IMG/VR virus record: IMGVR_UViG_3300035490_000346
Coordinates: 1-62,625 of that record
DNA length: 62,625 bases
Strand: one strand, 5' to 3'
From: a virus
Below are positions 1 to 62,625 of the stretch, piece after piece. The notes under the pieces are model-generated. The model made no database searches and was not told the origin of the DNA. It worked only from the letters and a program-made list of their open reading frames with translations. Positions within the stretch are counted from its first letter, which is position 1. Every line of letters begins with the position of its first letter. Both the position numbers and the translations under genes were made by a program.

Positions 1-1
1 G

Positions 2-94
2 CTCAGCGTGGAGACGCCATGCGGCTACGGGCTGGTGGCAAGACCGTCCACGAGGTATACTGATAGGGAGTATTGCGAGTTTAGCCGGTGAATG
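2..94 (+). CDS. C-terminal fragment of an unknown protein, cut by window edge
   Basis: The window opens inside a gene. Reading from base 2 gives about 30 residues, including Cys and several Tyr and Arg, before a TGA at 92-94. Reading from base 1 gives a shorter tail ending at TGA 61-63. The base-2 frame has the better third-position GC and is preferred. A hairpin typical of a terminator follows at 121-136. No function can be assigned. Confidence 0.3.
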
Positions 95-120
95 CTGGCC
101 CTTCCTTCTACTAAGGGCTA

Positions 121-136
121 GCCCCCCTCGGGGGGC
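121..136 (+). terminator. GC-rich hairpin after the first partial gene
   Basis: GCCCCC (121-126) pairs with GGGGGC (131-136) around a CTCG loop, and the flanking GCT/AGC can extend the stem past one bulged A. The sequence after it (CAGCCTTTGCC) has only a weak T run, so termination is inferred from position and stem strength. Confidence 0.4.
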
Positions 137-261
137 AGCCTTTGCCAACCAGGTCCAGCGGTTTCCGGCGAAAGAGGGGGGCGCTAGGTCCGGGGATGGA
201 GAGCAAGTAGCCTTCGGGTGAAAATGCTTGAGCCTCCGGCCACGCCCCCCTAATTTTGCCT

Positions 262-369
262 ATGAAGAAGAAGGCCAGGAAGACGCTTGTCGTTATCGCT
301 GCCGTCCTCCTTCCCGGAGGGCTGATCGCCCTTGCCGTATGGGGCATAGCAAGGCACCTCAGGAAGTAA
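262..369 (+). CDS. Possible 35-residue single-helix membrane peptide
   Basis: ATG at 262 opens a 35-codon frame ending TAA at 367-369. A Lys/Arg-rich start is followed by about 22 hydrophobic residues and a basic tail, the pattern of a one-pass membrane peptide. No good ribosome site is visible upstream, which lowers confidence. The next gene begins 33 bases later. Confidence 0.3.
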   Translation: MKKKARKTLVVIAAVLLPGGLIALAVWGIARHLRK

Positions 370-401
370 TCCCCCGATGTATAGTAGGCACGGAGGCACT
401 C

Positions 402-594
402 ATGGAGCCAGGGGAGTTCGGGCTTGATTCCTTCAAGGGCGAGGTCCTGAGGGTGCAGTGCTCGTACCATGACGGGCTCGGCCGCTGCGGCTCGCAGGTC
501 GGCAAGCTGTGCCCCAAGTGCGGCTGGCCAGAGGGTCGCCGCCAGGGTGAGGGAGTTCATCAGGACCGACCACGCCCGCAAACACACTCTGTAA
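402..594 (+). CDS. Small zinc-ribbon protein with an apparent frameshift
   Basis: ATG 402 follows an ACGGAGG ribosome site. The first ~45 residues contain two spaced cysteines and then CPKCGW, a zinc-ribbon knuckle. In the starting frame there is no stop and the frame runs on into the next gene. Shifting by one base near 525-535 gives a sensible basic tail (VREFIRTDHARKHTL) that ends at TAA 592-594, directly before a strong terminator. I infer that the true gene ends there and that the sequence carries an indel or a programmed frameshift. The alternative is one long frame to 872. Confidence 0.4.
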
Positions 595-595
595 C

Positions 596-620
596 AAAAC
601 CCCCTTTTAAGGGGGGTTTT
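596..620 (+). terminator. Perfect 9-bp hairpin terminator
   Basis: AAAACCCCC (596-604) pairs with GGGGGTTTT (612-620) around a short loop. The T run on the right and the A run on the left make it able to act in both directions. It separates the gene ending near 594 from the one starting at 651. Confidence 0.75.
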
Positions 621-650
621 GATGCAAGGAATATCTGTCATGGAGGCCCG

Positions 651-872
651 ATGAAGAAGAGAGGCAGGCCGAGGAAGTGGTTCACATGGACCCTGGAGGT
701 AAAGGTTGACCGGTCGTGGGTCGCTGACGGGTTCGACATCAAGAACGCCGAGCAGGCCCACGAGCACTTTGCCAGCATACTCCCCTATGCCTTCGGCGAC
801 GAGTTCAAGGCACGGGTGGTATCAAGGCCCCCCCGCACCGAAATCCGCAAGGCACAGGGGTACAAGCGATGA
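651..872 (+). CDS. Small conserved-looking phage protein, 73 aa
   Basis: ATG 651 has GGAGG five bases upstream. The N-terminus is a basic KKRGRPRK stretch, which resembles an AT-hook-like or nucleic-acid-binding tail, followed by a compact mixed alpha/beta sequence. It overlaps the next gene by four bases (ATGA), the first of a translationally coupled series running to about 2.8 kb. The basic stretch suggests DNA or RNA contact, but no family was recognised. Confidence 0.55.
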   Translation: MKKRGRPRKWFTWTLEVKVDRSWVADGFDIKNAEQAHEHFASILPYAFGDEFKARVVSRPPRTEIRKAQGYKR

Positions 873-1264
873 AGACGCCTATCGACGACACCTGCAAGGG
901 CTACCCTATCCAGCCCGAGCATATCGACACCTCGGGGCACTTCTGGTCCGCCTTCGACCACAACGAGACGGAGATATCCGCCAACTATATCGTCCGCCTA
1001 TGCCAGAAGAACGGGGGATGGAAGCCGTTCTCCTTCTCGGACATCAACAACCTCTACAAGGGCAACAAGAACGCCGAGGTCCTGGACTACGCCTTCAACA
1101 ACCTGCGCTGCTTCACGTGCCTCCGCCGTGGCACCCCCGTGGCAGAGGCAGAGGGCCAGCAGTACGTGCAGGCAGGTGCCGACGGCCTGATGCGGGTCAC
1201 GCACGAGTTCATCACCGCCTGCTTCACGTCGTCCCCGAGCAAGGGCCTGCTGAAGGGAGAATAG
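869..1264 (+). CDS. Unknown 131-residue protein
   Basis: The start at 869 overlaps the previous stop (ATGA). The protein is polar and aromatic, with Trp, Tyr and Phe spread through the first 75 residues and a CFTC pair near residue 82 that could bind zinc with an earlier Cys. No recognisable family. It sits in a run of early-type genes and probably shares their message. Confidence 0.6.
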   Translation: MKTPIDDTCKGYPIQPEHIDTSGHFWSAFDHNETEISANYIVRLCQKNGGWKPFSFSDINNLYKGNKNAEVLDYAFNNLRCFTCLRRGTPVAEAEGQQYVQAGADGLMRVTHEFITACFTSSPSKGLLKGE

Positions 1265-1268
1265 GCAC

Positions 1269-1469
1269 ATGGGCGGCAGGAGGCTGAAGAAGGCAAGCCG
1301 TACCGAGATTGACCAGTTCATAGCCCGCCTCACCCTCCTCAAGGAGGAGGCCATGCGCATCGGCATGTACAGGACCGGGCAAAAGCTGGAGGAGCCCATC
1401 AGGCAGGCCGGCTGGGAGCTGGCCGACCTCATAGAGCACGGCGACATCGAGCAAACCCCTAAAACATAG
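1269..1469 (+). CDS. Unknown 66-residue charged helical protein
   Basis: ATG 1269 lies four bases after the previous stop. The sequence is dominated by Lys, Glu, Arg and Leu in a helical pattern. The stop is followed by AACATAGTATTCTCCCTAGG, so the next gene may have a little promoter of its own. No function assigned. Confidence 0.55.
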   Translation: MGGRRLKKASRTEIDQFIARLTLLKEEAMRIGMYRTGQKLEEPIRQAGWELADLIEHGDIEQTPKT

Positions 1470-1491
1470 TATTCTCCCTAGGAGGCAACCG

Positions 1492-1794
1492 ATGAGCATC
1501 CTAGAGGACATAACCGCCGAGAGGGCATACCAGGAGAAGAGCTGGGGCACGGCCTTCGACGACAGGAACACCCTGAACGACTGGGTGGCATACGCCGCCA
1601 TCTACCTTGGCCGGGCGGCATCCATGAAGGCCACCCCGGCAGAGCAGAGGGAGGGCATACTCAAGACGGCCACCATCCTGATAGCGGCGGTAGAGGCCTT
1701 CGACCGCAACAAGGGCTTCCCGCCCAGGCACTACGACCCGGAGAACCCGCAGATGACGGTGCCGGCCGACCCGAGCAGGAGCCGGGCAAGATGA
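1492..1794 (+). CDS. Phage protein of the ERAYQ-KWGT type, 100 aa
   Basis: The start has TAGGAGG seven bases upstream. The N-terminal pattern ERAYQEKSWGT, then NDWVAY and YLGRA, matches a family of small helical phage proteins that I associate with MazG-like nucleotide pyrophosphohydrolase relatives. The catalytic EExxE motifs of MazG are not evident, so enzyme activity is not claimed. The next gene overlaps by four bases. Confidence 0.55.
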   Translation: MSILEDITAERAYQEKSWGTAFDDRNTLNDWVAYAAIYLGRAASMKATPAEQREGILKTATILIAAVEAFDRNKGFPPRHYDPENPQMTVPADPSRSRAR

Positions 1795-2393
1795 GGGCTG
1801 GCACCAAGAGCCTGCTGTTCGGCGAGCACCAGTTCCTCATCCACCCCCTGTACGTGGCCCTGGCGTGGAGGAGCATGTTCGGCTTCCCACGGGACCTTAG
1901 GCTGTGGCTCTGCTTCCTGGTACATGACTGGGGCTACTGGGGTAAGGAGGACATGGACGGGGAGAGCGGGAGGAAGCATCCCTGGCCGGGGGCAGTGCTG
2001 GCCCACCGCCTGCTGGACAGGGGCCCTGGCATATCCTATGCCTGGATGGACTTCTGCCTCTACCATTCCCGCTATATCGCCGAGAAGGGCATGATATTCG
2101 AGCGCCCGGTCTCCCGCCTGGCCCTCGCCGACAAGATGTCGTTCGTCATGATGCCCTGGTGGGTGTACCTCCCCCTAGCATGGCTGTCCGGCTCCCTCAG
2201 GGAGTACATGGACAACGGCAGGGGGATGGGGGAGCCCACGGTAGGGTACAGGGAATGGCACAGGGCGCTGTGCAGCAAGACCCTGGAGTGGGTAGTCTGT
2301 ACCCTACAGCGCCCCGCTGCCAGCGACTACGGCGAGGGGCGGTACTGGAGCTGGAAGAAGAAGGGCAGCGATGGCAGTATGGCCTCTGACTAA
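1791..2393 (+). CDS. HD-domain protein (putative metal-dependent phosphohydrolase)
   Basis: Residues ~45-52 read FLVHDWGYWG, carrying the His-Asp pair that defines HD hydrolases. Further histidines follow at KHPW and in YHSRY (about residues 68-105). This spacing fits a metal site of the HD superfamily, which cleaves phosphate esters of nucleotides. Phage HD proteins of this size often act on deoxynucleotides or signalling nucleotides, but the substrate cannot be read here. A hydrophobic stretch around residues 115-135 may be core or membrane-facing. It overlaps its neighbours on both sides. Confidence 0.65.
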   Translation: MRAGTKSLLFGEHQFLIHPLYVALAWRSMFGFPRDLRLWLCFLVHDWGYWGKEDMDGESGRKHPWPGAVLAHRLLDRGPGISYAWMDFCLYHSRYIAEKGMIFERPVSRLALADKMSFVMMPWWVYLPLAWLSGSLREYMDNGRGMGEPTVGYREWHRALCSKTLEWVVCTLQRPAASDYGEGRYWSWKKKGSDGSMASD

Positions 2394-2502
2394 GGCCGCC
2401 AGGGAGAGGCTCTGGAGGGAGTTCCTGGAGCGCCTGGAGAGGCTCAGGCACCAGGGCAAGCGGCCTCCCATCAGGCGGAGGTGGCACTCCAGGTGGCACT
2501 GA
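2371..2502 (+). CDS. Arg-rich 43-residue peptide
   Basis: ATG 2371 (GAAGGG upstream) lies inside the 3' end of the HD-domain gene in another frame and stops at TGA 2500-2502, one base before the next ATG at 2504. The peptide has many Arg, Leu and Trp residues and is strongly basic, with a predicted helix. The exact fit between neighbours supports it, although its composition could also come from GC-rich shadow coding. Confidence 0.4.
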   Translation: MAVWPLTKAARERLWREFLERLERLRHQGKRPPIRRRWHSRWH

Positions 2503-2503
2503 T

Positions 2504-2836
2504 ATGCACTATGAGGTCCCAGGGGCAGGCTACTACGACAAGGCCCACAACGATGCCGACAAGCAGGCAAACACCGACCTTATACGGCAGCTCCTATACT
2601 TCAACCTGGGGCACCCGAGGGGCGATAACCTGTGGGTGCTGCTAGGCAATGACTTTGTCCTTCACCCCCTCGGGCGGGACGGCCTGAGGGACGCAACGAA
2701 CCTCCTCCTGGGCAGGGCACCGAGGAACATGGCCTGCGGGTGGGTGCTGCGCATCCTCTACAGGCTCCTGACGGTCAGGGTAAGCTCGTTCCTGCGCAAC
2801 ATGCTATGGGCCCTCCGGCAGTATTCTAAACCATGA
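2504..2836 (+). CDS. Unknown 110-residue protein
   Basis: It starts one base after the preceding stop and overlaps the helicase start by four bases (ATGA), so its translation is coupled to the helicase. The middle contains a hydrophobic, leucine-rich segment and the C-terminus is basic. No family recognised. Confidence 0.5.
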   Translation: MHYEVPGAGYYDKAHNDADKQANTDLIRQLLYFNLGHPRGDNLWVLLGNDFVLHPLGRDGLRDATNLLLGRAPRNMACGWVLRILYRLLTVRVSSFLRNMLWALRQYSKP

Positions 2837-4803
2837 CCAGCCAGTTCGACTACAGCTTCCTGAACGAGGAGCAGCTAAGGGCGGTCGCCCACCCTATCGG
2901 CAGGCCTGCCTGCCTTATCGCCGGGGCGGGGTCCGGCAAGACCGCCACCATCACGGCCAGGGTAGCCTGGCTGATGGAGAACAGCGTCCTCCCCTTCCGC
3001 ATCTGCTGCATTACCTTCACCAACAAGGCGGCCGGCGAGATAGCCCGCAGGGTAGGGCTGTCGGAGGCCAGCCCTGCGGGGTCGGACATACCCCATATCT
3101 CCACCATCCACTCCCTGGCGCTCAGCGCCATCCGCAAGGACCCCGAGGGCTTCGGCTTCGACGGCAGGGTCACGCCCATGGACGACTACGACCAGGCGCA
3201 GATGTGCAAGAAGCTCATCGAGCGCATGCCCCAGGAGATGGGCGTGGAGATGAACGCCTACCGCTTCCTGGAGAAGCTCGGCTACCACCGTGCCCGTGGG
3301 GTGGGGTTCTCGGACGGCTATACGGAGGACGTCCACGAGGAGGCGCTGGAGCACCACAAGGGGTACCATGCCCTGGACGACTGGGAGGTAAGGCTCTGGA
3401 GGCTGTTCGAGGAGGAGAAGCGGAAGTGCGGCACGGTTGACTTCGACGACATGATTCACCTGGTGGTCCGCCGTGGGGAGGGGGAGGACAACTGGCGGGC
3501 GGCCTTGCAGAAGCGCTTCCACCACGTCCTCCAGGACGAGAGCCAGGACACCAGCCCCGTGCAGTGGAGGCTCGTCAACCTCCTGCTGGCGGACGGCAAC
3601 CCTAACCTCTACTGCGTCGGCGACCTGGCGCAGAGCATCTATGCCTTCCAGGGGGCGGAGCCACGCCTGCTCAAGGAGTTCAGCGAGGGCTGGCGGGGGC
3701 ACGTGCCGGACCTCTACCGCATCTCCCGCAACCACCGCAGCCTGCCCTCCATCATCCGGCTGAGCAACAAGATTAACGCCGCCATGACGGAGGTCATCCC
3801 GCTCAAGATGATGCCATTCCGGGGCCTCGTCCCCGGCGGGGAGGAGGCGCAGCCGGGGCTGACCAGGATAATCAAGTCCAGCATGCCGGCCGACATAGCC
3901 GCCGTCATCGCCAAGGAGATACAGCACGACAGCCAGCTCAAGAAGGCCCCCATAGCCTACAAGGACAACGCTATCCTGGTGCGCAGCGCCATCCAGGTAA
4001 GGGACATCGAGGGGGCGCTGGTACGGCTCCGCATCCCCTACATAGTCCGGGGCGGCAGGGGGCTCCTCCAGACGGAGGAGGTCAAGGACATCCTCTCCTA
4101 CTTCCGGCTGGCCGTCAACCACAAGGACTTCCCGGCCTTCGTGCGTGCCGTAGGGGTGCCGAAGAGGGGCATCGGGGACGTGGCCATCGAGAGGCTGCGC
4201 CAGAGGGCCAGCGAGGAGCACGGCGGCGACCTGGTCGAGGCATGCACCTCCCTGGACAAGCTGGACGTGTTCTACAGCAGCATATCCCAGGCCACGGCCA
4301 TGCTGGACGACCCTGCCGGGGCCATGGAGGCGCTGGTACGGCTGTTCGGGTACAAGGACTACATCTCCGCCAAGTACCGCCGCGAGGAGAGCAAGGCTAA
4401 GGCCAAGCACGAGAACATAGACCGCTTCCTCCTCCTGGTGCGGTCCCTCGCGGACGACGGCAAGACCTCCGAGGACCTGGTGTTCCACCTTGCCATGGAC
4501 AGGCCCTCCGACGACGGGGAAGAGGAGGAAAAGGGGGAGGTTACCGTCTCCACCATCCACAGTGCCAAGGGGCTGGAATGGCAGCGGGTGTATATTACCA
4601 ATGTGACAGAGGGCTCGCTGCCCCACAGGTTCAGCATGGGGAGCCCCTCCGAGGTAGAGGAGGAGCGGCGGCTGTTCTATGTCGCCTGCACGAGGGCAAA
4701 GGACAGCCTTGCCCTATGCGTGCATTCCCTGGAGCCCCGTGGCCCCAACACCCTGTCGGTATCGCCTAGCAGGTTCCTGGGAGAGGTAGGGATAAGGGCA
4801 TGA
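2833..4803 (+). CDS. UvrD/PcrA/Rep-type superfamily 1 DNA helicase
   Basis: This 656-residue protein has the full set of SF1A motifs in order: Walker A GAGSGKT at residues 31-37, the Walker B region DESQD near 235, a GDLAQSIYAFQGA motif III just after it, a TIHSAKGLEW motif V near 573 and the VACTRAKD motif VI near 617. It would unwind DNA 3' to 5' with ATP during replication or repair. The length matches cellular UvrD-like enzymes without their long C-terminal tail. DESQD instead of DEYQD is a mild variant also seen in phages. It is coupled to both neighbours by 4-base overlaps. Confidence 0.95.
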   Translation: MTSQFDYSFLNEEQLRAVAHPIGRPACLIAGAGSGKTATITARVAWLMENSVLPFRICCITFTNKAAGEIARRVGLSEASPAGSDIPHISTIHSLALSAIRKDPEGFGFDGRVTPMDDYDQAQMCKKLIERMPQEMGVEMNAYRFLEKLGYHRARGVGFSDGYTEDVHEEALEHHKGYHALDDWEVRLWRLFEEEKRKCGTVDFDDMIHLVVRRGEGEDNWRAALQKRFHHVLQDESQDTSPVQWRLVNLLLADGNPNLYCVGDLAQSIYAFQGAEPRLLKEFSEGWRGHVPDLYRISRNHRSLPSIIRLSNKINAAMTEVIPLKMMPFRGLVPGGEEAQPGLTRIIKSSMPADIAAVIAKEIQHDSQLKKAPIAYKDNAILVRSAIQVRDIEGALVRLRIPYIVRGGRGLLQTEEVKDILSYFRLAVNHKDFPAFVRAVGVPKRGIGDVAIERLRQRASEEHGGDLVEACTSLDKLDVFYSSISQATAMLDDPAGAMEALVRLFGYKDYISAKYRREESKAKAKHENIDRFLLLVRSLADDGKTSEDLVFHLAMDRPSDDGEEEEKGEVTVSTIHSAKGLEWQRVYITNVTEGSLPHRFSMGSPSEVEEERRLFYVACTRAKDSLALCVHSLEPRGPNTLSVSPSRFLGEVGIRA

Positions 4804-5132
4804 ACAGGAAGGCAGCAGAGCAGTGGACCGAGTTCTGGGAGCTGGTGATTGTCAGCCGCCGCGAGAACCTCCATTACCCCGAGTACAACAACGAGTCCTT
4901 CCGCCAGGCGTTTACGAGCGAGGGGATAGCCAAGGACCGGGCCGAGGAGGACAACGAGTTCAGGCTCAGGGGCATAAAGAGGGAGGACGCGCCGGGCGGC
5001 CCTATCAAGTGGAAGAGCGACCACCACGGCGGGGTCAGGAGCACCGAGAGCCCCAACGGCGAGGCGGACTACTACGTGTTCCCCCGGACTATATTCCCGA
5101 GGATGGACATCCCGCTGAGGGAGGGGTCATGA
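4800..5132 (+). CDS. Unknown 110-residue acidic/basic protein after the helicase
   Basis: Starts inside the helicase stop (ATGA at 4800). It is highly charged, with many Glu, Arg and Asp residues and aromatic pairs at both ends. It overlaps the next start by four bases. Location suggests co-expression with the helicase, but nothing in the sequence gives a role. Confidence 0.55.
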   Translation: MNRKAAEQWTEFWELVIVSRRENLHYPEYNNESFRQAFTSEGIAKDRAEEDNEFRLRGIKREDAPGGPIKWKSDHHGGVRSTESPNGEADYYVFPRTIFPRMDIPLREGS

Positions 5133-5620
5133 TAAAGGACACGGTCCCCTGCTACGTGTGCGGGGGCACCAGGGAGGTTGACCCGCAGACGGGCGAGCCG
5201 CTCGACTGCGACGTGTGCGGGCCGAGGCTGTGCGAGGGATGCGAGGCGGGCAACCACTTCCAGTGCGTGGGCCACTACTGCGAGTGCAAGGAATGCAGGG
5301 CCAATGCAGGCAAGCATATAGTGTGCCCGCCCTGCACGGAGGACAGGCATGACGGGTGCCTCGGGCACGGCTGCCACTGCAAGCACTTCAGGTGGCACGA
5401 CCCCGACTGCCCCGAGTGCCAGGAGGCGATGAAGGACTGCATCTGCGGCAGGATGCACTGGATGCTGAACGGCACCAGGAACGCCAAGTGGGAGTGGGAC
5501 TGCCCGGTCCACGGCAGCACGAAGGTAGACAAGAAGGAGAGGGAGTACCACGAGCATGAACCTGCGGCCCTGGACGGGTGTATACTAAGGGGGGAGGAGA
5601 TACATGTCGGCATTCTCTAA
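5129..5620 (+). CDS. Cys/His-rich multi-zinc-binding protein, 163 aa
   Basis: About 25 cysteines and many histidines occur in CxxC, CxC and CxxxC groups from residue 8 to the end. They begin with CYVCGG and continue through CEGC, CEC-x-C, CPPC, CHC and CICGRMH. This density implies several structural zinc sites rather than an enzyme. ATG 5129 has GAGGGG upstream and overlaps the previous stop. Near 5576-5590 a TATACT with GGGAGGAG lies inside its 3' end and may drive the next gene. Confidence 0.6.
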   Translation: MIKDTVPCYVCGGTREVDPQTGEPLDCDVCGPRLCEGCEAGNHFQCVGHYCECKECRANAGKHIVCPPCTEDRHDGCLGHGCHCKHFRWHDPDCPECQEAMKDCICGRMHWMLNGTRNAKWEWDCPVHGSTKVDKKEREYHEHEPAALDGCILRGEEIHVGIL

Positions 5621-5942
5621 GAGGTTCCCAGGGATGGCGGTCGGCGAGTACAGGGAGATTGGCACCCCCTGGCATGCCGCCAGGACCCTTCCTGACAGCC
5701 TGTCCGTAAGGACCTTCGTGACCCCCTCCCATACCTTCCCTGACGAGGGCTACTACCTCCAGGCGGTGAAGGGCAAGAGGGCGGGATGGGGAAACGGCTC
5801 CGCCGTCATCATGTGCAACTGCATCGACGCCACGCTCAAGTTCGGCTCCGTCCTGACCGGCATCAAGGCCCCCTGCAAGCATGCCCAGGGGCTCAGGGCC
5901 CTGCTCGGCAGGGGGTATGCCTATGCCAAGGCAGAGGACTAG
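5604..5942 (+). CDS. SWIM-type zinc-finger protein
   Basis: The 112-residue protein carries CNC around residue 71 and CKH around residue 92, the CxC...CxH arrangement of SWIM zinc fingers, with hydrophobic residues between. SWIM domains bind DNA or proteins. A larger protein with the same signature lies at 43714-44688 beside the capsid gene. GGGAGGAG lies upstream, and TATACT at 5581-5586 gives it a possible private promoter. It ends just before promoter box 5943. Confidence 0.6.
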   Translation: MSAFSKRFPGMAVGEYREIGTPWHAARTLPDSLSVRTFVTPSHTFPDEGYYLQAVKGKRAGWGNGSAVIMCNCIDATLKFGSVLTGIKAPCKHAQGLRALLGRGYAYAKAED

Positions 5943-5977
5943 AATCCCGCCGCAGGCCCGTGATTCCAGTGTATACT
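5943..5977 (+). promoter_or_regulatory. Early-type promoter: AATCCCGCC-N20-TATACT
   Basis: AATCCCGCC at 5943-5951 is followed after exactly 20 bases by TATACT at 5972-5977, preceded by GTG. The same two boxes at the same spacing recur at eight other sites in the window. It precedes the gene at 6053, with a leader of about 70 bases. Confidence 0.65.
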
Positions 5978-6052
5978 TAGTGTGAAGGGGGCAGGCAAGG
6001 CGCTCCCGAGAGATTATGGCCTCCGCACTGACGAGGCCAGAGGAGATTACAA

Positions 6053-6409
6053 ATGAATAGGAACGGGCTTGAGGAGCGGGAGACTGCCCGCCTGGTGTGG
6101 GACTATTTCCGGCTGATGCTGCCTACGACCAAGGACAGGCTGCTGGAGAGGTACAAGGAGGCAAGTGATCGCCTTCGCCCCGGTGCCTCCAGGAAGGTAC
6201 GGCTGGTGACCAACGGCGTGGAGGAGGTCATCGAGGTCAAGTTCGGCTCTAACACCAAGGGCGAGTTCCTGACGATGAAGGACTTCTACCACGAGCTTAT
6301 GAAGGCCAGCCCTGTATGGGCGTTCATCGGCGCTGACCTGCCGAGCAATCCTCCACGGCAGAAGCGCCCCGGCAGGGGAAGGTTCAACCCGAACCGCAGG
6401 CCCCGCTAG
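6053..6409 (+). CDS. Unknown 118-residue protein
   Basis: AGGAG seven bases before ATG 6053 supports the start. The N-terminal half is helical and charged. The middle has a valine-rich strand pattern (KVRLV, VEEVIEVKFG). The last 20 residues are Arg/Pro-rich, likely a disordered nucleic-acid-binding tail. It is the first gene after promoter 5943. No family recognised. Confidence 0.6.
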   Translation: MNRNGLEERETARLVWDYFRLMLPTTKDRLLERYKEASDRLRPGASRKVRLVTNGVEEVIEVKFGSNTKGEFLTMKDFYHELMKASPVWAFIGADLPSNPPRQKRPGRGRFNPNRRPR

Positions 6410-6413
6410 CTCT

Positions 6414-6486
6414 CTGGCAGGGCATGCGGAGTAGCTGACTGTATCCAGGCATGGCCAGCGAAATCTGAGCCATGCCCTGCCAGGAG
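6414..6486 (+). promoter_or_regulatory. Leader RNA with two mutually exclusive hairpins
   Basis: CTGGCAGGGCATG (6414-6426) is perfectly complementary to CATGCCCTGCCAG (6471-6483), a 13-bp stem that ends at the ribosome site AGGAG (6482-6486) of the gene at 6494. The same 3' arm can instead pair with GGCATGGC (6448-6455) through GCCATGCC (6469-6476), an 8-bp hairpin with a 13-base loop. The two structures cannot coexist, the layout of a translational switch or attenuator. The signal, if any, is unknown. Confidence 0.5.
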
Positions 6487-6493
6487 ACTTACT

Positions 6494-7501
6494 ATGAGAG
6501 AGGCACGCTTCGATACGGTCCTGCCCACCGACTGGACAGGCAGCAAGGCGCTAGGGGTGTTCCTCGGCCAGGACTTCTGCGCCGAGCACGAGTGGGGCAT
6601 AAGGGGCGTCCAGGAGCACTTCGGCATCTCCAAGAACACCCGTGCCCTGGGCGTCAACAGGCGCAGGATACGGCAGGTCCCCAAGAGCCTCATGTGGGTC
6701 AGGCGAGGCATCCGGGAGGGAATCCTTCTTCCCGAGACATTCGAGCTACACTACGAGGGCCCGGTCAAGGCCGTGTCCTTCTACTGGCGCACCCTCTACC
6801 TCCCCACGGCCAAGGGGCTCAAGGCGGCGTGGGACGAGGGCTCCTTCATCGTGACCTCCAACCGCAAGAAGGAAGTCAGGCTCCTGCGCCAGGTCTATGA
6901 CGCTATCAGGAGGAAGGACGCCGCCGTGGGCATCTTCAGCCCGCACGGGCTTAACCCCTTCGGCGGGCAGGGCCTAGGGATTGCCATCGTCAGCCGCATG
7001 GACAAGGATACGCTCAAGGGCTGGAAGGATGCCGACCGGGAGCAGCAGTTCCTCCAGAAGGCCAAGAGGGACAGCGGCATCGTAGACATACTCCGCAAGG
7101 CAGGCAAGAGGTTCTTCGACGTCTCCCCCAGGCTTGAGAAGGACGGGACCATCGTCTACTGGCTCAACCCCTGGGACGAGGGCCATGCTAAGGCGGGGTG
7201 GTACTCCCTCCAGGACCTCAAGGACTGGGCAGAGGGCAAGGGGAAGGTGGTACAGCCCCCTCCCCCTCCCCCTGAGCCTGAGCCCGAGCAGCCGGAGGAA
7301 TGGGGAGACGAAACTAGCACTCCCGGTGCCAGCATCCCTGGCTCGGAGCTACCGCCCATCCCGCCCCCCGAGCCCGAGCCCGAGCTGCCGGAGGAGCAGG
7401 GGGACGAGACCAGCACTCCCGGCGCTGGTATCCCTGGCTCGGAGCCCTTCCAGGAGATGCTAGGGGAGGAGCCGAAGTGCGACGACGGGGTTCAGCAATG
7501 A
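6494..7501 (+). CDS. Unknown 335-residue protein with a Pro/Glu repeat tail
   Basis: The first ~245 residues look globular, mixed alpha/beta and rich in Arg and Lys. From about residue 254 the protein becomes a low-complexity tail: six prolines, then two near-identical copies of a ~32-residue unit containing PEPEPE, PEE, GDETSTPG and IPGSE. Such tails are usually disordered spacers or binding arms. The gene lies under the switch-like leader at 6414-6486. It overlaps the next gene by four bases. Function not recognised. Confidence 0.65.
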   Translation: MREARFDTVLPTDWTGSKALGVFLGQDFCAEHEWGIRGVQEHFGISKNTRALGVNRRRIRQVPKSLMWVRRGIREGILLPETFELHYEGPVKAVSFYWRTLYLPTAKGLKAAWDEGSFIVTSNRKKEVRLLRQVYDAIRRKDAAVGIFSPHGLNPFGGQGLGIAIVSRMDKDTLKGWKDADREQQFLQKAKRDSGIVDILRKAGKRFFDVSPRLEKDGTIVYWLNPWDEGHAKAGWYSLQDLKDWAEGKGKVVQPPPPPPEPEPEQPEEWGDETSTPGASIPGSELPPIPPPEPEPELPEEQGDETSTPGAGIPGSEPFQEMLGEEPKCDDGVQQ

Positions 7502-7701
7502 GGGACAAGAAGCGGTTCATGCACGAGCTGGCCGTGTTCCTGGTGGCCGAGCAGGCCTCTGACAGCATCGGGCTCCAGCTAGGTAGGCCCTTTGCCAAGC
7601 GCTGGGCCGCCCTCCGCAGTGCTACCCCCCTCTTCGGCTACCCGACCGTGGAGGAGGCAGAGAAGGTGCTGTCGGGATGGCTGCTCGGGGAGGGCAAATG
7701 A
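7498..7701 (+). CDS. Unknown 67-residue helical protein
   Basis: ATGA overlap with the preceding gene sets the start at 7498. The sequence is helical, with a hydrophobic face in its first half and a Trp-containing C-terminus. It overlaps the next gene by four bases. No family recognised. Confidence 0.55.
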   Translation: MRDKKRFMHELAVFLVAEQASDSIGLQLGRPFAKRWAALRSATPLFGYPTVEEAEKVLSGWLLGEGK

Positions 7702-7880
7702 AGCTCATCAAGGTCGAGTTCAATGACGGCAAGACAGTAAGCCTGGACGTTGCCGAGTTCGGCTTGGGGGCAGGGGTTAAAGTAAGCAGCCAGATGGAAG
7801 AGGTCGGCTCCGGGGGCGGCAGCGTCCTCGACCGGCTTGCCTCCCTCCACGGCGGCGTCAAGGACATAACCGGGGGATAA
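7698..7880 (+). CDS. Unknown 60-residue protein
   Basis: The start at 7698 is the ATG in the ATGA overlap. The beta-rich N-terminus (KLIKVEFNDGKTVSLDV) is followed by a Gly-rich turn region. Two bases separate its stop from the following membrane-protein gene, so they are co-translated. No known function. Confidence 0.55.
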   Translation: MKLIKVEFNDGKTVSLDVAEFGLGAGVKVSSQMEEVGSGGGSVLDRLASLHGGVKDITGG

Positions 7881-7881
7881 C

Positions 7882-8988
7882 ATGTACCTTGCACTGCTCC
7901 TGCTGCTCCCGCTTATCCTGTGCTTCCTGGCGAAGTACGTCTTCTGGAAGGACAGCTTCGGGTGGGCACCCTTCCTTATCGCCATAGGGGCCTGCGCCCT
8001 TACCGTCCTGGGCGGGCTTGCCATCGAGTTCTACGGGGTGACCTCCGACACGGAGGTATGGTCCGGCACCGTCACGGGCAGGCAGCGCAACGAGGTGTCC
8101 TGCTCCCACTCCTACCCCTGCAACTGCCACGAGGTATGCACCGAGGACTCCAACGGGCACGAGAGCTGCACGGAGCACTGCGACACCTGCTACGAGCACC
8201 CCTTTGACGTGGACTGGGACGTCTACTTCTCCACCGGCAAGGTGATAAGCATAGCCAGGGAGGACCGCCAGGGGCTCATAGAGCCCAAGCGGTGGGACGC
8301 CGTCTATACCGGCGAGCCTACCGCCGAGACGCACAGCTTTACCAACTACCTGCTTGCCGCCCCCGGCAACGTCATGCTGCGGCATGATGCCCCCAAGGGG
8401 TTCGAGGCCCTTATCCCCGCATACCCCGACAACATCTACGACTACTACCGGGTCAACCGCTTCCTGGTGATGGGCGGGGTGCCTGTCACGGGCAGGTACG
8501 ACTGGGAGTGGATTCTTAACAGGCTGAACGCCGAGCTGGGCACGGTCAAGCAGGTGAACGTCATCATCGTCATCGTCCCCACGGCGGACCCCCGCTACGA
8601 GTACGCCATCCAGAAGGCCTGGGTCGGGGGGAAGAAGAACGACCTCGTGGTCTGCATCGGCGTCACGAGGTATCCCAAGATCGACTGGTGCCGCATCGTC
8701 TCGTGGACCACGGACGAGAGCATCAAGGTCCTGCTGCGGGACGATATCCAGGGCATAGGCAACCTGGACCACCGGGACGATATCATGGGGGCGGTACGCA
8801 GGGAGGCCATCGCCCACTTCCACAGGCGGCACATGAAGGACCTCAAGTACCTTGCCGCAGCGCACCAGCCGAGCGGCACGGTGCTGCTTGTCATCCTGAT
8901 GCTGGAGGTAGCCAACGTGGCGGCAAGCGTCTACGTCTCCTACCGCATGCAGGGGGGCGGCTACCACCGTTACGGCGGATACTACTGA
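7882..8988 (+). CDS. Membrane protein with Cys-rich loop and TPM-like region
   Basis: Two hydrophobic helices at residues 1-22 and 31-50 and one near 332-352 indicate a membrane protein. Between them lie a cysteine-rich loop (about ten Cys, residues ~74-105) and a soluble region. Residues ~210-295 resemble the TPM domain: a VIIVIVPT strand, a YAIQKAW helix, GGKKNDLVV and a following strand. TPM proteins are often encoded beside LemA proteins, as here (next gene). The match is by pattern only. The C-terminal tail is Gly/Tyr-rich. Confidence 0.6.
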   Translation: MYLALLLLLPLILCFLAKYVFWKDSFGWAPFLIAIGACALTVLGGLAIEFYGVTSDTEVWSGTVTGRQRNEVSCSHSYPCNCHEVCTEDSNGHESCTEHCDTCYEHPFDVDWDVYFSTGKVISIAREDRQGLIEPKRWDAVYTGEPTAETHSFTNYLLAAPGNVMLRHDAPKGFEALIPAYPDNIYDYYRVNRFLVMGGVPVTGRYDWEWILNRLNAELGTVKQVNVIIVIVPTADPRYEYAIQKAWVGGKKNDLVVCIGVTRYPKIDWCRIVSWTTDESIKVLLRDDIQGIGNLDHRDDIMGAVRREAIAHFHRRHMKDLKYLAAAHQPSGTVLLVILMLEVANVAASVYVSYRMQGGGYHRYGGYY

Positions 8989-9005
8989 TAACAAAGGAGA
9001 AGCAA

Positions 9006-9587
9006 ATGAATAGCGAGAGAGGCGCAATATCCGTACTGGCAGTCACGCTGCTGGCCATCCTGGGGGTCGTGCTGTTCCTCGGGGCATCGCTGGTCATCGG
9101 CTACATCAGCTTCGGCAACGAGGCCAACCGCTTCGAGAACAGCATCACCGCCGCCTACACCAACAACCAGAACGTCTACGACAACGGGTGGAAGACCGTG
9201 GTCGAGAAGGCGCAGGTCCCCGCCGAGTATACCAAGCAGCTAAAGGACCTCTATACCAACGCCATCACCGGGCGCTACGGCCCCACGGGGTCACGGGCCC
9301 TCTTCCAGTTCATCAAGGAGCAGAACCCGACACTGGACCCTGGGATGTTCATACAGATTCAGCAGTCCGTGGAGGTCTTCCACAACCAGTTCGCCCAGGC
9401 CCAGACGGAGCTGGTGTCCCGGAAGCAGGAGTACCAGAACCTCTACACCGGCACCATGCACGGGCGCTTCTACAACACGATAGCGCACTACCCGCACATC
9501 GACATGAGCAAGTACGATATCGTGACGTCGGAGAAGACGCAGACGGACTTCGGCACCAAGAAGGCCGCCCCGCTGAAGGTGTTCTGA
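9006..9587 (+). CDS. LemA-like membrane-anchored helical protein
   Basis: A hydrophobic anchor at residues ~8-32 is followed by a long helical domain starting with a YxNNQNxYDNGWxxVVEKAQVP pattern. This recalls the LemA family (N-terminal anchor, then helices with a conserved Tyr/Asn/Val series). AAGGAG seven bases before ATG 9006 supports the start. LemA-type proteins sit at the inner membrane. Their exact function is unclear, but they frequently pair with TPM-domain proteins, matching the upstream gene. Confidence 0.6.
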   Translation: MNSERGAISVLAVTLLAILGVVLFLGASLVIGYISFGNEANRFENSITAAYTNNQNVYDNGWKTVVEKAQVPAEYTKQLKDLYTNAITGRYGPTGSRALFQFIKEQNPTLDPGMFIQIQQSVEVFHNQFAQAQTELVSRKQEYQNLYTGTMHGRFYNTIAHYPHIDMSKYDIVTSEKTQTDFGTKKAAPLKVF

Positions 9588-9895
9588 TGACGTACCTCGT
9601 TGACCATTACTCGGACGGGCAGCCGCACCTCATGGAGGTGTCGGAGGCTATCTGGCGTGTCCTCAGGGCGATGGCAGAGAGGTACCCGTCGGACATCATC
9701 CTGTCCGACGGCCTTGCGAAGAGAGGGGGGGAGGAGCCGCTGGAACGGCTTGTCCTCCTCCGCAAGGGGTGCCCAGGGGAGGTAGTAATAGAGCTTATGA
9801 AGGGGCGCACGGAAACGTGCAATTCCCTGGAGCTGCACAAAGAGGTGCAACCGCTCCACCAGGACGATAGCCTGTTCATAGAGAGGTGGGGATAG
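9587..9895 (+). CDS. Unknown 102-residue protein
   Basis: TGATG overlap with the LemA-like gene fixes the start at 9587. The sequence is mixed, with a helical stretch early (EAIWRVLRAMAERYP) and a charged C-terminus. It overlaps the next gene at GTG 9895. No family recognised. Confidence 0.5.
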   Translation: MTYLVDHYSDGQPHLMEVSEAIWRVLRAMAERYPSDIILSDGLAKRGGEEPLERLVLLRKGCPGEVVIELMKGRTETCNSLELHKEVQPLHQDDSLFIERWG

Positions 9896-10173
9896 TGGGA
9901 TACGGGATAAACAAGACCAACGAGGAGGGCACGGAGGCCACGCTCCACGGTTATGTCCACTGCGTGGACGGCATGCCGGTATTCAGGGTCAGCTTCGGGG
10001 AGCGGGACTCCGACTGGATGGACGTCCCGTCCGGGTGGCTCACCGAGAACCTGGACATACCGGAGTTCGTCGGCGGCATCACGACGGTGGATGTCAGCCT
10101 TACCGTAAGGCTAGGGAAGGCCAGGACCAGATACGGGGGGGAGGCAAAGACAGATGAGGAACATCAGGCTTAA
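9895..10173 (+). CDS. Unknown 92-residue beta-rich protein, GTG start
   Basis: GTG 9895 shares its first base with the preceding TAG and has GAGGTGGGG just upstream. An in-frame GTG at 9886 is the alternative. The protein alternates short strands, with conserved-looking Gly, Tyr and His. It overlaps the following start at 10154. Unknown role. Confidence 0.45.
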   Translation: MGYGINKTNEEGTEATLHGYVHCVDGMPVFRVSFGERDSDWMDVPSGWLTENLDIPEFVGGITTVDVSLTVRLGKARTRYGGEAKTDEEHQA

Positions 10174-10372
10174 CACCTGCTCCGGAGGCACGGGCACCTG
10201 CTCCAGCAGGGCGGTGCTGACCGCCGAGACAGAGGACGGGCGCACCATCGGCAGGGAGCTGGACTTCAGCAGCGATGCCCTCACCTCGGTGAAGTACGGG
10301 GCGTACCTCGTCATCCAAGGGCTGGCAGAGATACAGATGGAGGAGAGGACCGAGCGGCATGAACAAGCCTAG
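10154..10372 (+). CDS. Unknown 72-residue protein
   Basis: It starts inside the preceding gene and ends 14 bases inside the NMN adenylyltransferase gene. Two cysteines and a beta-rich stretch are visible in the first half. Heavy overlap on both sides is typical of this block and implies coupled translation. No family recognised. Confidence 0.5.
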   Translation: MRNIRLNTCSGGTGTCSSRAVLTAETEDGRTIGRELDFSSDALTSVKYGAYLVIQGLAEIQMEERTERHEQA

Positions 10373-11354
10373 CTACGGCGTCATAGTCGGCAGGTTCCAG
10401 TGCCACGAGCTGCACGACGGGCACATGGAGCTGTTCCGCATCGTGCGCGGCCGCCACAGCCGGGTAATCGTGTTCCTGGGCTGCAACAGGGTTGGCCCCA
10501 CGAGGCACGACCCCCTGGACTTCGAGGTGCGCAAGCGCATGATTCAGGCGAAGTTCCCCGAGTTCACCGTCCTGCCCCTCCGGGACAAGAAGACCGACGA
10601 GGAGTGGAGCAGGGAGCTGGACTCCCGCATCTCCGATGCCGTGGGGGAGGTCCCCGCCGAGGTCGTGCTCTACGGGAGCCGGGACTCGTTCGCCCCCTAC
10701 TACCACGGCACGCACCCTGTCAGGGAGCTGGAGATATTCAACGTCCCCAAGGCGGTCAGCAGCACGGAGGTCCGTGCCACCCTGACCAACACCGTCATGG
10801 AGTCCGCCGACTTCCGGGCAGGGGCCATCTACGCCATGGGGCAGCTATGGCCCAGGGTCGTCACCGTGGTGGATATCGCCATCGTCCATGATTGCAGGCT
10901 GGGCCTAGGCTCCGATGCCCCAGGGGCCGGGCTGATGCTCCTAGTCGGGAAGAAGCCGGACGACATCCTCTGGCGGTTCCCTGGCGGGCATGCGCTCTTC
11001 ACCACCGACTCCTTCGAGGCGGACGCCAAGAAGGAGGCCTTCGAGGAGACGGGGCTCGATGTCGATAGCCTGGAGTACATCGGCTCCCGCAGGGTGGATA
11101 GCTGGCGCTGGAAGGGCGAGCCCTCCGAGGGCTACAAGACCCTGTTCTTCGTCGCCGAGAGCATGGCGATGGGCGGGCACGGGTCGGACGACCTTTCCGA
11201 GACCAAGTGGTTCCGTATCGACGACCTGGCCGAGGAGGACTTCGAGAAGGAGCACAGGCCCCTCTTCAGGATGCTGCTCGGCCATGTCACCAGCAAGTGG
11301 GGATACAGCCTGAGGAAGAAGGAGGAGGAGCATGCCACAGCCGTTGAAGGTTAA
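10359..11354 (+). CDS. natV: Bifunctional NMN adenylyltransferase / Nudix hydrolase
   Basis: The N-terminal domain begins with VGRFQ and carries the nucleotidyltransferase HxGH motif (HDGH, residues 19-22) and the SSTEVR signature near 133-138, so it should join NMN to ATP to make NAD+. The C-terminal domain has a Nudix box from about residue 207 (PGGH...EAFEETGL), with Lys in place of the usual Arg. The same two-domain order is known in phage KVP40 NatV and in bacterial NadM-Nudix proteins. The neighbouring nicotinamide phosphoribosyltransferase supplies the substrate, and the two genes overlap by 23 bases. Nudix substrate (ADP-ribose is common) is inferred. Confidence 0.92.
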   Translation: MNKPSYGVIVGRFQCHELHDGHMELFRIVRGRHSRVIVFLGCNRVGPTRHDPLDFEVRKRMIQAKFPEFTVLPLRDKKTDEEWSRELDSRISDAVGEVPAEVVLYGSRDSFAPYYHGTHPVRELEIFNVPKAVSSTEVRATLTNTVMESADFRAGAIYAMGQLWPRVVTVVDIAIVHDCRLGLGSDAPGAGLMLLVGKKPDDILWRFPGGHALFTTDSFEADAKKEAFEETGLDVDSLEYIGSRRVDSWRWKGEPSEGYKTLFFVAESMAMGGHGSDDLSETKWFRIDDLAEEDFEKEHRPLFRMLLGHVTSKWGYSLRKKEEEHATAVEG

Positions 11355-12765
11355 CCCCCTGGACAGGGACGACAGCTACAAGGACTCCCACTGGTTCCAG
11401 CTCCCCAAGGACACGGAGCACGTGTACAGCTACCTTGCGTCCCGTGGGGGGTTCTGGAAGCACACCATGTTCTTCGGCCTCCAGTACTACCTGGCGGCCT
11501 ACCTGGAGGGGAAGGTGTTCGGCCCGGACGACGTCACCGAGGCGGCCGACCATGCCAAGGCGCACTTCGGCCAGGACGGCATCTTCAACCGTAACGGGTG
11601 GATGCGCCTCTATGCCAAGCACGGCGGCAGCCTGCCGCTGCGCGTCCGGGCTGTCCCGGAGGGCACCGTCGTCCCCGTCAAGAACGTCCTGATGACCATC
11701 GAGAACACGGACCCCGAGTTCCCATGGCTCACCAACTGGGCAGAGACGCTGCTGCTCAAGGTCTGGTACCCTATCACCGTGGCTACCCTATCCTTCGAGA
11801 TAAGGCAGGCCATCGGGGAGGACCTTGCCCGTACCGGCACCCCCTCCCTGCTGGACTTCAAGCTGCACGACTTCGGCTACAGGGGGGTCTCGTCCGAGGA
11901 GACGGCAGCGATAGGCGGTGCCGCCCACCTGGTCAACTTCCTGGGCACCGACACCAAGGCCGCCCTGGCGATGCTGAGGCAGTACTACGACAAGCCGATG
12001 GCGGGGTTCAGCATCCCTGCCATGGAGCACAGCACCGTCACTACCTGGGGCGAGGACAACGAGGGGGATGCCTACGAGAACATGCTCAATGCCGTCCCCA
12101 AGGGGCTGGTGGCCTGCGTGATAGACAGCTACGATATCTACCGGGCTGTCCGGGAGATATTCGGCGACCGGCTGCGGGAGCACGTGCTGCGCCGTGACGG
12201 CGTGGTGGTGCTGCGCCCGGACAGCGGCGAGCCTACCGTCATCCTTGAGGACGTGTTCAACATGGTGGCGGAGAAGTTCGGGTTCGAGACGCACCCCAAG
12301 GGCTGGAAGCTGCTGCCCGCGCAGATTAGGTGCATCCAGGGCGACGGCGTCAACTACCAGAACATCCTCCGTATCAACTCGCACCTCACCCGTGCGGGCT
12401 GGAGCATGGACAACTGGGGCTACGGGATGGGCGGGGCGCTCCTCCAGCAGCTAAACCGCGACACCCAGCGCTTTGCCCTCAAGTGCTCTGCCGTCCGCAG
12501 GAGCGGCTTCTGGGAGGATGTTTACAAGACTACCAAGGCGGACCCGAGCAAGGCCAGCATGGCGGGGCGGTTCGACCTGCTGCGCTACCCTGACGGGGAG
12601 CTGGAGACGGTCGAGTCGGATAGCTGGGACCCGCGCAGCCAGCCCGGCTGCACCAACGCCCTGGAGACGGTGTTCGAGGACGGGGCCGTAAAGCGCCACC
12701 AGACCCTTGACCAAGTAAGGGAGATTGCACGCACCTATGACCGGTTCAAGGAGGAGGAGCAGTGA
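11332..12765 (+). CDS. nadV: Nicotinamide phosphoribosyltransferase (NAMPT family)
   Basis: This 477-residue protein has the length and signatures of NAMPT/NadV. They include GGFWKHTMFFGLQYYL near residue 40, the catalytic-His region FSIPAMEHS around 225-233, RPDSGEP near 294 for phosphoribosyl binding, and GDGVNY followed by a YGMGG loop. It transfers phosphoribose from PRPP to nicotinamide, giving NMN. With the preceding adenylyltransferase it forms a complete two-step NAD+ salvage route, the pathway described in KVP40 and in phages that resist NAD+-depleting defences. It overlaps the upstream gene by 23 bases and the downstream gene at GTGA. Confidence 0.93.
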   Translation: MPQPLKVNPLDRDDSYKDSHWFQLPKDTEHVYSYLASRGGFWKHTMFFGLQYYLAAYLEGKVFGPDDVTEAADHAKAHFGQDGIFNRNGWMRLYAKHGGSLPLRVRAVPEGTVVPVKNVLMTIENTDPEFPWLTNWAETLLLKVWYPITVATLSFEIRQAIGEDLARTGTPSLLDFKLHDFGYRGVSSEETAAIGGAAHLVNFLGTDTKAALAMLRQYYDKPMAGFSIPAMEHSTVTTWGEDNEGDAYENMLNAVPKGLVACVIDSYDIYRAVREIFGDRLREHVLRRDGVVVLRPDSGEPTVILEDVFNMVAEKFGFETHPKGWKLLPAQIRCIQGDGVNYQNILRINSHLTRAGWSMDNWGYGMGGALLQQLNRDTQRFALKCSAVRRSGFWEDVYKTTKADPSKASMAGRFDLLRYPDGELETVESDSWDPRSQPGCTNALETVFEDGAVKRHQTLDQVREIARTYDRFKEEEQ

Positions 12766-12995
12766 AGACAACCATCGAGACAAAGACGGCCGAGCTGACC
12801 CTGGAAATCAGGGTCGAGTGCGCGGGGTGCGGGGCGGAGCTGGAGGCCGAGTACACCGAGCGCACCTCCTATGGGAGCCCGGTCAGGACACTCACCGTGG
12901 AGGCATGCGAGACATGCCTTGAGAAGGCTGCCTTCGAGGGCAAGCAGGAGGGCGTGGCGGAGGGCAAGGAAGCGGCGGCAGTAGACCTTATATGA
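12762..12995 (+). CDS. Zinc-ribbon protein, 77 aa
   Basis: GTG 12762 overlaps the NAMPT stop (GTGA) and GAGGAG lies just upstream. A CAGCG knuckle and a CETC knuckle about 27 residues apart form a probable four-cysteine zinc ribbon between strands, and the C-terminus is an Ala/Glu helix. Co-transcribed with the NAD genes; no evidence for a direct part in the pathway. Confidence 0.6.
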   Translation: MKTTIETKTAELTLEIRVECAGCGAELEAEYTERTSYGSPVRTLTVEACETCLEKAAFEGKQEGVAEGKEAAAVDLI

Positions 12996-13216
12996 CGGCA
13001 CCGGAGCAGGAGCGGGGGCGTGATGACGTAAGTAGGATTGTCCTGGCGTTTGCCTGGACCCTCCTCGGCTTCGTGCTGTTCCTCCGCCTCCAGGGCTGGC
13101 TAGGCATAGCCCTGGTATTCGGCCTGGAGACCCTGGGATGGCTCATGGCCTTCAAGCTGCACTCCAGGGCCCACTCTGACGGGCTGCCCATACTCAGGAA
13201 GAAGGAGACCGTATGA
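12992..13216 (+). CDS. Small two-helix membrane protein
   Basis: It overlaps the previous stop (ATGA at 12992). Residues ~15-32 and ~35-53 are strongly hydrophobic, giving a hairpin of two membrane helices, and the ends are charged. It overlaps the next membrane-protein gene by four bases, so the two may act together. No family recognised. Confidence 0.6.
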   Translation: MTAPEQERGRDDVSRIVLAFAWTLLGFVLFLRLQGWLGIALVFGLETLGWLMAFKLHSRAHSDGLPILRKKETV

Positions 13217-13761
13217 AACCCACAGTCCTGGCAGTATTTGCATTCCTCCTGCTGTCCCTCGCCCCGGCATGGGCGCAGAACGACGGCGACCAGCTTGTCC
13301 AGGTCCCCAAGAAGTATGTCTCGGCGGAGGGCCTCAGCCACTCCCAGGCCCCCAGGGTATCGGACGAGGTCCAGAAGTGGAAGGACATCGGGCAGGGCAT
13401 AGGAGTGACCTTCAGGGAGGCCCTCAATGCCGCTGTGGACACCGCTGACAAGTTCGGCACCACCAGGGTGGGCATCTTCATCATGGTCATGGTGGCATGG
13501 CGGATAGTCGGCAAGGACTTTGCCGGGATGGCTCTCGGCATACCGTTCCTGCTCGCCGGGAGTGCCCTCTTCCTCTACCTGCTGCGCAGGCTGTTCTTCG
13601 GTTACCAGGTCCCCAAGAGGGCGGGGCTGTTCACCAGGGAGTACGCGGAGCATGCGCCCTACCACTTCGAGTCGAAGGAGGCACGCATAACGGCGGCGAT
13701 AGCCGTAGGCCTGGCCTACTGTATCCTTGTCCTCGCCATGCTCATCGTCATATTCCCATGA
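13213..13761 (+). CDS. Exported membrane protein, 182 aa
   Basis: A signal peptide is clear: Lys start, a hydrophobic core and an AWAQ cleavage region at residues ~18-22. After a polar domain come hydrophobic helices at about 95-125 and 158-180. It therefore has a periplasmic or outer portion and two or more membrane spans. GGAGACCGT upstream supports ATG 13213. It sits between another membrane protein and the RNA ligase. Role unknown. Confidence 0.6.
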   Translation: MKPTVLAVFAFLLLSLAPAWAQNDGDQLVQVPKKYVSAEGLSHSQAPRVSDEVQKWKDIGQGIGVTFREALNAAVDTADKFGTTRVGIFIMVMVAWRIVGKDFAGMALGIPFLLAGSALFLYLLRRLFFGYQVPKRAGLFTREYAEHAPYHFESKEARITAAIAVGLAYCILVLAMLIVIFP

Positions 13762-14366
13762 AGCAGTACCCTGAGATTCCCGGAAGCACGCACGCCCCCC
13801 TCGGGGTGCCGTGCATAGCCTTCGAGAAGTACGACGGCTCCAACCTCAGGTGGGAATGGTCGAGGAAGAGGGGCTGGCACAAGTTCGGCACCCGCACGCA
13901 GCTATTCGACCGTACGGACCCGCTCTACGGGCAGGCGATACCCATATTCCTCGGCACTATGGGGGACGAGATTGCCCGCCGCTCCAACGACATAGAGCGG
14001 GGGGTCCAGAGGGTCATCTGCTTCACGGAGTTCTTCGGCCCCGGCAGCTTCGCGGGCAAGCACGTGCAGGACGAGCCCAAGGAGCTTAGGCTTATCGACA
14101 TGAACCTCTACAAGCGGGGCCTGATGGACCCCCGCCTGTTCGCCAGGTCCTTCGGCGACCTCCCCTGGTGCGCCAGGGTAGTCTACCAGGGCAACCTTAA
14201 CCGCCCGCTCATCGAGGACGTGAGGAAGGGCGTGTACCCCGTATGGGAGGGGGTCGTGGCGAAGGGCGACGGCTTCATGGTCAAGATCAAGACCCTTGCC
14301 TACCTTGCCCGGCTGAAGGAGGTCTTCGGCGGCCGGGCGGAGGACTTCGGCAAGTACTGGGAGTAA
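13758..14366 (+). CDS. RNA ligase of the Rnl2-like nucleotidyltransferase family
   Basis: The adenylation motif I is EKYDGSN, with the nucleophilic lysine at residue 24. Motif III is FTEFFGPGSFAG near residue 90, motif IV is WEGVVAKG near 163, and motif V is MVKIKT near 175. These define the ATP-dependent ligase superfamily, and the short 202-residue length with EKxDGSN is typical of phage and small RNA ligases. It would seal 3'-OH/5'-phosphate RNA ends, for example in tRNAs cut by host defence. The start overlaps the previous gene by four bases. Confidence 0.85.
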   Translation: MKQYPEIPGSTHAPLGVPCIAFEKYDGSNLRWEWSRKRGWHKFGTRTQLFDRTDPLYGQAIPIFLGTMGDEIARRSNDIERGVQRVICFTEFFGPGSFAGKHVQDEPKELRLIDMNLYKRGLMDPRLFARSFGDLPWCARVVYQGNLNRPLIEDVRKGVYPVWEGVVAKGDGFMVKIKTLAYLARLKEVFGGRAEDFGKYWE

Positions 14367-14389
14367 CGACGAGCTAGGGAGACGGGAAC

Positions 14390-14701
14390 ATGGAGGAGAC
14401 GCCGCTACAGAGGTACCTGCGCAGGCACCGGGAGATAGAGGAGAGGGGCAAGGCGTACGGGGCAGAGATATCCTCGTCCTTCCTCCAGATATCCCAGGAG
14501 CTAAGCGAGGCCCAGAGGACCTGCAAGCATGAGTTCCAGGACTTCCCCTACAAGGACTGCCGGGGGAACGTCATAGGGTCCTTCCAGAAGTGCTCCCTGT
14601 GCTCCTACGATGAGCCTGTATCACGTGGCAAGTTCAGGGACGGCCGGAGGGTGGCACCGGAGGTAGGTCCTCTTCTTCACGCAGCAGCCTCTCTGCCCTG
14701 A
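14390..14701 (+). CDS. Small zinc-binding helical protein, end of plus-strand block
   Basis: ATG 14390 has AGGGAGACGGG upstream. The N-terminal ~50 residues are helical and charged. A Cys-x-His pair near residue 45 and CSLC near residue 70 suggest one zinc site. The last ~20 residues overlap the opposite-strand gene 14634-14822 and are Pro/Ala-rich. It closes the early block before the convergent virion genes. Confidence 0.5.
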   Translation: MEETPLQRYLRRHREIEERGKAYGAEISSSFLQISQELSEAQRTCKHEFQDFPYKDCRGNVIGSFQKCSLCSYDEPVSRGKFRDGRRVAPEVGPLLHAAASLP

Positions 14702-14822
14702 GGAGCCTGCGCCTCTCCTCCAGGCTGAGGTGCTCGCAGCTATAGGCGTCCTGGCCGCACTCCAGGCATCTCCTGGCGGTCTTGACCTCGGGGCAGTCCT
14801 TTCCGTCCTTTCCTCGGCGCAT
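14634..14822 (-). CDS. Small zinc-knuckle protein, 62 aa
   Basis: Reading from 14822, the protein has CLECG and, about eight residues on, C-x-x-L-S, with a Cys/His pair (CEH) between; a helical Arg/Glu/Leu region follows. It overlaps the 3' end of the plus-strand gene by 68 bases. It follows the structural gene 14834-16501 in the same direction and may be read with it. Confidence 0.45.
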   Translation of the reverse strand: MRRGKDGKDCPEVKTARRCLECGQDAYSCEHLSLEERRRLLRAERLLREEEDLPPVPPSGRP

Positions 14823-14833
14823 CTCTCCCCCCC

Positions 14834-16501
14834 TTAGCTATAAGACTGCACGAAGCCGGTGACCCCGAAGGCCCTCCCTATCGGAGTGGGGGTCACTGCC
14901 GGCCCGTAGCCAGCCACGGCGGTGCTGGTTATCTCCAGCCTGACCAGCCTGGTGACCAGCGGCACGTAGACCTTCCAGTCGGCCATGGCGGCGATGCTCA
15001 CGCTGTAGACGTACTGGGGGGCGGTGCCGGACAGGTCGCGCTGCGTCCCCCGGTAGGAGCGCCGGGCCTCGAATATGGTCACCCCGTCCGCCTCCATGTC
15101 CTCCCGCCTCATCACGAGGAGCTGCTGCTTGAGCAGCTCGCTCAGGTCCGAGGAGGTCTGTAGGTCGTTGGACCGCACGTCCAGGGTAAAGTCGATGTTC
15201 TCCTTGGAGCCGTATACCTCGTAGGTCTCGCACGTGTCGGGGGACACGATTATGGCCACCTGGTCCCCTACCACCACGTTGTCCCCTATCGCTACCCTGA
15301 GGCCGGGTATGAGCTGCTCGTTGGTGCGGTACTTCCTGCCCTCGACCTCCCCCCGGCCGGTCAGTATCCTTACCTCCCACAGGCACCACTCCCCTGGCAG
15401 CAGCAGCCTGGGCAGCGTTATCGTGCCGTTGCTGTCCACCGTCGCGGAGTAGTAGTCGCCGTAGGCGGTATGGATGAACACCTGGTTTTCTGCCAGGGAC
15501 TCCCCCGGCCTGACGCCTGCCTGCAATATGTCCTCCTGGTTGGTGCCGGGGACATCCAGGGGGTTGGCCTTTACCACTGTCCTGGCCGTGATGGTCATGC
15601 CCGCCGGGGTCCACGCGGACAGCTCCACCCAGTGGTTGGAGGCATACCAGGCGTAGTCCTTCCCTAGCTGAAGCTCGTACCCCGTCTGGTCAACGAGGGA
15701 GAACGACACCAGGGTGCTCATCTCCTGCGGGGGGCTGGAGCCCGGCACGGGCACCATCCCCTGGGGGATGTTCGCCACCTCGGAGCCCCCTACGGTGCTG
15801 GCGATGATGACCTGGTCAACCTCCTGCTGGTACCAGTAGTCCACCAGCGGGACCAGGGGGGCAGGGGGGGAGCCCGCGTACAGGGTAAGCCCGGAGAGGG
15901 TGGGGGTAAGAAGGTAGCCTATCCTGGGGGAGAGCAGCAGGTCCACGGGCACCATGGGGCTGCCGGTGACGGTAGGGAAGCTGCCGTCGTTCACGGCGGT
16001 CACCAGGGGGGTAGGGGGGCTTCCCCTCCCCTCCACGTAGCCGGACAGCGTGGTGCCGTCTATGCCTGGGGCCAGGTAGACCAGGGAGCCCTGGGCGTTG
16101 GTCACCTTCCCCTCCTCCCAGCGGAACTGCTCCATGGTCAGCCTTACCCTGTTGTCCCGGTCGTCCACGGAGTCTACGTTGAGGTAGTAGGTCCCGGCCA
16201 CGGGGGTCTGCTTGGTACGGTCTATCTCCTGGAGCCACTCTATGAAGGAGCCGTCATGGTGCTCAATCTTGGCGAGTATGGCCCTCCCGTACTGCTTGGT
16301 CATGAAGTAGTCGGGGGAGAGGCGGTTGCCTGCCGAGGACACGTCCCTGATGCTGACCTGCGCGTCCTTCCACTGGATGAGGTTGTTGAAGGGGGTGGTT
16401 ACCTCGCCGAGCGTCTCCCTGAACCGGGGGCTGCGGCTGACGGCATCCTCTATGATGCGGCGTATGTAGGCAATCAGGTTCCCGCCCGTAAGGTCGAGCA
16501 T
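14834..16501 (-). CDS. Virion structural protein (tail/neck or baseplate type), 555 aa
   Basis: The protein is beta-rich, with many Gly, Thr, Val and Pro residues and almost no Lys clusters, like phage tail and baseplate components. An N-terminal helical part (residues 1-50) precedes repeated strand/loop modules. It is translated from ATG 16501 behind AAGTAGGAGACAGCC, a late-type start also seen at other virion genes. It lies in the same transcript as the 439-residue structural protein (18702) and the fusion protein (16920). The exact position in the particle cannot be told from sequence. Confidence 0.6.
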   Translation of the reverse strand: MLDLTGGNLIAYIRRIIEDAVSRSPRFRETLGEVTTPFNNLIQWKDAQVSIRDVSSAGNRLSPDYFMTKQYGRAILAKIEHHDGSFIEWLQEIDRTKQTPVAGTYYLNVDSVDDRDNRVRLTMEQFRWEEGKVTNAQGSLVYLAPGIDGTTLSGYVEGRGSPPTPLVTAVNDGSFPTVTGSPMVPVDLLLSPRIGYLLTPTLSGLTLYAGSPPAPLVPLVDYWYQQEVDQVIIASTVGGSEVANIPQGMVPVPGSSPPQEMSTLVSFSLVDQTGYELQLGKDYAWYASNHWVELSAWTPAGMTITARTVVKANPLDVPGTNQEDILQAGVRPGESLAENQVFIHTAYGDYYSATVDSNGTITLPRLLLPGEWCLWEVRILTGRGEVEGRKYRTNEQLIPGLRVAIGDNVVVGDQVAIIVSPDTCETYEVYGSKENIDFTLDVRSNDLQTSSDLSELLKQQLLVMRREDMEADGVTIFEARRSYRGTQRDLSGTAPQYVYSVSIAAMADWKVYVPLVTRLVRLEITSTAVAGYGPAVTPTPIGRAFGVTGFVQSYS

Positions 16502-16509
16502 GGCTGTCT

Positions 16510-16520
16510 CCTACTTTAGG
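16510..16520 (-). promoter_or_regulatory. Late-type start element before the 555-aa structural gene
   Basis: On the minus strand the sequence CCTAAAGTAGG lies 9 bases before ATG 16501. It resembles the TTTAGTAGG core seen before late genes at 37760 and 48205. It may be a promoter/initiation element or just an extended ribosome site. Confidence 0.3.
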
Positions 16521-16532
16521 GCTGGATAGGCG

Positions 16533-16766
16533 CTACAGGCAGGCGGCGGCATCCTGGAGCCTGCACGCGGAGATGCCGTACAGCCTGTTCATGGGCGTGT
16601 ACAGCATGACTGCCACGGCCTCCTCCAGGCTCCCGAGCCTTATGGCCCTCTCAAGCGGCCGTCCGAACGTCTCGAACCCCGGGCCGACCCAGAAGGAGGG
16701 CTCCTCGCGGCCCTCGTCCGAGAACGTGACGACCCATGGGTCCTGGTTCCTATGATGCTTTCCCAT
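16533..16766 (-). CDS. Unknown 77-residue protein in the virion block
   Basis: ATG 16766 lies inside the 3' end of the upstream small membrane gene. The protein has a DPWVVTFSDEG start, an aromatic middle and two cysteines near the end. It is placed between virion genes and is likely a minor structural or assembly component. No family recognised. Confidence 0.5.
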   Translation of the reverse strand: MGKHHRNQDPWVVTFSDEGREEPSFWVGPGFETFGRPLERAIRLGSLEEAVAVMLYTPMNRLYGISACRLQDAAACL

Positions 16767-16914
16767 CTTCTCCCGTCTTCTTTCCGGTCCCGGTCAGCTT
16801 ATGCCATAGCCACGCTGGCCCGGCCAGCACAGCGATGATGAGCCCGGCTACCACCCCCGAGCCGTACTCCTGCTGGTCGGCCTCCTGGCCGTTGTCCTTC
16901 CTTGGGGTACCCAT
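16750..16914 (-). CDS. 54-residue single-pass membrane protein
   Basis: ATG 16914, stop at 16750-16752. A polar Gln/Asp-rich N-terminus is followed by ~20 hydrophobic residues (GVVAGLIIAVLAGPAWLW) and a Lys/Gly-rich tail, the form of a one-helix membrane protein. Small membrane proteins among virion genes are sometimes holin or spanin partners, but there is no specific evidence here. It overlaps the next gene. Confidence 0.5.
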   Translation of the reverse strand: MGTPRKDNGQEADQQEYGSGVVAGLIIAVLAGPAWLWHKLTGTGKKTGEDGKAS

Positions 16915-16919
16915 CGCGG

Positions 16920-18698
16920 CTACCAGCTACTACCCTGCCCTAGCCTCGTGTCGGTCACCTGGTCGATGTCGCCCACGTTCGTCTCCTTGTCCATTATCTT
17001 GACGGGCAGGGCGCTGTAGTCAACGCCGGGCGGCGGCGGCGGCACGGTCTGGGTGATAGGCTCAATCCACTGGTGGATAGAGCGCCGGATGTCCCCGATG
17101 GACACGAACCAGCTAATCCTCGGGTACCAGCGGTTCTCTATCTGTATCTTGCCTCCACCGTCGTAGTACAGGATGTTCCACTCGCTGCCGTCATGGGCCT
17201 GGAACACGGCACCGGGCAGCATGTAGGCGAAGAAAATCTCGTCCCCCTCTATCGGCGACAGGGGGTTGGGGAGCTGCAAGGTGCCGGGGTTGGGCTTGAA
17301 CTGGGCGAACGTGCTGGTGCGCACGTCGTCCGGGTCCCCCACGATGGCCTGTAGCTCCTGGTCTGGGTTCGGGTGGTCTTCCTCGCACAGCACCCTGGCC
17401 GTCTTGGCCAGGTCGGCGGTCAAATCCTTGGCTTCCATTCCCATAGCCGTCCCTCTCTTAGTCTCGGCAACCAAGCTGCCGAGCAGGCCCACGCCTCTCT
17501 TATGGGTTGGATAGTCCCTATCCTCGCCATCCTTCCCCCCCTCCGCCTCCTGGATTCTCTCGTCCACGGCATCGTCGTCCAGCGACCTCAGGGCCCAGTT
17601 CTTGTCCTCAAGCCGTATCTCCACCACCTGGCCGGGGGACGGCCCTCCCCCCTGGGGTATCTTCCTGGGGTCCCCGTCCGTCAGGATGCACGGCAGGGCG
17701 AGCTGGAGGCGGGAGTGGCTGAAGGCGGCCACGCTCCCCCCCGTCTCCTCGAACACCTTCTTGGCCCTCTCCTGGAGCCAGTGGACTATCTTTACCGCCC
17801 GGTCGTAGAACTCCCTGTAGGGCCTGCCCCCAGGCGGGGCCTTCTCCATGCCCTGCTGGAGCGCCAGCATCTCCCCCTCGTGGTCCCGCACGTAGTCCCC
17901 GGACCACTTCCCCAGGTCCCAGGGGCGCAGGTTGGGGATAAGGTAGAGAGCGGCCCCGGTCGCCCTTGCCACCTCCCTGGCGGTCTCGGCCGCCCTGTCC
18001 AGGTCGGACGAGTATATCTCCTTTACATCCAGGCTCTTGAACTTCTTGGCGTCCTCCCTGGCCTCCCTCTTCCCCTCCTCGTCCAGGGGGACGTTGGCCC
18101 ATCCCCGGATGCGGCTGTCGAGGGAGTCCCCCGTGGTGGTGTTGTAGGGGGTATGCCCGTGCCGCCCGAAGTAGACCGTGGGCTTGCCCTCCCCGGACGC
18201 GGTCCGCCTGTGCGTGGAGAAGGCAGTCCTCCTGGCCTCCCTGATGGCCTCCTTTACCCCCCCGAGGGGGGTGCCCCCCCAGTCCATGATAACTCCCTTG
18301 CCCTCGTCGAACATATAGGCCATGTCCTCCCAGCCGGGGCCAGCGCTTGCCATGGGCCTCCACCCGTGCCAGAAGACCTCTATATCCCCAGGGGGCACGG
18401 GCCTCTCCACGAAGAACTCGCCTGCGTCCCCCCCGCTCCTGGCATCCCCCAGGCTGGGTGCCCCTACCCGCAGGATGACGGGCTGGTATGCCGGGATGGT
18501 CCCCCAGGTCTCCAGGTCGTGCCGGAATATAATCTCCCCGAAGTACCAGGCATCCTTCAGGGTGCTGGAGAAGAACACCTTGCCGAGCGAGCCTGCCCCG
18601 AGGTCCCCGCCCCAGTTCGTATCCTCCGAGGGCCTTAGCCCCTCCCTCTGGATTCCTGGGATGCGGCTGGCAGGGGTACAGTGGTATAGGTACCTCAT
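16920..18698 (-). CDS. ADP-ribosyltransferase-like / histidine phosphatase / virion-domain fusion
   Basis: Three regions can be seen. Residues 1-~120 start with YLYHCTP (His 6), followed by EGLRPS, GKVFFSS and a GEFFVERPVPPGDIEV segment. This recalls the KptA/ART-like fold, whose active site uses His and a late Glu, with NAD+ as substrate. Residues ~172-350 are a histidine phosphatase: GRHGHT near 178, SSDLDRAAETA, and a second His in AFSHSR near 328. From Met 419 a separate beta-rich virion-like domain begins. An AGAGAGGGAC ribosome site stands directly before Met 419 (base 17444), so a 174-residue protein could also be made alone. ART assignment is by pattern. Confidence 0.65.
   Translation of the reverse strand: MRYLYHCTPASRIPGIQREGLRPSEDTNWGGDLGAGSLGKVFFSSTLKDAWYFGEIIFRHDLETWGTIPAYQPVILRVGAPSLGDARSGGDAGEFFVERPVPPGDIEVFWHGWRPMASAGPGWEDMAYMFDEGKGVIMDWGGTPLGGVKEAIREARRTAFSTHRRTASGEGKPTVYFGRHGHTPYNTTTGDSLDSRIRGWANVPLDEEGKREAREDAKKFKSLDVKEIYSSDLDRAAETAREVARATGAALYLIPNLRPWDLGKWSGDYVRDHEGEMLALQQGMEKAPPGGRPYREFYDRAVKIVHWLQERAKKVFEETGGSVAAFSHSRLQLALPCILTDGDPRKIPQGGGPSPGQVVEIRLEDKNWALRSLDDDAVDERIQEAEGGKDGEDRDYPTHKRGVGLLGSLVAETKRGTAMGMEAKDLTADLAKTARVLCEEDHPNPDQELQAIVGDPDDVRTSTFAQFKPNPGTLQLPNPLSPIEGDEIFFAYMLPGAVFQAHDGSEWNILYYDGGGKIQIENRWYPRISWFVSIGDIRRSIHQWIEPITQTVPPPPPGVDYSALPVKIMDKETNVGDIDQVTDTRLGQGSSW
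17445..17460 (-). promoter_or_regulatory. Internal ribosome site for a nested 174-aa product
   Basis: On the minus strand AGAGAGGGACGGCT stands directly before ATG 17444, in frame with the fusion gene. It matches the AGAGAGG-type sites of neighbouring late genes. The next codons (MGMEAKDLTADL) look like a natural N-terminus. A TAA in another frame lies just upstream, as at a normal gene junction. Confidence 0.5.
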
Positions 18699-18701
18699 GC
18701 C

Positions 18702-20021
18702 CTATGCCTCTATCCTCCCGAAGGTTACCGTCCTGCCGATGGGCACCTCGACCGTGTTCTCCCAGGGCTCGCGTCCGGGCAGGGTCTCCCTGGCATCGAA
18801 GAGCGGCTCCCCGTCCCCCCTCGGGTGGTGGGGGTCGAGGCCCTGGTCGGGGTTGTCCCTTACCACAGGGTTGTAGAGCGTGGGCAGGCCCGTGTTGATG
18901 GGGATAAGGTAGCGGGTGTCGCCGGGCTTCAGCAGCTCGGTGTCGAAGTCCTGCTGGAGGAGTATCCCCCTGGGCATCTTCGAGGTTACTCCGTGGATAA
19001 TCAGCCTGTCCCCGTTCCTCCTGACGATGAGGTCTCCGTCCTGCACGATGGGGGTGTTGGTCAGGTAGCTGCGGCTCTCCCTGGCTGCCTTTATGCCCCC
19101 TCCCTCGTCCAGCTCGCGCACCAGGGCGGTGTCCGGGGGCACGTACAGGATGTCGTAGGGGCCGTAGTACCCCCCCACTATCCCGACCTCGAAGCACGAC
19201 TTGCAGCCATGGCGGGGGGCACCGAGGCCGGACTCCGGGCGGGTGCAGCCGCAGGGCTCCCCCCTCGTCCGCCTGAACAGGATGTAGGCCGGCTCCCCTA
19301 CCTGCTCGAATATCCAGTGGTTGCGCCTTACCATCTCGGCGTACTCCCAGGTCATGCTGTCCACCTCCTGGGTGTTCACTACCCTCGTGCCGGGAGCGCC
19401 GGGCGCATGAAGCTCCCCGTGGTCCCCGACAGGCACGATGGTATAGAACTGCCGGACCATGGAGGTATAGATGTCCACGTAGTTCTCCAGGCGCTTGTAG
19501 GTCACCTCGAACTTCTGTATCCCGGAGTAGTCCACCACGCTGACATTCTCCGTGTAGACCTGGGCCTGGTCCGAGACCGCCCCTCCCCTCGGGAGGTCGT
19601 TGTCGGCCGGCAGGTAGACGGCATAGTCGAGGGGCACCACGGCTATGGGGCGTACCTCCACGGTCTCGTTGGAGGGGGTAGTCAGGACGACCCTGACGTC
19701 ATCGGGGCTGGTGGCCAGCTTTGGCCGTGCCGCCACGATGTCGGAGTAGGGTGCCTCGGGGAGCCGAAACCTCCACGTGCCCATCGTCCCCCTGTCAATC
19801 CAGTCCCCCGGCCTCACCTCGTAGGTCACCTCCTCCAGGGCCGCCTGGTCCCTCCAGAAGTGCCCCTTCCATGCCCCTCCCCGGTTCAGCCTCTTCCAGT
19901 TGCTCGGGTAGTCGTGCGCCCTGTAGATATTGTACCCTTTCGTTGCCTCGGGGTCGTCTATCCACCAGAGGTCGCGGCTCCCCACATAGCTGGAGTTAAG
20001 GACGAGAATCTCGTTTACCAT
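18702..20021 (-). CDS. Virion structural protein, 439 aa
   Basis: The protein is beta-rich and aromatic, with a long series of short strands, a CGCTRP...CKSC cysteine group near residues 255-275 (likely one zinc site), and a Pro/Gly-rich C-terminus. It opens the minus-strand virion transcript and ends three bases before the start of the fusion gene, so they are coupled. Composition and context point to a tail or neck component; homology was not recognised. Confidence 0.6.
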   Translation of the reverse strand: MVNEILVLNSSYVGSRDLWWIDDPEATKGYNIYRAHDYPSNWKRLNRGGAWKGHFWRDQAALEEVTYEVRPGDWIDRGTMGTWRFRLPEAPYSDIVAARPKLATSPDDVRVVLTTPSNETVEVRPIAVVPLDYAVYLPADNDLPRGGAVSDQAQVYTENVSVVDYSGIQKFEVTYKRLENYVDIYTSMVRQFYTIVPVGDHGELHAPGAPGTRVVNTQEVDSMTWEYAEMVRRNHWIFEQVGEPAYILFRRTRGEPCGCTRPESGLGAPRHGCKSCFEVGIVGGYYGPYDILYVPPDTALVRELDEGGGIKAARESRSYLTNTPIVQDGDLIVRRNGDRLIIHGVTSKMPRGILLQQDFDTELLKPGDTRYLIPINTGLPTLYNPVVRDNPDQGLDPHHPRGDGEPLFDARETLPGREPWENTVEVPIGRTVTFGRIEA

Positions 20022-20026
20022 TGCCC

Positions 20027-20040
20027 CCTACTGATAAAGG
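20027..20040 (-). promoter_or_regulatory. Late-type start element before the 439-aa structural gene
   Basis: On the minus strand CCTTTATCAGTAGG ends 6 bases before ATG 20021. It is like CCTTTAGTAGG at 37750-37760 and 48195-48205, with two extra bases. It lies 25 bases from the divergent early promoter at 20065. Confidence 0.35.
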
Positions 20041-20064
20041 GGCTGGTAGTCCTCCCGCCCGCAG

Positions 20065-20099
20065 AATCCCGCCAGAGGCGGTGTATCCTGGTGTATACT
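20065..20099 (+). promoter_or_regulatory. Early-type promoter of the Ku island
   Basis: AATCCCGCC (20065-20073), 20 bases, TATACT (20094-20099). Within the spacer TGTATCCT stands 10 bases before TGTATACT, a direct repeat on one face of the helix. GGTGGAGGG follows at once as ribosome site for ATG 20116. Confidence 0.7.
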
Positions 20100-20115
20100 G
20101 TAGGTGGAGGGCAGC

Positions 20116-20331
20116 ATGGACTTCAAAAATAACATGGTCAAGGGCATGGAAGACAACCCGATGGGCATCCCCGAGTACGAGTATACGGTAAGGGTCAGGG
20201 TCCGGGCCATCCGCCAGTCCGACGCCGACTACCTGGCGGAGGACATCGCAGAGGGCCTCGCCCGCAGCACCAAGGGCCTCAGCACGGCCTCTGTCTGCTC
20301 CGCGCAGGTCACCGAGGCCAGGAAGCTGTAA
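20116..20331 (+). CDS. Unknown 71-residue protein, first gene of the Ku island
   Basis: ATG 20116 has GGTGGAGGG upstream; an in-frame GTG at 20104 is less likely. The protein has a strand-rich middle (YTVRVRVRAI) followed by a helix, the beta-alpha-beta pattern of a small ferredoxin-like domain. It has its own promoter at 20065 and is followed by a second promoter before Ku. No family recognised. Confidence 0.6.
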   Translation: MDFKNNMVKGMEDNPMGIPEYEYTVRVRVRAIRQSDADYLAEDIAEGLARSTKGLSTASVCSAQVTEARKL

Positions 20332-20332
20332 G

Positions 20333-20367
20333 AATCCTGCCCATATCCGTGTATCCTGATGTATACT
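20333..20367 (+). promoter_or_regulatory. Early-type promoter of the Ku gene
   Basis: AATCCTGCC (20333-20341), 20 bases, TATACT (20362-20367), with the TGTATCCT/TGTATACT direct repeat. GCGGAGGG follows, then ATG 20390. It begins two bases after the previous stop codon. Confidence 0.7.
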
Positions 20368-20389
20368 ATAAGCGGAGGGAAAAAAGATC

Positions 20390-21394
20390 ATGGCAAAAGC
20401 AGCAAGGACCGTAGCGGATATCGCCAGCCAGCTCAGCGCTGTGCTCAAACCGCAGCCCGCCAATGCCCCCCAGGCCGCCCCCAAAGAGAAGGTCTATGTC
20501 AGCAAGGCAACATGGACCGGCACTATCTCGGTCGCCCCTGGCCTTGCCTTTAAGGCGAAGCTCTACAAGGCCACCAACGACCCCACGGAAGGCTTCAAGT
20601 CCAACATGGTACACCAGTGCTCCGCCGCCGCCAATGACGGGACCGTGGAGTACTCGCAGCTAAAGCAGGGCAGCATGAAGTGCTCCGTGTGCGGCGTCGA
20701 TGTCCCCAAGGAGAGCGTCCAGAAGGGCATCCCCAATGGCGATGGCACCTTCACCATCATCAGCGATGACGAGAAGAAGTCCTGCATGGTCCGCTCCGAG
20801 GGCGAGATGCAGGTCCTCCGCCTTGTCCCCTCCCGCGATGTTGACCCTATCTACTTCGACGGCGCGTCCGAGTTCCTGGGGCCCGAGAAGGGTGCCGAGA
20901 AGTTCTATGTCGGGCTGCGCAAGATGCTCGGCAAGGGCCTTGTAGCCCTCGCCGTGAACGTCCAGCGCGGGCAGGAGTACATGCTGGTCCTCCGCCCCTA
21001 CGGCAAGGACGGCATCATCGCCAACTACATCCGCCGCGAGCACGAGGTCCGTGCGTGCGACAAGTTCCCCATGGTCGCCCTGAGCCAGCAGGAAGAGGGG
21101 CTCTTCTCGCAGCTAGCCGATGCCCTGACGGGCAGGTTCGACACCGAGGAGTTCCCTGACACCTACGCCAGCAACCTGCGCGGGCTTATCGTTGCCAAGC
21201 AGTCCGGCACCGCTGCCCCCGTGGTCGAGAAGCAGGCCCCCGCCGCCGTGGCGGTTGACCTGATGGCGGCCCTCCAGGCATCCATCAACGCCGCCAAGGC
21301 GAAGCAGGGCGGCCAGCCTGTCGCCGTTGCCGAGCAGCTTATCGCCGAGAAGGCCGCCGAGGCCAATACCGCTGCCAAGTTCGCTATCAACTAG
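20390..21394 (+). CDS. ku: Ku-like DNA end-binding protein
   Basis: Residues ~42-205 follow the bacterial Ku core: WTGTISVAPGLAFKAKLYKAT at the start, a CSVCG zinc-knuckle-like remnant near 99-102, a VQKG turn, a SDDEKK segment, VDPIYFDGASEFLGP around 151-165, the K-x-Y helix and LRPYGKDG. Ku rings thread onto DNA ends and recruit ligase in non-homologous end joining. The 334-residue length is near bacterial Ku (~270-300) with an N-terminal extension of ~40 and an Ala-rich C-terminal tail. The next gene is an ATP-dependent ligase, the normal partner. Phage Ku proteins are known (Mu Gam, mycobacteriophage Omega and Corndog). Confidence 0.88.
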   Translation: MAKAARTVADIASQLSAVLKPQPANAPQAAPKEKVYVSKATWTGTISVAPGLAFKAKLYKATNDPTEGFKSNMVHQCSAAANDGTVEYSQLKQGSMKCSVCGVDVPKESVQKGIPNGDGTFTIISDDEKKSCMVRSEGEMQVLRLVPSRDVDPIYFDGASEFLGPEKGAEKFYVGLRKMLGKGLVALAVNVQRGQEYMLVLRPYGKDGIIANYIRREHEVRACDKFPMVALSQQEEGLFSQLADALTGRFDTEEFPDTYASNLRGLIVAKQSGTAAPVVEKQAPAAVAVDLMAALQASINAAKAKQGGQPVAVAEQLIAEKAAEANTAAKFAIN

Positions 21395-21402
21395 GAGCCG
21401 TG

Positions 21403-22179
21403 ATGAAGGCAGAGCTACTGACTCCGATAGGTATACCGAGGCTGATGGCCCTTGCCAGGGACGACAACTACGGCTTCCAGCAGAAGCACGACGGGCACCG
21501 CACGCAGGTCGAGAAGCACGGCAGCACCATAAGGACCTACAACCGGGAGGGGGAGCCCACGCAGCCCCTCCCTCCCTCCCTGCAAGGCACCCTCCTGGCA
21601 AGCGGCATCCCGGACTTCTATATCGACACGGAGCGGGTGGGCAAGCGGCTCATCGTCCTGGACGTCGTCAGCCTCCTGGGCTCCAGCCTGAGGGTCCTGC
21701 CCTACAGCAGCCGCGAGCCTATCGCCCACCAGGCGTTCGACCATGCGGGGCCGGGGGTAGAGGTCATCGGCACCGTCCTGGGGACGGGGGCCAAGCTGGC
21801 CTTCCTGGAATGGCTCATCCGCACCAGGGCAGAGGGCGTGGTCGTGCGCGACATGAGGAAGCCCTACAGGGAAGGGGATGCCTGCCAGCACTTCAAGCTC
21901 AAGTTCGTCAAGGAGTGCGATGCCGTGGTCATAGGCCCCTCCCCGGACGGCAAGGACAGCGTCCGCATAGGGCTGTACCGGGAGGACGGTACCCTGCACG
22001 AGATATCCGGGGTAAGCCTCAGGAACAAGTTCCAGGCCCAGCCCGGCGAGGTCGTGACGGTGCGCTACCTGTGCGTCACCAGGGACCTGCACATACGGGA
22101 GCCCCATCTTGTCCGCAAGCGGGACGATAAGAGGGCCTCCTGCTGCTGGCTGAGCCAGCTTACCGAGGAGCAGATATGA
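21403..22179 (+). CDS. ATP-dependent DNA ligase (minimal, NHEJ-type partner of Ku)
   Basis: The 258-residue protein has motif I KHDGHR with the adenylated Lys at residue 28, motif III FYIDTERVG near 74, motif IV AEGVVVR near 145 and motif V FKLKF near 165, then a short OB-fold region. This is the minimal nucleotidyltransferase/OB ligase form. It starts eight bases after Ku, at ATG 21403 behind AGGAG. The pairing implies end joining, possibly genome circularisation on entry or repair of defence-made breaks. IDTE instead of the usual DGE in motif III is noteworthy. Confidence 0.88.
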   Translation: MKAELLTPIGIPRLMALARDDNYGFQQKHDGHRTQVEKHGSTIRTYNREGEPTQPLPPSLQGTLLASGIPDFYIDTERVGKRLIVLDVVSLLGSSLRVLPYSSREPIAHQAFDHAGPGVEVIGTVLGTGAKLAFLEWLIRTRAEGVVVRDMRKPYREGDACQHFKLKFVKECDAVVIGPSPDGKDSVRIGLYREDGTLHEISGVSLRNKFQAQPGEVVTVRYLCVTRDLHIREPHLVRKRDDKRASCCWLSQLTEEQI

Positions 22180-22349
22180 CGCTGAGGGAACAGATCGAGG
22201 CTGTCGTCAGGAAGGCCAAGGCCGCGAATGCCGATGACGAGCGGAACGGCGAGGGCTCCTTCTACGTGCTCGGCTATATCGCATGCGCCCAGGACGTCCT
22301 CCGCGTGCTCGACGGGAAGACCCCGGCCAGCGCCTACTGGGAGGTATAA
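22176..22349 (+). CDS. Unknown 57-residue protein
   Basis: ATGA overlap with the ligase stop sets the start at 22176; the stop is at 22347-22349. It is a compact helical, charged protein with one Cys. The next gene begins in its stop (TAATG). Belongs to the Ku-ligase transcript; no family recognised. Confidence 0.55.
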   Translation: MTLREQIEAVVRKAKAANADDERNGEGSFYVLGYIACAQDVLRVLDGKTPASAYWEV

Positions 22350-22546
22350 TGGTAGCAGTCACCCACGGGAGGGCAGAGAGGCTCCCCGAGGAAGAAGTAA
22401 ACGATATCCTATGGGAGATAGCTGCGGACATCCTGGGCCCGGCTTACAGGGCGGCCTACGAGAGGCTGTACTCGCTCAAGGAGGATGTCAGGGTGCAGTA
22501 TACCCCGCCGTTCCGGCATAAGAGGAGGCCTATACCGTGTCCCTAA
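22349..22546 (+). CDS. Unknown 65-residue protein
   Basis: It starts at the ATG of TAATG (22349), so is coupled to the preceding gene; GGGAGG lies 10 bases upstream. The sequence is helical and acidic, then basic at the end. It overlaps the next gene by 10 bases. Unknown role. Confidence 0.5.
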   Translation: MVAVTHGRAERLPEEEVNDILWEIAADILGPAYRAAYERLYSLKEDVRVQYTPPFRHKRRPIPCP

Positions 22547-22749
22547 CAAAGCTGCTCAGGAAGCTGGCTTTCCATGCTGCCGTGGTCATAAGCGGCACCT
22601 GTGCCATCGTCCTGCTGATGGTCAGGCTGGTTACGAAGGGGGCCATCCCTGCCCAGCGGGCGGTTGAGCTGGGGTTCTGGCTGGCCATGGTTCTTGGCCT
22701 CGTGCTCGGGCTGCTCACCGTCTTCCTTGAGGGGAAAGGGGTTATCTGA
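22537..22749 (+). CDS. Two-helix membrane protein, GTG start
   Basis: GTG 22537 with AGGAGG about 12 bases upstream. Two hydrophobic helices span residues ~10-30 and ~45-65, joined by a short basic turn. It overlaps the next gene by one base. Possibly a membrane partner of the neighbouring small proteins; no known family. Confidence 0.55.
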   Translation: MSLTKLLRKLAFHAAVVISGTCAIVLLMVRLVTKGAIPAQRAVELGFWLAMVLGLVLGLLTVFLEGKGVI

Positions 22750-22946
22750 TGGGCCTATTCCAGCGCTTCCTGCGCCTCTTTGCCAGGAAGAGGAAGGCAC
22801 TGCCCGACTACATCCTGTTCGCCCCCTGCCTGCGCCATGGCGTCCGCTGCCGCAGCTACGAGGAGATATACGACCCGAGCACGGGACGCCTCCGCCCCGA
22901 GATGTTGGCCATGATTCCTCCCTACGCCCTATCCCCTTACCTATAG
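22749..22946 (+). CDS. Unknown 65-residue basic protein
   Basis: The ATG at 22749 shares a base with the previous stop. The N-terminus is amphipathic and Arg/Phe-rich, then a Cys pair and an acidic middle. It ends two bases before promoter 22948. No function visible. Confidence 0.5.
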   Translation: MGLFQRFLRLFARKRKALPDYILFAPCLRHGVRCRSYEEIYDPSTGRLRPEMLAMIPPYALSPYL

Positions 22947-22947
22947 G

Positions 22948-22982
22948 AATCCCGCCCGGTTTTGTGTATCCTGGTGTATACT
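22948..22982 (+). promoter_or_regulatory. Early-type promoter before gene 23004
   Basis: AATCCCGCC (22948-22956), 20 bases, TATACT (22977-22982), with the TGTATCCT/TGTATACT repeat. GGTGGAGGG follows as ribosome site. Confidence 0.7.
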
Positions 22983-23003
22983 GTAGGTGGAGGGAAAAAC
23001 GTT

Positions 23004-23225
23004 ATGGCATGGCAACTACCAAACAGGAAAACCAAGAAAAGGACCCCTGTAACCAGGGACGAGAGATTCGGCAACTCCGTCGCCGAGCTTATGGATACCC
23101 TGGAGACGGTCAGGAAGAATAGCCAGAGCCTTCCTAGTGGGCTCCTGGACAAGGTCCACGGGAGGGTCGAGGACCTGACTATCCTTATCCAGAGGGCCAT
23201 CCTTATCCAGAAGGCCCTTGACTAG
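23004..23225 (+). CDS. Unknown 73-residue helical protein
   Basis: ATG 23004 lies behind GGTGGAGGG. The N-terminus is basic (NRKTKKR), then a long amphipathic helix with heptad-like Leu/Ile spacing, suggesting a coiled coil that may bind nucleic acid. It is the last gene of the Ku island and overlaps the convergent phosphatase gene by four bases. Confidence 0.55.
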   Translation: MAWQLPNRKTKKRTPVTRDERFGNSVAELMDTLETVRKNSQSLPSGLLDKVHGRVEDLTILIQRAILIQKALD

Positions 23226-23815
23226 GCCTTTACCCACTCCCGCTTGACCTCCACCCAGTCCCCTGGCAGTACCTCTTCCTTCTCGCCGCAGGCGAACTGG
23301 AAGTCGGCTATGTCCGGCAGCCCGGCGAACAGCCACCTCGTCCCCAGCATGATATTGACAAGGTGGGTGCATACCACCACGTGCCCCTCCTCGGGGGCAT
23401 CGTAGATGACCTTCTTTATGCCCTCCGTCAGCCTTTCCAGGAAGGCGTTCATCGACTCCCCGCCCTTGGGGGACAGGTCCCTGCCCGCCCCCGTGGCGAG
23501 TATCCCCAGCACGTCCCTGACCTCCGACACTGGCTTGGCGTTCAGGATGCCGTAGTCGCGGGACTTCAGCCCCTCCAGCTTCTCCACCTTCAGCCCGTAC
23601 TCGTGCGCCACGGTAGTGGCGAGGATGGACGCCCTCTCCAGGGGGCTGCTGTATACCTGCCTGATGCAGCAGAACTTGGACTTGATGCTGCCCACCACCC
23701 TGGGTATCTGGGCGAACCCGTCCGGGGACAGGGGGATGTCCAGGCCCCCGCGCAGGCGGATAGGCTCCGTGTTGTAGGCCGTCTGAGTGTGGCGCAGGAA
23801 CACGATGCGTTTCAC
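23222..23815 (-). CDS. Histidine phosphatase superfamily protein
   Basis: The 197-residue protein begins with VFLRHTQT (RHT at residues 8-10), the phosphohistidine loop. It continues with LSPDG, YSSPLERA and a CTH segment near residue 150 carrying the second catalytic His. This is the phosphoglycerate-mutase-like fold, which removes phosphate from sugars, nucleotides or proteins. The substrate is not evident. A second phosphatase domain is fused in the protein at 16920-18698, so the phage has two. It follows the homing endonuclease gene by two bases. Confidence 0.85.
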   Translation of the reverse strand: MKRIVFLRHTQTAYNTEPIRLRGGLDIPLSPDGFAQIPRVVGSIKSKFCCIRQVYSSPLERASILATTVAHEYGLKVEKLEGLKSRDYGILNAKPVSEVRDVLGILATGAGRDLSPKGGESMNAFLERLTEGIKKVIYDAPEEGHVVVCTHLVNIMLGTRWLFAGLPDIADFQFACGEKEEVLPGDWVEVKREWVKA

Positions 23816-23817
23816 TT

Positions 23818-24528
23818 CTACCCCTTCTCTAACGGTTTACAAAGAGGGCATCCTGAACTAATCTGTCCTCGGTTAACATGCCAGCGTACATGCTGGGCCT
23901 TCTTTCCGCTTCGCTCATAGCCTAGCCGCCCCGCCCTCTGTTTGGTCTGCCTAGACCCGGCCTTGCCTCCCAGTACATGAGCCTCGTGGGACAGACGGGC
24001 GGACGCCTCCTCCTTGTGCGCATCCACCCACTTTTGGCAGCCTGCGACCCGCACAGATTCGTCTTGGAGGGCACGGACGACCCTTATCTTATCCTTGGTC
24101 TCGGGCGATGTGGGGTGCCCGCCCATAACCTTCCTCCAGTGCTCCCGGAAGCTCGGCTGTGCCCACCTTTGCTTTAGGGCCTTGGTCACTTTGGCTTTCG
24201 CCGCAGGTCCGTGAGGACCGGTGAATCCCTCCCCTCCCCGGCAGATATTATAGCCGTACTCGGGGTCCTGCGACCGTAAGAACCTGATGAAGTCTTTTTC
24301 TGTCCGGTCAAGTTCGGCTTTATTCTGGATGTCGGAGCGGAGGGCGTGGATGGACCACAGTGTAGCCTGAGGATACTTCCGCATCGCATTAAAGAGGTAT
24401 GATTGCCCACCTCGATGATGTCTGGCATCTGAAAACTTAGTCTGGAGATACCTCTTTAGGTTGTTGCCTTTGTGCTGGCCCACATAGTACTTTCCGGTTT
24501 TATGGTTGACAATTAGATAGATAAACAT
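23818..24528 (-). CDS. GIY-YIG homing endonuclease
   Basis: ATG 24528 has GTGGAGG upstream. The N-terminal ~95 residues carry the GIY-YIG pattern as IYLI (residues 3-6) and YYVGQ (14-18), with a catalytic-type Arg and a later Glu and Asn region. The rest is a basic DNA-binding region with repeated short helices (NUMOD-like) and a C-terminal WHxNRG...CPLC motif common to such enzymes. The coding sequence is visibly AT-richer than its neighbours, a sign of recent arrival. It sits between a structural gene and a phosphatase as a free-standing mobile gene. Confidence 0.8.
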   Translation of the reverse strand: MFIYLIVNHKTGKYYVGQHKGNNLKRYLQTKFSDARHHRGGQSYLFNAMRKYPQATLWSIHALRSDIQNKAELDRTEKDFIRFLRSQDPEYGYNICRGGEGFTGPHGPAAKAKVTKALKQRWAQPSFREHWRKVMGGHPTSPETKDKIRVVRALQDESVRVAGCQKWVDAHKEEASARLSHEAHVLGGKAGSRQTKQRAGRLGYERSGKKAQHVRWHVNRGQISSGCPLCKPLEKG

Positions 24529-24575
24529 TTGAACCTCCACATATAAATACTGTGGATAGTCCAAATTTCCTGTCA

Positions 24576-25499
24576 CTAACCCAAGAGCCAGCGCTGCTGC
24601 CTGAGCCCTACGGACATGGGCCGTATGGCGGTGATGAGGGGTGCCCACTCCTGGAACTCCTGCTGGTAGCTCTGCCCTAGGCTCTGGTAGAGCTGGGACT
24701 TGTTGATGTCCAGCGATACCCCGTTCAGCGAGTAGCTGAACTCATCGGCCGCCCACCGTGCGCCCTCGGCTGTCAGGCAGGAGGACGCTGCCCCGACCGC
24801 TGCGCACTTCCCCCAGTCCCTCGGCACGTTCTCCAAGGTAAAGCTCGTTAGGTTCTTCGGGTTCCAGGTGTTGAGCTTGGCTATGGCTATGTCCAGCATC
24901 CTCAGTATGGTGGGGTCGAGCCAGATATACCCCACCCTGGTCGTGTACCCCGCCACCACCCTGCCGGGCGTGGGGGGGCGGAAGTGGTAGTCCCTGTCCG
25001 GGTTGGTGTCCGAGAGCAGCTCTCTCACGTACATGATGGCCGGGGCATACTTGTTGGTCGTCACCGGCCGCTGGGCGATGATGGCGCTGGGTGCCTCGAA
25101 GGAGGAGCTTGCCGGGTCGATGGCCTGGACGATGAAGTCCTCGAACACCCTGTTCTCCGGCTGGCCGGGGTACTGCACGATATACCATACCAGGCGGAAT
25201 ATGCCCCGCCAGAGGGTAGGCACTACCATGGGGACGAAGTACGCCCCCTGGGAGCCCCGGCAGGGCACCATCTTGGGCGGGCTGGCCAGGACGAGGTCCT
25301 TCTCCGGCAGCACCAGCATGCTGTTGGGCTGCTCCAGGTCATAGTCGTATGCCCGCTGCCCCGCCAGGGGCACCTTGTCGGTGACCTGGAATATGGAAAA
25401 GGCGATGATGGCGGGGTCTATGAGCGCCCCGTTCGAGTCCCTTACCAGGATGCCGAGGTCTCCCGGCCCCAGCTTCTTCCCCTGCGTCAAGGTAGTCAT
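24576..25499 (-). CDS. Virion structural protein, 307 aa
   Basis: The start is ATG 25499 (AGGGGAGCAGCA upstream); an earlier TTG at 25550 is less likely. The protein has a strand-rich N-terminal half and a helical C-terminal half with Gln/Ser-rich ends. LGILVRDSNGALIDPAIIAFSIF and later segments resemble neck/tail connector proteins in composition, but no firm family. It is transcribed divergently from the sheath block. The homing endonuclease gene follows 47 bases downstream. Confidence 0.55.
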   Translation of the reverse strand: MTTLTQGKKLGPGDLGILVRDSNGALIDPAIIAFSIFQVTDKVPLAGQRAYDYDLEQPNSMLVLPEKDLVLASPPKMVPCRGSQGAYFVPMVVPTLWRGIFRLVWYIVQYPGQPENRVFEDFIVQAIDPASSSFEAPSAIIAQRPVTTNKYAPAIMYVRELLSDTNPDRDYHFRPPTPGRVVAGYTTRVGYIWLDPTILRMLDIAIAKLNTWNPKNLTSFTLENVPRDWGKCAAVGAASSCLTAEGARWAADEFSYSLNGVSLDINKSQLYQSLGQSYQQEFQEWAPLITAIRPMSVGLRQQRWLLG

Positions 25500-25534
25500 T
25501 GCTGCTCCCCTGCATAGGATAACGGTAGCCGAAA

Positions 25535-25560
25535 CATGACTTTTACCCATCTCTAGTAGG
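25535..25560 (+). promoter_or_regulatory. Late-type element before the sheath block
   Basis: CATGAC (25535-25540) and CTCTAGTAGG (25551-25560) resemble the CATACT and CTTTAGTAGG halves found at 37736-37760 and 48181-48205. It stands ~53 bases before ATG 25614. Weaker than the other two. Confidence 0.35.
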
Positions 25561-25613
25561 GGCGGCCTTGCGGCAGAGGCAGCCCTGCCCCGAGGGCAGG
25601 GGGAGGAAGCAGG

Positions 25614-26012
25614 ATGGCAGTCTATACGTTCAGGTGCAGCAAGTGCAGCATAGTCCTTGAGGAGCTTATGCCGATGAAGACGGCTACCTTCGAGGACCGG
25701 CCCTGCCCGGCCAGGTGCGGGGGCACGTGCTCCTACCAGCTACGGGGGGCACCCTCCCTGGGCACGGAGGGCATGTCCAACGCGGCCTTCGACGTGAAGG
25801 TCGGGGCGGATGCCGAGAGGCGCTGGGAGAGGATTAAGGCCCGGCAGGGCAAGAGGAACAGGGTGCGCCAGGAGGCGGGGGCAGGGGCCCTGTCCGCTAC
25901 CACCCACGAGGACTGGCGGGCCGTCCCTGGGGCAAGGCTCCGGGGGCTGGAGATACCCCCTAAGGCCCAGGACACGATAGTCATACCGGCAGGGGCGGGG
26001 CAGGAAAACTGA
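25614..26012 (+). CDS. FmdB-like zinc-ribbon protein
   Basis: It starts MAVYTFRCSKC, the N-terminal pattern of FmdB-type regulators, with a second pair CPARCGG near residue 32; together they make a four-cysteine zinc ribbon. The remainder is basic and probably disordered. ATG 25614 has GGGGGAGGAAGC upstream. It heads the main late block 63 bases before the sheath gene. Similar small proteins occur near phage structural genes; function unknown. Confidence 0.6.
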   Translation: MAVYTFRCSKCSIVLEELMPMKTATFEDRPCPARCGGTCSYQLRGAPSLGTEGMSNAAFDVKVGADAERRWERIKARQGKRNRVRQEAGAGALSATTHEDWRAVPGARLRGLEIPPKAQDTIVIPAGAGQEN

Positions 26013-26075
26013 CTTCCGCCCCCCTATTAGAGAGAGAAGATTCAGGCGGCACCCTGCCGCCAAGGAGAACTGGCC

Positions 26076-29000
26076 ATGGCACTTTTCGGTTCCTACGCAC
26101 CCCCAGGGGTCTACACCTCGGTCGTCATCAGCGGAGCAGGCATACCGCTCTTCGGGAACGCCCGCATCCCTGTCATAATCGGGGAGGGCCAGGAGTTCTT
26201 CGAGCAGGACAACGTGGAGATTTTCCGTGGCTCCAGCGCGATAGCCCAGCCCTTGGTGGTGAACGAGAACATCTCGGACCAGATTACCGAGATTACCAAC
26301 GAGGCCCATACCACCTACTTCCCGGTGGTAGTGGGGGGCAATGCCGGTGGCACGGGGCCGGGGACATCCGCCATTACCGATAACCCGGCGTACCTCCAGG
26401 TGACTGACAACGGCATCCCGCTCACCGTCATCTCCCTCAAGGGGCAGACCGGTGCCTTCTACACGCAGGAGCTTATGGTGCCCGGCGACAACGTCGAGAT
26501 TACCTACTACTTCCTGCGCACCGACACTCCTATCACCAACGAGAACGAGTCTGACCAGGTCCCGAGCTATGCCGCATGGCAGGTCTACGATACCAATGGC
26601 AACTATGTGCCTGTCAGCGTCTCTCTCCCCGGCTCGACCGGCAGCAATGTCACGGTAAACGTCTTTGACGACACCCTGTCCTCCCCTGCGGGCACCGGCG
26701 TGCTCGACACGCAGGCCATCGGCGGGGCGGGCACGGATGCCATCACCTTTGACATCGCCAAGGTAGGGGGCGGGAAGCGCACCCTCGCGGACTTCTACGC
26801 CCTCCTCCAGATGAACATCCCGACCCTGGACGCGGGAACCCTGGTCGCCCTGGCCCCGGTCCTGGCAGGCTCCCCCCCGGTCCTGAGCGACATGTACCCG
26901 GCCCTCTACCAGCTCCAGGGCGGGTTCGGCCCCAGCACCAACACGGTGTTCAAGGTCGAGCATGTCCCCATCGTGGACGGCAGCGGCGGCGGCGTGGTCA
27001 CGACCGACCCGACCAAGGTCACGGCAACGGTCAATGGCAGCACCACCGTCAACCCGGTCGGGGCAGTGGACGGCCTGCATGGCCTCGTGACCCTGACCCA
27101 CCCCGTGGAGTCAGGCAGCACGCTTACCCTGAGCTACTACACCAACACCTACCAGAACACCTACGACATCATCCCGGCGAACAACGTGTCGTCCGTCATA
27201 CAGGTAGGGCTGGGCCCCAACCGGACGGACTTCATCGAGGATACTGACTATACCCTCGGCACGGACGGCAACGGGAACGACACCATCAACTGGGGCGCAA
27301 GCTCCGCGACAACGGTCGGCACCTCCACCACCGGCTATACCCCCTTCGGGCCGACCCAGATACTCACGACCGTAGTGGACGAGAGGGTGTTCCTGCGCCT
27401 CTGCACGGGGGCCAGCAGCGGCTCCAACCTAGTCTTCACGCTCCCGGACAACCCGACTGACGGCACCGGCCAGGGCAACGGCCCTGGGACCGTCACCGAT
27501 GACCCGACCAAGATACAGGTCTATGTCGGCGTCAACCCCGTGGAGGCCCTGGAGAACTACCTGCCCGGCGAGTCCGAGCGGGTCATAGCCCTCTCCGGCA
27601 GCACGAGGCACTTCACCCTCTACAAGCCCCCCCTACTGGGCCAGAACGTCTACGCCTCCTACTGGCGCAGCACCCTGAACGACCACAGCTACACGGTCAA
27701 GGTCTCCAACCCCGGCATCTCGGGGCAGGGCACCTACACCATCAACGACGAGGTCGGGAGGGTGCTCCCGGTCGTATCGTTCAATGCCGGGGCAAGCTCC
27801 GTCCACCAGAGCGGCGAGTTCGCCCAGCAGGGCATCATCTGGCCCTACAATTTCCCCGACCTGTACGACTCCCCAGGCGAGGTGGACGAGACTGTCACCC
27901 TGACCTTCCAGGACGACGGGTATACCCGTGACGTGGACCCAGGGGCGCAGTCCTACCTCACGACCCAGGGCATCCTGTTCTTCTGCACCACGCCCGGAGT
28001 CGGCGGCAATGCCATAAGCGTGGCGTTCAACACCACCGGGACCTATGGAATCACCAAGGTCGGCAACGCCATCACCTTCAACGGCGTCACCACCACCAAC
28101 CAGGTCATCACCCTGGCCGGTTCGGGCATCACCACCACCTTCGGCACCGTCCTGGCCCAGCTTGTCACCGTGGGCACCATCAGCACGGCGGCGGCCGTCC
28201 ACCTGGACGGCGGCGTTGACCCGGCCGACCCCCAGCCATACTCCCTCCGCTACCTCGTCACCTCCTCCAGCCCGGACGGGTCCAGCGGCGAGGGCTACCT
28301 CGACCAGACCTACATCGACGAGAACACAGGGCTCAAGTTCACCATCGTCAGCCCGCAGGATGCCGTCCCGGACTACGGGTGGCAGAGCGTCCCGGTCCCC
28401 TACACCTTCGAGCCGGGCGACTACCTGGTGTTCCAGGTCAGCAGCGAGCAGGTCCGCTACTCGGGGTCTACCTACTTCCCGTACAGCGATGCCCAGCCCA
28501 ACAACCTCGTCTGCATCGCCGGGCTCAACACGACGGTGGTCACCACCTTCGGTGCCAACACCGGCGACACCGCCATCATCCAGACCTTCAACAACTCCGG
28601 CAACCAGCCGGCCATCGGCGAGTACTACTACGTCTCCTTCCAGACCGAGAAGACCCCCGCCGACATGGCCATCACGCTGTACGACAGCGCCAGCAAGGCC
28701 TACTCGGCCTACGGGCAGCCCACTACCGTCAACCGCCTCAGCCTGGGCGTCCAGCTCATGACCGAGAACGGGGCGCAGCAGTTCGGCTGCATCCAGGTCC
28801 CGAAGCAGCCGGGGCTAGGCACTGCCACGGACGCCAGCTTCATAGCGGCCATCCAGACACTCGCCACGGCGCTCCCAGGCACCACCCAGAAGGCCAATGT
28901 CATCGTCCCGCTGAGCACCAGCACCTCGGTCCACCAGTTCCTCAGCCGCTTCCTCATCACCCAGGCGAACGTGAGGAACAAGGGGGAGGCCATCGGGTTC

Positions 29001-29669
29001 GTGGGCTACTCCAGCACTACCACCTCGGCCCAGGCCAGCGCCAACGCCGTGTCCCTCAAGAACGCCAGGATGCTGGCCATCGGCATGCCTGCGGCGGCGA
29101 TACTCCTGACTGACTCCCAGAGCGGCATCCAGCTTGAGTACGCCGTGTCCGGCGAGTTCATGGCAGCCGCCATGGCAGGGCTGAACACCAACCCCGCCAA
29201 CGACGTGGCCACTACCCTGACCAACCAGGACCTCGTCGGGTTCAGCAGGCTGCTCGTGCAGTACGACGACACCACCATGAACCTGATGGCATCGAACGGG
29301 CTCATCTGCCTGACCAACAACAACGGGGCGCTCTACATCCGCCACTACAAGAGCACCGACCCGAGCAACCCCATCACCTCGGAGCCGACCTGCACCACGG
29401 TCACCGACTACGTCTGCCAGCAGTTCAGGGCGGACCTCCAGCAGTTCATCGGCAGGAAGCTGGTGGACGGCCTGACCACGGACATCGCGGTGGTGTGCAA
29501 CGCCAGGCTGGTATCCCTCGTGAACAACGAGATAATCACCGGCTACAAGGACCTCACCGTAATCCCGGACCCGACAGACCCGACCACGGTGGACGTCACT
29601 GTCACGTTCAAGCCGATGTTCAGCCTGCTCTACATCTCGGTCACCTTCACCGTGACCACGACCCTGTAA
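26076..29669 (+). CDS. Contractile tail sheath protein, unusually long (1197 aa)
   Basis: The N-terminus (PPGVYTSVVISG) and the C-terminal ~300 residues (a domain ending with VNNEIITGYKDLTVIPDPTDP and a final strand-rich tail) match the sheath pattern, in which subunits interlock by their ends. The middle is enlarged by repeated beta modules: three segments share a T(D)xPxxxxVxxNGxxxxV pattern (near residues ~105, ~310 and ~475). Typical sheaths are 400-700 residues, so the inserts likely form outward decorations. AAGGAG lies upstream of ATG 26076. The tube candidate follows in the same operon. Confidence 0.82.
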   Translation: MALFGSYAPPGVYTSVVISGAGIPLFGNARIPVIIGEGQEFFEQDNVEIFRGSSAIAQPLVVNENISDQITEITNEAHTTYFPVVVGGNAGGTGPGTSAITDNPAYLQVTDNGIPLTVISLKGQTGAFYTQELMVPGDNVEITYYFLRTDTPITNENESDQVPSYAAWQVYDTNGNYVPVSVSLPGSTGSNVTVNVFDDTLSSPAGTGVLDTQAIGGAGTDAITFDIAKVGGGKRTLADFYALLQMNIPTLDAGTLVALAPVLAGSPPVLSDMYPALYQLQGGFGPSTNTVFKVEHVPIVDGSGGGVVTTDPTKVTATVNGSTTVNPVGAVDGLHGLVTLTHPVESGSTLTLSYYTNTYQNTYDIIPANNVSSVIQVGLGPNRTDFIEDTDYTLGTDGNGNDTINWGASSATTVGTSTTGYTPFGPTQILTTVVDERVFLRLCTGASSGSNLVFTLPDNPTDGTGQGNGPGTVTDDPTKIQVYVGVNPVEALENYLPGESERVIALSGSTRHFTLYKPPLLGQNVYASYWRSTLNDHSYTVKVSNPGISGQGTYTINDEVGRVLPVVSFNAGASSVHQSGEFAQQGIIWPYNFPDLYDSPGEVDETVTLTFQDDGYTRDVDPGAQSYLTTQGILFFCTTPGVGGNAISVAFNTTGTYGITKVGNAITFNGVTTTNQVITLAGSGITTTFGTVLAQLVTVGTISTAAAVHLDGGVDPADPQPYSLRYLVTSSSPDGSSGEGYLDQTYIDENTGLKFTIVSPQDAVPDYGWQSVPVPYTFEPGDYLVFQVSSEQVRYSGSTYFPYSDAQPNNLVCIAGLNTTVVTTFGANTGDTAIIQTFNNSGNQPAIGEYYYVSFQTEKTPADMAITLYDSASKAYSAYGQPTTVNRLSLGVQLMTENGAQQFGCIQVPKQPGLGTATDASFIAAIQTLATALPGTTQKANVIVPLSTSTSVHQFLSRFLITQANVRNKGEAIGFVGYSSTTTSAQASANAVSLKNARMLAIGMPAAAILLTDSQSGIQLEYAVSGEFMAAAMAGLNTNPANDVATTLTNQDLVGFSRLLVQYDDTTMNLMASNGLICLTNNNGALYIRHYKSTDPSNPITSEPTCTTVTDYVCQQFRADLQQFIGRKLVDGLTTDIAVVCNARLVSLVNNEIITGYKDLTVIPDPTDPTTVDVTVTFKPMFSLLYISVTFTVTTTL

Positions 29670-29727
29670 GGGAAGGACATGGGGGGAGGGGGCAGCACCC
29701 TTCCCCCCATAGCGACAAGGCGGCAGA

Positions 29728-30225
29728 ATGCAGATAAACCCGGTCGTAACCCAGGCAAACGGCGTCATCAGCGTCCGCCTCCAGGCCTTGTTCATCGGCG
29801 ACACCACGGACCTGTCGGACAAGGCCCTGATTGCGGCATACGGGGACCCGCAGGTATCCCTGGTGGGGAACGGCACCTTCACGGGCCCGGTCCCGGAGGC
29901 CAGCCCCCCGGCCACCTTCAGCTTTACCTTCCCTACCAGCGAGTTCTACGTTGGGATTACGACCAAGATGTCATCGAACACCGTGAGGTTCATGACATCG
30001 CTCCCGTCCACCCCGGCCCCGGTGGGCAGCCCGGTACACTCCTATACGCCGTGGTGCAACCCCAACTCCCCTGCTGGCATGCAGGGGCCCCTGGACTGCA
30101 TCACCATCTATCCGGCGGCCGCACTGGACATCTGGTACTCGGCGATGCTCAACGAGATTACCGCGGCCCTGACGGCGCTCAGGAACCAGCCGCTTCCAGG
30201 ACCATTGACGCCAGTGGACATTTAG
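29728..30225 (+). CDS. Small virion protein between sheath and tube, 165 aa
   Basis: AAGGCGG precedes ATG 29728. The protein is strand-rich, Pro/Gly/Thr-rich in the first 130 residues and helical at the end. It lies directly downstream of the sheath gene in the position where tail accessory proteins are found. It ends 10 bases before the next gene. No family recognised. Confidence 0.55.
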   Translation: MQINPVVTQANGVISVRLQALFIGDTTDLSDKALIAAYGDPQVSLVGNGTFTGPVPEASPPATFSFTFPTSEFYVGITTKMSSNTVRFMTSLPSTPAPVGSPVHSYTPWCNPNSPAGMQGPLDCITIYPAAALDIWYSAMLNEITAALTALRNQPLPGPLTPVDI

Positions 30226-30235
30226 AGGAGCCAAG

Positions 30236-31732
30236 ATGAAGTCGAACCTGATAGCCCGCCGCAAGAAGGCAGCCCTGGCATCCGCAGGGGCCGACCCCTG
30301 GGTCACCGACCGGGACGGGACGGAGGCCAAGCCCCCGGAGACCGCAGAGGTCCCCCGTCTGGCAGCCAAGTCCAAGACTGCCCAGCCCGTGCCGGGCGCA
30401 GCGGGTGCTCCTCCGGCCGTGCCGCCAGCGGCCCCTCCTGCCCCTGCCGCCCCCCCTGCCCAGCGCAGCAGCGGGATGGTTGACCTGACCCAGATATCCA
30501 GCGAGGGGCTTGCCAAGATGATAAAGGCCCTTGCTGCCGTCAACGACCTGCTGAACGATAAGGCCCTGCTGGCAGTCATCCAGGCGGCCACGGCGCTCCT
30601 CAAGGGGCGTCCCGCCGAGCCCGAGGCACCCGCCACCGCGCCTGCCGCCGCCGCCCCCAGGGCGGCATCGGGCAAGAAGGCCTGGAGTGGCGAGGACATG
30701 GAGATGGCCGACCTCAACGTGCCCTCCTGCAACCAGTGCGAGATGCTTGCTATCAACGGCGTCAACTGCCATGAGACCGGCTGCCCGAACGAGGGCAAGA
30801 CCTGGTCCCCGGAGCGCCAGGAGTGGGTACGCTACAACCCTTGCCCCGAGTGCGGCAGCGATGTCGAGGAAGGACAGGCGTGCGACTGCCGCAGCGGCAA
30901 CGATATGGCACCTAACATGGAGCGCTTCTGCCTCGGGGGGCTGAACATCGCCTCCTTCGAGAAGGAGGCGGTGACCCCCCCGGACATCAGCGAGAAGACG
31001 ATGCACGAGCTTAAGGACGACCCCAGCATCGACGAGCCCTATGCCGTTGCCTGGAGCATCCACAACAAGAAGAAGGAGGGGAGCGCCTTCGAGGTAGTCG
31101 CCGTCCGCAAGGACGCGGCCGCCGAGGGGAGCTGGTGGATTAACGTCCACGAGCAGACCGGGGACATCGAGGAGTCCGGGGGAAGGACCCCGGAGGTCGA
31201 GGAGGCCCACGGCAAGGTGGACGAGAAGCCTGCCAAGCTGGACCGCCCCGAGACCACCCTCCCGGAGAAGCTCGGTGCCGAGTCTACCTGCATCGGGCGC
31301 GACTGCGGCAAGCAGTTCGACAAGTCCAAGCCTGAGTCGCGGGACACGAAGACACTGCGTAGCTTCTGGCAGAAGTACTGCCCGACATGCCGGACCAAGG
31401 GGAATGCTGGCGGTTCACCAGTCGAGGAAAAGAAAGCAGCCTCGGACCCCATGAAGGCCAGCACGGCGCTCAAGAAGGTGGAGACCCTGGCCGACCGCCT
31501 CAAGGAGATGTACCTGGACGCCAAGGCGGTATGCGATGCCAACGACTCCCGGCCTGTCCGGGAGGCGGTAGAGGCGATATACCGGGCGTACGGCCTGCTC
31601 GGAAACGCCGCCAAGGTCCTGGGAAAGCAGGACATGCAGGAGAAGGCCGAGGCCGATGCCGTCGAGGCGAAGGGCAAGGCGAAGAAGAAGGGAGGCCTGC
31701 TGGACAGCCTGGTGCTGGCCGGGGCCGAGTAG
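30236..31732 (+). CDS. Zinc-finger virion-block protein with Pro/Ala linker, 498 aa
   Basis: Modules in order: a basic N-terminus; a WVTDRD motif (residues ~22-27) also found twice in the protein at 50783; a long Pro/Ala linker (~55-80); a helix ~85-120; a CNQC...CHETGC...CPECG...CDC zinc cluster (~163-220); a second cluster CIGRDCGK...CPTC (~345-385); and a Lys/Ala-rich helical C-terminus. It looks like a multi-domain adaptor or internal head/tail protein. GAGGAG precedes ATG 30236. The KTAQPVP linker start recurs in the scaffold-like protein at 38670. Confidence 0.55.
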   Translation: MKSNLIARRKKAALASAGADPWVTDRDGTEAKPPETAEVPRLAAKSKTAQPVPGAAGAPPAVPPAAPPAPAAPPAQRSSGMVDLTQISSEGLAKMIKALAAVNDLLNDKALLAVIQAATALLKGRPAEPEAPATAPAAAAPRAASGKKAWSGEDMEMADLNVPSCNQCEMLAINGVNCHETGCPNEGKTWSPERQEWVRYNPCPECGSDVEEGQACDCRSGNDMAPNMERFCLGGLNIASFEKEAVTPPDISEKTMHELKDDPSIDEPYAVAWSIHNKKKEGSAFEVVAVRKDAAAEGSWWINVHEQTGDIEESGGRTPEVEEAHGKVDEKPAKLDRPETTLPEKLGAESTCIGRDCGKQFDKSKPESRDTKTLRSFWQKYCPTCRTKGNAGGSPVEEKKAASDPMKASTALKKVETLADRLKEMYLDAKAVCDANDSRPVREAVEAIYRAYGLLGNAAKVLGKQDMQEKAEADAVEAKGKAKKKGGLLDSLVLAGAE

Positions 31733-31785
31733 GCAACCGCGAGCAAAAGGACTTCCGGGGCTTTGATTAGACAGGAGAGGGAAAC

Positions 31786-32478
31786 ATGGCACAGGGTGGT
31801 TACATCTACGAGCAGGGGGCGAGCCCCCAGACAGAGTCCGTCATCTCGTCCCGCTTCAAGATTTTCACCGACATCGTCGGCGTCGGCAAGTTCGTGAAGC
31901 TCGGGGTGACGTCCCAGTTCAACATCTCCGAGACCAGGACGGTCGAGGCGGTGCGCGGGCTCGGGTACGGCGACCAGGTTGCCGAGCTGGTGCCCGGCGT
32001 CACCGAGCCGCTGAGCATCACCATCCAGCGCACATGCCTCTACCTCGCCAACATCATGCAGGTCCTCGGCTACAAGGCCGGGGTCTCGGGCGGCGTCCGC
32101 TCCATCCGTCACCACAGGTGGCCGTTCGACATCAAGACCGAGATTGTCTTCAGCCAGTTGGCCTCCACCGACCCCAGCAACGCGGCCGGCGTGGGCGGCG
32201 GAACGCCCGACCTGACAAAGGCGGACATCCCCAACGAGGGCGGGTTCAACAACCTCGGCAACCCTGGCCTCTACGCGGTGGCCACAATCTACGAGGGCTG
32301 CTGGATTAGCAACTACACCACGGGGTACGTCATCGAGACGGCGGCGGTCAACGAGAACGTGACCATCTCCGTCACCGACATCTTCGACTGCTCCGGCACG
32401 GTGTACGGCGAGTTCCTCGACTCGGGCCTCGGGCCGGGCGATGCCACTGGCCAGAGCTTGCTCTACACCATATCCTAA
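31786..32478 (+). CDS. Probable tail tube protein
   Basis: The 230-residue protein is strand-rich and has the size of myophage tube subunits. It has a central pattern of alternating strands (FNISETRTVEAVRGLGYGDQV, ITIQRT) and a C-terminal beta region. It lies in the sheath operon, where the tube gene is expected. ACAGGAGAGGG precedes ATG 31786. The assignment rests on size, fold type and order rather than a unique motif. Confidence 0.6.
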   Translation: MAQGGYIYEQGASPQTESVISSRFKIFTDIVGVGKFVKLGVTSQFNISETRTVEAVRGLGYGDQVAELVPGVTEPLSITIQRTCLYLANIMQVLGYKAGVSGGVRSIRHHRWPFDIKTEIVFSQLASTDPSNAAGVGGGTPDLTKADIPNEGGFNNLGNPGLYAVATIYEGCWISNYTTGYVIETAAVNENVTISVTDIFDCSGTVYGEFLDSGLGPGDATGQSLLYTIS

Positions 32479-32527
32479 AATCAGTATTAAGCCCCAGTGC
32501 TTGAGCCCTTTGCGGAGGTATGTACGG

Positions 32528-32797
32528 ATGCCAGGGAAGGTAACCCGCGAGCAGGCCTGGGTGAACGTGTCCCCGTCCCGTAAGTGCTGGAGGCTGGTCT
32601 ACAACACCAGGAGCAGGAGGGTCTTCATCCTCTTCGAGAAGGAGGGCTTGACCAAGACGTTCCAGGCCATGTTCTGCTCCGACCCCACCGACGGCGGCCC
32701 CGGTTCCGTCACCAGCAGGGAGGGCAGGGAGCAGTGCCTAGGGCGTGCCAAGGCCCTGGGGCTGGAGTTCCGCATCGCCCATAATCCTGCCGCCTGA
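32528..32797 (+). CDS. Unknown 89-residue basic protein
   Basis: GCGGAGG precedes ATG 32528. The protein has VSPSRKCWRLVYNTRSRRVFILFEKEG, a basic strand-rich core, and two Cys. Its last codons overlap the promoter box at 32783. No family recognised. Confidence 0.5.
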   Translation: MPGKVTREQAWVNVSPSRKCWRLVYNTRSRRVFILFEKEGLTKTFQAMFCSDPTDGGPGSVTSREGREQCLGRAKALGLEFRIAHNPAA

Positions 32798-32817
32798 TGT
32801 GTATCCTGATGTATACT
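32783..32817 (+). promoter_or_regulatory. Early-type promoter inside the late block
   Basis: AATCCTGCC (32783-32791), 20 bases, TATACT (32812-32817), with the TGTATCCT/TGTATACT repeat. It overlaps the end of the upstream gene and precedes ATG 32840. It shows that genes at 32.8-33.9 kb are controlled apart from the virion genes around them. Confidence 0.7.
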
Positions 32818-32839
32818 ATACCTGGGAGGATACACCCGC

Positions 32840-33434
32840 ATGGCAAAGACCCTCACGATAGGCAAGGCACCCCGCCTCGCAATCTCCAACGTCAATTCGC
32901 ACCGTGGCATGGAGGGGTCTACCCTGGACGCCGACCTCTACCTGGACGGCAAGAAGGTCGGGTATTGCCTCGATGACGGCAACGGCGGCGGGATGCGCTT
33001 CGAGTGGAGAATCTATGACCCCAAGCCGGAGCTGGGCAGGACGTACAACCCCGCAACGGCACCGGGAGAGGCCGCACAGAAGGCGCGGGAGCGCCGGGAC
33101 GAGGTGGAGCAGTACATCGCCAGCCTCAGCCTCCCCCCGGAAGTCGTGACCGGTGTCGGCCCCGACACGTTCGAGATGAAGCAGGACCTTGAGCACCTCG
33201 TCAACGAGGCGGCAGACAGGTGGGCGACGGAGAAGGCACAGCGGGCGCAGTTCGCCCGCCTCCACGGCAAGAACGTCATCTACCGGACCCCGGGGATGAG
33301 GGACGGCAGCTTCCTTACCATACCCCTAAAGAACCATGCGGGCTACGTTTCCGGCCGTGCCCAGGTGGCGGCGTTCGTGATGCACAAGCACCCTGACGCC
33401 ATCCTTGTCGAGACCTTCGAGCAGTTTGCAGTAA
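32840..33434 (+). CDS. Unknown ~200-residue protein; 3' end uncertain
   Basis: ATG 32840 follows TGGGAGG. The protein begins with a strand-rich region (LYLDGKKVGYCLDDGNGGGMRF), then a helical stretch and a C-terminal alpha/beta part. In its own frame there is no stop until 33910, because the frame runs through the next gene out of phase and then into the third gene. TAA 33432-33434 and TAG 33441-33443 lie in the adjacent frame directly before the next ribosome site. I infer the true end is there (indel or frameshift), but a long fusion to 33910 cannot be excluded. Confidence 0.5.
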
Positions 33435-33452
33435 CAGGCGTAGGGAGGACGA

Positions 33453-33677
33453 ATGGCATACCTGGCAATCAACGGCCCCGAGGAGTGCAGCTCGATAGAG
33501 TGGCACTCTACCCTCGGCGAACTCAAGAACCGCCTGGAGGACACCACCCGGCCCTTCTCATGGAACGACCTGGAAAGGCTGACCAGGGACCGCCGGGCAC
33601 TGGACAGGCTGGCAGACGTCATGCTCGATGCCGCAGTGAGCGAGCTGGTGAGGCAGAAGCAGCAGAGCGAGAGGTAG
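33453..33677 (+). CDS. Unknown 74-residue helical protein
   Basis: TAGGGAGG stands six bases before ATG 33453. The protein is helical with charged and hydrophobic residues alternating (LERLTRDRRALDRLADVMLD) and looks far more natural than the overlapping frame of the upstream ORF, whose translation here is Pro/Gly/Arg-rich. No family recognised. Confidence 0.55.
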   Translation: MAYLAINGPEECSSIEWHSTLGELKNRLEDTTRPFSWNDLERLTRDRRALDRLADVMLDAAVSELVRQKQQSER

Positions 33678-33691
33678 GAGGCACAAAAAAG

Positions 33692-33910
33692 ATGAACCAA
33701 GCCACGAAGCGGCTGCTGTTCATGGGCGTAAAGCAGGCGGGGACGTACGACCCTGACGAGGCCCTAATCTGCATCGAGGAATCCCTTACAGGCAAGGAGG
33801 CCAAGGAGGCCCGTGCCTTCCTGGGATGGGTGCATAGCACGGGCAAGCAGTTCGGGTACGACACCATCGACGACCGCATCCAGGAATGGAAGGCCAGCCG
33901 GGCTACCTAA
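33692..33910 (+). CDS. Unknown 72-residue helical protein
   Basis: GGAGG precedes ATG 33692 by 11 bases. The protein has a GVKQAGTYDPDEALICIEESL pattern and an acidic/basic helical remainder with a C-terminal Trp. It lies in the same frame as the ORF at 32840 but starts a new, well-formed protein. It overlaps a minus-strand small gene by eight bases. Confidence 0.5.
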   Translation: MNQATKRLLFMGVKQAGTYDPDEALICIEESLTGKEAKEARAFLGWVHSTGKQFGYDTIDDRIQEWKASRAT

Positions 33911-34025
33911 ACCACGGGAAGTGCGGGGCGGGGTACCGCTCCATGCGGTATATCACCGCCTGCCCTGCCGCCCATACCACGACCGCAAGCATCAGCATCC
34001 ACCACCGCCTTATAAAGCGTCCCAT
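33903..34025 (-). CDS. 40-residue membrane peptide on the opposite strand
   Basis: AGGAGGGGAG directly precedes ATG 34025 on the minus strand, a very strong site. The peptide has a basic start (GRFIRRWW), ~17 hydrophobic residues (MLMLAVVVWAAGQAVIY) and a polar Pro-rich end. It is the only minus-strand gene inside the late plus block. Its small size and single helix fit a regulatory or lysis-related membrane peptide, but that is inference. Confidence 0.55.
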   Translation of the reverse strand: MGRFIRRWWMLMLAVVVWAAGQAVIYRMERYPAPHFPWFR

Positions 34026-34064
34026 CTCCCCTCCTGTCCCTACCCCCTAGAATACCCGAAAAAC

Positions 34065-34088
34065 CGCTATGCGCTGCTTTAGTTGAGG
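34065..34088 (+). promoter_or_regulatory. Late-type promoter element before the 1210-aa gene
   Basis: CTATG (34067-34071) and GCTTTAGTTGAGG (34076-34088) match the halves of the elements at 37736 and 48181. The ribosome site GAGGAG for ATG 34095 overlaps its end. Confidence 0.4.
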
Positions 34089-34094
34089 AGAACC

Positions 34095-37000
34095 ATGCCG
34101 CACTCGCCCCTGCTGGTACCCAAGGAAGGCACCCTGCTCCCCACCCCAGGAGGCGGGGTAGGGGGGTTCGACAAGTCCGAGCTTTACGACGACCCCGCCT
34201 TCGCCACGAGGCAGCACCATGCCAAGCCGGGGAGCGATGACGAGTACAACATGCCGTTCGGGGAGAAGGGCTCGGAGCCCGAGGGCACCAAGCACGGTGC
34301 TCTCCTGCCGACGTGCCGCGACCACGGCACCGTCTCCCCCGCAAGGAGGAACCGGGACACGGTCTGCCCCGAGTGCGGCCAGGGGGTCACTTTCCTGAGC
34401 GACCTGCTCCACTCCCACGGGACGCGGGTGAAGGTCATGATTACCAGGGCCGACGAGGCCAGGCTGAGGGGCATGGGGTACGGCCAGGAGCAGATAGACA
34501 GGATGACGCCGGAGCAGGCAGAGGGCATCCTCGGGGGCGGCCGGAAGCACGGGGCCATTGACGCCTGCCCCCAGTGCCAGTGCCCCAAGGACCTCCACAG
34601 GCTCGGGGGGTGCATAGGGTTCGACAGGGAGGGCAAGCCCTGCAAGTGCCAGGAAAGGTACAGTGTTAGCCGGGAGGTATCCCCCGAGGACGAGAGGCAG
34701 CACAGGATACAGAGGGCATGGAACGGCCCGGCCCGCCGTGCCTCCCGCAAGTGCGAGTGCCACGGCTTCACGGAGAGCGAGGGGGACAAGTCCGTATGCA
34801 CGTGCGGGCACCAGTGGCACGAGCACTGGCACAAGGGGGGCTTCGGGTGCAAGTTCGAGAAGGCATCCGCCCTCAGCAAGGCTGCCTTCCCCTCCGAGCC
34901 CGCCTTCCGGGCGGCCCAGATACTCGCCCAGTTCGGCAGGATAGCGGAGGCCGACGTCAGGAGGGTAGCCAAGGAGATAGACGACCTGGTTACCCATATG
35001 CCTATCTTCCCCCTGTCCAGGGGGGGACAGCCCAAGAAGGCAGTGTCCGAGACCCCCGTCAAGGTAATGGAGGACCTGGAGGACACCCCTCCCCTGCTCC
35101 GGTCCTCGGCCAGGGCGGCCTACACGGACGCCCAGAGGTTCAGGGAGGAGCTTAAGGAGGACGCGCCAGGCCTCGATGCCTACCTCTACCAGTCCGAGGT
35201 CTACTGCCCCGCCTGCGGCCAGGACGTCATCGACGAGCTGGTGGACAGGCACCTCATCCTGCCCCCTCCCCCCGGCACCGACTCCTCCTGGACCACGGAC
35301 TCCGAGCATGTCCCCCAGCCCCTCTTCTTCACGGAGACGGACGAGTCCTGCGCGAGGTGCGGGGAGGAAATCGGGAAGAGCAGCGGGCCTGCGGGCATGT
35401 TCACCAGGGAGGACAGGGGGCTCCTGGGGGAGATGGGCATATCCGCCTCCCTCATCGGCCTGACCCAGAGGGTGAAGCCCAACAACCCCCTCCTCGTGCC
35501 CAAGGAGCCCGACCCGGAGACGGCCACGTTCCTCAAGGAGGGCAGCGATATACCCGAGGACACGATGGAGGCCGCGATTCAGCTATCCACGGGCGGGATG
35601 CCCGCATATGTCTTCTTCTCTCCCGAGATAGCCAGGGGGAACCCCTCCCTGCCCGGCGCCGGGTGGTCGGTGGGTACGAGCATGGAGGCCATGTCCCCAG
35701 GCGGGAGCCTTGTCACGATGATAAGGCCGAGCCATCCAGCAATGGGCAGGGCTGCCGGGGGCAGGCCCCGCTGCCCGCACTGCGGCTCCGACGACTACGG
35801 CCTGATGCCTGCCGACTTCGAGACCGCCAAGTGCAACGGGTGCGGGAAGAACTGGAACCATGGCATTGTCAAGGGGATAAACGCTAGCACCAAGTCCTAC
35901 GGGGCGGGCACCCCCCTTGGCGGGACCGCCAACGGGGTAGGGCAGCCTGCGCCCGGCGAGGACCCCACGCATCCGGCAGGGTTCCAGCAGCCCACGCCTA
36001 CCCCGGTCACCCCCCCGCCTGCCGGGCAGCCCTCCGGGCCCAGTGCCGGGACGCCCGCACAGCCCGACCCTGGGGTGGTAACGCAGAACATGACCTTGCA
36101 GAACCGGATGGTCCAGGGGATAATCAACCAGCAGGACCAGGGCAACCGGCCCCCGCCCTCCTCCTCCATCCCCCAGTCGGCGGTCAACGAGGTTACCCAG
36201 CAGAGCCCCCAGGCGGACAGGAAGCTGGTGGAGCAGGTGGCGGAGAGCCTCCAGGGCAAGGCAGGGGCCCTCATCGTCCCCGATATCGACCCGCACGACT
36301 CGCCGGAGTTCCTCCCCCCCAAGCAGCGCAAGCACCTGGACGATGCCCTTATCGACGAGACCGGCAACCCCCCCATCCCCCTGCACAAGGGCGCAGGGAC
36401 GGCAGAGGACGAGCCCGAGGAGGACGTGACCGACCTCGGCACCGTGTACGGCAGGCCGCTGAGGAGAAGCTCTCCCCCTCCTCCCAGGAGGCCGGAGGAG
36501 AGGACGTTCATCAACCAGCCTGCCGTCCAGTACCCCACGGAGTACCCCGAGGGATGGATGGAGGCCTGTTACGAGTGCGGGCAGTTCATCCCGGACATAG
36601 ACAGCGACAACCAGTTCTTCGACTCCCCTGACTTTGCCCGCAGCGCCCTCATCGACCACTATGCCATAGACCACCCGGACTCCCGCCCGCCCAAGTACCT
36701 GGACGAGACCGACGAGCCGCCCCCCGGCGCAGCCCAGGAGCCGACTGCTAATGAAGGCCAGGAGCCTAGCCTGGAGCTTACAGGCAAGGACAGGGAAGAG
36801 CTTAAGGCCATGGGCATCCAGGCAAGGAGGAAGACGGCGGAGGACGCCGCCTCCTGGTGGGCCAGCACTCCCCCCGATGCCAGGCGCAGCATGGCGGGCA
36901 GGCTGGGGATAGAGAGGTACTGGACCCACTTCAGGTGGACCTCCCTGCCCCCCGGCGTGCAGGACATGGTGAGGATACGCATCCAGGAGCCGACCCTGGA

Positions 37001-37724
37001 GCTTACGGACGAGGACAGGAAGGGCCTGGGGGAGATGGGGATACAGGCAGCCAGGACAGGCTGGGACCCACTGCTGGCAAACAAGCTCTACGAGGAGGGC
37101 AAGGACGCCTTCGAGCACGGCAAGCCTGACGAGGCGGCGGGCCTCCTGAAGAAGTCCCTGGACAGCAACCCCTACAACGGCCCGGCGCATTTCATGCTGG
37201 GCATCGCCCTGGCGCAGGAGGGGGAGGTAGGGGGGGCGGTGTACGAGCTGGAGCGGGCGCTGAGGATAAAGCCCCAGGAGAACTACGCCTACCACTCGCT
37301 CATCAAGGGCATGGAGAAGGCGGGGCTGCTGGAGAACCTGCCGAAGGAGGTCCAGGACCTCCTGCGCGAGAAGATGGTCTCGAAGGCGGCCGGCAAGAAG
37401 GCTACCTGGTGGAGGTCCTGCGAGACCTGCGGCAAGCCTGCCCTGGAGCTGGAGAAGGGGCAGAACGTCAGGGGGCCGGTATGGTGTAACGAGTGCCGCT
37501 CCAAGGGTGGGCTTCCTCCTGAGGACACGTACTTTGGCCCCAAGGAGGTCAGGACCGCCCCCGAGGGTGAGCGCAGCGATATAAGGAGGATGTTCCCGGA
37601 CGCCCCCGCTCCCGCGCAGTGCCCCAACTGCAAGGGGCAGGATACCGCCCCCGTGGACGACCCCGAGTCCGGCGGGGAAAGCCTATTGGAATGCAGGGGA
37701 TGCGGGGCATTCTTCCCCCGCTAG
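34095..37724 (+). CDS. Multi-zinc-finger, TPR-containing virion-block protein, 1210 aa
   Basis: ATG 34095 has GAGGAG upstream. Modules seen: CPECG (~94); a UBA-like MGYxxEQIxxMTPEQAxxIL helix pair (~130-150); zinc clusters CPQCQCPKD and CKCQ (~155-185), and C-x-C...CTCGHQWHEH (~215-235); further CPACG, CARCG and CPHCG pairs; a Pro/Gln-rich region (~610-700); a C2H2-like finger CYECG...H...H (~820-855); a TPR pair (~1000-1080); and a final CPNC...CRGCG ribbon. A short module, DR-x-x-L-x-x-MGI-x-A, occurs three times, and LLVPKE twice. It looks like several gene products joined. It lies directly upstream of the protease. Confidence 0.6.
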   Translation: MPHSPLLVPKEGTLLPTPGGGVGGFDKSELYDDPAFATRQHHAKPGSDDEYNMPFGEKGSEPEGTKHGALLPTCRDHGTVSPARRNRDTVCPECGQGVTFLSDLLHSHGTRVKVMITRADEARLRGMGYGQEQIDRMTPEQAEGILGGGRKHGAIDACPQCQCPKDLHRLGGCIGFDREGKPCKCQERYSVSREVSPEDERQHRIQRAWNGPARRASRKCECHGFTESEGDKSVCTCGHQWHEHWHKGGFGCKFEKASALSKAAFPSEPAFRAAQILAQFGRIAEADVRRVAKEIDDLVTHMPIFPLSRGGQPKKAVSETPVKVMEDLEDTPPLLRSSARAAYTDAQRFREELKEDAPGLDAYLYQSEVYCPACGQDVIDELVDRHLILPPPPGTDSSWTTDSEHVPQPLFFTETDESCARCGEEIGKSSGPAGMFTREDRGLLGEMGISASLIGLTQRVKPNNPLLVPKEPDPETATFLKEGSDIPEDTMEAAIQLSTGGMPAYVFFSPEIARGNPSLPGAGWSVGTSMEAMSPGGSLVTMIRPSHPAMGRAAGGRPRCPHCGSDDYGLMPADFETAKCNGCGKNWNHGIVKGINASTKSYGAGTPLGGTANGVGQPAPGEDPTHPAGFQQPTPTPVTPPPAGQPSGPSAGTPAQPDPGVVTQNMTLQNRMVQGIINQQDQGNRPPPSSSIPQSAVNEVTQQSPQADRKLVEQVAESLQGKAGALIVPDIDPHDSPEFLPPKQRKHLDDALIDETGNPPIPLHKGAGTAEDEPEEDVTDLGTVYGRPLRRSSPPPPRRPEERTFINQPAVQYPTEYPEGWMEACYECGQFIPDIDSDNQFFDSPDFARSALIDHYAIDHPDSRPPKYLDETDEPPPGAAQEPTANEGQEPSLELTGKDREELKAMGIQARRKTAEDAASWWASTPPDARRSMAGRLGIERYWTHFRWTSLPPGVQDMVRIRIQEPTLELTDEDRKGLGEMGIQAARTGWDPLLANKLYEEGKDAFEHGKPDEAAGLLKKSLDSNPYNGPAHFMLGIALAQEGEVGGAVYELERALRIKPQENYAYHSLIKGMEKAGLLENLPKEVQDLLREKMVSKAAGKKATWWRSCETCGKPALELEKGQNVRGPVWCNECRSKGGLPPEDTYFGPKEVRTAPEGERSDIRRMFPDAPAPAQCPNCKGQDTAPVDDPESGGESLLECRGCGAFFPR

Positions 37725-37735
37725 AGACACAAATA

Positions 37736-37760
37736 CATACTAGGGGACACCTTTAGTAGG
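37736..37760 (+). promoter_or_regulatory. Late promoter element before the head genes
   Basis: CATACTAGGG (37736-37745) and CCTTTAGTAGG (37750-37760) match the element at 48181-48205 at 21 of 25 aligned positions by my count. It lies eight bases before ATG 37768 and just after the preceding stop, in otherwise empty sequence. Confidence 0.55.
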
Positions 37761-37767
37761 CAGGATA

Positions 37768-38670
37768 ATGGCCTTTCCAAAGACGGCGAACGCGATAGTC
37801 CGGGAGCCGGTCCTCTCCCCGCATGACTGGGAGAATGCCTGGGGGGGCCTCGCCTTCCATATCCCCCTGTCCCCCGAGGCCAAGGGCTTCTGGAAGACCG
37901 CCTCGTCCGCCCAGAGCAAGTACCTCCTGAGCCACTGCACCATCATGTCCTCCGTCGCCACCGAGGAGGAGCCCTACGACTTCCTTATCCGCCCGGCCAG
38001 CGCCCACCTGGTGAACAACAACGACGATGCCTGGTCCAACGATGTCATGAAGATGTCCCACAGGACCTTCGTGGGGGCCTTCAACTTCGTGGAGCACTTC
38101 CAGAACTCGAAGTATGCCAAGGGCCACATCATCGACAGCATCCTCAGGAAGATACACCTCACGCAGGACCCCAGGGACAGCGTCTACTTCGTGGACATCC
38201 TGGTCGCCACGGACCTCAGCCACAAGAAGCTGGCGGCCGACATACGCACCGGCAAGGTCAAGTACCTCAGCATGGGCTGCGTGACGGACCTGGTCATCTG
38301 CTCCTTCTGCGGCCAGAGGGTGGCCGATGCAGGCTCCTACTGCCACCACCTCCAGTTCAGCAAGGGGGCGTTCCTGCCCGACGACGACGGGGTGCCCAGG
38401 CGGATAGCCGAGCTTTGCGGCCACAAGTCCCTGCCGGGCGGCGGCGTGCGCTTCGTGGAGGCGTCCTGGGTACAGACCCCGGCGTTCCCAGGGGCGGTCA
38501 AGAGGTCCATAGTGTCGGAGGAGTGGATAGGCCCTGCCACCCAGTACACCAGGCAGGTATCGGCCTCGGGGGAGGAGTTCGCCAAGGCAGCCTCGGAGAA
38601 CGATGACTACCAGGGCCTTAATGTAGGAGAGTACCTCCTCTCCATGGATGACGGGAGGAACCTACGGTAA
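37768..38670 (+). CDS. Prohead (capsid maturation) protease
   Basis: The protein starts with a strand region (GLAFHIPLSP) and has LSHCTIMSS near residue 55, a VEHFQ His near 109, and KYLSMGCVTDLV near 166-175. LSMG with an upstream His is the catalytic Ser/His pattern of herpesvirus-like phage prohead proteases (HK97 gp4 / T4 gp21 relatives). A CSFCGQ...CHH zinc-like insert follows the serine. The gene precedes a scaffold-like protein and the capsid gene, the standard order. It would cleave the scaffold and capsid N-termini during maturation. Confidence 0.68.
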   Translation: MAFPKTANAIVREPVLSPHDWENAWGGLAFHIPLSPEAKGFWKTASSAQSKYLLSHCTIMSSVATEEEPYDFLIRPASAHLVNNNDDAWSNDVMKMSHRTFVGAFNFVEHFQNSKYAKGHIIDSILRKIHLTQDPRDSVYFVDILVATDLSHKKLAADIRTGKVKYLSMGCVTDLVICSFCGQRVADAGSYCHHLQFSKGAFLPDDDGVPRRIAELCGHKSLPGGGVRFVEASWVQTPAFPGAVKRSIVSEEWIGPATQYTRQVSASGEEFAKAASENDDYQGLNVGEYLLSMDDGRNLR

Positions 38671-40955
38671 TGGCAGGACCTAACCCCCTGATTGCCGCCT
38701 ACCAGCGCAAGGTCGCGGAGCTGGGCGAGCTTGACAACGAGATAAACAGCCTGGACATGACCCTCCCGGAGGGGGAGGGCGGGAAGACCTTCGACTACCT
38801 TGCCCAGAAGCGCACGGAGATAGAGCGCGAGATACGGGGCATGAAGGAGAAGATTGACCTCCTCTCCGCCTGGCAGAGGCTCAAGGAGGGCATGCACTGG
38901 TCCGAGGGCCTCCGTACCCAGCTAGACGGCCTGGACGAGAGCATCGGGGAGATAGCCACCAGCAGGTCCGCCGAGGGCGTTCAGCCCGAGGGGGCACCCC
39001 CCCTGGGGCAGCCATCGGCAGAGGCACCGCCGCCCGCAGGGCAGGAGGCACTGCCCCCCGAGGCACCTCCAGAGGCACCCCCCGAGCCCCTCCCCACCGA
39101 GGAGACACCGCCCCCGGCAGCACCGGCACCCGTCCAGGCGGCCAAGAAAGACAACTATCCGACTCCTGATAAGAAGGGCAGTAACGTCCCTAACCCTGAG
39201 AGAGGAAAGACTATGGCAAATGATTCCAAGACCTCGCTGAAGACGGCGCTAACCGACATGAAGGCCAGCAGGGAGGCAGTGACAAGGGAGGCCAAGACCC
39301 GTGTCGCAGCCGCCTGGACCATTGCCAAGACCATGCTGCCCACGGCACCCCCGGAGGCGCAGAAGGCCTTTGCGCAGACGCTCCTGGCGAACAGCACCAA
39401 GGCGCTGGTCGCGGCCCTGAAGCAGACGGCGGTCAACGCGCACTACTCCAAGGTCGCCGATGAGTTCAAGAAGGTCCACAAGGTCGAGATAAACGACCTG
39501 CTTGAGGACCCCTCCATCCTGACCAAGGAGAAGGGCGCTGTCAAGTCCGAGGTCAAGGGCGACCCGAAGAACGCCACCGGGAAGCAGGCGGACGACCGCA
39601 AGGACGCCGGGCCGCAGCCCGCTACCTATAGTGACGGCCGCGGATGCGGCGGCGGAACCCACTCCGAGCCGAAGGAAGTAGACTCTGGCAAGGCAGCGGA
39701 GCGCCCAGGGGCAGGAGAGCGCCCCGGCGACACCGTGAACCTGTCCGAGGGCAAGTCCGCTGGCAAGGAGTCCGACAAGGCAGCAGAGAAGGTGGAGAAG
39801 GCCAAGGCAAAGGCAGAGGTCAAGGACGCCAAGAAGGACGCCTCTGCCAAGACGGCCCAGCCCGTACCGCCCCCGCCTCCCGCAGCGGCACCGCCAGTGC
39901 CGCCAGCACCGCCCGCAGAGGGCGGGGCCCCCGCACCGCCGGAGGAGCCGCTCGCCGCCGAGCCGCCCGCCGAGGGTGCGCCGGCCGAGCCCCCGTCCGA
40001 CCTCCCGCCCGTAGAGGGCGAGGGTGCCCTGCCGCCCCCAGGCGACATGCCGCCCGCAGAGGGCGGGGCCGCCGAGATGGTGACCGAGGAAAAGATTCGG
40101 GACATCTCGGAGAAGGTCCAGGAGGTAGCCCAGGAGATACAGGAGCTTCAGCAGGAAATCTCCGGGGAGGAGAAGGCAGGCGAGGAGGTCCCCGAGGGCG
40201 TCCTGGAGACAGAGGGCCAGGAGCTTGAGGAGACCGGCAAGGACCTCGAAGGAGAGGGCGCTGCCCTGGAAGGGGAGGGGGAGAGCCTGGAAGGAGAGGG
40301 CGAGGAGGGAGAGGGCGAGGCCCTCAACCTCGACAGCATCTTCAACGAGGACTCCATGGAGGAGAAGACCTCCGCTCTCGCCAACGAGGGGGACGGCTCC
40401 GGGGCAGAGTTCTTTGCACCGTCAGCCGCAGTGGAGATGGAGGCTGCCATCGACGAGAACGACATGGGCAGCATCCAGGACATGTTCTCCGTCGTAGGCT
40501 CCGATGCCGACCCGCTAGCGGCCCTGTTCGATGTCAAGACGGCCGCCCAGGTAGCAGGCATGGACGTGGTCCCCAGCTTCACCGGGGAGGCGGCCAAGAA
40601 GTTCCAGAGCGACACGGCCGGCAGCGATGGCAGGGACTATGATGACGACCACAGCGCCACGCTGTGGGCAGAGGTCATCAAGACCTCCGACCTGCCGGAG
40701 TTCAAGGACAGCGGCCCCGGCAAGGGCCCCGTCAGGGTCCCGCAGGACTCCAAGCCCAAGCTGGAGAGCCCCAAGGACGGCGACACGCCTGCCTCCCAGG
40801 GCAAGGCGGCCGCCAAGCCCGCCGCTGTGAAGAAGGCCCCGGCCACCCTGAAGAAGATTAAGCCGGTCATCGCCTCCGACAAGGACGCTGCCCTGCGCAC
40901 CGTTGACATCGCAGACGCCCTGTTCGGGGACTCCGGCATGGGAGAGGGCCGGTAA
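38670..40955 (+). CDS. Scaffold-like Pro/Glu/Ala-rich head protein, 761 aa
   Basis: The start ATG overlaps the protease stop (TAATG). Residues 1-~95 are a coiled-coil-like helix. A Pro/Ala/Glu linker follows (~105-160). At Met 182 (base 39213) there is a strong AGAGAGGAAAG ribosome site in frame, and the following ~120 residues are a helical Ala/Lys domain. Long disordered Pro/Ala and Glu/Gly regions follow to ~570, then an acidic and a Lys-rich C-terminus. The composition and the place between protease and capsid fit a scaffold. A nested shorter product from 39213, as with lambda Nu3, is plausible. Confidence 0.55.
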   Translation: MAGPNPLIAAYQRKVAELGELDNEINSLDMTLPEGEGGKTFDYLAQKRTEIEREIRGMKEKIDLLSAWQRLKEGMHWSEGLRTQLDGLDESIGEIATSRSAEGVQPEGAPPLGQPSAEAPPPAGQEALPPEAPPEAPPEPLPTEETPPPAAPAPVQAAKKDNYPTPDKKGSNVPNPERGKTMANDSKTSLKTALTDMKASREAVTREAKTRVAAAWTIAKTMLPTAPPEAQKAFAQTLLANSTKALVAALKQTAVNAHYSKVADEFKKVHKVEINDLLEDPSILTKEKGAVKSEVKGDPKNATGKQADDRKDAGPQPATYSDGRGCGGGTHSEPKEVDSGKAAERPGAGERPGDTVNLSEGKSAGKESDKAAEKVEKAKAKAEVKDAKKDASAKTAQPVPPPPPAAAPPVPPAPPAEGGAPAPPEEPLAAEPPAEGAPAEPPSDLPPVEGEGALPPPGDMPPAEGGAAEMVTEEKIRDISEKVQEVAQEIQELQQEISGEEKAGEEVPEGVLETEGQELEETGKDLEGEGAALEGEGESLEGEGEEGEGEALNLDSIFNEDSMEEKTSALANEGDGSGAEFFAPSAAVEMEAAIDENDMGSIQDMFSVVGSDADPLAALFDVKTAAQVAGMDVVPSFTGEAAKKFQSDTAGSDGRDYDDDHSATLWAEVIKTSDLPEFKDSGPGKGPVRVPQDSKPKLESPKDGDTPASQGKAAAKPAAVKKAPATLKKIKPVIASDKDAALRTVDIADALFGDSGMGEGR
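39199..39212 (+). promoter_or_regulatory. Internal ribosome site for a nested scaffold product
   Basis: AGAGAGGAAAGACT stands directly before ATG 39213, in frame with the 761-residue gene. TGATAA occurs out of frame ~40 bases upstream, as at a normal gene end. A 580-residue product would result. Confidence 0.5.
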
Positions 40956-40970
40956 ACCTACAACACCATA

Positions 40971-40995
40971 CGCCCCCTGGGCCAGCCGGGGGGCG
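40971..40995 (+). terminator. GC-rich hairpin after the scaffold gene
   Basis: CGCCCCCTGG (40971-40980) pairs with CCGGGGGGCG (40986-40995) with one G-U pair and a GCCAG loop. It lacks a long T run (TACCCTTATC follows), so it may reduce rather than stop transcription. Confidence 0.45.
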
Positions 40996-41291
40996 TACCC
41001 TTATCAGGACACCCCCTTCATGCAAGATTGGCCACCCGCCAATAACCCGCAAGAGAGACCCCATAGAATCCCAGCAAGTCGGGCCTATACGGCTACGGCT
41101 GGAACCCCGCCAACCAAGCGCCCGGAACCGACTTCCGGGCGTCCCTTCTAGCCCGGAATTCTGCCGGTTCCGCAACTACGGCCCCCCTTATATGTAGGCG
41201 TGTGTGGCATGCTATAGCCCCGAATGTCCCTCCCTGGACGACGGGCTGGCGGGCCGCATAATCCAAACCGCCTGCGACGGAGTAGAAGAAA
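40996..41291 (+). other. Intergenic region upstream of decoration and capsid genes
   Basis: About 300 bases without a convincing gene. It holds a perfect 9-bp hairpin (41119-41141), an AATCCC stretch at 41077 without a correctly spaced TATACT, and GGCATGCTATAGCC near 41208 that may be a promoter. The capsid genes are probably driven from here, but no clear consensus match was found. Confidence 0.5.
41119..41141 (+). terminator. Perfect 9-bp hairpin between scaffold and capsid genes
   Basis: CGCCCGGAA (41119-41127) and TTCCGGGCG (41133-41141) pair perfectly around CCGAC, followed by TCCCTTCTAG. It may act as a terminator or an mRNA-processing hairpin separating scaffold and capsid messages. 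Confidence 0.5.
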
Positions 41292-41918
41292 ATGGGTCTA
41301 AAGCTCCTCTACTACGGACAGAACGACAGCGTGAACTGCACGCCTGACGTGCTCCTGACCGGAGACCCTGGCACTGACCAGCAGACGCTAATCAGCGCCG
41401 GGTACCTGGGCGGGCGCATCATGGCGCTGGCCTCCCCTGGCAACAACATCACCAACCAGGCGGTCATAGTTCCCTGTGACGTAGATGCTAGCGCCCCTGG
41501 CACTGAGACTGCCAAGGCGGGCATCGTCGGTCCTGGCCCGTACAACCCGAACGACAACTACTACACCTCGTCTGCGACCACCACTGTGGCAGCGGGCAAC
41601 ATCCCCTTCGGGGCGCTGCTCAACGGTCCTGGCGAGTTCTCCGGTGCAATCGGCCCCGCAGGGTCCAAGAAGGCCCCGCTGGTCCGTGCGCTCTGGCAGG
41701 GCAACCTCAACCAGGAGTCGTATGACACGGCTACCCTGGCCATGAACGCCTACAAGGTAGGACAGTACGTCTACTGCGGAGGCAACAGCAAGGGCAACGT
41801 CGGGCTGTACACTTCTTCCGGCAATGCCTCGACGGCGGGCCTCAAGATACCCGTGGGAATCTGCACTCACGTGCCGACCACCCAGGAGCCTTGGCTCGGC
41901 GTAGCCAGCCTGCTATAA
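41292..41918 (+). CDS. Probable capsid decoration / head-stabilising protein
   Basis: The 208-residue protein is strand-rich, low in Lys and rich in Gly, Asn, Thr and Ala, with no zinc or enzyme motifs. It directly precedes the capsid gene (20-base gap), the usual place of decoration proteins such as lambda gpD. GAGTAGAAG lies before ATG 41292. Its codon choice is relatively plain, as expected for a highly expressed gene. Assignment is by position and composition. Confidence 0.55.
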   Translation: MGLKLLYYGQNDSVNCTPDVLLTGDPGTDQQTLISAGYLGGRIMALASPGNNITNQAVIVPCDVDASAPGTETAKAGIVGPGPYNPNDNYYTSSATTTVAAGNIPFGALLNGPGEFSGAIGPAGSKKAPLVRALWQGNLNQESYDTATLAMNAYKVGQYVYCGGNSKGNVGLYTSSGNASTAGLKIPVGICTHVPTTQEPWLGVASLL

Positions 41919-41938
41919 GGCGAGAGGAGAAAAACTAA

Positions 41939-42937
41939 ATGGCAAACCTTTCCCGCACCCAGCAGCAGACGGCAATGCTAGGCCAACTGCTGAAGACGGC
42001 CGGCGGACGGCAGAAGCTCGCCGCCAGCCTCGGACCGTCCCTGCGCAGGCGTCGTGACTACATGAGCATCGCCCGCAAGGCGCTCATGGTCGAGACCCTG
42101 CCGGACGGCGCTCTTCCCATCTACGACAAGGAGTTCGACATCGCGGCCCAGACCGTTTCCGGCCCTGCCGGTGGGTCCTTTGTCGAGGCCTTCGTGGTCG
42201 GCGAAGAGGGCGGAGACATCGTTCGGGTCACCAAGCCGAAGCGTGTCACCGTCCCGACGTTCGAGATTGTCTCTAACCCCATGATTCCAATCACCCAGAT
42301 TAAGGAGCGCAGGTTCGACCTGGTCGCTCGTTCCCTTAACCTGGCGAAGGCAGAGGTCGGGGCAGCCGAGGACGGCTACGTCTTCGGGCTGTTCGATGCC
42401 GTTGCCGCCGCAGCCAACGTACAGGTCGCAGCGGACAACGCCACCAAGGCCGGCAGCGGCCCGTTCGACCCTGTCTACAATGGGGACATCGCAATCAGCC
42501 CGCCCGTTGACATCAACTCGATGGCCGACGGCTTCGGGCAGGTGCAGCGGCACGACCTCTCCGTGGCCTTCTGTTTCTTCAACCCGAGGGACTACACGGA
42601 CCTGCTGAAGTGGACCCAGCAGAACATCGACCGCGAGACGCAGCGCAAGCTGCTGAAGACCGGCGTCATGGGCTACCTGTGGGGGGCAACGCTCCTCCAG
42701 TCCCGTAAGGTCGGCTTCGGCTGCGTGTACCTCCTGGCGGACGCCGAGTTCCTGGGCGTCATCCCGGAGCGTATCCCGCTGACCGTCATGTCCGCCGACA
42801 GGCCGGACCTCAGGCAGATTGGGTTCAGCATCTTCGAGAACCTGGGCTTCCTGGTGTTCAACCCCTCCGGCGTGCAGCGCCTCACCATAACCGGCCGCTT
42901 CCAGATGTGGAACGGCCAGAACCAGGGCGAGAACTAA
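41939..42937 (+). CDS. Major capsid protein (HK97-fold type)
   Basis: The 332-residue protein has a helical Gln/Arg-rich N-terminus (residues 1-55, candidate protease-removed delta region). It continues with an E-loop/strand region (GGSFVEAFVVGEEGGDIVRVTKPKRVTVPTFEI in parts), a spine-helix-like SLNLAKAEVGAAEDGYVFGLFDAV, and a final P-domain with FNPSGVQRLTI. This matches capsid proteins of large myophages. GCGAGAGGAG precedes ATG 41939. It lies after protease, scaffold and decoration genes, and a strong terminator follows. Confidence is from order plus fold pattern. Confidence 0.8.
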   Translation: MANLSRTQQQTAMLGQLLKTAGGRQKLAASLGPSLRRRRDYMSIARKALMVETLPDGALPIYDKEFDIAAQTVSGPAGGSFVEAFVVGEEGGDIVRVTKPKRVTVPTFEIVSNPMIPITQIKERRFDLVARSLNLAKAEVGAAEDGYVFGLFDAVAAAANVQVAADNATKAGSGPFDPVYNGDIAISPPVDINSMADGFGQVQRHDLSVAFCFFNPRDYTDLLKWTQQNIDRETQRKLLKTGVMGYLWGATLLQSRKVGFGCVYLLADAEFLGVIPERIPLTVMSADRPDLRQIGFSIFENLGFLVFNPSGVQRLTITGRFQMWNGQNQGEN

Positions 42938-42963
42938 GGCCCTCCAGTAGCATTCCTCCAGCC

Positions 42964-42994
42964 GGGGACCCCTGCGGGTCCCCGCTCTTTTTTT
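42964..42994 (+). terminator. Strong intrinsic terminator after the capsid gene
   Basis: GGGGACCC (42964-42971) pairs perfectly with GGGTCCCC (42976-42983) around CTGC, followed by GCTC and seven Ts. This is the clearest terminator in the window. Confidence 0.92.
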
Positions 42995-43081
42995 GCCCCT
43001 TCCCTCCCGTATCCGGTATTATAAACAAGCATGCCCGTGCTACGGGGATGCTATTTTAGGAGGCAGCCTCCGGGACCAGGG

Positions 43082-43702
43082 ATGACGAACTATGTAGCCA
43101 GCACGACTATAAACTTCGAGGGGTCAAGGTTCTACGTCCGCCCAGGGGACATCCTGTCCTATAACCCCCAGCACGGCGGGGGCTCCCTGGCCATATTCCG
43201 CAACGGGCAGCTTGTCAAGGTGCTGAGGACGGACTCCCTGGCCATCGAGGCGTTCCTGAAGAGCAGGTTCATATCCGAGGTCAAGGCCCCTCCCAAGCCC
43301 CCGCCCGCCCCTGCGGGGACAATCACCCTGGACACCCTCATCGACGGGTATGCCAGGACGCTCAGGCCCGGGCCGCCCGCCCCCGACCTATACGGGCTGC
43401 TCAGCCCTCCCCAGGCAGCAGGGCCGCTGTCCGACTCCGACCTGCTGGCCGATGCCAAGGTCCTGCTTCCCGAGGCAGCAGCAGACTCGTTCCCCTCCGA
43501 CCTGGGCGTGGCTATCGTAGACGGCCAGCCTGTAGTAGGCCCTCCGGGCGAGGCACCTCCCAAGGGCAAGAGGAGGAGGAAGCCCGTCCCTGTGGCCGAG
43601 ATTGACTACGCCGTGCATCCCCCTCCCCTGCCGCCCTCCCAGGTACCCGGCCCCGAGGACGCCCCGCCAGAACCCTGGCATAACAGAATATCCGAACCAT
43701 AG
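43082..43702 (+). CDS. Virion-block protein with Pro-rich tail, ~206 aa
   Basis: The likely start is ATG 43082 (CCAGGG upstream), with ATG 43031 giving 17 more residues as the alternative. The first ~65 residues form a strand-rich domain (NYVASTTINFEGSRFYVRPGDILSY in parts). The rest is Pro/Ala/Leu-rich and probably unfolded. A TATTATA at 43017 and ATTTTAGGAGG at 43053 could be promoter and start signals after the capsid terminator. Likely a head-completion or tail connector component. Confidence 0.5.
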   Translation: MTNYVASTTINFEGSRFYVRPGDILSYNPQHGGGSLAIFRNGQLVKVLRTDSLAIEAFLKSRFISEVKAPPKPPPAPAGTITLDTLIDGYARTLRPGPPAPDLYGLLSPPQAAGPLSDSDLLADAKVLLPEAAADSFPSDLGVAIVDGQPVVGPPGEAPPKGKRRRKPVPVAEIDYAVHPPPLPPSQVPGPEDAPPEPWHNRISEP

Positions 43703-43713
43703 ACGAGGGGTCT

Positions 43714-44688
43714 ATGGCCTTTGCAAGCCTATCCAGCCTGGACACAGCGCTCTGGGTGCAGGTTCCTATAGTCGTCCTCCGCCCTCCGTACACCAAGGTG
43801 GCGATAAGCCTCCCGGAGCTGGTGAGGCAGACCAATGCCTTCAGCGTGAAGCGGAGGGCGGGGTGCAATGCTACCCTGAAGCGCAGCCGCCCCAAGGAGC
43901 TTTACCTGGAGTACAACGTGGTGTGCCACGAGAGCTACTCCGACCCCCGTGGGCACGACGTGCAGGTCCAGTTCGACCTCTCCCAGGTCGAGGAGACCCA
44001 GGACGCCAAGAGGCTGGACGTGAGGGTAAGCTGTAGCTGCCCCGCGTTCCTGTACTGGGGCGCACAGTGGAACCTCCACCAGCGCGACGGCCTCCACGGC
44101 CAGGCACGGCCCCTCCTCCAGGCACCCACCCAGAGGCTAGACCTCCGGGGCAACTTCGTAATCTGCAAGCACGTCAAGGCGGTGTTCGAGCGCATCCTGC
44201 CGTCCGTCCAGTACAATATCACCAAGGTCGTGCGCGAGCGCGAGGTGAAGCGCACCAGGGAGCGCGTGGAGAAGGAGGAGCGGCCGACCGACAGGGAGAA
44301 GCGCCTGCGCCGGGAGCAGATGGAGATGAGGATGAGGAAGGACATCAATACCATCCTCAAGACCAAGGACCCGGAGGAGCGGGAGCGGCTGGTAAAGGAG
44401 CTGGTGGACAAGGAGAAGAAGCGCCTCTACAGGCAGGTAGAGACGGAGAGGGGGAAGGGGCCGGGGAAGGCCCCTGCTCCCCCTAAGCCTGGCCCTTCCT
44501 CCCCGAAGGAGCCCCCCAAGCCCCCGGAGAAGAAGAAGGTCGTGAAGAGGGACGAGCCTGCTGTTTCTCCCCCCAAGGAGCCTGCCCCTAAGCCTGCCGC
44601 CCCGCAGGGGCCCGGCCTGGAGGACCTGGTAAGGGAGGAGGAGAGGAAGCTGCGGGCAAGGAAGCCCAGGGAGAAGCCTAAGGAATAG
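43714..44688 (+). CDS. SWIM zinc-finger protein with coiled coil and Pro/Lys tail
   Basis: Residues ~110-150 hold SCSCPAFLYWG and then ICKHVKAVFERIL: CxC and CxH, the SWIM zinc-finger signature. Residues ~170-245 are a highly charged Arg/Glu/Lys coiled coil. The last ~75 residues are Pro/Lys-rich. SWIM domains bind nucleic acid or protein; next to the capsid gene this may be a DNA-packaging or head-internal protein. GAGGGGTCT precedes ATG 43714. Compare the small SWIM protein at 5604-5942. Confidence 0.65.
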   Translation: MAFASLSSLDTALWVQVPIVVLRPPYTKVAISLPELVRQTNAFSVKRRAGCNATLKRSRPKELYLEYNVVCHESYSDPRGHDVQVQFDLSQVEETQDAKRLDVRVSCSCPAFLYWGAQWNLHQRDGLHGQARPLLQAPTQRLDLRGNFVICKHVKAVFERILPSVQYNITKVVREREVKRTRERVEKEERPTDREKRLRREQMEMRMRKDINTILKTKDPEERERLVKELVDKEKKRLYRQVETERGKGPGKAPAPPKPGPSSPKEPPKPPEKKKVVKRDEPAVSPPKEPAPKPAAPQGPGLEDLVREEERKLRARKPREKPKE

Positions 44689-44689
44689 C

Positions 44690-44992
44690 ATGATTACGGC
44701 AGAGGTCAACCAGCCCTACTCCAACCGCATCCAGCTCCTCCTGGAGGACTGGGTCGGCCCCCTCGTCCAGCCGACCAGCCCCCCGGCCCCCTTCGACCCC
44801 ACGGACCCAGGGGTCCTGGAGGTCTACATAAACGGCGTCCCCGCCACGGTCAGCACCTTCTCCTTCGACAGCGTCAACAACCGCTACCTGCTGTTCCTGG
44901 CGGAGGCCTTCGACCCCTCTACGGCGGTGGTCCAGGCCATACACCATATGCCCAGCCCCCCGTACCAGTACGGGATACCGGTGGTGATATAG
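44690..44992 (+). CDS. Small beta-domain virion protein, 100 aa
   Basis: It begins one base after the previous stop. LEVYINGVPATVSTFSFD followed by a strand-turn-strand pattern resembles the single beta modules repeated in the sheath protein. It is therefore probably a structural protein with one such domain. It ends one base before the adhesin gene. Confidence 0.55.
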   Translation: MITAEVNQPYSNRIQLLLEDWVGPLVQPTSPPAPFDPTDPGVLEVYINGVPATVSTFSFDSVNNRYLLFLAEAFDPSTAVVQAIHHMPSPPYQYGIPVVI

Positions 44993-44993
44993 C

Positions 44994-47900
44994 ATGCCTG
45001 TCCAGGTCCCGACCATCGTGCAGTCCGTGTTCACGAGGGTGGACAATGCCCTGTCGGCCACCCTTAGCCTGCCCTATGCCTGCGTTACGGGCAACTCCAC
45101 CCTTCTCATGGGGCTGGGGGGCGACAGCTTCTTCCCGGTAAGGACCCAAGTGCCCCCCGGGCCCCCATGGGCTACCTGGGTCGGACTTGCCTTCGACTAC
45201 TCTATCGCACCGTACGGGACCTTCGGACAGGTCCTCTCGTGGAGCCATCTCGTGGCCGACGGCGACGACTCCCAGCACGTGGAGGTAGTGACCTTCTCGC
45301 GCCTCTGGCCAGCGATAAGCTGGGGGCTCTTCGAGATTACGGGCGACATCCGGCTTGCGACCATCACTACCTCGATATTGCCAGACGTGTACGGCGGCCA
45401 CAGCCACGACCCCAACTGCTGGAACCCCTCTGCCTCCTACTCTGTCGGTAACGTGGTTAGCTGGATAGCCTATTCCTGGACCTGCACCGTCCCGAACATC
45501 GACCAGGAACCGTATGCCGGGTCTAGCTACTGGGCCCGTGGGGGGTCGAGCGCCAGCACCACCCTTGCGACCGCTGAGATATCCAATCCCGGCGAGTCGC
45601 TCTGCATCGGGGGGTTCACCTGGAAGAGCGCCGACACCAGCACCAACCCCTCCCCCTCTCCCTATGTGTGGGTCAACCGCTCCAACGGCGACCCGGCCGG
45701 GGACAACTCCATCTTCTTCGCCGCCACTGGCAACCCCCTGCCCGATACCGCCGTCTCCGTCACCCTTCCCAACGCCGCCCACTGGGTGACCGGCTGGGTC
45801 CTCATCTCCGTCTACTCCTCGTCCACTACAGTCATCACCAGCAACAGCCCCTCCATATCCGGGACCTCCGTGACGTTCACGGCCACCGTCACCACCACCC
45901 AGGGGGGAGACCCTACGGGGACCGTCACCTTCAGCGACAGCCTGGGGAGCTTCAGCCCCCAGACGGTGCCCCTCTCCGGGGGGCAGGCCCAGTTCAGCAC
46001 CTCTGCCCTCTCGGTGGATTCCCATACCATCACGGCGGCCTACAACGGGGACAGCAGCCATGCCAGCAGCCTCGGCACGGTAGCCCAGAGCGTGCAGTAC
46101 GCTACCCCCTCCGTGGCCGTCCTGAGCAGCCTCAACCCGTCCCTCACCGGCGACCCCGTCACCTTTACCGTGAACGTCACGGGGGGGTACGGGACGCCGA
46201 CCGGGAGCGTGCTGCTGTCCGACGACCTGGGGAGCTTCAGCCCCCAGACCTTGCCCCTCGTCCTGGGCTCCGCCCAGTATACGGCCCCCTCCCTGGGCCT
46301 GGACTACCATAACATATCCGCCGCCTACAGCGGGGACGGGGTGTATGCCCCCCTGGCCGCCGTCCTGGTGCAGCAGGTCGTCCCCAAGTACGACCCCGTG
46401 GTAGCGATGACCAGCAGCAACGACCCCCAGTCCTTCGGGCAGGAGTTCACCCTTACCATAACGGTAGGGCCCTCGTCCGGGGGGCCGGTCCCGACCGGGA
46501 CGGTAGGCCTCACGGACACCGTCCTGGGAGACCTCGGCACCTATCCCCTTGTCTCCGGGGCGGCTACCTACACCATGGACCTCCTCTCCCCCTGGGCGGT
46601 GGGCAGCCACATCGTCACGGCAGCATACGGCGGGGACAGCAGCTACAACACGGGCACGGCGTCCCTTGTCGAGCTTATAACCGTGGCCTCCAGCCTCGTG
46701 TACGCCGACCTCCCCGGCTTCGCCCTGGTGGCGTCCTACTCCCCCGAGGGGGACGAGGGCCTCCCTGCCTGGGCATCCTTCTCTGCCAGCCCCGACCCGG
46801 CCGACCAGGGCCAGGAGGTCTACCTGCTGTGGACCAGCGCCAATATCGCCTCCGTCAGGATATACGGCAGCAACGGGACGGACTCCCTGGACACGGGGGT
46901 GCTCCAGGCCTCCGGCCCCGGCCTCTATGCCGTGGCCAGCGGCTTCCAGCACAGCATCACCCTCTCCTGCCTTGCCTATGACGCCAGCGGCAACACGGTG
47001 GCCTCCCAGCCCTTGACCGTCACCGTCATCTCGGCCCCGGAGCTGGACAGCCTCTCCCCCCCGTCTGCCACCGAGGGCTCTACCGCGCAAACCCTGGACC
47101 TGATGGGGAGCTACTTCACGCCGGACTGCACGGCGACCTACAACGGCACCCCGCACACCGTATCCTACATAGGCCCCACGGAGCTGTCTATCCCGCTGAC
47201 GGACGGGGACCAGGCGACCCAGGGCAGCTATCCCGTGGTCGTGACCAATAGCATAGGCTCTTCCGACCCTGTCGATTTCCTGGTCACCTCCGTCTCCCCC
47301 TACCCGGACCTCCCGCCCTTCGTCCAGAGCAATATGGCCGGGAGCCCCCAGGTGCCCAACCCGGTCACTGTCCCCTACCTCCAGGACACCACGAACGGCA
47401 ACTTCCTGCTGTGCTTTGTCGCCAGCCAGGATGCCTCCGCCCCCCCTATCTCCGACACCCTCGGGAGCCCCTGGACCCTGGTCGGCAGCCACCACGGGCT
47501 CGGGTCTAACTATCCCTATGCCTATGTGTTCGCGGTCTATAACAGCGACACGTACGGCGGTCCCGACACGGTCCAGGTCGGGGCCAGCGACGGGGTGCCC
47601 CGCATGGTCCAGATATGGGAGTTCCAGGTAGGCTATGCGCTTGACACTATCACCTGGAACGACACTGCGGTAAACGGCAGCGGGAGCGTATCGACGGGCA
47701 CTACAACGATGACCCATGACTACGACCTGGTACTGACCCTCTTCGTAGACGAGGACCAGGGTGCCAGGACTGTCCCGATACCCGGCACCAGCTTCCAGGG
47801 ATGGAGCGGGCAGGAGTACCAGGCACCGTCGCCGGCCGGCAGCATGCAGGTGTTCGAGCCCTGCCCTGGGACCACGATAGGCAGTTGCGGGGACGCCCCG

Positions 47901-48143
47901 CACTTCCTGACGGCCTGGCAGGCGGGCAAGCAGTACTACGCCGGGAACGAGGTCGTGGACGCAGGCAGCCATTGGCTGTGCGCCTACGACAACATAGGCT
48001 CGGAGCCCAGCATAGTGAACCCCAACTGGCAGTTGGTCGGGAGCGGCTCCGGGGTGTACTCGGACGAGCGCACCGTAAGCGGGCTCTCCGGCACTGCCAA
48101 CTTCGTCTCGGCCATCATCGCGTTCCGGCCCTTCTTCGTATAG
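44994..48143 (+). CDS. Ig-like repeat surface protein / putative adhesin, 1049 aa
   Basis: Domains in order: N-terminal globular region (1-~135); a carbohydrate-binding-module-like WNPSASYSVGNVVSW...YW segment (~142-182); three bacterial Ig-like (Big_3-type) repeats ~280-560, each with a TxTGTVxxxDxxG...PLxxGxAxYT...GxHxITAAYxGDSSY pattern; a further Ig-like part (~595-680); an IPT/TIG-like domain (~685-765) starting LDSLSPPSATEGS; a jelly-roll-like region; and a second carbohydrate-binding-like WQAGKQYYAGNEVV near 980. Such proteins decorate phage heads or tails and bind cell-surface glycans. It ends the capsid-side operon. Confidence 0.75.
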   Translation: MPVQVPTIVQSVFTRVDNALSATLSLPYACVTGNSTLLMGLGGDSFFPVRTQVPPGPPWATWVGLAFDYSIAPYGTFGQVLSWSHLVADGDDSQHVEVVTFSRLWPAISWGLFEITGDIRLATITTSILPDVYGGHSHDPNCWNPSASYSVGNVVSWIAYSWTCTVPNIDQEPYAGSSYWARGGSSASTTLATAEISNPGESLCIGGFTWKSADTSTNPSPSPYVWVNRSNGDPAGDNSIFFAATGNPLPDTAVSVTLPNAAHWVTGWVLISVYSSSTTVITSNSPSISGTSVTFTATVTTTQGGDPTGTVTFSDSLGSFSPQTVPLSGGQAQFSTSALSVDSHTITAAYNGDSSHASSLGTVAQSVQYATPSVAVLSSLNPSLTGDPVTFTVNVTGGYGTPTGSVLLSDDLGSFSPQTLPLVLGSAQYTAPSLGLDYHNISAAYSGDGVYAPLAAVLVQQVVPKYDPVVAMTSSNDPQSFGQEFTLTITVGPSSGGPVPTGTVGLTDTVLGDLGTYPLVSGAATYTMDLLSPWAVGSHIVTAAYGGDSSYNTGTASLVELITVASSLVYADLPGFALVASYSPEGDEGLPAWASFSASPDPADQGQEVYLLWTSANIASVRIYGSNGTDSLDTGVLQASGPGLYAVASGFQHSITLSCLAYDASGNTVASQPLTVTVISAPELDSLSPPSATEGSTAQTLDLMGSYFTPDCTATYNGTPHTVSYIGPTELSIPLTDGDQATQGSYPVVVTNSIGSSDPVDFLVTSVSPYPDLPPFVQSNMAGSPQVPNPVTVPYLQDTTNGNFLLCFVASQDASAPPISDTLGSPWTLVGSHHGLGSNYPYAYVFAVYNSDTYGGPDTVQVGASDGVPRMVQIWEFQVGYALDTITWNDTAVNGSGSVSTGTTTMTHDYDLVLTLFVDEDQGARTVPIPGTSFQGWSGQEYQAPSPAGSMQVFEPCPGTTIGSCGDAPHFLTAWQAGKQYYAGNEVVDAGSHWLCAYDNIGSEPSIVNPNWQLVGSGSGVYSDERTVSGLSGTANFVSAIIAFRPFFV

Positions 48144-48180
48144 GGCCAGCCCCGAGGGGGCCTGGGAAGGGGCCTGAAAA

Positions 48181-48205
48181 CATACTATGGCATGCCTTTA
48201 GTAGG
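48181..48205 (+). promoter_or_regulatory. Late promoter element, lying in a hairpin
   Basis: CATACTATGG (48181-48190) and CCTTTAGTAGG (48195-48205) match the element at 37736-37760. GCATGCC and GGCATGC around the TTTAGTAG core form a perfect 7-bp hairpin here. It precedes ATG 48236 with AAGGAGAGG. Confidence 0.55.
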
Positions 48206-48235
48206 GCATGCATACCCGTGCCCAAGGAGAGGAAA

Positions 48236-48463
48236 ATGGCCAAGAAGATAGCACGCATCGACGCAGAGAGCATGAACGGCCTCTACGTTGCCGAGCTGGA
48301 GAAGCTGGGTGCCAAGGTCGCTGCCAAGGACGACACCGGGCAGCCCAAGGACATCCAGGCCTTCAAGGACCACGAGGACTACCTCGCTACCCTGGAGGCC
48401 GCCTTCAAGGAGGACAAGAAGGCAGAGGGCTCCGGTAACCCCAACGACGTGCTGGTGGACTAA
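48236..48463 (+). CDS. Unknown 75-residue helical protein
   Basis: AAGGAGAGG directly precedes ATG 48236, behind a late promoter element. The protein is Lys/Ala/Asp-rich and helical, ending with an acidic tail. Likely an abundant small virion or assembly protein given its signals. No family recognised. Confidence 0.6.
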   Translation: MAKKIARIDAESMNGLYVAELEKLGAKVAAKDDTGQPKDIQAFKDHEDYLATLEAAFKEDKKAEGSGNPNDVLVD

Positions 48464-48476
48464 GGGAGGCAAGCCG

Positions 48477-49856
48477 ATGCTCACCTGCAAGGCGGACCCC
48501 CGCCTGCTTGTCCCAGGCAGGCTCGTCGGCTCTACCGACGGCCAGCCGTGGGTCGTCACCTCCAGCGTCAGGACCAAGGACGGCACCTCCGTAAGGCTCG
48601 CGGACCTCATGGGAGAGCCCGCCCCTGCGGGGCTGCGCTTCGACCCCATATCCCTCCGCCTGTCCAGGTTCGCCGCCATGATGCGGCGGCTCGCCTACAA
48701 CAAGGAGTTCGATGCCTATGTAAAGGACTCCATCAGGGAGGCCGGTCTGCCCGTTGACCAGAGCATGAACTGGGCCAAGTACCTCTACACCATCATGGTG
48801 CCCCGCCTGGACACCCAGGACGACGAGCTTATCGACGAGGCAATCCACTTCATCATCATCCGCGAGCTGGTAGAGCGCAAGAAGCTCAGCCCCCAGAACC
48901 CCCACGGGTTCTACCAGACCATAGGCGACTTCAGGTGGGGGGGCAAGAACCACCCCGGCCAGACAGAGGCGCTCCCCCTGGAGAAGCAGGTCACGGAGTT
49001 CCTCAAGAAGTCCTTCATATTCAGGGCGGACGAGGCAAACAAGTACCTCAAGAGGGTGCTCAAGGGCCTGAGGAAGGGCATAGGGGAGGAGGACCTTGTC
49101 CCCCTGTCCCCCGGCGGCGTGGGGGAGGAGGAGGCCTACTCCCCGATAGACTACCTGGAGCAGCCCGACACGGGCAGGGAGTTCCGCGAGGCCGAGGAGG
49201 TCGCCGACCTGGGCGACTACAGCCTCCGCCGCAAGAACGCCCTGGTGGGCAAGTTCACCGAGGGCCTGTACCACTGGCTCCTGGAGCAGAAGAGGACGCT
49301 GGAGGGCAGGAAGAGGTACCCTTACGCCCCTACCCAGTACGTCCGCCTCCTGAGCCTGCTGTACAGCCATGCCAAGGAGTACGGCACCAAGCCCTCCCTG
49401 GCCGAGATAGAGGGCAAGTGGAAGACCCTCCAGCAGGAGGTAGGCAGCCACAAGCGCCTCGGCCACGAGGACTTCGTCAAGCTCTTCACCCTGTTCCCCG
49501 AGGCCCTTGAGACATACGTCAGGACCGTCCTCCACCTCCCGCCCGAGGAGCACCACATCCTCCCCAACATCGTCCGCCTCCTGGTAAGGGAGGGGGAGCA
49601 AAGGCGTCAGAAGAGGCTGGAGGAGTCCGACAAGGACAGGGAGTCCCGCAGGGGCGGGCCCGAGCCCGAGGAGCAGCAGCCCCCTGCCGAGGCCGCCCCC
49701 GAGGGCAAGACCTCCGCCAAGCAGATAGAGATGCCCCGCTGCGCTACCTGCCAGACGGGGAAGGAGGTCAGCAGGTGCCCAGGCTGCGAGGATAGCTACT
49801 GCTCCCTGTGCGTCAAGGACCACTTCGCCAACAACCCAGGGCACGAAAGGACCTAG
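48477..49856 (+). CDS. Virion-block protein with C-terminal zinc finger, 459 aa
   Basis: ATG 48477 has GGGAGGC upstream. The N-terminal ~60 residues are strand-rich. The middle is largely helical with many Arg/Glu residues. The C-terminus is a CATC...CPGCEDSYCSLC...H cluster (~425-455), a B-box/MYND-like double zinc knuckle. The helical core has no recognised catalytic motif. It is co-transcribed with the next gene (one-base gap). Confidence 0.55.
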   Translation: MLTCKADPRLLVPGRLVGSTDGQPWVVTSSVRTKDGTSVRLADLMGEPAPAGLRFDPISLRLSRFAAMMRRLAYNKEFDAYVKDSIREAGLPVDQSMNWAKYLYTIMVPRLDTQDDELIDEAIHFIIIRELVERKKLSPQNPHGFYQTIGDFRWGGKNHPGQTEALPLEKQVTEFLKKSFIFRADEANKYLKRVLKGLRKGIGEEDLVPLSPGGVGEEEAYSPIDYLEQPDTGREFREAEEVADLGDYSLRRKNALVGKFTEGLYHWLLEQKRTLEGRKRYPYAPTQYVRLLSLLYSHAKEYGTKPSLAEIEGKWKTLQQEVGSHKRLGHEDFVKLFTLFPEALETYVRTVLHLPPEEHHILPNIVRLLVREGEQRRQKRLEESDKDRESRRGGPEPEEQQPPAEAAPEGKTSAKQIEMPRCATCQTGKEVSRCPGCEDSYCSLCVKDHFANNPGHERT

Positions 49857-49857
49857 C

Positions 49858-50754
49858 ATGGCCGACGTAGAGGTAAAGAACGAGGGGACCGTAGTCCTCC
49901 TTATCCCCATGAGCAGCGAGGGGAAGGCCTGGATTGACGAGAACCTCCAGCTTGAGAGCTGGCAGTGGTACGGCAACGCCGCCGCCATCGAGGCACGCTA
50001 TGTTGACCCGATAGTCCAGGGCATGCAGGACGACGGCCTGGAGGTAGAGGGCACCACGAGGGTCATACCCGAGGAGTCCGGGCTCACCCCCGAGGAGGAG
50101 GAAGGCATGGTCAGGAGGGGACAGCTCCCCCCCATGGAACGGCGCTCCTCCAAGACAGGGGCCGTCCCCGCCTCCCCCCTGCTGGCAAGGCCTGACTCCC
50201 AGGCGAACCTGGACATGGAGGGGATGGAGGAGCGCACGGGAGGGCCGATGGCGAGGGGGGACCAGGGGGGCGAGGAGCCCCTGCTCACGCCCGCCATGCC
50301 TACCACCCTCCAAGAGCTGCCCAACCCGGAGATGCGCGTCCACCCTATCTATACCCGCACGTCCGGGCTGGCCTTCGCGTCCCCCTTCCTGCGCCAGCCG
50401 GCCAGGGGAGGCTACTGCGATGCCTGCGGCCGTCCCGAGGCCCAGTGCGCGTGCAGCCCCGAGGACTGCGACCTGACAAGGAAGAGGGGGGCAGAGACGG
50501 ACTGGGAGGCGGGGGAGAGCTTCGCCTACGGCACCAAGCTGCGGGAGGCCGTGCAGTACATCGTCGGGGAGGCGCACAAGAAGGGGACGAAGGAGTCCTA
50601 CCTGGCAGGGATGAACAAGCTGTATGGAGTCCGGGCCCTCCTCATCTTCACCGGGTTCAACGAGACGAGGCCCCTGCTGGCAATCATGAACGAGGCACAC
50701 CGGCTCTGGACGATGGCAGAGAGCCTGGAGGAGCGGACTACGGAAACCGTTTAG
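49858..50754 (+). CDS. Unknown virion-block protein, 298 aa
   Basis: The N-terminal ~55 residues form an alpha/beta domain (TVVLLIPMSSEGKAWIDENL in part). A Pro/Glu/Met-rich low-complexity stretch (~65-165), a CDACGRPEAQCAC zinc-like cluster near 183-195 and a helical C-terminus follow. ATG 49858 lies one base after the previous stop. Function unknown. Confidence 0.55.
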   Translation: MADVEVKNEGTVVLLIPMSSEGKAWIDENLQLESWQWYGNAAAIEARYVDPIVQGMQDDGLEVEGTTRVIPEESGLTPEEEEGMVRRGQLPPMERRSSKTGAVPASPLLARPDSQANLDMEGMEERTGGPMARGDQGGEEPLLTPAMPTTLQELPNPEMRVHPIYTRTSGLAFASPFLRQPARGGYCDACGRPEAQCACSPEDCDLTRKRGAETDWEAGESFAYGTKLREAVQYIVGEAHKKGTKESYLAGMNKLYGVRALLIFTGFNETRPLLAIMNEAHRLWTMAESLEERTTETV

Positions 50755-50782
50755 GAGCCGCCAAGCGGCGGCGGAGGAGAAC

Positions 50783-51532
50783 ATGGCAAAGACGTCGAGG
50801 GAAGTCCTGAGGGAGAAGATAGCGGCGATAGGCGAGGACAGGAAGGCCCAGGAGTACGGCCTCCTGCGCGAGGTGGCCGCCAGGGAGCCCCAGAAGGTAG
50901 GGGACGCCCTTGGCGAGCTGGCGCATATCGCCAGCGCATGGGGGGCCTCCGCGGCCGCCCTGCGCGAGAACCTGGACCTGACGGACGGCCCGCACGCGGC
51001 GTCCCTGAGGGCCAGGACGGCGGCCAGGAAGAAGTATGCCGCCGAGTTCCGGCGCATCGCCGAGGCAGCGCCCGAGCAGGTCGAGGAGGCCATTGTCGAG
51101 CTTTACCGCTCCATTGACGACATCGCCGCAGGGCTGGAGAACCTGGCGTCCCACCTGGGGATAGACCTCGCTGGCGGGGAGGAGGAGCTTCCGCCTGCTG
51201 ACGGCACGGGAGACGGGGACGAGGGCCTGCACGGCGAGATGCCCATGGGGGGCGGCGAGCCGCCCGAGGGCGAGGAGCCCCCGGCCGAGGGCCTGGACCT
51301 GGAGGGCAAGGAGGCGGCGGCCGGCGATGCCTTCGTGACCGACAGGGACGAGGAGGGTGCCCCGAAGCCCCCAGACAAGGCAGAGGGCCGGTCCACGCCG
51401 TCCAGGGTGAAGATACAGGCCACTGGCGGGGGAGGGTTCGTGACGGACAGGGACCCCCAGGCGGAGCCGAAGCCGGTCGAGAAGGCCGAGATTCCCGTCT
51501 CGCAGGGCGAGGCGGCCATAAGGCAGAGGTAG
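50783..51532 (+). CDS. Helical virion-block protein with VTDRD repeats, 249 aa
   Basis: GCGGAGGAG precedes ATG 50783. Residues 1-~125 are Ala/Arg/Glu-rich helices, followed by an acidic Pro/Glu/Gly linker. The C-terminal ~65 residues contain two copies of a (F)VTDRD...PKP...KAE motif, also present at the N-terminus of the protein at 30236. The motif may be a docking or processing signal shared by virion-associated proteins. No family recognised. Confidence 0.55.
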   Translation: MAKTSREVLREKIAAIGEDRKAQEYGLLREVAAREPQKVGDALGELAHIASAWGASAAALRENLDLTDGPHAASLRARTAARKKYAAEFRRIAEAAPEQVEEAIVELYRSIDDIAAGLENLASHLGIDLAGGEEELPPADGTGDGDEGLHGEMPMGGGEPPEGEEPPAEGLDLEGKEAAAGDAFVTDRDEEGAPKPPDKAEGRSTPSRVKIQATGGGGFVTDRDPQAEPKPVEKAEIPVSQGEAAIRQR

Positions 51533-51536
51533 CCCA

Positions 51537-51776
51537 TTGAACACCACGGAGCTGGTAGAGTTCTTCCAGGCGCATGACTTCACGGACGCCGAGGGGTACA
51601 ACCTCCTGACGGGCGACATCTACGATGCCGTGACCGAGGGCGAGCTGGCGCAGCCCGCCGCCCAGAAGCTCGGGCAGTACTTCCTGTACAAGGTCGAGCA
51701 CGTCCTCTTCCCGGCCATCAGGGGGCTCAAGGCCCCCCCTGCAACCCCAGGGCCTTCCCCGGCATCAAAAGCCTAG
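51537..51776 (+). CDS. Unknown 79-residue protein, TTG start
   Basis: The only suitable start is TTG 51537, five bases after the previous stop, with CAGAGG upstream. The protein is helical with an acidic first half and a Pro-rich tail. The start codon makes this less certain, but the frame is well formed and ends just before the TATTATA promoter at 51779. Confidence 0.4.
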   Translation: MNTTELVEFFQAHDFTDAEGYNLLTGDIYDAVTEGELAQPAAQKLGQYFLYKVEHVLFPAIRGLKAPPATPGPSPASKA

Positions 51777-51778
51777 GT

Positions 51779-51795
51779 ATTATATAAGTGGAGGT
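51779..51795 (+). promoter_or_regulatory. Promoter-like TATTATATAAG and ribosome site
   Basis: TATTATATAAG (51779-51789) is followed directly by TGGAGG. It lacks the AATCC box of the early family. It gives the exported protein at 51800 its own transcription. Confidence 0.45.
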
Positions 51796-51799
51796 GCTT

Positions 51800-52588
51800 A
51801 TGAACAAGGCACTTTTGTCTGTAGCTCTTTCGTCCCTGCTTCTCTGCCTGCCCGCCCTCGCCCAGCACCATGGGGGAGGGGGAGGGATGGGCGGGGGAGG
51901 AGGCAGGTCTGCCGCCCCGCAGGCCGCCTCCAGGCCCGCTACCCATGCCCAGGCACCAGCCAGGGCAGAAGGACGCGCCCAGGGGCATCCTGGCGCTGCT
52001 GCGGGGCATCCTAGCATGTCCCCTGGTGTCTCCAGGTATGGATATGGTCGGGGCGGCCGGGGCTATAGCGGCTATGGCCGGACTCCCGCCTACCGGGGGG
52101 GCTATAACGGCCACCTGGGCAGGGCGCACCCGTTCGTCCCCTACTTCCGGGGAGGGCACGGGTGGGGGCACGGGTGGGGGCACGGATGGGGCCATAACGG
52201 CTACCCGTGGTTCTGGTTCGGGGGGTTCTACTGGGGGTTTGACTTCTGGCCCTACGGCTACCCCTACTACTGGGGCTACTCGGACCCGATATACATCGAG
52301 GTTGACAACGATGACGGCTGCTACTATGCCTACGATGACCTGCACCCCGGCCAGAAGGCCAAGGTGGCCCCGCAGGAGAGCACGGGGACGGTGGTCATCA
52401 GCGGCGGGGTAAAGGGAGACCAAGTCCTGGTGGACAAGGCGCTTGCGGGCTACATCGGGGAGCTTGGTACATTCTCCCTCCCGGCAGGCCCCCACACCCT
52501 TGAGGTCAAGGGGAAGGGGCCATACCTGGGGGAGGACATAATGGTCATTGCAGGGCACGAGCTTGACATCGACGTGCCTACGCCCTAG
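51800..52588 (+). CDS. Exported Gly/His/Trp/Tyr-rich protein with PEGA-like domain
   Basis: ATG 51800 has GTGGAGG five bases upstream. A signal peptide is clear (NKALLSVALSSLLLCLPALA, cleavage after ALA at ~20-22). Then come Gly/Arg-rich and Tyr/Gly segments, three GWGH repeats near 115-127, an aromatic stretch (WFWFGGFYWGFDFWPYGYPYYWG), and a C-terminal ~65-residue PEGA-like domain (VVISGGVKGDQVLVDK...LPAGPHTLEVK). It would be secreted to the cell envelope. A phage gene of this type may alter the host surface. It stands alone between late and early blocks under its own promoter. Confidence 0.7.
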   Translation: MNKALLSVALSSLLLCLPALAQHHGGGGGMGGGGGRSAAPQAASRPATHAQAPARAEGRAQGHPGAAAGHPSMSPGVSRYGYGRGGRGYSGYGRTPAYRGGYNGHLGRAHPFVPYFRGGHGWGHGWGHGWGHNGYPWFWFGGFYWGFDFWPYGYPYYWGYSDPIYIEVDNDDGCYYAYDDLHPGQKAKVAPQESTGTVVISGGVKGDQVLVDKALAGYIGELGTFSLPAGPHTLEVKGKGPYLGEDIMVIAGHELDIDVPTP

Positions 52589-52929
52589 CCCGGAGGGTCG
52601 GGGATACGCTCCCCGATGATAATCTCGAAGCCGCCGAACCTTACGCCGTTCCTGACCCACGGGTACCATATGACTGACGGGTCATAGAGCGCAGGGCAGG
52701 GCCGGTTCGTGGGCCCGTCCCGTGGCAGCCTCGTCCAGTAGTACTTCCCTATCTCGTAGGTCCCGGCCTTTCCTGCGCCCATTAGCTCCTCCAGCTCCTC
52801 TATCCTTGCGTCAAGCTGGCACCTCCAGCACAGCGGGGAGCGCAGGGGCCTATGCTCCGTGCAGACCATGGCCAGGTGGGCGGCTATAACCCTTCTGCAT
52901 TTCGCCCGTATTACCTCTGTCTCGGTCAT
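52585..52929 (-). CDS. Unknown 114-residue protein
   Basis: ATG 52929 has TTTGAGGG upstream. The protein has a basic helical N-terminus, CTEH and CWRC (a possible zinc pair, residues ~28-42), and an aromatic C-terminal half ending in GERIPDPPG. It converges with the exported protein gene and overlaps it by four bases. It is the last gene of the P53983 transcript. Confidence 0.5.
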   Translation of the reverse strand: MTETEVIRAKCRRVIAAHLAMVCTEHRPLRSPLCWRCQLDARIEELEELMGAGKAGTYEIGKYYWTRLPRDGPTNRPCPALYDPSVIWYPWVRNGVRFGGFEIIIGERIPDPPG

Positions 52930-52936
52930 CCAGCCC

Positions 52937-53284
52937 TCAAATCCCGCTGCCGTCCCGCTGGTCCGGCAGCCTCTCAAGGAAGTGCCGCACGATGTACCTG
53001 AGCGCTGCGGCGGCGATGATGGCCTTCCGGTCTGCCTCCTGGCTCTGCTCCATGGCACGGTGGACATTGTAGGGGCAGTTGTTCCAGCCGTAGTAGTCGT
53101 CCTCCTTCATCTTTTGCAGCCAGTCCTGCTCGCCAGCCCGCTCGGACACCATGTGGGCGGAGGCATTGATGGCCTTCACGTGGAGGTCGCGCTCGTAGGA
53201 GCTGAACAGGTCGTAGATGTACTGCGCCAGCTCTGCCACCGTGATGTTGAGTTCCCCACGCCCCGTGTAGATGTTGGTCAGCAT
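52937..53284 (-). CDS. Unknown 115-residue protein
   Basis: The protein has strand-rich ends, an aromatic helical middle (AQYIYDLFSSYE) and a Cys-Pro-Tyr near residue 70. It lies 9 bases after the preceding gene. The sequence suggests a small alpha-helical protein; no family recognised. Confidence 0.5.
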   Translation of the reverse strand: MLTNIYTGRGELNITVAELAQYIYDLFSSYERDLHVKAINASAHMVSERAGEQDWLQKMKEDDYYGWNNCPYNVHRAMEQSQEADRKAIIAAAALRYIVRHFLERLPDQRDGSGI

Positions 53285-53293
53285 AGCCCCCTG

Positions 53294-53800
53294 CTACCCG
53301 TTGATGGGCTCCAGGCCCGTCCGGGGGTCCACCAGCGTGGCCGGGACGCCGTCCACGGTGACCTGCCGCACGGACGCCCCCTGCTGCTTGCCCCGCCCCG
53401 GCTCCTGCTGCTCCAGGGAGCGCCGGACGCCGTCCACGGGGAGGCAGAACACCTTGCCGTCCTTGACACGCTTCGCCAGGATGGGGAACCGTGTCGCCTT
53501 GGGGCGGATTCCGGTAAGGGTGTACCTCTCGAAGCTGAAGGTGATGGTCTTGCCAAGGTCGCCCGCCTGGAGGTCGTAGAGGCTGGCGTAGGTCTTGAAG
53601 TCGTCCGCCTCCTTGCTGTTCACCACGCCGTCCCGGTTGACCGTGCTGCACTCGATCTTGAGGGTCAGGTGCCCGCTCGTGTAGGTCCCCCGCCCCGCCT
53701 TGATTACGATTCCGTGCCTGGCCGCTACCGCCAGCAGCGCTGCCTCGATGTCCTTGCTGAGGACGCGGCATGACATCCTGTCGAAGCCCATGATAGCCAT
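53294..53800 (-). CDS. Unknown 168-residue protein
   Basis: Strand-rich, with a conserved-looking core (RHGIVIKAGRGTYTSGHLTLKIE in parts) and a Lys/Gln-rich segment near residue 135. It starts four bases after the small zinc gene 53805-53975. No recognisable enzyme motif. Confidence 0.55.
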   Translation of the reverse strand: MAIMGFDRMSCRVLSKDIEAALLAVAARHGIVIKAGRGTYTSGHLTLKIECSTVNRDGVVNSKEADDFKTYASLYDLQAGDLGKTITFSFERYTLTGIRPKATRFPILAKRVKDGKVFCLPVDGVRRSLEQQEPGRGKQQGASVRQVTVDGVPATLVDPRTGLEPING

Positions 53801-53804
53801 AGTG

Positions 53805-53975
53805 TTACCTCTCCTGGTCTTGGTTTAGCCTTGCCGCCCTGCTCTCCGATATCCCTGCCCTGCCCTGCGGGTGCTCCCCGAGGGGCCTCCCGCAGTGGGC
53901 GCATCCTGGCCCCGTGTAGGTGGGGTTCTCGGTATAGGGGTGGTTCTCCGGCCTGAGGAACTCTTTGCTGTCCAT
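53805..53975 (-). CDS. 56-residue zinc-knuckle peptide, possibly leaderless
   Basis: ATG 53975 lies seven bases after the TATACT of promoter 53983-54018, so transcription would begin at or next to the start codon. No ribosome site fits between. The peptide has a GCAHCGRPLGEH segment (a short zinc knuckle) and a charged C-terminus. Stop at 53805-53807. Confidence 0.55.
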   Translation of the reverse strand: MDSKEFLRPENHPYTENPTYTGPGCAHCGRPLGEHPQGRAGISESRAARLNQDQER

Positions 53976-53982
53976 CGGTTAT

Positions 53983-54018
53983 AGTATACACCGTCCTACA
54001 CGGTGCTAGGCAGGGATT
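53983..54018 (-). promoter_or_regulatory. Early-type promoter (minus strand) of the 53.9-52.6 kb genes
   Basis: Read on the minus strand: AATCCCTGCC (54018-54009), 20 bases, TATACT (53988-53983), with GTGTAGGAC ten bases before GTGTATACT. It overlaps the 3' end of the HNH-like gene. Confidence 0.7.
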
Positions 54019-54947
54019 CTGTGCCCTTAAAGGGCTCAAAGGTGATGCAGCCCCCACCGTCCCGCCTCTGGTATACCTGATATCCCCGCTCCTTTTGCGA
54101 CTGTACTGAGTACTCCCCGAAGGCAGGGAGCGATTCCCAATGGTCGCTCTTATTGTTGCCGAGGATAAGCTGGCAGGCAAGGCACATAGGGTAGTCATAC
54201 CCGTCTGTCGCAACATTCATCCGTTTCCCCTGGGCACGTGTCAGCCCGAAGTGGCTGTGCTCGGGGATATTCTGGACGAAGCGGTTCCCCATGAATAGGG
54301 CGTAGACTATGCCGAAGGGGTTGCGGCAGGCAGAGCACTTTTCATCGGAGGCCTGTATCGCCTCCAGGAAGGAAATCCTTGATTTGGCTTGGCGTGGTAG
54401 GCCTGTCGGCTGGGGAGGCCTGGTCTCCTGCCGCTGGCCCTTCCCAGCCCGGATTGCTGCGGGAAAGCAGCGGAGGGCAAGGGCCTTTAGCTCCGCAGTC
54501 ATCCTTTTTGGCTGGGTAGCGATGGCAGCAAGGGCGTCTGGAACCCTCCTAAGAATAGCCTCACGGGTTTCCCTAGATGCCAGGCTCAAGGTAACCCTGC
54601 TGTTATGGTTTGCCGCAAGGCTGGCGGTAAGGGCCTGCGCCTCGGGATGCCCTGGGTTTTCTCTTATCCAGTCCCGTGTGGCGGCGGCAATCTGCTGCTT
54701 TGCCCTGCTGAACTCTAGGCAGCTTGTCTCGTACTCAGCAGACGGGACCAGTGCTAGGATTGCCTTGCGGGTTTCTGTGGAAAGCCCCCCTAGGGGAATT
54801 CGGCTGTTATGGTTGGCGGCAAGTTTGGCAAAGACGTTGGCTACTTCGGGGTGATTCAGGTTATCTCTCACCCATCGGCGGGCCGCAGTTGCACGCTGTT
54901 GCGAGGCCCTGCTAAAGTCTAACCTTGCCTTACTGAGTGTTGGTCAT
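53996..54947 (-). CDS. HNH-like endonuclease with repeated N-terminal modules; 5' end disturbed
   Basis: The frame is open from 54943 and ends at 53996. A module with FSRAxQQxAxAxRxW(V/I)R, HPE and LAANHNSR(I/V) and R(E/K)AIL occurs twice (one copy starting near 54917, one near 54730). It recalls NUMOD/helix-turn-helix repeats of homing endonucleases. The C-terminal part has CSACRNPFG, H and CLAC, a zinc-bound HNH-type site. The first usable start in frame is GTG 54871, inside the first module. An ATG at 54947 lies in the neighbouring frame. The 5' end is thus frameshifted or uses an odd start. The gene is AT-richer than its neighbours. Confidence 0.55.
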
Positions 54948-54962
54948 GCACCCTAATACCGC

Positions 54963-55199
54963 TCAGGCAGGGGTCCTGCTGCGCCTCACCACCGTGACCT
55001 TAAGGGGGCCGTCCACCGATACCCCCTTCTTGCTGCGTGCCGCCTTGCCTGCCTGGAATGCCAGGGCCTTCATGTTCACCTCTACCCTGACGGTAAAGTT
55101 CTCCTTGCCGTCCGGCACGGAGATATTGCCCAGCCCGTCCTTGCACTTCTCTGCCCGGAAGACGTCACGCACGTACTCAAGGCTCTCGAATACGACCAT
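54963..55199 (-). CDS. Unknown 78-residue beta-rich protein
   Basis: ATG 55199 lies inside the 3' end of the upstream gene (GGAGGGGCGCG upstream). The protein alternates strands and charged turns (FTVRVEVNMKALAF) and ends with a basic tail (KVTVVRRSRTPA). Possibly nucleic-acid binding. No family recognised. Confidence 0.55.
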   Translation of the reverse strand: MVVFESLEYVRDVFRAEKCKDGLGNISVPDGKENFTVRVEVNMKALAFQAGKAARSKKGVSVDGPLKVTVVRRSRTPA

Positions 55200-55386
55200 C
55201 GCGCCCCTCCTGGAATATATTGTGGGCCTCGTTGAAGGAGATGACCTGGAGCAGCCCGTCGTCCCACCGGACCTCGAACGCCGCCCAGTAGACCTTGGCC
55301 ACCCTTCCTGCGGACAGGGCGCTGTCGCCGATCTGGTACACGACCTTGTCCCCTGCCTTCAAGCTCCTGGCCTCATTCTCGTCCAT
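55177..55386 (-). CDS. Small SH3-like barrel protein, 69 aa, possibly leaderless
   Basis: ATG 55386 lies six bases after the TATACT of promoter 55393-55428; GTG 55401 upstream is the alternative. The strand pattern (AGDKVVYQIGDS...GRVAKVYWAAFEVRWDDG) resembles a small Tudor/SH3-like barrel of the kind that binds proteins or nucleic acids. The absence of a leader again suggests leaderless translation. Confidence 0.55.
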   Translation of the reverse strand: MDENEARSLKAGDKVVYQIGDSALSAGRVAKVYWAAFEVRWDDGLLQVISFNEAHNIFQEGRDGRIREP

Positions 55387-55392
55387 AGGGGT

Positions 55393-55428
55393 AGTATACA
55401 CCGTTCTACACGGGCTCGGGCAGGGATT
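55393..55428 (-). promoter_or_regulatory. Early-type promoter (minus strand)
   Basis: Minus strand: AATCCCTGCC (55428-55419), 20 bases, TATACT (55398-55393), with GTGTAGAAC before GTGTATACT. It overlaps the 3' end of the gene 55406-55603. Confidence 0.7.
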
Positions 55429-55603
55429 CCAGGTCCCCCTGCAAGGCCACCCTGGCCGCCGGGCCGTAGTAGTTCCTCACCAGGCTCCCCACCGCCTCGT
55501 GTACCGACATGTGCCAGGAGAAGTACCCGTCCTGCCCCTCCTGGAGCAGCGCCACCAGGCGCTCGGCGTCCCTGAGCATGCCCTTCCTGCGGTCGTCCTC
55601 CAT
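55406..55603 (-). CDS. 65-residue protein, paralogue of its upstream neighbour
   Basis: ATG 55603 overlaps the preceding stop. The segment RRKGMLRDAERLVALLQEG matches RRESMLRHARTLVGLLEAP in the gene at 55603-55812, so the two arose by tandem duplication. The protein is helical with an aromatic middle. Function unknown. Confidence 0.55.
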   Translation of the reverse strand: MEDDRRKGMLRDAERLVALLQEGQDGYFSWHMSVHEAVGSLVRNYYGPAARVALQGDLESLPEPV

Positions 55604-55812
55604 CAGTCCCTCCTCGGGAAGTCCGCCTCGAAGTCCCGGTCGTTGATGTCGTGGTAAAGCTCCCACACCTGGCCCTTTACCTCCTTGTCCCAGTCCAGGG
55701 CCTTGAAGTTCGTCTCCGGCCTGGGGGCCTCCAGGAGCCCGACCAGGGTCCTGGCGTGCCTGAGCATGGACTCCCTGCGGGTCCCAGCCCTCAGCGATTT
55801 CTCGTCCATCAT
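55603..55812 (-). CDS. 69-residue protein, paralogue of its downstream neighbour
   Basis: ATG 55812 has TAGAGGGAGG upstream. A basic helical N-terminus shares a ~20-residue block with the protein at 55406-55603, followed by an acidic region (YHDINDRDFEADFP). Tandem duplicate; function unknown. Confidence 0.55.
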   Translation of the reverse strand: MMDEKSLRAGTRRESMLRHARTLVGLLEAPRPETNFKALDWDKEVKGQVWELYHDINDRDFEADFPRRD

Positions 55813-55821
55813 GCCCTCCCT

Positions 55822-56007
55822 CTACCAGCGCCTTGCCAGCTCGATGACGACCGCCAGGGCCAGCAGCACCCCTACCTCCCAGCGGTGGAACAGGTGGGAC
55901 GCCACGATGCAGAACGCCACGAAGGCCACTGTCCCCACCAGCGCGGACTCCACCCTGCTCTTGAGCGACTTGAAATGGGCCGGTACCACTACCTTGTCGT
56001 CTATCAT
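55822..56007 (-). CDS. Two-helix membrane protein, 61 aa
   Basis: AGGAGGATAGCGCT precedes ATG 56007. Hydrophobic helices at ~22-40 and ~45-58 are separated by a short HRWE turn, and the N-terminus is basic. Unknown role. Confidence 0.55.
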   Translation of the reverse strand: MIDDKVVVPAHFKSLKSRVESALVGTVAFVAFCIVASHLFHRWEVGVLLALAVVIELARRW

Positions 56008-56019
56008 AGCGCTATCCTC

Positions 56020-56286
56020 CTAGCGTTGATGCGGCCCGCCTGTGCAGTAGCACATGGCCTTGCCGCTCGCCTTCGCCTTCCTCAGGCGCTCCTCCCTGCG
56101 GGCCTCGGCGGCTATCTGGTTAGCCCGGTTCCACATCTGCGCCCAGGATATGCTTACCTCGTGCCTGCACCCCTTGGGGCGCAGCCTCAGCCCCCATGCC
56201 TCCACGTGGGCCACCAGGAGGCGCTTCCCCACGAGGAGCGGCGTCTCCAGGCACAGCCTGGTCTTGCGCCTCAGTATGCTGGTCAT
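56020..56286 (-). CDS. Unknown 88-residue basic protein
   Basis: Reads from ATG 56286 (GGGAGGGCC upstream). It is strongly basic, with a helical Lys/Arg/Ala C-terminal half (AAEARREERLRKAKASGKA) and a CYC near the end. Possibly nucleic-acid binding. No family recognised. Confidence 0.5.
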   Translation of the reverse strand: MTSILRRKTRLCLETPLLVGKRLLVAHVEAWGLRLRPKGCRHEVSISWAQMWNRANQIAAEARREERLRKAKASGKAMCYCTGGPHQR

Positions 56287-56295
56287 CGGCCCTCC

Positions 56296-56595
56296 CTATT
56301 CTATGGTCATCACCACGAAGCCCTTGTCCTCCAGCATCACGGTCACTACCGTGCCGGGGGGAAGGGGGCCTGTACAGTGCCATACGGACGCATGGCAGTG
56401 CCCCTTGGGGAATGCCATGGCCCTGAACCACGTCGTCCCCCTGTCGTCCGTGACGCTCGCTATGGGGAGACGGCTCCTGAACACCAGGACAGTCGCATCC
56501 TGCGGCCCCTGGTGCTTCCACCACTCGACCTTTACCCCTGCCCCGGTGTCCTGCATGTGCCCCCAGGACACGAGGCGGTTGCCGTTGCTAGGCAT
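56296..56595 (-). CDS. Unknown 99-residue beta-rich protein
   Basis: ATG 56595 lies within the end of the upstream gene. Strand-rich with several Trp and His (KVEWWKHQG, CHASVWHC), a small beta-barrel pattern. It ends in VMTIE. Unknown function. Confidence 0.5.
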   Translation of the reverse strand: MPSNGNRLVSWGHMQDTGAGVKVEWWKHQGPQDATVLVFRSRLPIASVTDDRGTTWFRAMAFPKGHCHASVWHCTGPLPPGTVVTVMLEDKGFVVMTIE

Positions 56596-56974
56596 GCCTG
56601 CGGTCCCCCGGCGCGTCCCCTGGGAGGTATGCCTCCAGGTCCTTGACCATCTGCACGACAGTGTTGCACATGTCGATGTCGAACCACCCCTCCTCCGGCA
56701 CGGGCCGGACGGAGTAGCTGCGCAGCTTGCCGGACATCTTGAGGCGCTCCAGGCCCGCCGTGAACTCCTGGTACTCGTCGTAGTTGAGCATGGCCCCGAA
56801 CACCCGCTCCTCGTCCGCCATGGCGACCTTCGCCCTGGAGCCGAGCAGCAGCCTCGTCTCGAAGAGGCAGATGTCGTCCGTCACCCTCATGGCCTCCAGG
56901 ACAAGCTCGTCCATCCCCTGCCGTCCCCCCGCGAAGGGGAACTTCGCCTTGCCGTCGCTGCCTGCCTTGTCCAT
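56588..56974 (-). CDS. Unknown 128-residue acidic protein
   Basis: GGGAGGGCAAG lies before ATG 56974. The protein is alpha/beta with many acidic residues and a conserved-looking GGRQGMDELVLEAMR helix. It overlaps its neighbour by eight bases. No family recognised. Confidence 0.55.
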   Translation of the reverse strand: MDKAGSDGKAKFPFAGGRQGMDELVLEAMRVTDDICLFETRLLLGSRAKVAMADEERVFGAMLNYDEYQEFTAGLERLKMSGKLRSYSVRPVPEEGWFDIDMCNTVVQMVKDLEAYLPGDAPGDRRHA

Positions 56975-56992
56975 CTTGCCCTCCCTCGCTGC

Positions 56993-57076
56993 CTAGTGCC
57001 TGATGTAGTAGTCGGCTAGGATGATAACCACACCGAGAAGCAGTATGCCCCCGATTACCAGGGCGGCGTAGCCCAT
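56993..57076 (-). CDS. 27-residue membrane peptide
   Basis: GGGAGGACAACA stands right before ATG 57076. The peptide is almost entirely a hydrophobic helix (AALVIGGILLLGVVIILADYY) followed by a short basic end and TAG at 56993-56995. The strong ribosome site and clean fit between genes support it despite its size. Confidence 0.55.
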   Translation of the reverse strand: MGYAALVIGGILLLGVVIILADYYIRH

Positions 57077-57088
57077 TGTTGTCCTCCC

Positions 57089-57421
57089 TCAGTACCAGTC
57101 GTACGTCAGCTCGTTGACCAGCTTCTTTATCTCCCCGCCGATAACGGCCGCCAGGGCAGGGGAGATAATCTCGCCCTCGGGGTAGTCCTGCCCGTTTGCC
57201 AGCCTGTAGAGCCGCTTGATGATGCGGATGGTCGTGGCATCGACGTACTCCTCCCACTCCGGCTCGAACCCGTCGCTCGGCTTGCGCACGTCTATCCACC
57301 TCATGCCCTCGCCGATGGTGCCGGTCACCATGTCTGTCCTTTTGAGCACGCCGCACCTTGCCGTCCCGCACGGCACGCAGTTGAACTCGCTATGGGGGTG
57401 CTGCCTTTTCTTAGCTGCCAT
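57089..57421 (-). CDS. Unknown 110-residue protein with zinc-like Cys pair
   Basis: Basic start (AAKKRQHPHSE), CVPCGTARC (residues ~16-24) and a helical C-terminal domain (ALAAVIGGEIKKLVNELTY). It overlaps the upstream gene by 11 bases. No family recognised. Confidence 0.55.
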   Translation of the reverse strand: MAAKKRQHPHSEFNCVPCGTARCGVLKRTDMVTGTIGEGMRWIDVRKPSDGFEPEWEEYVDATTIRIIKRLYRLANGQDYPEGEIISPALAAVIGGEIKKLVNELTYDWY

Positions 57422-57674
57422 GCCTCATCTCCCACAGGCCCTTCGCCTGTACTGCCCTGATGGTGCGCCTGAGCGCCTCTGCCTCGCTGCGCCCCCTGCG
57501 CCGGACCCTTACCCCGTGGTAGGGGGCCTTGGGGTCGGGGTGCGGGGTCAGCTCTGCCTCCGCCGCCCACCGCCAGCACCTTCCCCACCTGGGCAGGCGC
57601 TCCGTGCTCAGCACCAGGCGCTTGCCCCCCCGCCGCAGCCGGGCACGCTCCCCCATCGCGTGGCGGTACCTCAT
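57411..57674 (-). CDS. Unknown 87-residue Arg-rich protein
   Basis: ATG 57674 has GGAGAGGCT upstream and overlaps the previous stop. Arg-rich with Trp pairs (RWGRCWRWAAEAE), suggesting RNA or DNA contact. Unknown function. Confidence 0.5.
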   Translation of the reverse strand: MRYRHAMGERARLRRGGKRLVLSTERLPRWGRCWRWAAEAELTPHPDPKAPYHGVRVRRRGRSEAEALRRTIRAVQAKGLWEMRHGS

Positions 57675-57886
57675 AGCCTCTCCGTCATCTCGAACACGCA
57701 CAGGGCCTCATCGAGGCCGCAGTCGCAGTCCCAGGGAGGAGAGCGGAAGCCCCGCCTTTTGCTGCAAGTCGGCGTGTGCATCGCCCAGTCCTTGAGCTTC
57801 ACTGCCGCCGCCAGCCTGCTGCGCAGCTTCCCGTTCTCGTCCTCAGTGCTTCCCCTTGCCGACCTGCACGGCCCCGGCCTGCTCAT
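57671..57886 (-). CDS. Unknown 71-residue Cys-containing protein
   Basis: Two Cys pairs (C-x6-... and CDCG near residue 55) and basic helices. It overlaps the genes on both sides. Possibly zinc-binding. No family recognised. Confidence 0.45.
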   Translation of the reverse strand: MSRPGPCRSARGSTEDENGKLRSRLAAAVKLKDWAMHTPTCSKRRGFRSPPWDCDCGLDEALCVFEMTERL

Positions 57887-58298
57887 AGTGCGCTTCCTCC
57901 AGCCTCTCGGCGCATGCCCTTGCCGACCCTGCCGAGCGGAAGCAGACCACGCCCCCCTCGCTCCCTGTCGGCGTGTAGCGGCTCCCGTCCCTGTACAGCC
58001 AGTATACCCTCAGGCCGAGGATGGGGCCCTTGACCATCCACCTGCTCCTCCCCCTGGTGGATGTCCATCCCCACGGGTTCTTCCTCCAGCCGAGCCTCTT
58101 CCGGCGCTCCCGGTAGCGCCGGTAGCACTCGGGGCAGTCCAGCCCCGGCTCGAACCAGTCCCGCAGCCAGGGCATCCGCCCCGTCCCCTTGCCGCACAGG
58201 GTGCTGCTCTCCCCGGACGCCACCAGGTGCCCGGACCTGCCGCCCGTGCTGACCACGGCATAGTGAAGTAGGTCTACTTCTTCTCTTGCTTTAGCCAT
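57843..58298 (-). CDS. Zinc-ribbon protein, 151 aa
   Basis: A Cys near residue 35 and CPECYRRYRERRKR near 55 make a ribbon with a basic helix, followed by a Trp-rich strand region (WGWTSTRGRSRWMV). The C-terminus is helical and overlaps the next gene. The start ATG 58298 lies within the 3' end of the upstream small zinc gene. Function unknown. Confidence 0.5.
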   Translation of the reverse strand: MAKAREEVDLLHYAVVSTGGRSGHLVASGESSTLCGKGTGRMPWLRDWFEPGLDCPECYRRYRERRKRLGWRKNPWGWTSTRGRSRWMVKGPILGLRVYWLYRDGSRYTPTGSEGGVVCFRSAGSARACAERLEEAHYEQAGAVQVGKGKH

Positions 58299-58432
58299 TC
58301 CCTGTACTCCAGGTCGTACTTGTGGCAGGCATCGCTACAGTAGGCCTTGTCCCCCTTCACCGTGTTGATGCCGCAGTAAAGGCATACCCGCACTTCCTTC
58401 CTGCGCTTCTTCTCTTTCTTCTCTGGTCTCAC
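58274..58432 (-). CDS. 52-residue zinc-ribbon peptide, GTG start
   Basis: GTG 58432 has CGGAGG six bases upstream. A Lys/Arg-rich start is followed by CLYCG and CSDACH: a complete C2-C2/H zinc finger (YHC-like). Stop at 58274-58276. Well formed although short; it overlaps the following gene by 25 bases. Confidence 0.6.
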   Translation of the reverse strand: MRPEKKEKKRRKEVRVCLYCGINTVKGDKAYCSDACHKYDLEYREWLKQEKK

Positions 58433-58442
58433 GTTGCCTCCG

Positions 58443-58622
58443 TTATGTGGCCTCCGGCTCTACCTCGGCCTCGTCCTCTATGAACTCGGCGAGCCTGTCC
58501 ACGGCGTCCTCAAGCGTCCCGAACCCGATAGTGTCCCCCGGCACCGCCATGTAGAGCCTGTGCAGGCGGCTGAGAATCTCGTTGGCCTCGTTGTAGTGCT
58601 CCCGGCTGATGGGCCTCTCCAT
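58443..58622 (-). CDS. Unknown 59-residue acidic helical protein
   Basis: ATG 58622 overlaps the preceding stop (TAATG-type junction). Helical, strongly acidic C-terminus (AEFIEDEAEVEPEAT). No family recognised. Confidence 0.5.
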   Translation of the reverse strand: MERPISREHYNEANEILSRLHRLYMAVPGDTIGFGTLEDAVDRLAEFIEDEAEVEPEAT

Positions 58623-58978
58623 TACAGGGCCTCCTGGTAGATGTCGATGAAGGTGGGCTGCGAGGGGGCATCGGTGCTGCCGCTCCAGCCCAGGGCAACG
58701 GCGAACGCCACGATCTTGGGGAAGGACGCGGCGTGCCGCCTGCCCTTCCTGTCCAGCCTGTGCATCAGCGCCAGCGGCAGGGCACGGTGGTCCTTGAACA
58801 CCATCCTGCCCGTCAGGGAGTTGTAGGCCACCCATCCTGGGAGCATCCAGAAGCACTGGTGGGCGCAGACGCCGCTTCCAGGGGCCATCTCACGGGTGCA
58901 GCCGCACACGGCGCAGCGGGGCTGCCCTACGCCCCTCTGCCCGACCGCCTTGACCGTGTAGCGCTGCGATTGGCTCAT
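58622..58978 (-). CDS. Zinc-finger protein, 118 aa
   Basis: ATG 58978 overlaps the previous stop. CAVCGCT and C-x-H-x-C about 11 residues on form a zinc site in residues ~22-42. The rest has an aromatic strand region and a helix (MHRLDRKGRRHAAS). Unknown function. Confidence 0.55.
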   Translation of the reverse strand: MSQSQRYTVKAVGQRGVGQPRCAVCGCTREMAPGSGVCAHQCFWMLPGWVAYNSLTGRMVFKDHRALPLALMHRLDRKGRRHAASFPKIVAFAVALGWSGSTDAPSQPTFIDIYQEAL

Positions 58979-59304
58979 AGCTCCTCGCTGCAAAGGCAGG
59001 GGGTCCCGCCGAAGAGCCGGAGGCCACATAACGGACGGATAGCCCTCTTGGCCTTCTTCCTCCGTGGCTTCCGCTTCTTGCCAGGGCATCCCAGGAGGTC
59101 CTCTTCCTTCCAGACCATCGTCTCGTGGAAGCATCCCAGGAAGTCGATCTTGACGACCTTTCCCTTCCTCTTGAAGCCAGCGAAGAGGGCGTTCTGGATG
59201 CGGACGAACTCCGACATGGTCATCATCCGCTCCCCACGGACGCTTACCAGGAGGTCCTGGGTATCCTTGCCTTCCAGCCTTACCCTGAATGCCCTTATTG
59301 CCAT
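58975..59304 (-). CDS. Unknown 109-residue basic protein
   Basis: CAGGGGGAGC precedes ATG 59304, which is the first gene after promoter 59325-59360. The first half is strand/helix mixed. The second is Lys/Arg-rich (GKKRKPRRKKAKR), a likely nucleic-acid-binding tail, with two C-terminal Cys pairs (CGL, CLC). Confidence 0.55.
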   Translation of the reverse strand: MAIRAFRVRLEGKDTQDLLVSVRGERMMTMSEFVRIQNALFAGFKRKGKVVKIDFLGCFHETMVWKEEDLLGCPGKKRKPRRKKAKRAIRPLCGLRLFGGTPCLCSEEL

Positions 59305-59324
59305 CGGTAGCTCCCCCTGGCACT

Positions 59325-59360
59325 ACTATACACCAGGATACATCCTTCCCTGTCAGGATT
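59325..59360 (-). promoter_or_regulatory. Early-type promoter (minus strand), 21-base spacer
   Basis: Minus strand: AATCCTGAC (59360-59352), 21 bases, TATAGT (59330-59325), with TGTATCCT ten bases before TGTATAGT. One position differs from consensus in each box. It drives the run of small genes from 59304 down. Confidence 0.6.
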
Positions 59361-59501
59361 CTGCCTCGCTTCCATATAGTTACCCTTCAAGCGCCACCCG
59401 CCCTTCCACGCTGATTCTGAAAGCCCCGGAAAAAATTGAATTAGTTGACACGAAACAACCCATACCTTTTACGCTGGCCAATCAGGGCTGCTGGCAGGAT
59501 T
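59361..59501. other. Intergenic region with an extra AATCCTGCC box
   Basis: No gene was found. The region is AT-rich in its middle (AAAAAATTGAATTAGTTGACA near 59432). On the minus strand AATCCTGCC occurs near 59494 without a TATACT at the expected distance. It may be an extra regulator-binding box for promoter 59325. Confidence 0.4.
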
Positions 59502-60047
59502 CTAGGGTAGGTCCAGGCTGGTAGGGGCAGGGTCCAGGCCCGTGTAGCCGTCATCGAGGGGCTGCGGGGTCCCGCCCAGGAAGGCGTCCACGGTGTCGTC
59601 CAGGGAGCCGTGGTGCCTGAAGCGCTCGGGGAATATCCCCTTGTACCTCTCCCGCTCCTCCTGGGTATAGCTCTTCCACCGCCTCATGAAGTCGTCGAAG
59701 TCCGTGGGGGGCGGCTCCTGCCTTATCCCCCACCACTCTTTCAGGTTGACCTGCCTCGGCAGGCCTTCCTCGGGCTTGGCGGGCTTGGGGTTCACCCTCT
59801 CAATCTCGGTCCCCACGGTCATGATGTACTGCCCTCTCCCGAAGATAGTGAACGACGTCCCGAACTCCAGGTACCAGCCCTGCGGGGACTCGGCCTCGTC
59901 AGGGACAGTCCTCGGGGTCCTCAGCCACCTGTCAAGCTCCTGCTGCATGGTGTACTGGAAACGGCGCTTGTTCATGCTCTTGTCAAGGTGCGCCCTTACG
60001 TCGGCAGGGTATTTCCTCAGGTCGGTTTCTAGGTTAATCACTGACAT
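59502..60047 (-). CDS. Unknown 181-residue protein
   Basis: Reads from ATG 60047, inside the preceding gene. A helical N-terminus (YPADVRAHLDKSMNKRRFQY) is followed by a strand-rich middle (GWYLEFGTSFTIFGRGQYIMTVG) and a helical acidic C-terminal part rich in Arg, Glu and Trp. No family recognised. Second gene of the promoter at 60239. Confidence 0.55.
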   Translation of the reverse strand: MSVINLETDLRKYPADVRAHLDKSMNKRRFQYTMQQELDRWLRTPRTVPDEAESPQGWYLEFGTSFTIFGRGQYIMTVGTEIERVNPKPAKPEEGLPRQVNLKEWWGIRQEPPPTDFDDFMRRWKSYTQEERERYKGIFPERFRHHGSLDDTVDAFLGGTPQPLDDGYTGLDPAPTSLDLP

Positions 60048-60219
60048 CGAAGGTGAGTTCTACTATGAACCTTGTGACGGCAAGACTCTCCGGGGAATCC
60101 TCGGCATAGCTGTCACGCAACTGGAAGAGGGCCTTTGCCTTCTCGGCCTTGGTGGTGTTCTTGTCAGAGGCAATCCTGGCTGCCTTCTTCTCGGCGGCGG
60201 TCTTGCTGATGTCTGCCAT
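60034..60219 (-). CDS. Unknown 61-residue helical protein
   Basis: GGTGGAGGGAGACACC precedes ATG 60219; an in-frame GTG at 60234 is less likely. Lys/Ala-rich helix, then strand-rich end (AVTRFIVELTFDVSD). It overlaps the next gene. First gene after promoter 60239. Confidence 0.55.
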   Translation of the reverse strand: MADISKTAAEKKAARIASDKNTTKAEKAKALFQLRDSYAEDSPESLAVTRFIVELTFDVSD

Positions 60220-60238
60220 GGTGTCTCCCTCCACCTAT

Positions 60239-60273
60239 ATAATACATCAAAAAGCTGCTTTCCCGGAGGGATT
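60239..60273 (-). promoter_or_regulatory. Early-type promoter variant (minus strand)
   Basis: Minus strand: AATCCCTCC (60273-60265), 20 bases, TATTAT (60244-60239), preceded by GATG. It is the most divergent member, with a T-rich spacer. It drives the gene at 60219. Confidence 0.5.
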
Positions 60274-60293
60274 CTACACGTGGATACACGCCG

Positions 60294-60437
60294 TTATGGC
60301 TTTTTCTCTGCGGGCTTATCCGGCTTCCTCTCAGGCACTTCCGCCTCTTCCCCCCGCCTGTAGCACTTCGGGCAGCGCTCCAGCCTTGCGATGCTGCTCC
60401 CGCAGCCGGGGCAGACGCTCCCTATCGAGTATGGCAT
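60294..60437 (-). CDS. 47-residue zinc-ribbon peptide
   Basis: GGGGAGGCAAGC directly precedes ATG 60437. CPGCG and CPKC, 14 residues apart, form a complete zinc ribbon. A charged Pro/Glu/Lys tail and TAA at 60294-60296 follow. Last gene of the transcript coming from the right. Confidence 0.65.
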   Translation of the reverse strand: MPYSIGSVCPGCGSSIARLERCPKCYRRGEEAEVPERKPDKPAEKKP

Positions 60438-60449
60438 GCTTGCCTCCCC

Positions 60450-61352
60450 TCAGTCGTACCAGCACCGTGCATAGCTCTCCGATGCCTCGAACTCGTCGGC
60501 CCTGCCGAAGGCCTTATAGAAGGCCAGCTTCTCCCTTGCCCCTATCCGCCCCGCCTTCTCCAGGCCCTCGACGGAGACGCGCATGTCCTCCCTCTCCGGG
60601 GAGACCGCGTAGCCGTGCGCCGTCCAGGAGGGGTGCTTGCGCAGGAACTCCAGGAAGGCGGTATTGCCAGGGCAGTCGTTCCATGGCTCCCCGTTGGCGA
60701 ACCCCAGGCGGGTCAGCCTCTCCAGCGCCTTCAGGGTCAGCCCCTTGAAGCTGCGCACGCCCCCGATGCCGCTGCTGCTGTACCCGAGGCGCTGCTTGTA
60801 GTAGGCATCGGACTTGGCGAAGAAGGGGGCCAGTATCAGGTCCCTCTTGGCCGGCGGCGGGGTTAGGCGCTTCCTCACCTGCCTGTCCAGGGCGGCCTCC
60901 CATGCTACCCCTGCCTTGACCAGCCTCTCTGTCTGCGGCATGTTGAACTGGTAGGTGTCCATGTCGGGCAGGGCCAGCACGCCGTGTGTCAGGACGCAGC
61001 GCTCGCACTGGCGGGCACACCACTTGTTCATCTTCTCTGCCGTCTTCGGCCTCCAGGGGGGCTTGGCGTCCCCCCCCTCGTAGGTACGGGGGTCGGCAGG
61101 GGCCTTACCCAGGAGGCGGTCCGGGATGTAGGCGTGGTTGTCGGGGTCCGTCTCCTCGTCCCTCCTGAGGAACAACGGGGGGTCCTCGTCCCCTACCTCC
61201 TGTATATCGCCTGGGGTGCCGATGCCGACAAGGCTCCCCCCGGAGTCGAAGTACACGCGGGGGCGGCACTGGATGCCCCAGGCCTTGCGGCAGTTGTTGT
61301 CGCACCCTATCCTTGCGTCCTGCCCGAAGTAGACGATATGCTTGTCAATCAC
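60450..61352 (-). CDS. Cys-rich phage protein with unusual C-terminal extension, ~300 aa
   Basis: The likely start is GTG 61352 (GGGAGG upstream); GTG 61364 is four codons earlier. The first ~125 residues (KHIVYFGQDARIGCDNNCRKAWGI, then TYEGGDAKPPW and NKWCARQCERC) match a small cysteine-containing protein family I know from many phage genomes as a stand-alone ~110-130-residue protein. Here a further ~170 residues follow without a stop, with FEASES/YARCWYD at the end and a helical core with several Trp and Tyr residues. It is either a fusion or two genes joined. Confidence 0.55.
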   Translation of the reverse strand: MIDKHIVYFGQDARIGCDNNCRKAWGIQCRPRVYFDSGGSLVGIGTPGDIQEVGDEDPPLFLRRDEETDPDNHAYIPDRLLGKAPADPRTYEGGDAKPPWRPKTAEKMNKWCARQCERCVLTHGVLALPDMDTYQFNMPQTERLVKAGVAWEAALDRQVRKRLTPPPAKRDLILAPFFAKSDAYYKQRLGYSSSGIGGVRSFKGLTLKALERLTRLGFANGEPWNDCPGNTAFLEFLRKHPSWTAHGYAVSPEREDMRVSVEGLEKAGRIGAREKLAFYKAFGRADEFEASESYARCWYD

Positions 61353-61367
61353 GGGGCCTCCCACATA

Positions 61368-61628
61368 CTAGCGCTCCTGGTTCCACCACTTCCAGATGCC
61401 CGTGCCGTAGACGGCTGTCAAGACCGCCTCGAAGCACCAGTGGTCGCTGTCGCCATCGTCCCGTTTCTCGGCGTGCTGCTGGACCATCTCCCTTGCCAGC
61501 TTCACGATGCCGTCCATGTTCGGCCTGAGGAGCGGCTCCGGGGGCTTATCCGCCTCCTGCTTCCGCCGCTCCAGCTCGGCCTTTAGCTCTGCATCGCTTA
61601 CCCCTACCAGACGTCCGTTTCTTGCCAT
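61368..61628 (-). CDS. Unknown 86-residue helical protein
   Basis: ATG 61628 has GGGAGGCAGATATC upstream. A SDAELKAELERRKQEADKPPEPL start (helical, acidic/basic), a middle with Met/Asp, and a Trp-rich C-terminus (GTGIWKWWNQER). No family recognised. Confidence 0.55.
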   Translation of the reverse strand: MARNGRLVGVSDAELKAELERRKQEADKPPEPLLRPNMDGIVKLAREMVQQHAEKRDDGDSDHWCFEAVLTAVYGTGIWKWWNQER

Positions 61629-61641
61629 GATATCTGCCTCC

Positions 61642-61836
61642 CTATTCAGGCTTCGGGGGCCTCGCCAGCTCCTCCCGTATCCTCAGCGCCAGGACGGCGC
61701 ACCGCCCGGACTCCTGCTCGTTGAAGGCCTCCTGTATGGTGCTCCACCCGCCGCTGTGCAGCGTGTCGTTCCAGGCCTTCAGCTCCAGCGAGAGCCTCTC
61801 CAGCTTCCTCGCTGTCTCCTCCATCAGTTCCCTCAT
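61642..61836 (-). CDS. Unknown 64-residue helical protein
   Basis: The start at 61836 overlaps the upstream stop (ATGA). Amphipathic helices with Leu, Glu and Arg and a C-terminal PPKPE. Unknown function. Confidence 0.5.
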   Translation of the reverse strand: MRELMEETARKLERLSLELKAWNDTLHSGGWSTIQEAFNEQESGRCAVLALRIREELARPPKPE

Positions 61837-62528
61837 GCTGTCTCCTTCCTCCGCTCGGCCTCCTGCCTGGCAAGCTGCTCCATGGCCATGTGCTCGCCCC
61901 CGCAGGTCCAGTTTGTCCAGCAGGCCCGGCAGCTCGGTAGGAATACCTTCTCCATCCGCAGCCGGATAGCCTCAAGCTCCTCGAACCCCCACCACAGGTA
62001 GCCCATGGGCCACGCCCCGAACTCGCAGAACGTCACCCTGCCGTCCTCCAGCACTGTCATCGACCTCCTGGACCGGTGGGCGGCACAGTAGGCGGAGAAC
62101 ATGGTAAGAACCGGGTCGCCGAGGTAGTTGTCGTACGCCCGGCCAACAGGGGCGATGGCCCGTGCCTCCTCCTCCGGGTCCTTGGTGGCGGTAAACCCCC
62201 AGTCGTCGTCGAACCTGACCTGGGACTTGAGCCACCCCATGGCCCTGTCGCCTACCCCTGCCGGGTGCATGCGGTCACGGCTTATGCCGAGGTAGACAGG
62301 GGGGCCTCCGCCTGCCAGCCCGCGCACGGCGCTGACCAGCCTCTCCCTTGCCTTCTTGTTGTTGACCCACCAGCCGTTGGTCACGATGCGCAGGGGGACG
62401 AAGTGGAGGGCGTCCAGGAGCCCCTCGTAGTCGGGCAGGAGGGTGACCTCGCCGCCCATGACGTTCAGCCAGGCCACCTGGCCCTCGAAGCACGGGCGCA
62501 CCTGCCTGGCGATGCCCAGGGGCATCAC
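61833..62528 (-). CDS. Radical-SAM-like protein lacking the visible iron-sulfur motif
   Basis: Residues ~20-55 read LNVMGGEVTLLPD...LRIVTNGWWV, the GGE and TNG signatures of the radical SAM barrel. VYLGISRDRMHP follows, and a C-terminal CRACWTNWTC group resembles an auxiliary cluster site. The CX3CX2C motif that should precede GGE is absent. The frame is open upstream to a TGA at 62619-62621 near the window end, but those codons have no Cys. The enzyme is either 5'-truncated/frameshifted near the edge or a degenerate relative. It overlaps the next gene by four bases. Confidence 0.5.
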   Translation of the reverse strand: MMPLGIARQVRPCFEGQVAWLNVMGGEVTLLPDYEGLLDALHFVPLRIVTNGWWVNNKKARERLVSAVRGLAGGGPPVYLGISRDRMHPAGVGDRAMGWLKSQVRFDDDWGFTATKDPEEEARAIAPVGRAYDNYLGDPVLTMFSAYCAAHRSRRSMTVLEDGRVTFCEFGAWPMGYLWWGFEELEAIRLRMEKVFLPSCRACWTNWTCGGEHMAMEQLARQEAERRKETA

Positions 62529-62625
62529 GTCGGTCCGCCTGAGGCCAGCCGCACCCTGGGCATACGCCGAGGCGGGCAGCAGGGGCCTTCCTCTTCTTCC
62601 TGGCGGGGGCCTTCTTCCTCACTCG

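Follow-up and report, generated by a model that had tools for sequence, protein, structure and literature searches.

A dispersed family of two-box sites forms a putative promoter class without a -35 box in a probable Acidobacteriota jumbo-type phage

In the middle promoters of phage T4 (sigma appropriation by MotA and AsiA) a phage box replaces the -35 element at many dispersed sites, there is no phage RNA polymerase, and the sigma-70 -10 is kept as the more stringent element (PMC2988021). The MotA box, (W)(W)(W)TGCTTtA, has its centre at -30, with 12 ± 1 bp between it and the -10 downstream (PMC2988021). Jumbo phages of group 2, of the T4 gp55/gp33 type, also have no RNA polymerase of their own and encode sigma-like or minimal HTH proteins (PMC7824862). 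Phages of the phiKZ/AR9 type display phage-specific promoter motifs genome-wide, which are read by phage multisubunit RNA polymerases (PMC5312081, PMC7598289). Dispersed conserved sequences found right before the start codons of orthologous genes were described in cluster K mycobacteriophages as short start-associated sequences (SAS); the related ESAS adds 17-bp inverted repeats, and its function is unclear (PMC3203893).

The window, which is the whole stretch of 62,625 nucleotides analysed here, carries nine sites that recall all these systems and differ from each of them. Their upstream box, GAATCCC at about -42 to -36, stands 20-24 bp from the -10 and does not correspond to a MotA box. Unlike SAS and ESAS, the sites consist of two boxes arranged as in a promoter, and some of them are leaderless. 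In contrast to the phiKZ/AR9 type, no RNA polymerase beta subunit was found in the phage clade of the window, while the candidate factors of this clade, whose link to the promoters is putative, resemble known sigma models only weakly, unlike those of the jumbo-phage sigma systems. A description of promoters in these phages was not found in the literature searched; on leaderless genes and promoter consensus in Acidobacteria the only useful source was a survey of leaderless genes (PMC3160421).

All nine sites are found at the coordinates and on the strands given by an earlier sequence-only reading of the window (Table 1). The -10 hexamer has the form TANNNT (TATACT and variants). The boxes are separated by 20 bases in six sites and by 21 in three (54018, 55428 and 59360), instead of the single longer spacing first reported; this is equivalent to AATCC starting at -41 or -42. 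Information peaks at -43 to -36 (AGAATCCC) and is low from -35 to -30. The sites do not have a sigma-70 -35 (TTGACA at 17 ± 1 bp from the -10), as had been stated, and the TGTA repeat, said to occur in most of them, is present in seven of the nine. Two -10-only sites, at 5579 and 378, were absent from the first list. Both have orthologous sites in the collinear relative G002, of which the former is also -10-only (53726) and the latter (44370) does have an upstream AATCC.

Table 1. Two-box and -10-only sites of the window with the genes that they precede
Site	Coordinates	Strand	Elements	Downstream gene and remarks
1	5943..5977	+	box AATCCCGCC 5943-5951; -10 TATACT 5972-5977	start codon 6053; ortholog at G002 54117
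2	20065..20099	+		71-aa gene 20116-20331; predicted +1 at first base of GGAGGG
3	20333..20367	+		Ku-like gene 20390-21394 (Ku PF02735 match, 4.7e-17)
4	22948..22982	+		73-aa gene 23004-23225
5	32783..32817	+		gene 32840-33910; within structural cluster
6	53983..54018	-	TATACT-7 nt-ATG	gene 53805-53975; near-leaderless
7	55393..55428	-	TATACT-6 nt-ATG	gene 55177-55386; leaderless
8	59325..59360	-	AATCCTGAC ... TGTATAGT	gene 58975-59304
9	60239..60273	-	AATCCCTCC ... TGTATTAT	gene 60034-60219; homologue at G002 62100-62252, also with its own site
-10-only	5579..5586	+	TGTATACT, without AATCC box	gene 5604-5942
weaker	378..385	+	TGTATAGT, then GGAGG	ATG at 402

The view that every site precedes early-type genes is mostly right, the exception being 32783 among structural genes. 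The gene downstream of this site has a homologue in phage G015 (31323-31784), which is preceded by its own promoter copy and lies among small non-structural genes. A ligase-like gene (21403-22179) comes after the Ku-like gene. The sites were said to overlap the ends of upstream genes: the ESLP noticed at two C-termini is encoded by the box at 54018 and at 55428, and gene 32528-32797 also terminates inside the box at 32783 (HNPAA-stop). The sites at 5943, 20333 and 22948 each begin directly after a stop codon. Read by eye, the G002 site orthologous to 54018 seems to encode a different peptide, and it would thus be the DNA that is conserved.

The pattern is far from random expectation. Nine two-box matches were observed against none in 100 order-3 Markov windows, eight occurrences of TGTATACT alone against 0.63 expected, and seven of TGTA-N6-TGTATA against 0.02 expected. 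Scoring matrices were built from relatives only, leaving the window out of training. The nine sites are exactly the top nine scores (28.0-33.9), the next being 14.4 and the Markov maximum 21.2. A matrix from the more distant G015 and G008 alone gives 26.4-32.7 for the same sites and 15.3 for the next. Unrelated IMG/VR contigs (e.g. G033, G034, G038 and G041) also contain exact matches to the two boxes, which have no TGTA copy and are likely due to chance. A GACTTC...TTAG element, a possible late-promoter class, shows some enrichment yet many antisense matches.

Between the window and G002 the upstream box is 91% conserved, the -25 to -18 block of the TGTA repeat 93%, and both the -10 region and the Shine-Dalgarno start 90%, in surroundings conserved at about 40-57%. 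A motif search of the relatives recovered the same layout upstream of genes, with drifted letters, in G002, G015, G008, G009, G021, G025, G026, G028 and the closest cultured relative, Tunturiibacter phage Tunturi_5, whose host belongs to the Acidobacteriota. The box pairs of relatives include AATTCCTANC with GGTATAAT, AAAWTCC with GTGGTATACT and RATAWTC with GGGTATTA; the box of G009 is A-rich, and the five sites of the G023 set fit the box poorly. Tunturi_5 has TATTA[GC] as -10, without the T at -7, and its sites precede replication and nucleotide-metabolism genes; a regular expression finds the upstream box in 20 of 35. Conservation of the TGTA repeat is limited to the lineage of the window and G002 and to part of G015. 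The repeat is absent from G008, G009, G021, G025, G026, G028 and Tunturi_5, whereas nearly all of these phages retain the box at about -42 to -36 together with the -10 box. The repeat is lineage-specific, not the universal binding site, and the role first assigned to it is not supported.

Across ten genomes the start codons fall into two classes, a leaderless one at 11-12 nt from the -10 hexamer and another at 20 nt or more, with none at 13-19 nt; one window site has its start codon 13 nt from the hexamer. A transcription start about 12 nt from the first base of the hexamer would produce such a gap. These distances are derived from sequence, and the start sites are predicted.

The window phage is probably a jumbo-type myophage infecting Acidobacteriota. 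A search of genome contigs with the major capsid protein, aimed at host identity, returned no relatives. In 27 bacterial genomes, reached via a Granulicella protein and taken as presumed host-type genomes, matches to the two boxes are no commoner than by chance (11 against eight in a reversed control), and the same is true of a second pattern (three against five in its control), whereas three phages give 30 matches against none. The two-box pattern is not enriched in these genomes and does not behave as an Acidobacteriota housekeeping promoter.

The RNA polymerase beta subunit (PF00562) was detected in none of 21 phage records, including relatives of 455-463 kb, with a positive control in 14 of 14. 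T7-like RNA polymerase (PF00940) gave no match in the 21 records, which are fragments, in a search where the control genomes were also silent. The window, itself a fragment, encodes neither a sigma gene nor a candidate factor, in agreement with the suggestion of a factor encoded elsewhere, and candidates come from the genomes of relatives only. A gp3-like protein, present in six genomes and annotated as a sigma factor in Tunturi_5, gives weak PHROG sigma matches (3e-5 and 5.5e-4) and no Pfam sigma match. The second candidate, a 237-aa double-HTH protein conserved in eight genomes, matches Sigma70_r4_2 above cut-off in G002 (2e-6) and weakly or not at all in relatives, and has weak antitermination-Q matches as well. 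Alignment of both candidates to a phage ECF sigma with hhalign and PDB profile searches were negative; their predicted folds are of low confidence (mean pLDDT about 60) and had no PDB match in Foldseek. G009 has both proteins yet a different box, and the link between candidates and promoters thus rests on assumed co-evolution. When relatives were searched for sigma-70 regions 2 and 4 with Pfam, clear sigmas were limited to G024 and G028, two phages whose matches to the motif of the window are isolated and have three mismatches; these sigmas, and an r4 domain within a G015 structural protein, were set aside as candidate factors.

It is probable that the nine sites are conserved promoters of one regulatory class that lacks the standard -35 box of bacteria and depends on a phage factor; most likely they are delayed-early or middle promoters. 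The host core RNA polymerase would start RNA 6-7 nt downstream of the -10 TATACT, itself preceded by TG, and the mRNAs would therefore be leaderless or open with the Shine-Dalgarno sequence GGAGG. The upstream box would take the place of the -35, and a phage-encoded factor would direct polymerase to the sites, either as a sigma-like protein that recognises the two boxes or as an activator at the upstream box cooperating with a sigma on the -10. TATACT would also suit a host sigma-70, so that recognition of the -10 by itself does not require a phage factor. That relatives keep this layout in different letters speaks for a transcription factor of the phage's own. The earlier proposal of such a factor is likely correct, given the persistence of the sites in relatives, their chance level in bacteria and the lack of a detected phage RNA polymerase, and the data fit a sigma and an activator alike. 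It is also conceivable, though rather doubtful, that this clade of Acidobacteriota jumbo phages has a divergent sigma machinery of its own, with which the two boxes co-evolve, giving each phage a promoter code private to it in an unchanging layout. The gp3-like protein might then read the -10 and a separate HTH protein the box 20-24 bp upstream.

Recognition by the host's housekeeping sigma-A holoenzyme through an extended -10 (TGTATACT), without the help of a phage factor and with the upstream box in an UP-like or accessory role, would make the sites immediate-early promoters. Five of the six positions of TATACT agree with a sigma-70 -10, two sites are -10-only, the G009 box resembles a proximal UP subsite, and Acidobacteria use leaderless genes (13.3% on average, PMC3160421). 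This reading is unlikely: TG at -14/-13 is one base off the usual TGn, AATCCC contains GC, is sequence-specific and is held at a fixed distance, the 27 bacterial genomes show no enrichment, and boxes vary between related phages, down to the altered -10 of Tunturi_5.

It is quite improbable that the conserved sequences, above all the TGTA repeat (-25 to -11), are stoperator-like operators bound by a phage repressor over ordinary promoters. The TGTA-N6-TGTA spacing of one helical turn and its conservation in G002 suit an operator, but the two-box layout persists in the many relatives without the repeat, and every strong site is placed shortly before a start codon and oriented with transcription. 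Stoperators are dispersed, unlike sites so placed. RNA-level or mobile start-associated elements of the SAS kind, acting in translation or copied with small genes, are least credible: conservation extends into the Shine-Dalgarno, and for one small gene linked to a promoter a homologue that carries a site of its own lies elsewhere in G002, but in leaderless members both boxes persist although no sequence remains to be transcribed before the ATG, and a TANNNT fixed 6-7 nt before the predicted start has the form of a promoter.

The nine sites and their counterparts provide a catalogue of predicted promoters and start sites in jumbo phages of soil and peat, a large group that is for the most part uncultured but includes the cultured Tunturi_5. 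A box at -42 with a spacing of 20-24 bp fits neither the sigma-70 rule nor that of T4 middle promoters. The two boxes drift while their spacing stays constant, which would represent a natural experiment in the co-evolution of promoters and the factor that reads them.

The nine two-box sites of the window, each an AATCC(C/T)GCC-like upstream box followed after 20 or 21 bases by a TATACT-like -10 box, form a genuine, conserved family of promoters whose upstream box is unusual. All nine sites claimed in the sequence-only reading are present. The pattern is found nine times in the window and never in 100 order-3 Markov windows, which yield 0.63 copies of TGTATACT and 0.02 of TGTA-N6-TGTATA, as compared to 8 and 7 observed. 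Across 41 viral records, the pattern with at most 3 mismatches is matched many times, versus once in total for its reversed form. The strictest test used weight matrices trained on relatives alone, the window being left out: the top nine hits in the window are exactly these sites (scores 33.9-28.0), separated by a gap from the next one (14.4; Markov maximum 21.2). Training on the more distant G015 and G008 alone ranks the same nine sites on top.

The information profile of 41 sites from four genomes, anchored on the -10, peaks at -44 to -36 (A/T-A-G-AATCCY), at -16 to -6 (GGTGTATACTA) and at +1 to +7 (GGAGGGA, a Shine-Dalgarno sequence). In seven orthologous promoters of the window and the collinear relative G002, identity reaches 91% in the upstream box (-43 to -36), 93% at -25 to -18, 90% at -17 to -6 and 90% at +1 to +6, versus 57% across the spacer and 40% and 46% in the upstream and downstream flanks, respectively. 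The block at -25 to -18 is the TGTA copy, repeated 10 bases apart, that had been proposed as the binding site of a dedicated factor. By this comparison it is constrained in the window/G002 lineage, but its absence from G008, G009, G021, G025, G026, G028 and the cultured Tunturiibacter phage Tunturi_5 speaks against that role. The dedicated-promoter idea was right in kind and misplaced the binding site.

K-mers enriched upstream of genes, sought de novo in each relative on its own, recover a promoter family in most of the larger genomes. The logos are TAGAATCCC + GGTGTATACT (G002), AAGAATCCC + CGATGTATA.T (G015), AATTCCCC + CGGTGTATACT (G008), AAAAWTCC + CGTGGTATACT (G009), AATTCCTANC + GGTATAAT (G021/G025/G026), AAAANCCTANC + CTGGTAGAAT (G028) and RATAWTC + TGGGTATTA[GC] (Tunturi_5), the upstream box keeping its position at about -43 to -33. 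G023 has a small site set that fits less well. A promoter-linked small gene of the window has a homologue at another position in G002 that also has a site of its own; such a gene may travel together with its promoter.

With the -10 hexamer's first base as reference, the start codon lies at 11-12 nt (20 sites) or at 20 nt and more, and never at 13-19 nt, over ten genomes. Window sites 55428 (distance 12) and 54018 (13) stand outside this count owing to their short intergenic gaps. Such distances would be expected if RNA started 12-13 nt from that base; a gene would then be either leaderless or have room for a Shine-Dalgarno sequence. The spacing thus points indirectly to a transcription start. 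Leaderless genes are reported in Acidobacteria (PMC3160421). One predicted gene of the window may begin further upstream, at an in-frame ATG directly 3' of a -10-like site.

Positions of features in the window and its relatives
Feature	Record	Position
ORF from ATG 402, behind -10-like site 378	window	402-872
Gene as predicted, in frame	window	651-872
NAD-salvage-like pair	window	10359-12765
Ku-like, then ATP-dependent ligase-like gene, behind site 3 (20333)	window	20390-22179
Structural genes without two-box promoter	window	25599-31785
Homologue of G015 1035-aa protein	window	34095-37724
Promoter-linked small gene	window	60034-60219
Its homologue	G002	62100-62252
~237-aa candidate	G002	121972-122685
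~237-aa candidate	G015	57463-58176
~237-aa candidate	Tunturi_5	301753-302487
1035-aa structural-cluster protein	G015	9078-12185
Its sigma-70 region 4 domain	G015	10005-10166

Cluster K SAS elements are start-associated like the two-box sites but not promoter-like (PMC3203893). T4 middle promoters are alike in outline, with a phage box in place of the -35 and a retained -10; the two-box sites are not assigned to that class because its box differs in sequence and lies 12+/-1 bp from the -10, versus 20-24 bp here. In 27 bacterial genomes, picked via a Granulicella protein, the pattern occurs at chance level (11 versus 8 reversed controls) and a second pattern gives 3 versus 5, as compared to 30 versus 0 in three phages; judged on these counts, the pattern does not represent a widespread type of host promoter. 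It is likely that the host core enzyme reads the promoters, since an RNAP beta subunit is absent from 21 records up to 463 kb (positive controls good); a T7-like RNAP gave no match in a search that had no working positive control.

Two candidate factors emerge. The gp3-like protein, found in 6 genomes, is annotated as a sigma factor in Tunturi_5 and weakly matches a PHROG sigma family (3e-5), and is unrecognised by Pfam. The strongly conserved ~237-aa protein of 8 genomes (clade members share 53-81% identity with that of G002) has two HTH-like segments and a Sigma70_r4_2 match (2e-6). It is annotated 'exonuclease' in Tunturi_5, yet its signals, all weak, are for sigma region 4 and antitermination Q. 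For both candidates, neither predicted structures nor fold searches were informative. The 20-24 bp between boxes exceed a normal sigma spacer and would favour an activator, while the -10 itself differs among phages, with the -7 T lost in Tunturi_5, which would favour a dedicated sigma. Sigma-like proteins are known from jumbo phages without RNAP (PMC7824862). Separately, the 1035-aa protein of G015 has a clear sigma-70 region 4 domain (6e-18), possibly a virion-borne sigma fragment; the window has no sigma region 4 match.

The window (62.6 kb, GC 64%, the whole IMG/VR record) is a fragment, being collinear with only 44-110 kb of the 127-kb G002. No tRNAs were found; the encoded proteins include a major head protein (phrog_2522, 2.9e-40), tail sheath, head maturation protease, Ku-like protein and ATP-dependent ligase domain. 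The Ku-like and ligase-like genes form a phage end-joining pair; 50,697 phage records contain a single weak relative of the Ku. Two adjacent genes at 10359-12765 resemble a nicotinamide-nucleotide adenylyltransferase/NUDIX protein and a nicotinamide phosphoribosyltransferase, an identity resting on reading and synteny; the pair is also annotated in Tunturi_5 (gp217/gp218). Tunturi_5, a 308.7 kb myovirus infecting an acidobacterium, is the closest cultured relative by capsid (68% identity; Bacillus phage G is more remote), from which we infer an acidobacterial host.

Promoters are not mentioned in the Tunturi_5 paper. A second promoter-like family of that phage (AAAGTCATCTTTG, ~18 bp, TTTGTAGGTTGA; 28 upstream sites) precedes mostly small hypothetical genes, and several members are leaderless (TAGGTT-6 nt-ATG). 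Structural genes of the window and relatives lack the two-box promoter and often bear GACTTC...(C)TATTAG/TTAGTAGG-like elements, a possible late-promoter class; these are enriched, yet have many antisense matches. The two-box sites of Tunturi_5 stand before genes for replication and nucleotide metabolism (processivity factor, SSB, helicases, thymidylate synthase, dCMP deaminase, ribonucleotide reductase) and not before terminase, portal, sheath or capsid genes, from which we infer the timing of the two-box promoters as that of a middle-type class.

What the first reader, a model, noticed from the sequence alone, without database searches (positions are those of the whole stretch)
16920..18698. 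ART-like domain fused to histidine phosphatase and a virion domain
One frame joins an ADP-ribosyltransferase-like region (YHC start, late Glu), a histidine phosphatase with both histidines, and a beta-rich virion-type domain that has its own ribosome site. If translated as one protein, the enzyme pair could travel in the particle and act in the host at infection, like T4 Alt. The RNA ligase at 13758 raises a second possibility: KptA-like removal of RNA 2'-phosphate. I know of no described protein with this exact order.
Basis: inference. Interest (0 to 1): 0.7.

Follow-up and report, generated by a model that had tools for sequence, protein, structure and literature searches.

The report
Enzyme cargo fused to phage neck protein
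A huge soil phage carries an ADP-ribosyltransferase-like domain and a phosphatase welded in frame onto a small tail/neck protein that related phages make on its own, which looks like an interchangeable way of mounting enzymes on the virus particle so that they can be carried into the host.

Summary
The 592-aa frame (16920-18698, minus) is real and found almost letter for letter in a second contig. It has three parts: residues 1-157, an ADP-ribosyltransferase (ART)-like domain; 175-375, a histidine phosphatase (HP; Pfam E 2e-29); 419-592, a small conserved protein (CT). CT is a stand-alone gene between minor-tail and tail-terminator genes in jumbo phage Tunturi_5 and many huge-phage contigs. 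So this is cargo fused to a conserved neck-region protein. The slot upstream of CT is variable: empty, ART-HP, HP only, ART only, unrelated domains, or homing endonucleases. HP, ART and two unrelated domains join CT in frame with no stop; endonucleases are always separate genes. CT's own leader and ATG survive inside the fusions, so full-length and 174-aa products are both plausible. One relative (L007) has the HP circularly permuted with all catalytic residues kept; I found no such report. ART assignment rests on remote profile similarity (hhalign 72-80%, shuffles at most 4%) plus conserved His6/Glu98. KptA function is not supported: the N-lobe and its catalytic residues are missing. Virion location and delivery are inferred, not shown. 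Verdict: new variant of the known polyvalent/MuF-ART theme.

The parts
16920..18698 (-). 592-aa fused frame ART-like + histidine phosphatase + CT neck-region protein
   Evidence: same frame in L002
18228..18698 (-). ART-like domain, residues 1-157 (H6, Y52, E55, E98 invariant in 5 divergent copies)
   Evidence: A4 alignment; hhalign to Tpt1 ART lobe 80% and to a phage PARP-like protein 72%, controls below 4%
17574..18176 (-). histidine phosphatase branch 1, residues 175-375 (R179 H180, R235, H328)
   Evidence: Pfam PF00300 E 2.1e-29; PhoE 1h2e E 5e-10; NCBIfam TIGR03162 E 8.5e-14, below its curated cut-off
17445..17573 (-). HP-to-CT linker, residues 376-418, in frame; longer than in relatives (47 vs 29 aa counted from the SLDD/TLDD motif)
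17445..17460 (-). internal leader taagagagggacggct, matching the leader of stand-alone CT genes
   Evidence: energy not exceptional
16920..17444 (-). CT domain, 174 aa from the internal ATG; stand-alone gene in Tunturi_5 (gp323) and many huge-phage contigs
18192..18698 (-). segment absent in L004 and replaced by an HNH endonuclease gene in L005 (insertion slot); HP's own ATG is missing at its 3' edge
18702..20021 (-). MT: 439-aa gene, 49% to Tunturi_5 gp322 'minor tail protein'
14834..16501 (-). TT: 555-aa gene, 40% to Tunturi_5 gp324 'tail terminator'

Best explanation
The ORF is a modular cargo-carrier protein of a huge phage related to an Acidobacteriota myophage. The carrier (CT, residues 419-592) is a conserved neck/tail-junction protein that most relatives encode alone. 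Upstream of it lies an exchangeable slot into which enzyme domains have been inserted in frame without a stop, here an ART-like domain plus a histidine phosphatase. CT's own leader and ATG remain inside the fusion, so the gene most likely makes two products: abundant 174-aa CT that builds the structure, and a smaller amount of the 592-aa form that sits in the same structure with its enzymes attached. The enzymes then most likely act at or just after entry, with the ART using NAD+ to modify a host target and the phosphatase removing a phosphate from a nucleotide, ribose-phosphate or protein substrate. Shown: the modular frame, its conservation, carrier independence, slot variability, purifying selection on HP and CT and, less firmly, ART. 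Inferred: internal initiation, virion incorporation, delivery, enzyme activity and targets.
For: CT is a separate 159-aa gene in Tunturi_5 between 'minor tail protein' and 'tail terminator', close to the tail sheath gene, and stands alone in many other lineages. ART-HP-CT, HP-CT and ART-CT are each one open frame in diverged lineages. The HP-CT linker has the same length (29 aa) in five of six HP lineages although its sequence differs, and 47 aa in the window, still in frame. Unrelated domains in L027 and L047 are also in frame with CT, while all five endonuclease insertions (L005, L012 group, L036, L044, L049) are separate out-of-frame genes. The leader of stand-alone CT genes (L021, L022) closely matches the fused linker DNA. 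dN/dS is 0.09-0.26 for HP and 0.01-0.27 for CT; ART is 0.03-0.38 where measurable. Profile similarity of ART to Tpt1 and PARP-like proteins beats 200/200 shuffles. L013/L014 flanks are 93-95% identical but ART only 82%, so the module is exchanged. The window carries NAMPT and cytidylyltransferase-NUDIX genes, so NAD+ supply is part of this phage's programme. Published precedent: ARTs packaged in phage heads or fused to head proteins (PMC5512222, PMC9503650), and single genes with an internal in-frame start in endolysins (PMC9430671).
Against: No proteomics, so neither product has been seen. SD pairing energy at the internal ATG is ordinary for this frame (25% of codon positions as strong). CT's role rests on gene position and on Tunturi_5's deposited annotation; no family model hits CT itself. 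The ART evidence covers mainly residues 2-84, and the catalytic Glu assignment (E98) is uncertain. In the window the HP has lost its own start, so HP alone is not made there. L067 has an uncharacterised repeat ORF in the slot that is not fused.
Confidence: 0.6

Rival explanations
1. ART-HP is a soluble enzyme pair that happens to overlap CT in frame: translation of CT starts mainly at 17444, or the long protein is cut by the phage head protease, so the enzymes never enter the particle and act late in the infected cell.
For: CT's own start is preserved in every fusion examined; a gene scoring as head maturation protease is in the window (37768-38670); no virion data exist.
Against: If the link were irrelevant, stops and frameshifts should appear in the linker; none did in any of the HP-CT lineages examined, nor after in-frame absence of HP in L014. 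Endonucleases in the same slot do keep stops.
Confidence: 0.25
2. The N-domain is a KptA/Tpt1-type RNA 2'-phosphotransferase working with the RNA ligase at 13497-14366 in RNA repair.
For: Weak hits to RNA 2'-phosphotransferase families (Pfam 0.29, NCBIfam 0.013, PHROG 0.28, PDB 0.31) and hhalign 80% to the ART lobe.
Against: The Tpt1 N-lobe with LRHxP and RxxxGHS is absent, and the RHxHLS Arg is replaced (GKVFF/GRVFL). PF01885 finds nothing in the window. The similarity is to the shared ART core; a PARP-like phage protein scores about the same.
Confidence: 0.04
3. The ART-like domain is a decayed or non-enzymatic passenger dragged along by homing endonucleases in a recombination hotspot; only CT matters.
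For: GIY-YIG and HNH genes sit in the same slot; the ART module is swapped between close relatives; E94 is not conserved.
Against: H6, Y52, E55 and E98 are invariant across copies 44-54% identical to the window's. dN/dS of the two closest copies is 0.03, though dS is near saturation. Reading frames stay intact in every copy.
Confidence: 0.11

Closest known systems
Phage polyvalent proteins and MuF/portal-ART fusions (Iyer 2017, PMC5512222; PMC9503650)
   Same: ART and other enzymes fused to, or encoded beside, virion proteins and thought to be injected. Tunturi_5 gp321, just upstream of the homologous minor-tail gene, is itself polyvalent (ART-PolyVal E 6e-48, 2H, GNAT).
   Different: The carrier here is a small neck-region protein with no MuF/portal family hit, cargo is at its N-terminus, the carrier's own start is preserved inside the fusion, and the cargo includes a histidine phosphatase, a term absent from both papers.
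T4 Alt
   Same: A phage ART expected to act at infection.
   Different: By published account (PMC5512222) Alt is packaged into the head and injected; here the ART is covalently joined to a neck-cluster protein. No Alt/VIP2 family hit was obtained.
Tpt1/KptA RNA 2'-phosphotransferase
   Same: ART-core similarity over residues 2-84.
   Different: No N-lobe and none of the N-lobe catalytic motifs.
Histidine phosphatase branch 1 (PhoE, CobC, Gpm-like)
   Same: Full-length Pfam match; RHG and second His present.
   Different: Fused between ART and a virion-cluster protein; circularly permuted in L007.
Two-product endolysin genes with an internal in-frame start (PMC9430671, PMC4777826)
   Same: One frame, shared stop, internal start producing the C-terminal part alone.
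   Different: Endolysins are lysis enzymes; here the C-terminal part is a presumed structural protein.

Membership tests
ART superfamily | ART core fold | not testable with these tools
   structure prediction switched off
ART superfamily | Profile similarity to known ARTs above controls | tested here: met
   hhalign 80% (Tpt1) and 72% (phage PARP-like) vs shuffles at most 3.65%, reversed at most 0.33%, unrelated profiles at most 0.5%; single-sequence segments of two other ARTs (Tunturi_5 gp321) were not matched (0.2%)
ART superfamily | Conserved H in strand 1 and catalytic acid late in the domain | tested here: inconclusive
   H6 and E98 invariant in 5 copies; E94, which by memory of PARP/DarT motifs is the better-placed position, is not
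Tpt1/KptA | N-lobe with LRHxP and RxxxGHS plus RHxHLS | tested here: not met
Histidine phosphatase branch 1 | Family profile, RHG motif, second His | tested here: met
Histidine phosphatase branch 1 | Phosphatase activity | not tested
   bench work
Polyvalent/virion-borne effector | Multidomain protein encoded among late structural genes | tested here: met
   between MT and TT homologues of Tunturi_5 structural genes
Polyvalent/virion-borne effector | Presence in the virion and transfer to the host | not testable with these tools
   needs proteomics
MuF/portal-ART fusion | MuF or portal domain | tested here: not met
   no such Pfam, PHROG or NCBIfam hit in P0001 or in stand-alone CT

The most novel reading that the evidence does not exclude
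A general two-start display system: huge phages keep a neck protein gene with its own internal start and swap enzyme modules onto its N-terminus, so that each particle carries a few enzyme-bearing subunits among plain ones. In one lineage the mounted histidine phosphatase has been naturally circularly permuted and may still be active.
Probability: 0.4. Interest if true: 0.75.

Novelty: new variant of a known kind. Interest (0 to 1): 0.6.

Why it matters
It would show that enzyme mounting on virions is not limited to MuF, portal or head proteins but can use a small neck protein as a plug-in socket, with the unfused carrier guaranteed by an internal start. That gives a simple route to find new injected effectors: read the N-terminal extensions of this carrier across huge phages. 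The permuted phosphatase would be a natural circular permutation in a very common enzyme fold.

Tried and rejected
KptA reading: rejected on missing N-lobe motifs. Genome-contig scans with ART and CT profiles found no bacterial relatives. A first 36-row alignment placed ART fragments on CT and was discarded. SD energy as proof of an internal start: not exceptional, so not used. hhalign against Tunturi_5's own ART-PolyVal and DUF3990 segments as single sequences gave 0.2%, so no closeness to that ART family. Literature search for circular permutation with histidine phosphatase: none in the held library, which is incomplete.

Full report
Observation. The minus-strand frame 16920-18698 encodes 592 residues from an ATG. 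The window is an IMG/VR virus record of unnamed origin. The frame recurs in contig L002 with at least one residue change in the phosphatase. Pfam gives His_Phos_1 over 175-375 at E 2.1e-29 and nothing for the two ends.

The C-terminal part is an independent gene. tblastn against phage records found residues 412-567 in Tunturi_5, a 309-kb myophage of an Acidobacteriota host (PMC11924767). There it is gp323, 159 aa, alone between 'minor tail protein' gp322 and 'tail terminator' gp324, with the tail sheath (gp326) close by. The window's neighbours are their homologues (49% and 40%). A profile scan brought in 60 viral loci on contigs up to 463 kb. In many of them CT stands alone. I infer a neck or tail-junction protein.

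The slot between the minor-tail gene and CT varies. Contents: no recognisable cargo (Tunturi_5, L021, L022, L025, L030, L041, L045, L048, L060, L064); ART-HP-CT (window, L018, L012 group); ART-permuted HP-CT (L007); ART-CT (L014); HP-CT (L003, L004, L019); HNH gene then HP (L005, contig ends inside CT); GIY-YIG gene before ART (L012 group) or before CT (L036, L049); HNH before CT (L044); unrelated domains fused to CT (L027, L047). L062/L066 have about 110 extra residues in CT's N-terminal part. With the patterns used, HP and ART relatives of this type were found in viral contigs only in this slot.

Frame evidence. ART-HP, HP-CT, ART-CT and the L027/L047 domains are all in frame with no stop. 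The five distinct endonuclease insertions are all separate genes in another frame. One repeat ORF (L067) is unfused. Counting HP, ART, L027 and L047 as fused against L067, and five endonucleases as unfused, Fisher's one-sided p is about 0.02 (my arithmetic; few and partly related events). Linker lengths vary only by multiples of three. The minor-tail gene keeps its stop wherever it was read. In L014 the HP is absent in frame and ART joins CT directly.

Internal starts. The leader before the CT ATG in fusions (L012 gactatacaagccataagagaggaacgccc) closely matches that of stand-alone genes (L022 gactattcagaccataagagaggaaccgct). The protein linker DYxxHKRGTxM is therefore a translated leader. HP also keeps an in-frame ATG with a purine-rich leader in L012, L018 and L007, but not in the window, where ART-HP must be made as one piece. 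Pairing energy at the window's CT start is unremarkable; conservation, not strength, is the argument.

ART domain. Single members hit PARP (0.049), DUF7002 (0.23) and RNA 2'-phosphotransferase models weakly. The five-member profile matched the ART lobe of Tpt1 at 80%, and at 72% a Vibrio phage protein that itself scores PARP at E 1.5e-5; none of 200 column shuffles reached either score. The match covers residues 2-84. H6, Y52, E55 and E98 are invariant. Tpt1's N-lobe motifs are absent. I hold ART fold likely (about 0.8), ART activity plausible (about 0.6), KptA activity unlikely (0.04). These are judgements.

Phosphatase. R179, H180, R235 and H328 are conserved; nearest models are CobC/PhoE/Gpm-like, below the curated equivalog cut-offs, so no substrate can be named.

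Permuted phosphatase. In L007 the order is ART, then the HP C-terminal piece with THS, then the N-terminal piece with RHG, then CT, in one frame. Both pieces match HP at 45-48%, and DNA alignment shows the swapped order. Tandem duplication with complementary loss would explain it: the start MPKD resembles the MPTKD/MPDK starts of normal copies. It is on one contig only.

Selection and exchange. dN/dS is 0.09-0.26 for HP and 0.01-0.27 for CT; ART is 0.34-0.38 for the window pairs that are not saturated, and 0.03 for L012/L014 with dS near saturation. L013 and L014 are 93-95% identical around the slot but 82% in ART, so the module is exchanged.

Mechanism. Best reading: a plug-in enzyme on a neck subunit, with plain CT from the internal start, acting at entry. 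The window's NAMPT and cytidylyltransferase-NUDIX genes show NAD+ supply is part of this phage's programme; a direct link to ART is inference.

Known ground. Head-packaged and MuF-fused ARTs and polyvalent proteins are described (PMC5512222, PMC9503650), and Tunturi_5 carries a polyvalent protein two genes upstream of CT. Internal in-frame starts are known for endolysins. No held paper combined ADP-ribosyltransferase, histidine phosphatase, phage and fusion. Hence a new variant of a known kind.

Noticed in passing
L007:2924-3586: Histidine phosphatase in circularly permuted order (second-His piece before RHG piece), catalytic residues kept.
   Followed up: partly
window 10359-12765 (+): NUDIX/cytidylyltransferase-like gene followed by nicotinamide phosphoribosyltransferase (PHROG 448 E 1e-145): an NAD+ salvage pair.
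   Followed up: partly
window 20390-21394 (+): Ku-like DNA end-binding protein (Pfam Ku E 4.7e-17), divergent from the minor-tail gene.
   Followed up: no
L008:4557-8645 (Tunturi_5 gp321): Annotated as MutT/NUDIX hydrolase, but Pfam finds ART-PolyVal (6e-48), 2'-5' RNA ligase, GNAT and SprT-like domains: a polyvalent protein.
   Followed up: partly
window 44994-48143 (+): 1049-aa protein with bacterial Ig-like domains (Big_3_5, E 5e-40).
   Followed up: no
L067:5547-5954: ORF of short repeats (KQRWPEAEPMIRT...) in the slot, not in frame with CT.
   Followed up: no
L019:2638-3048: A second, distant histidine phosphatase match (29%) upstream of the minor-tail gene.
   Followed up: no
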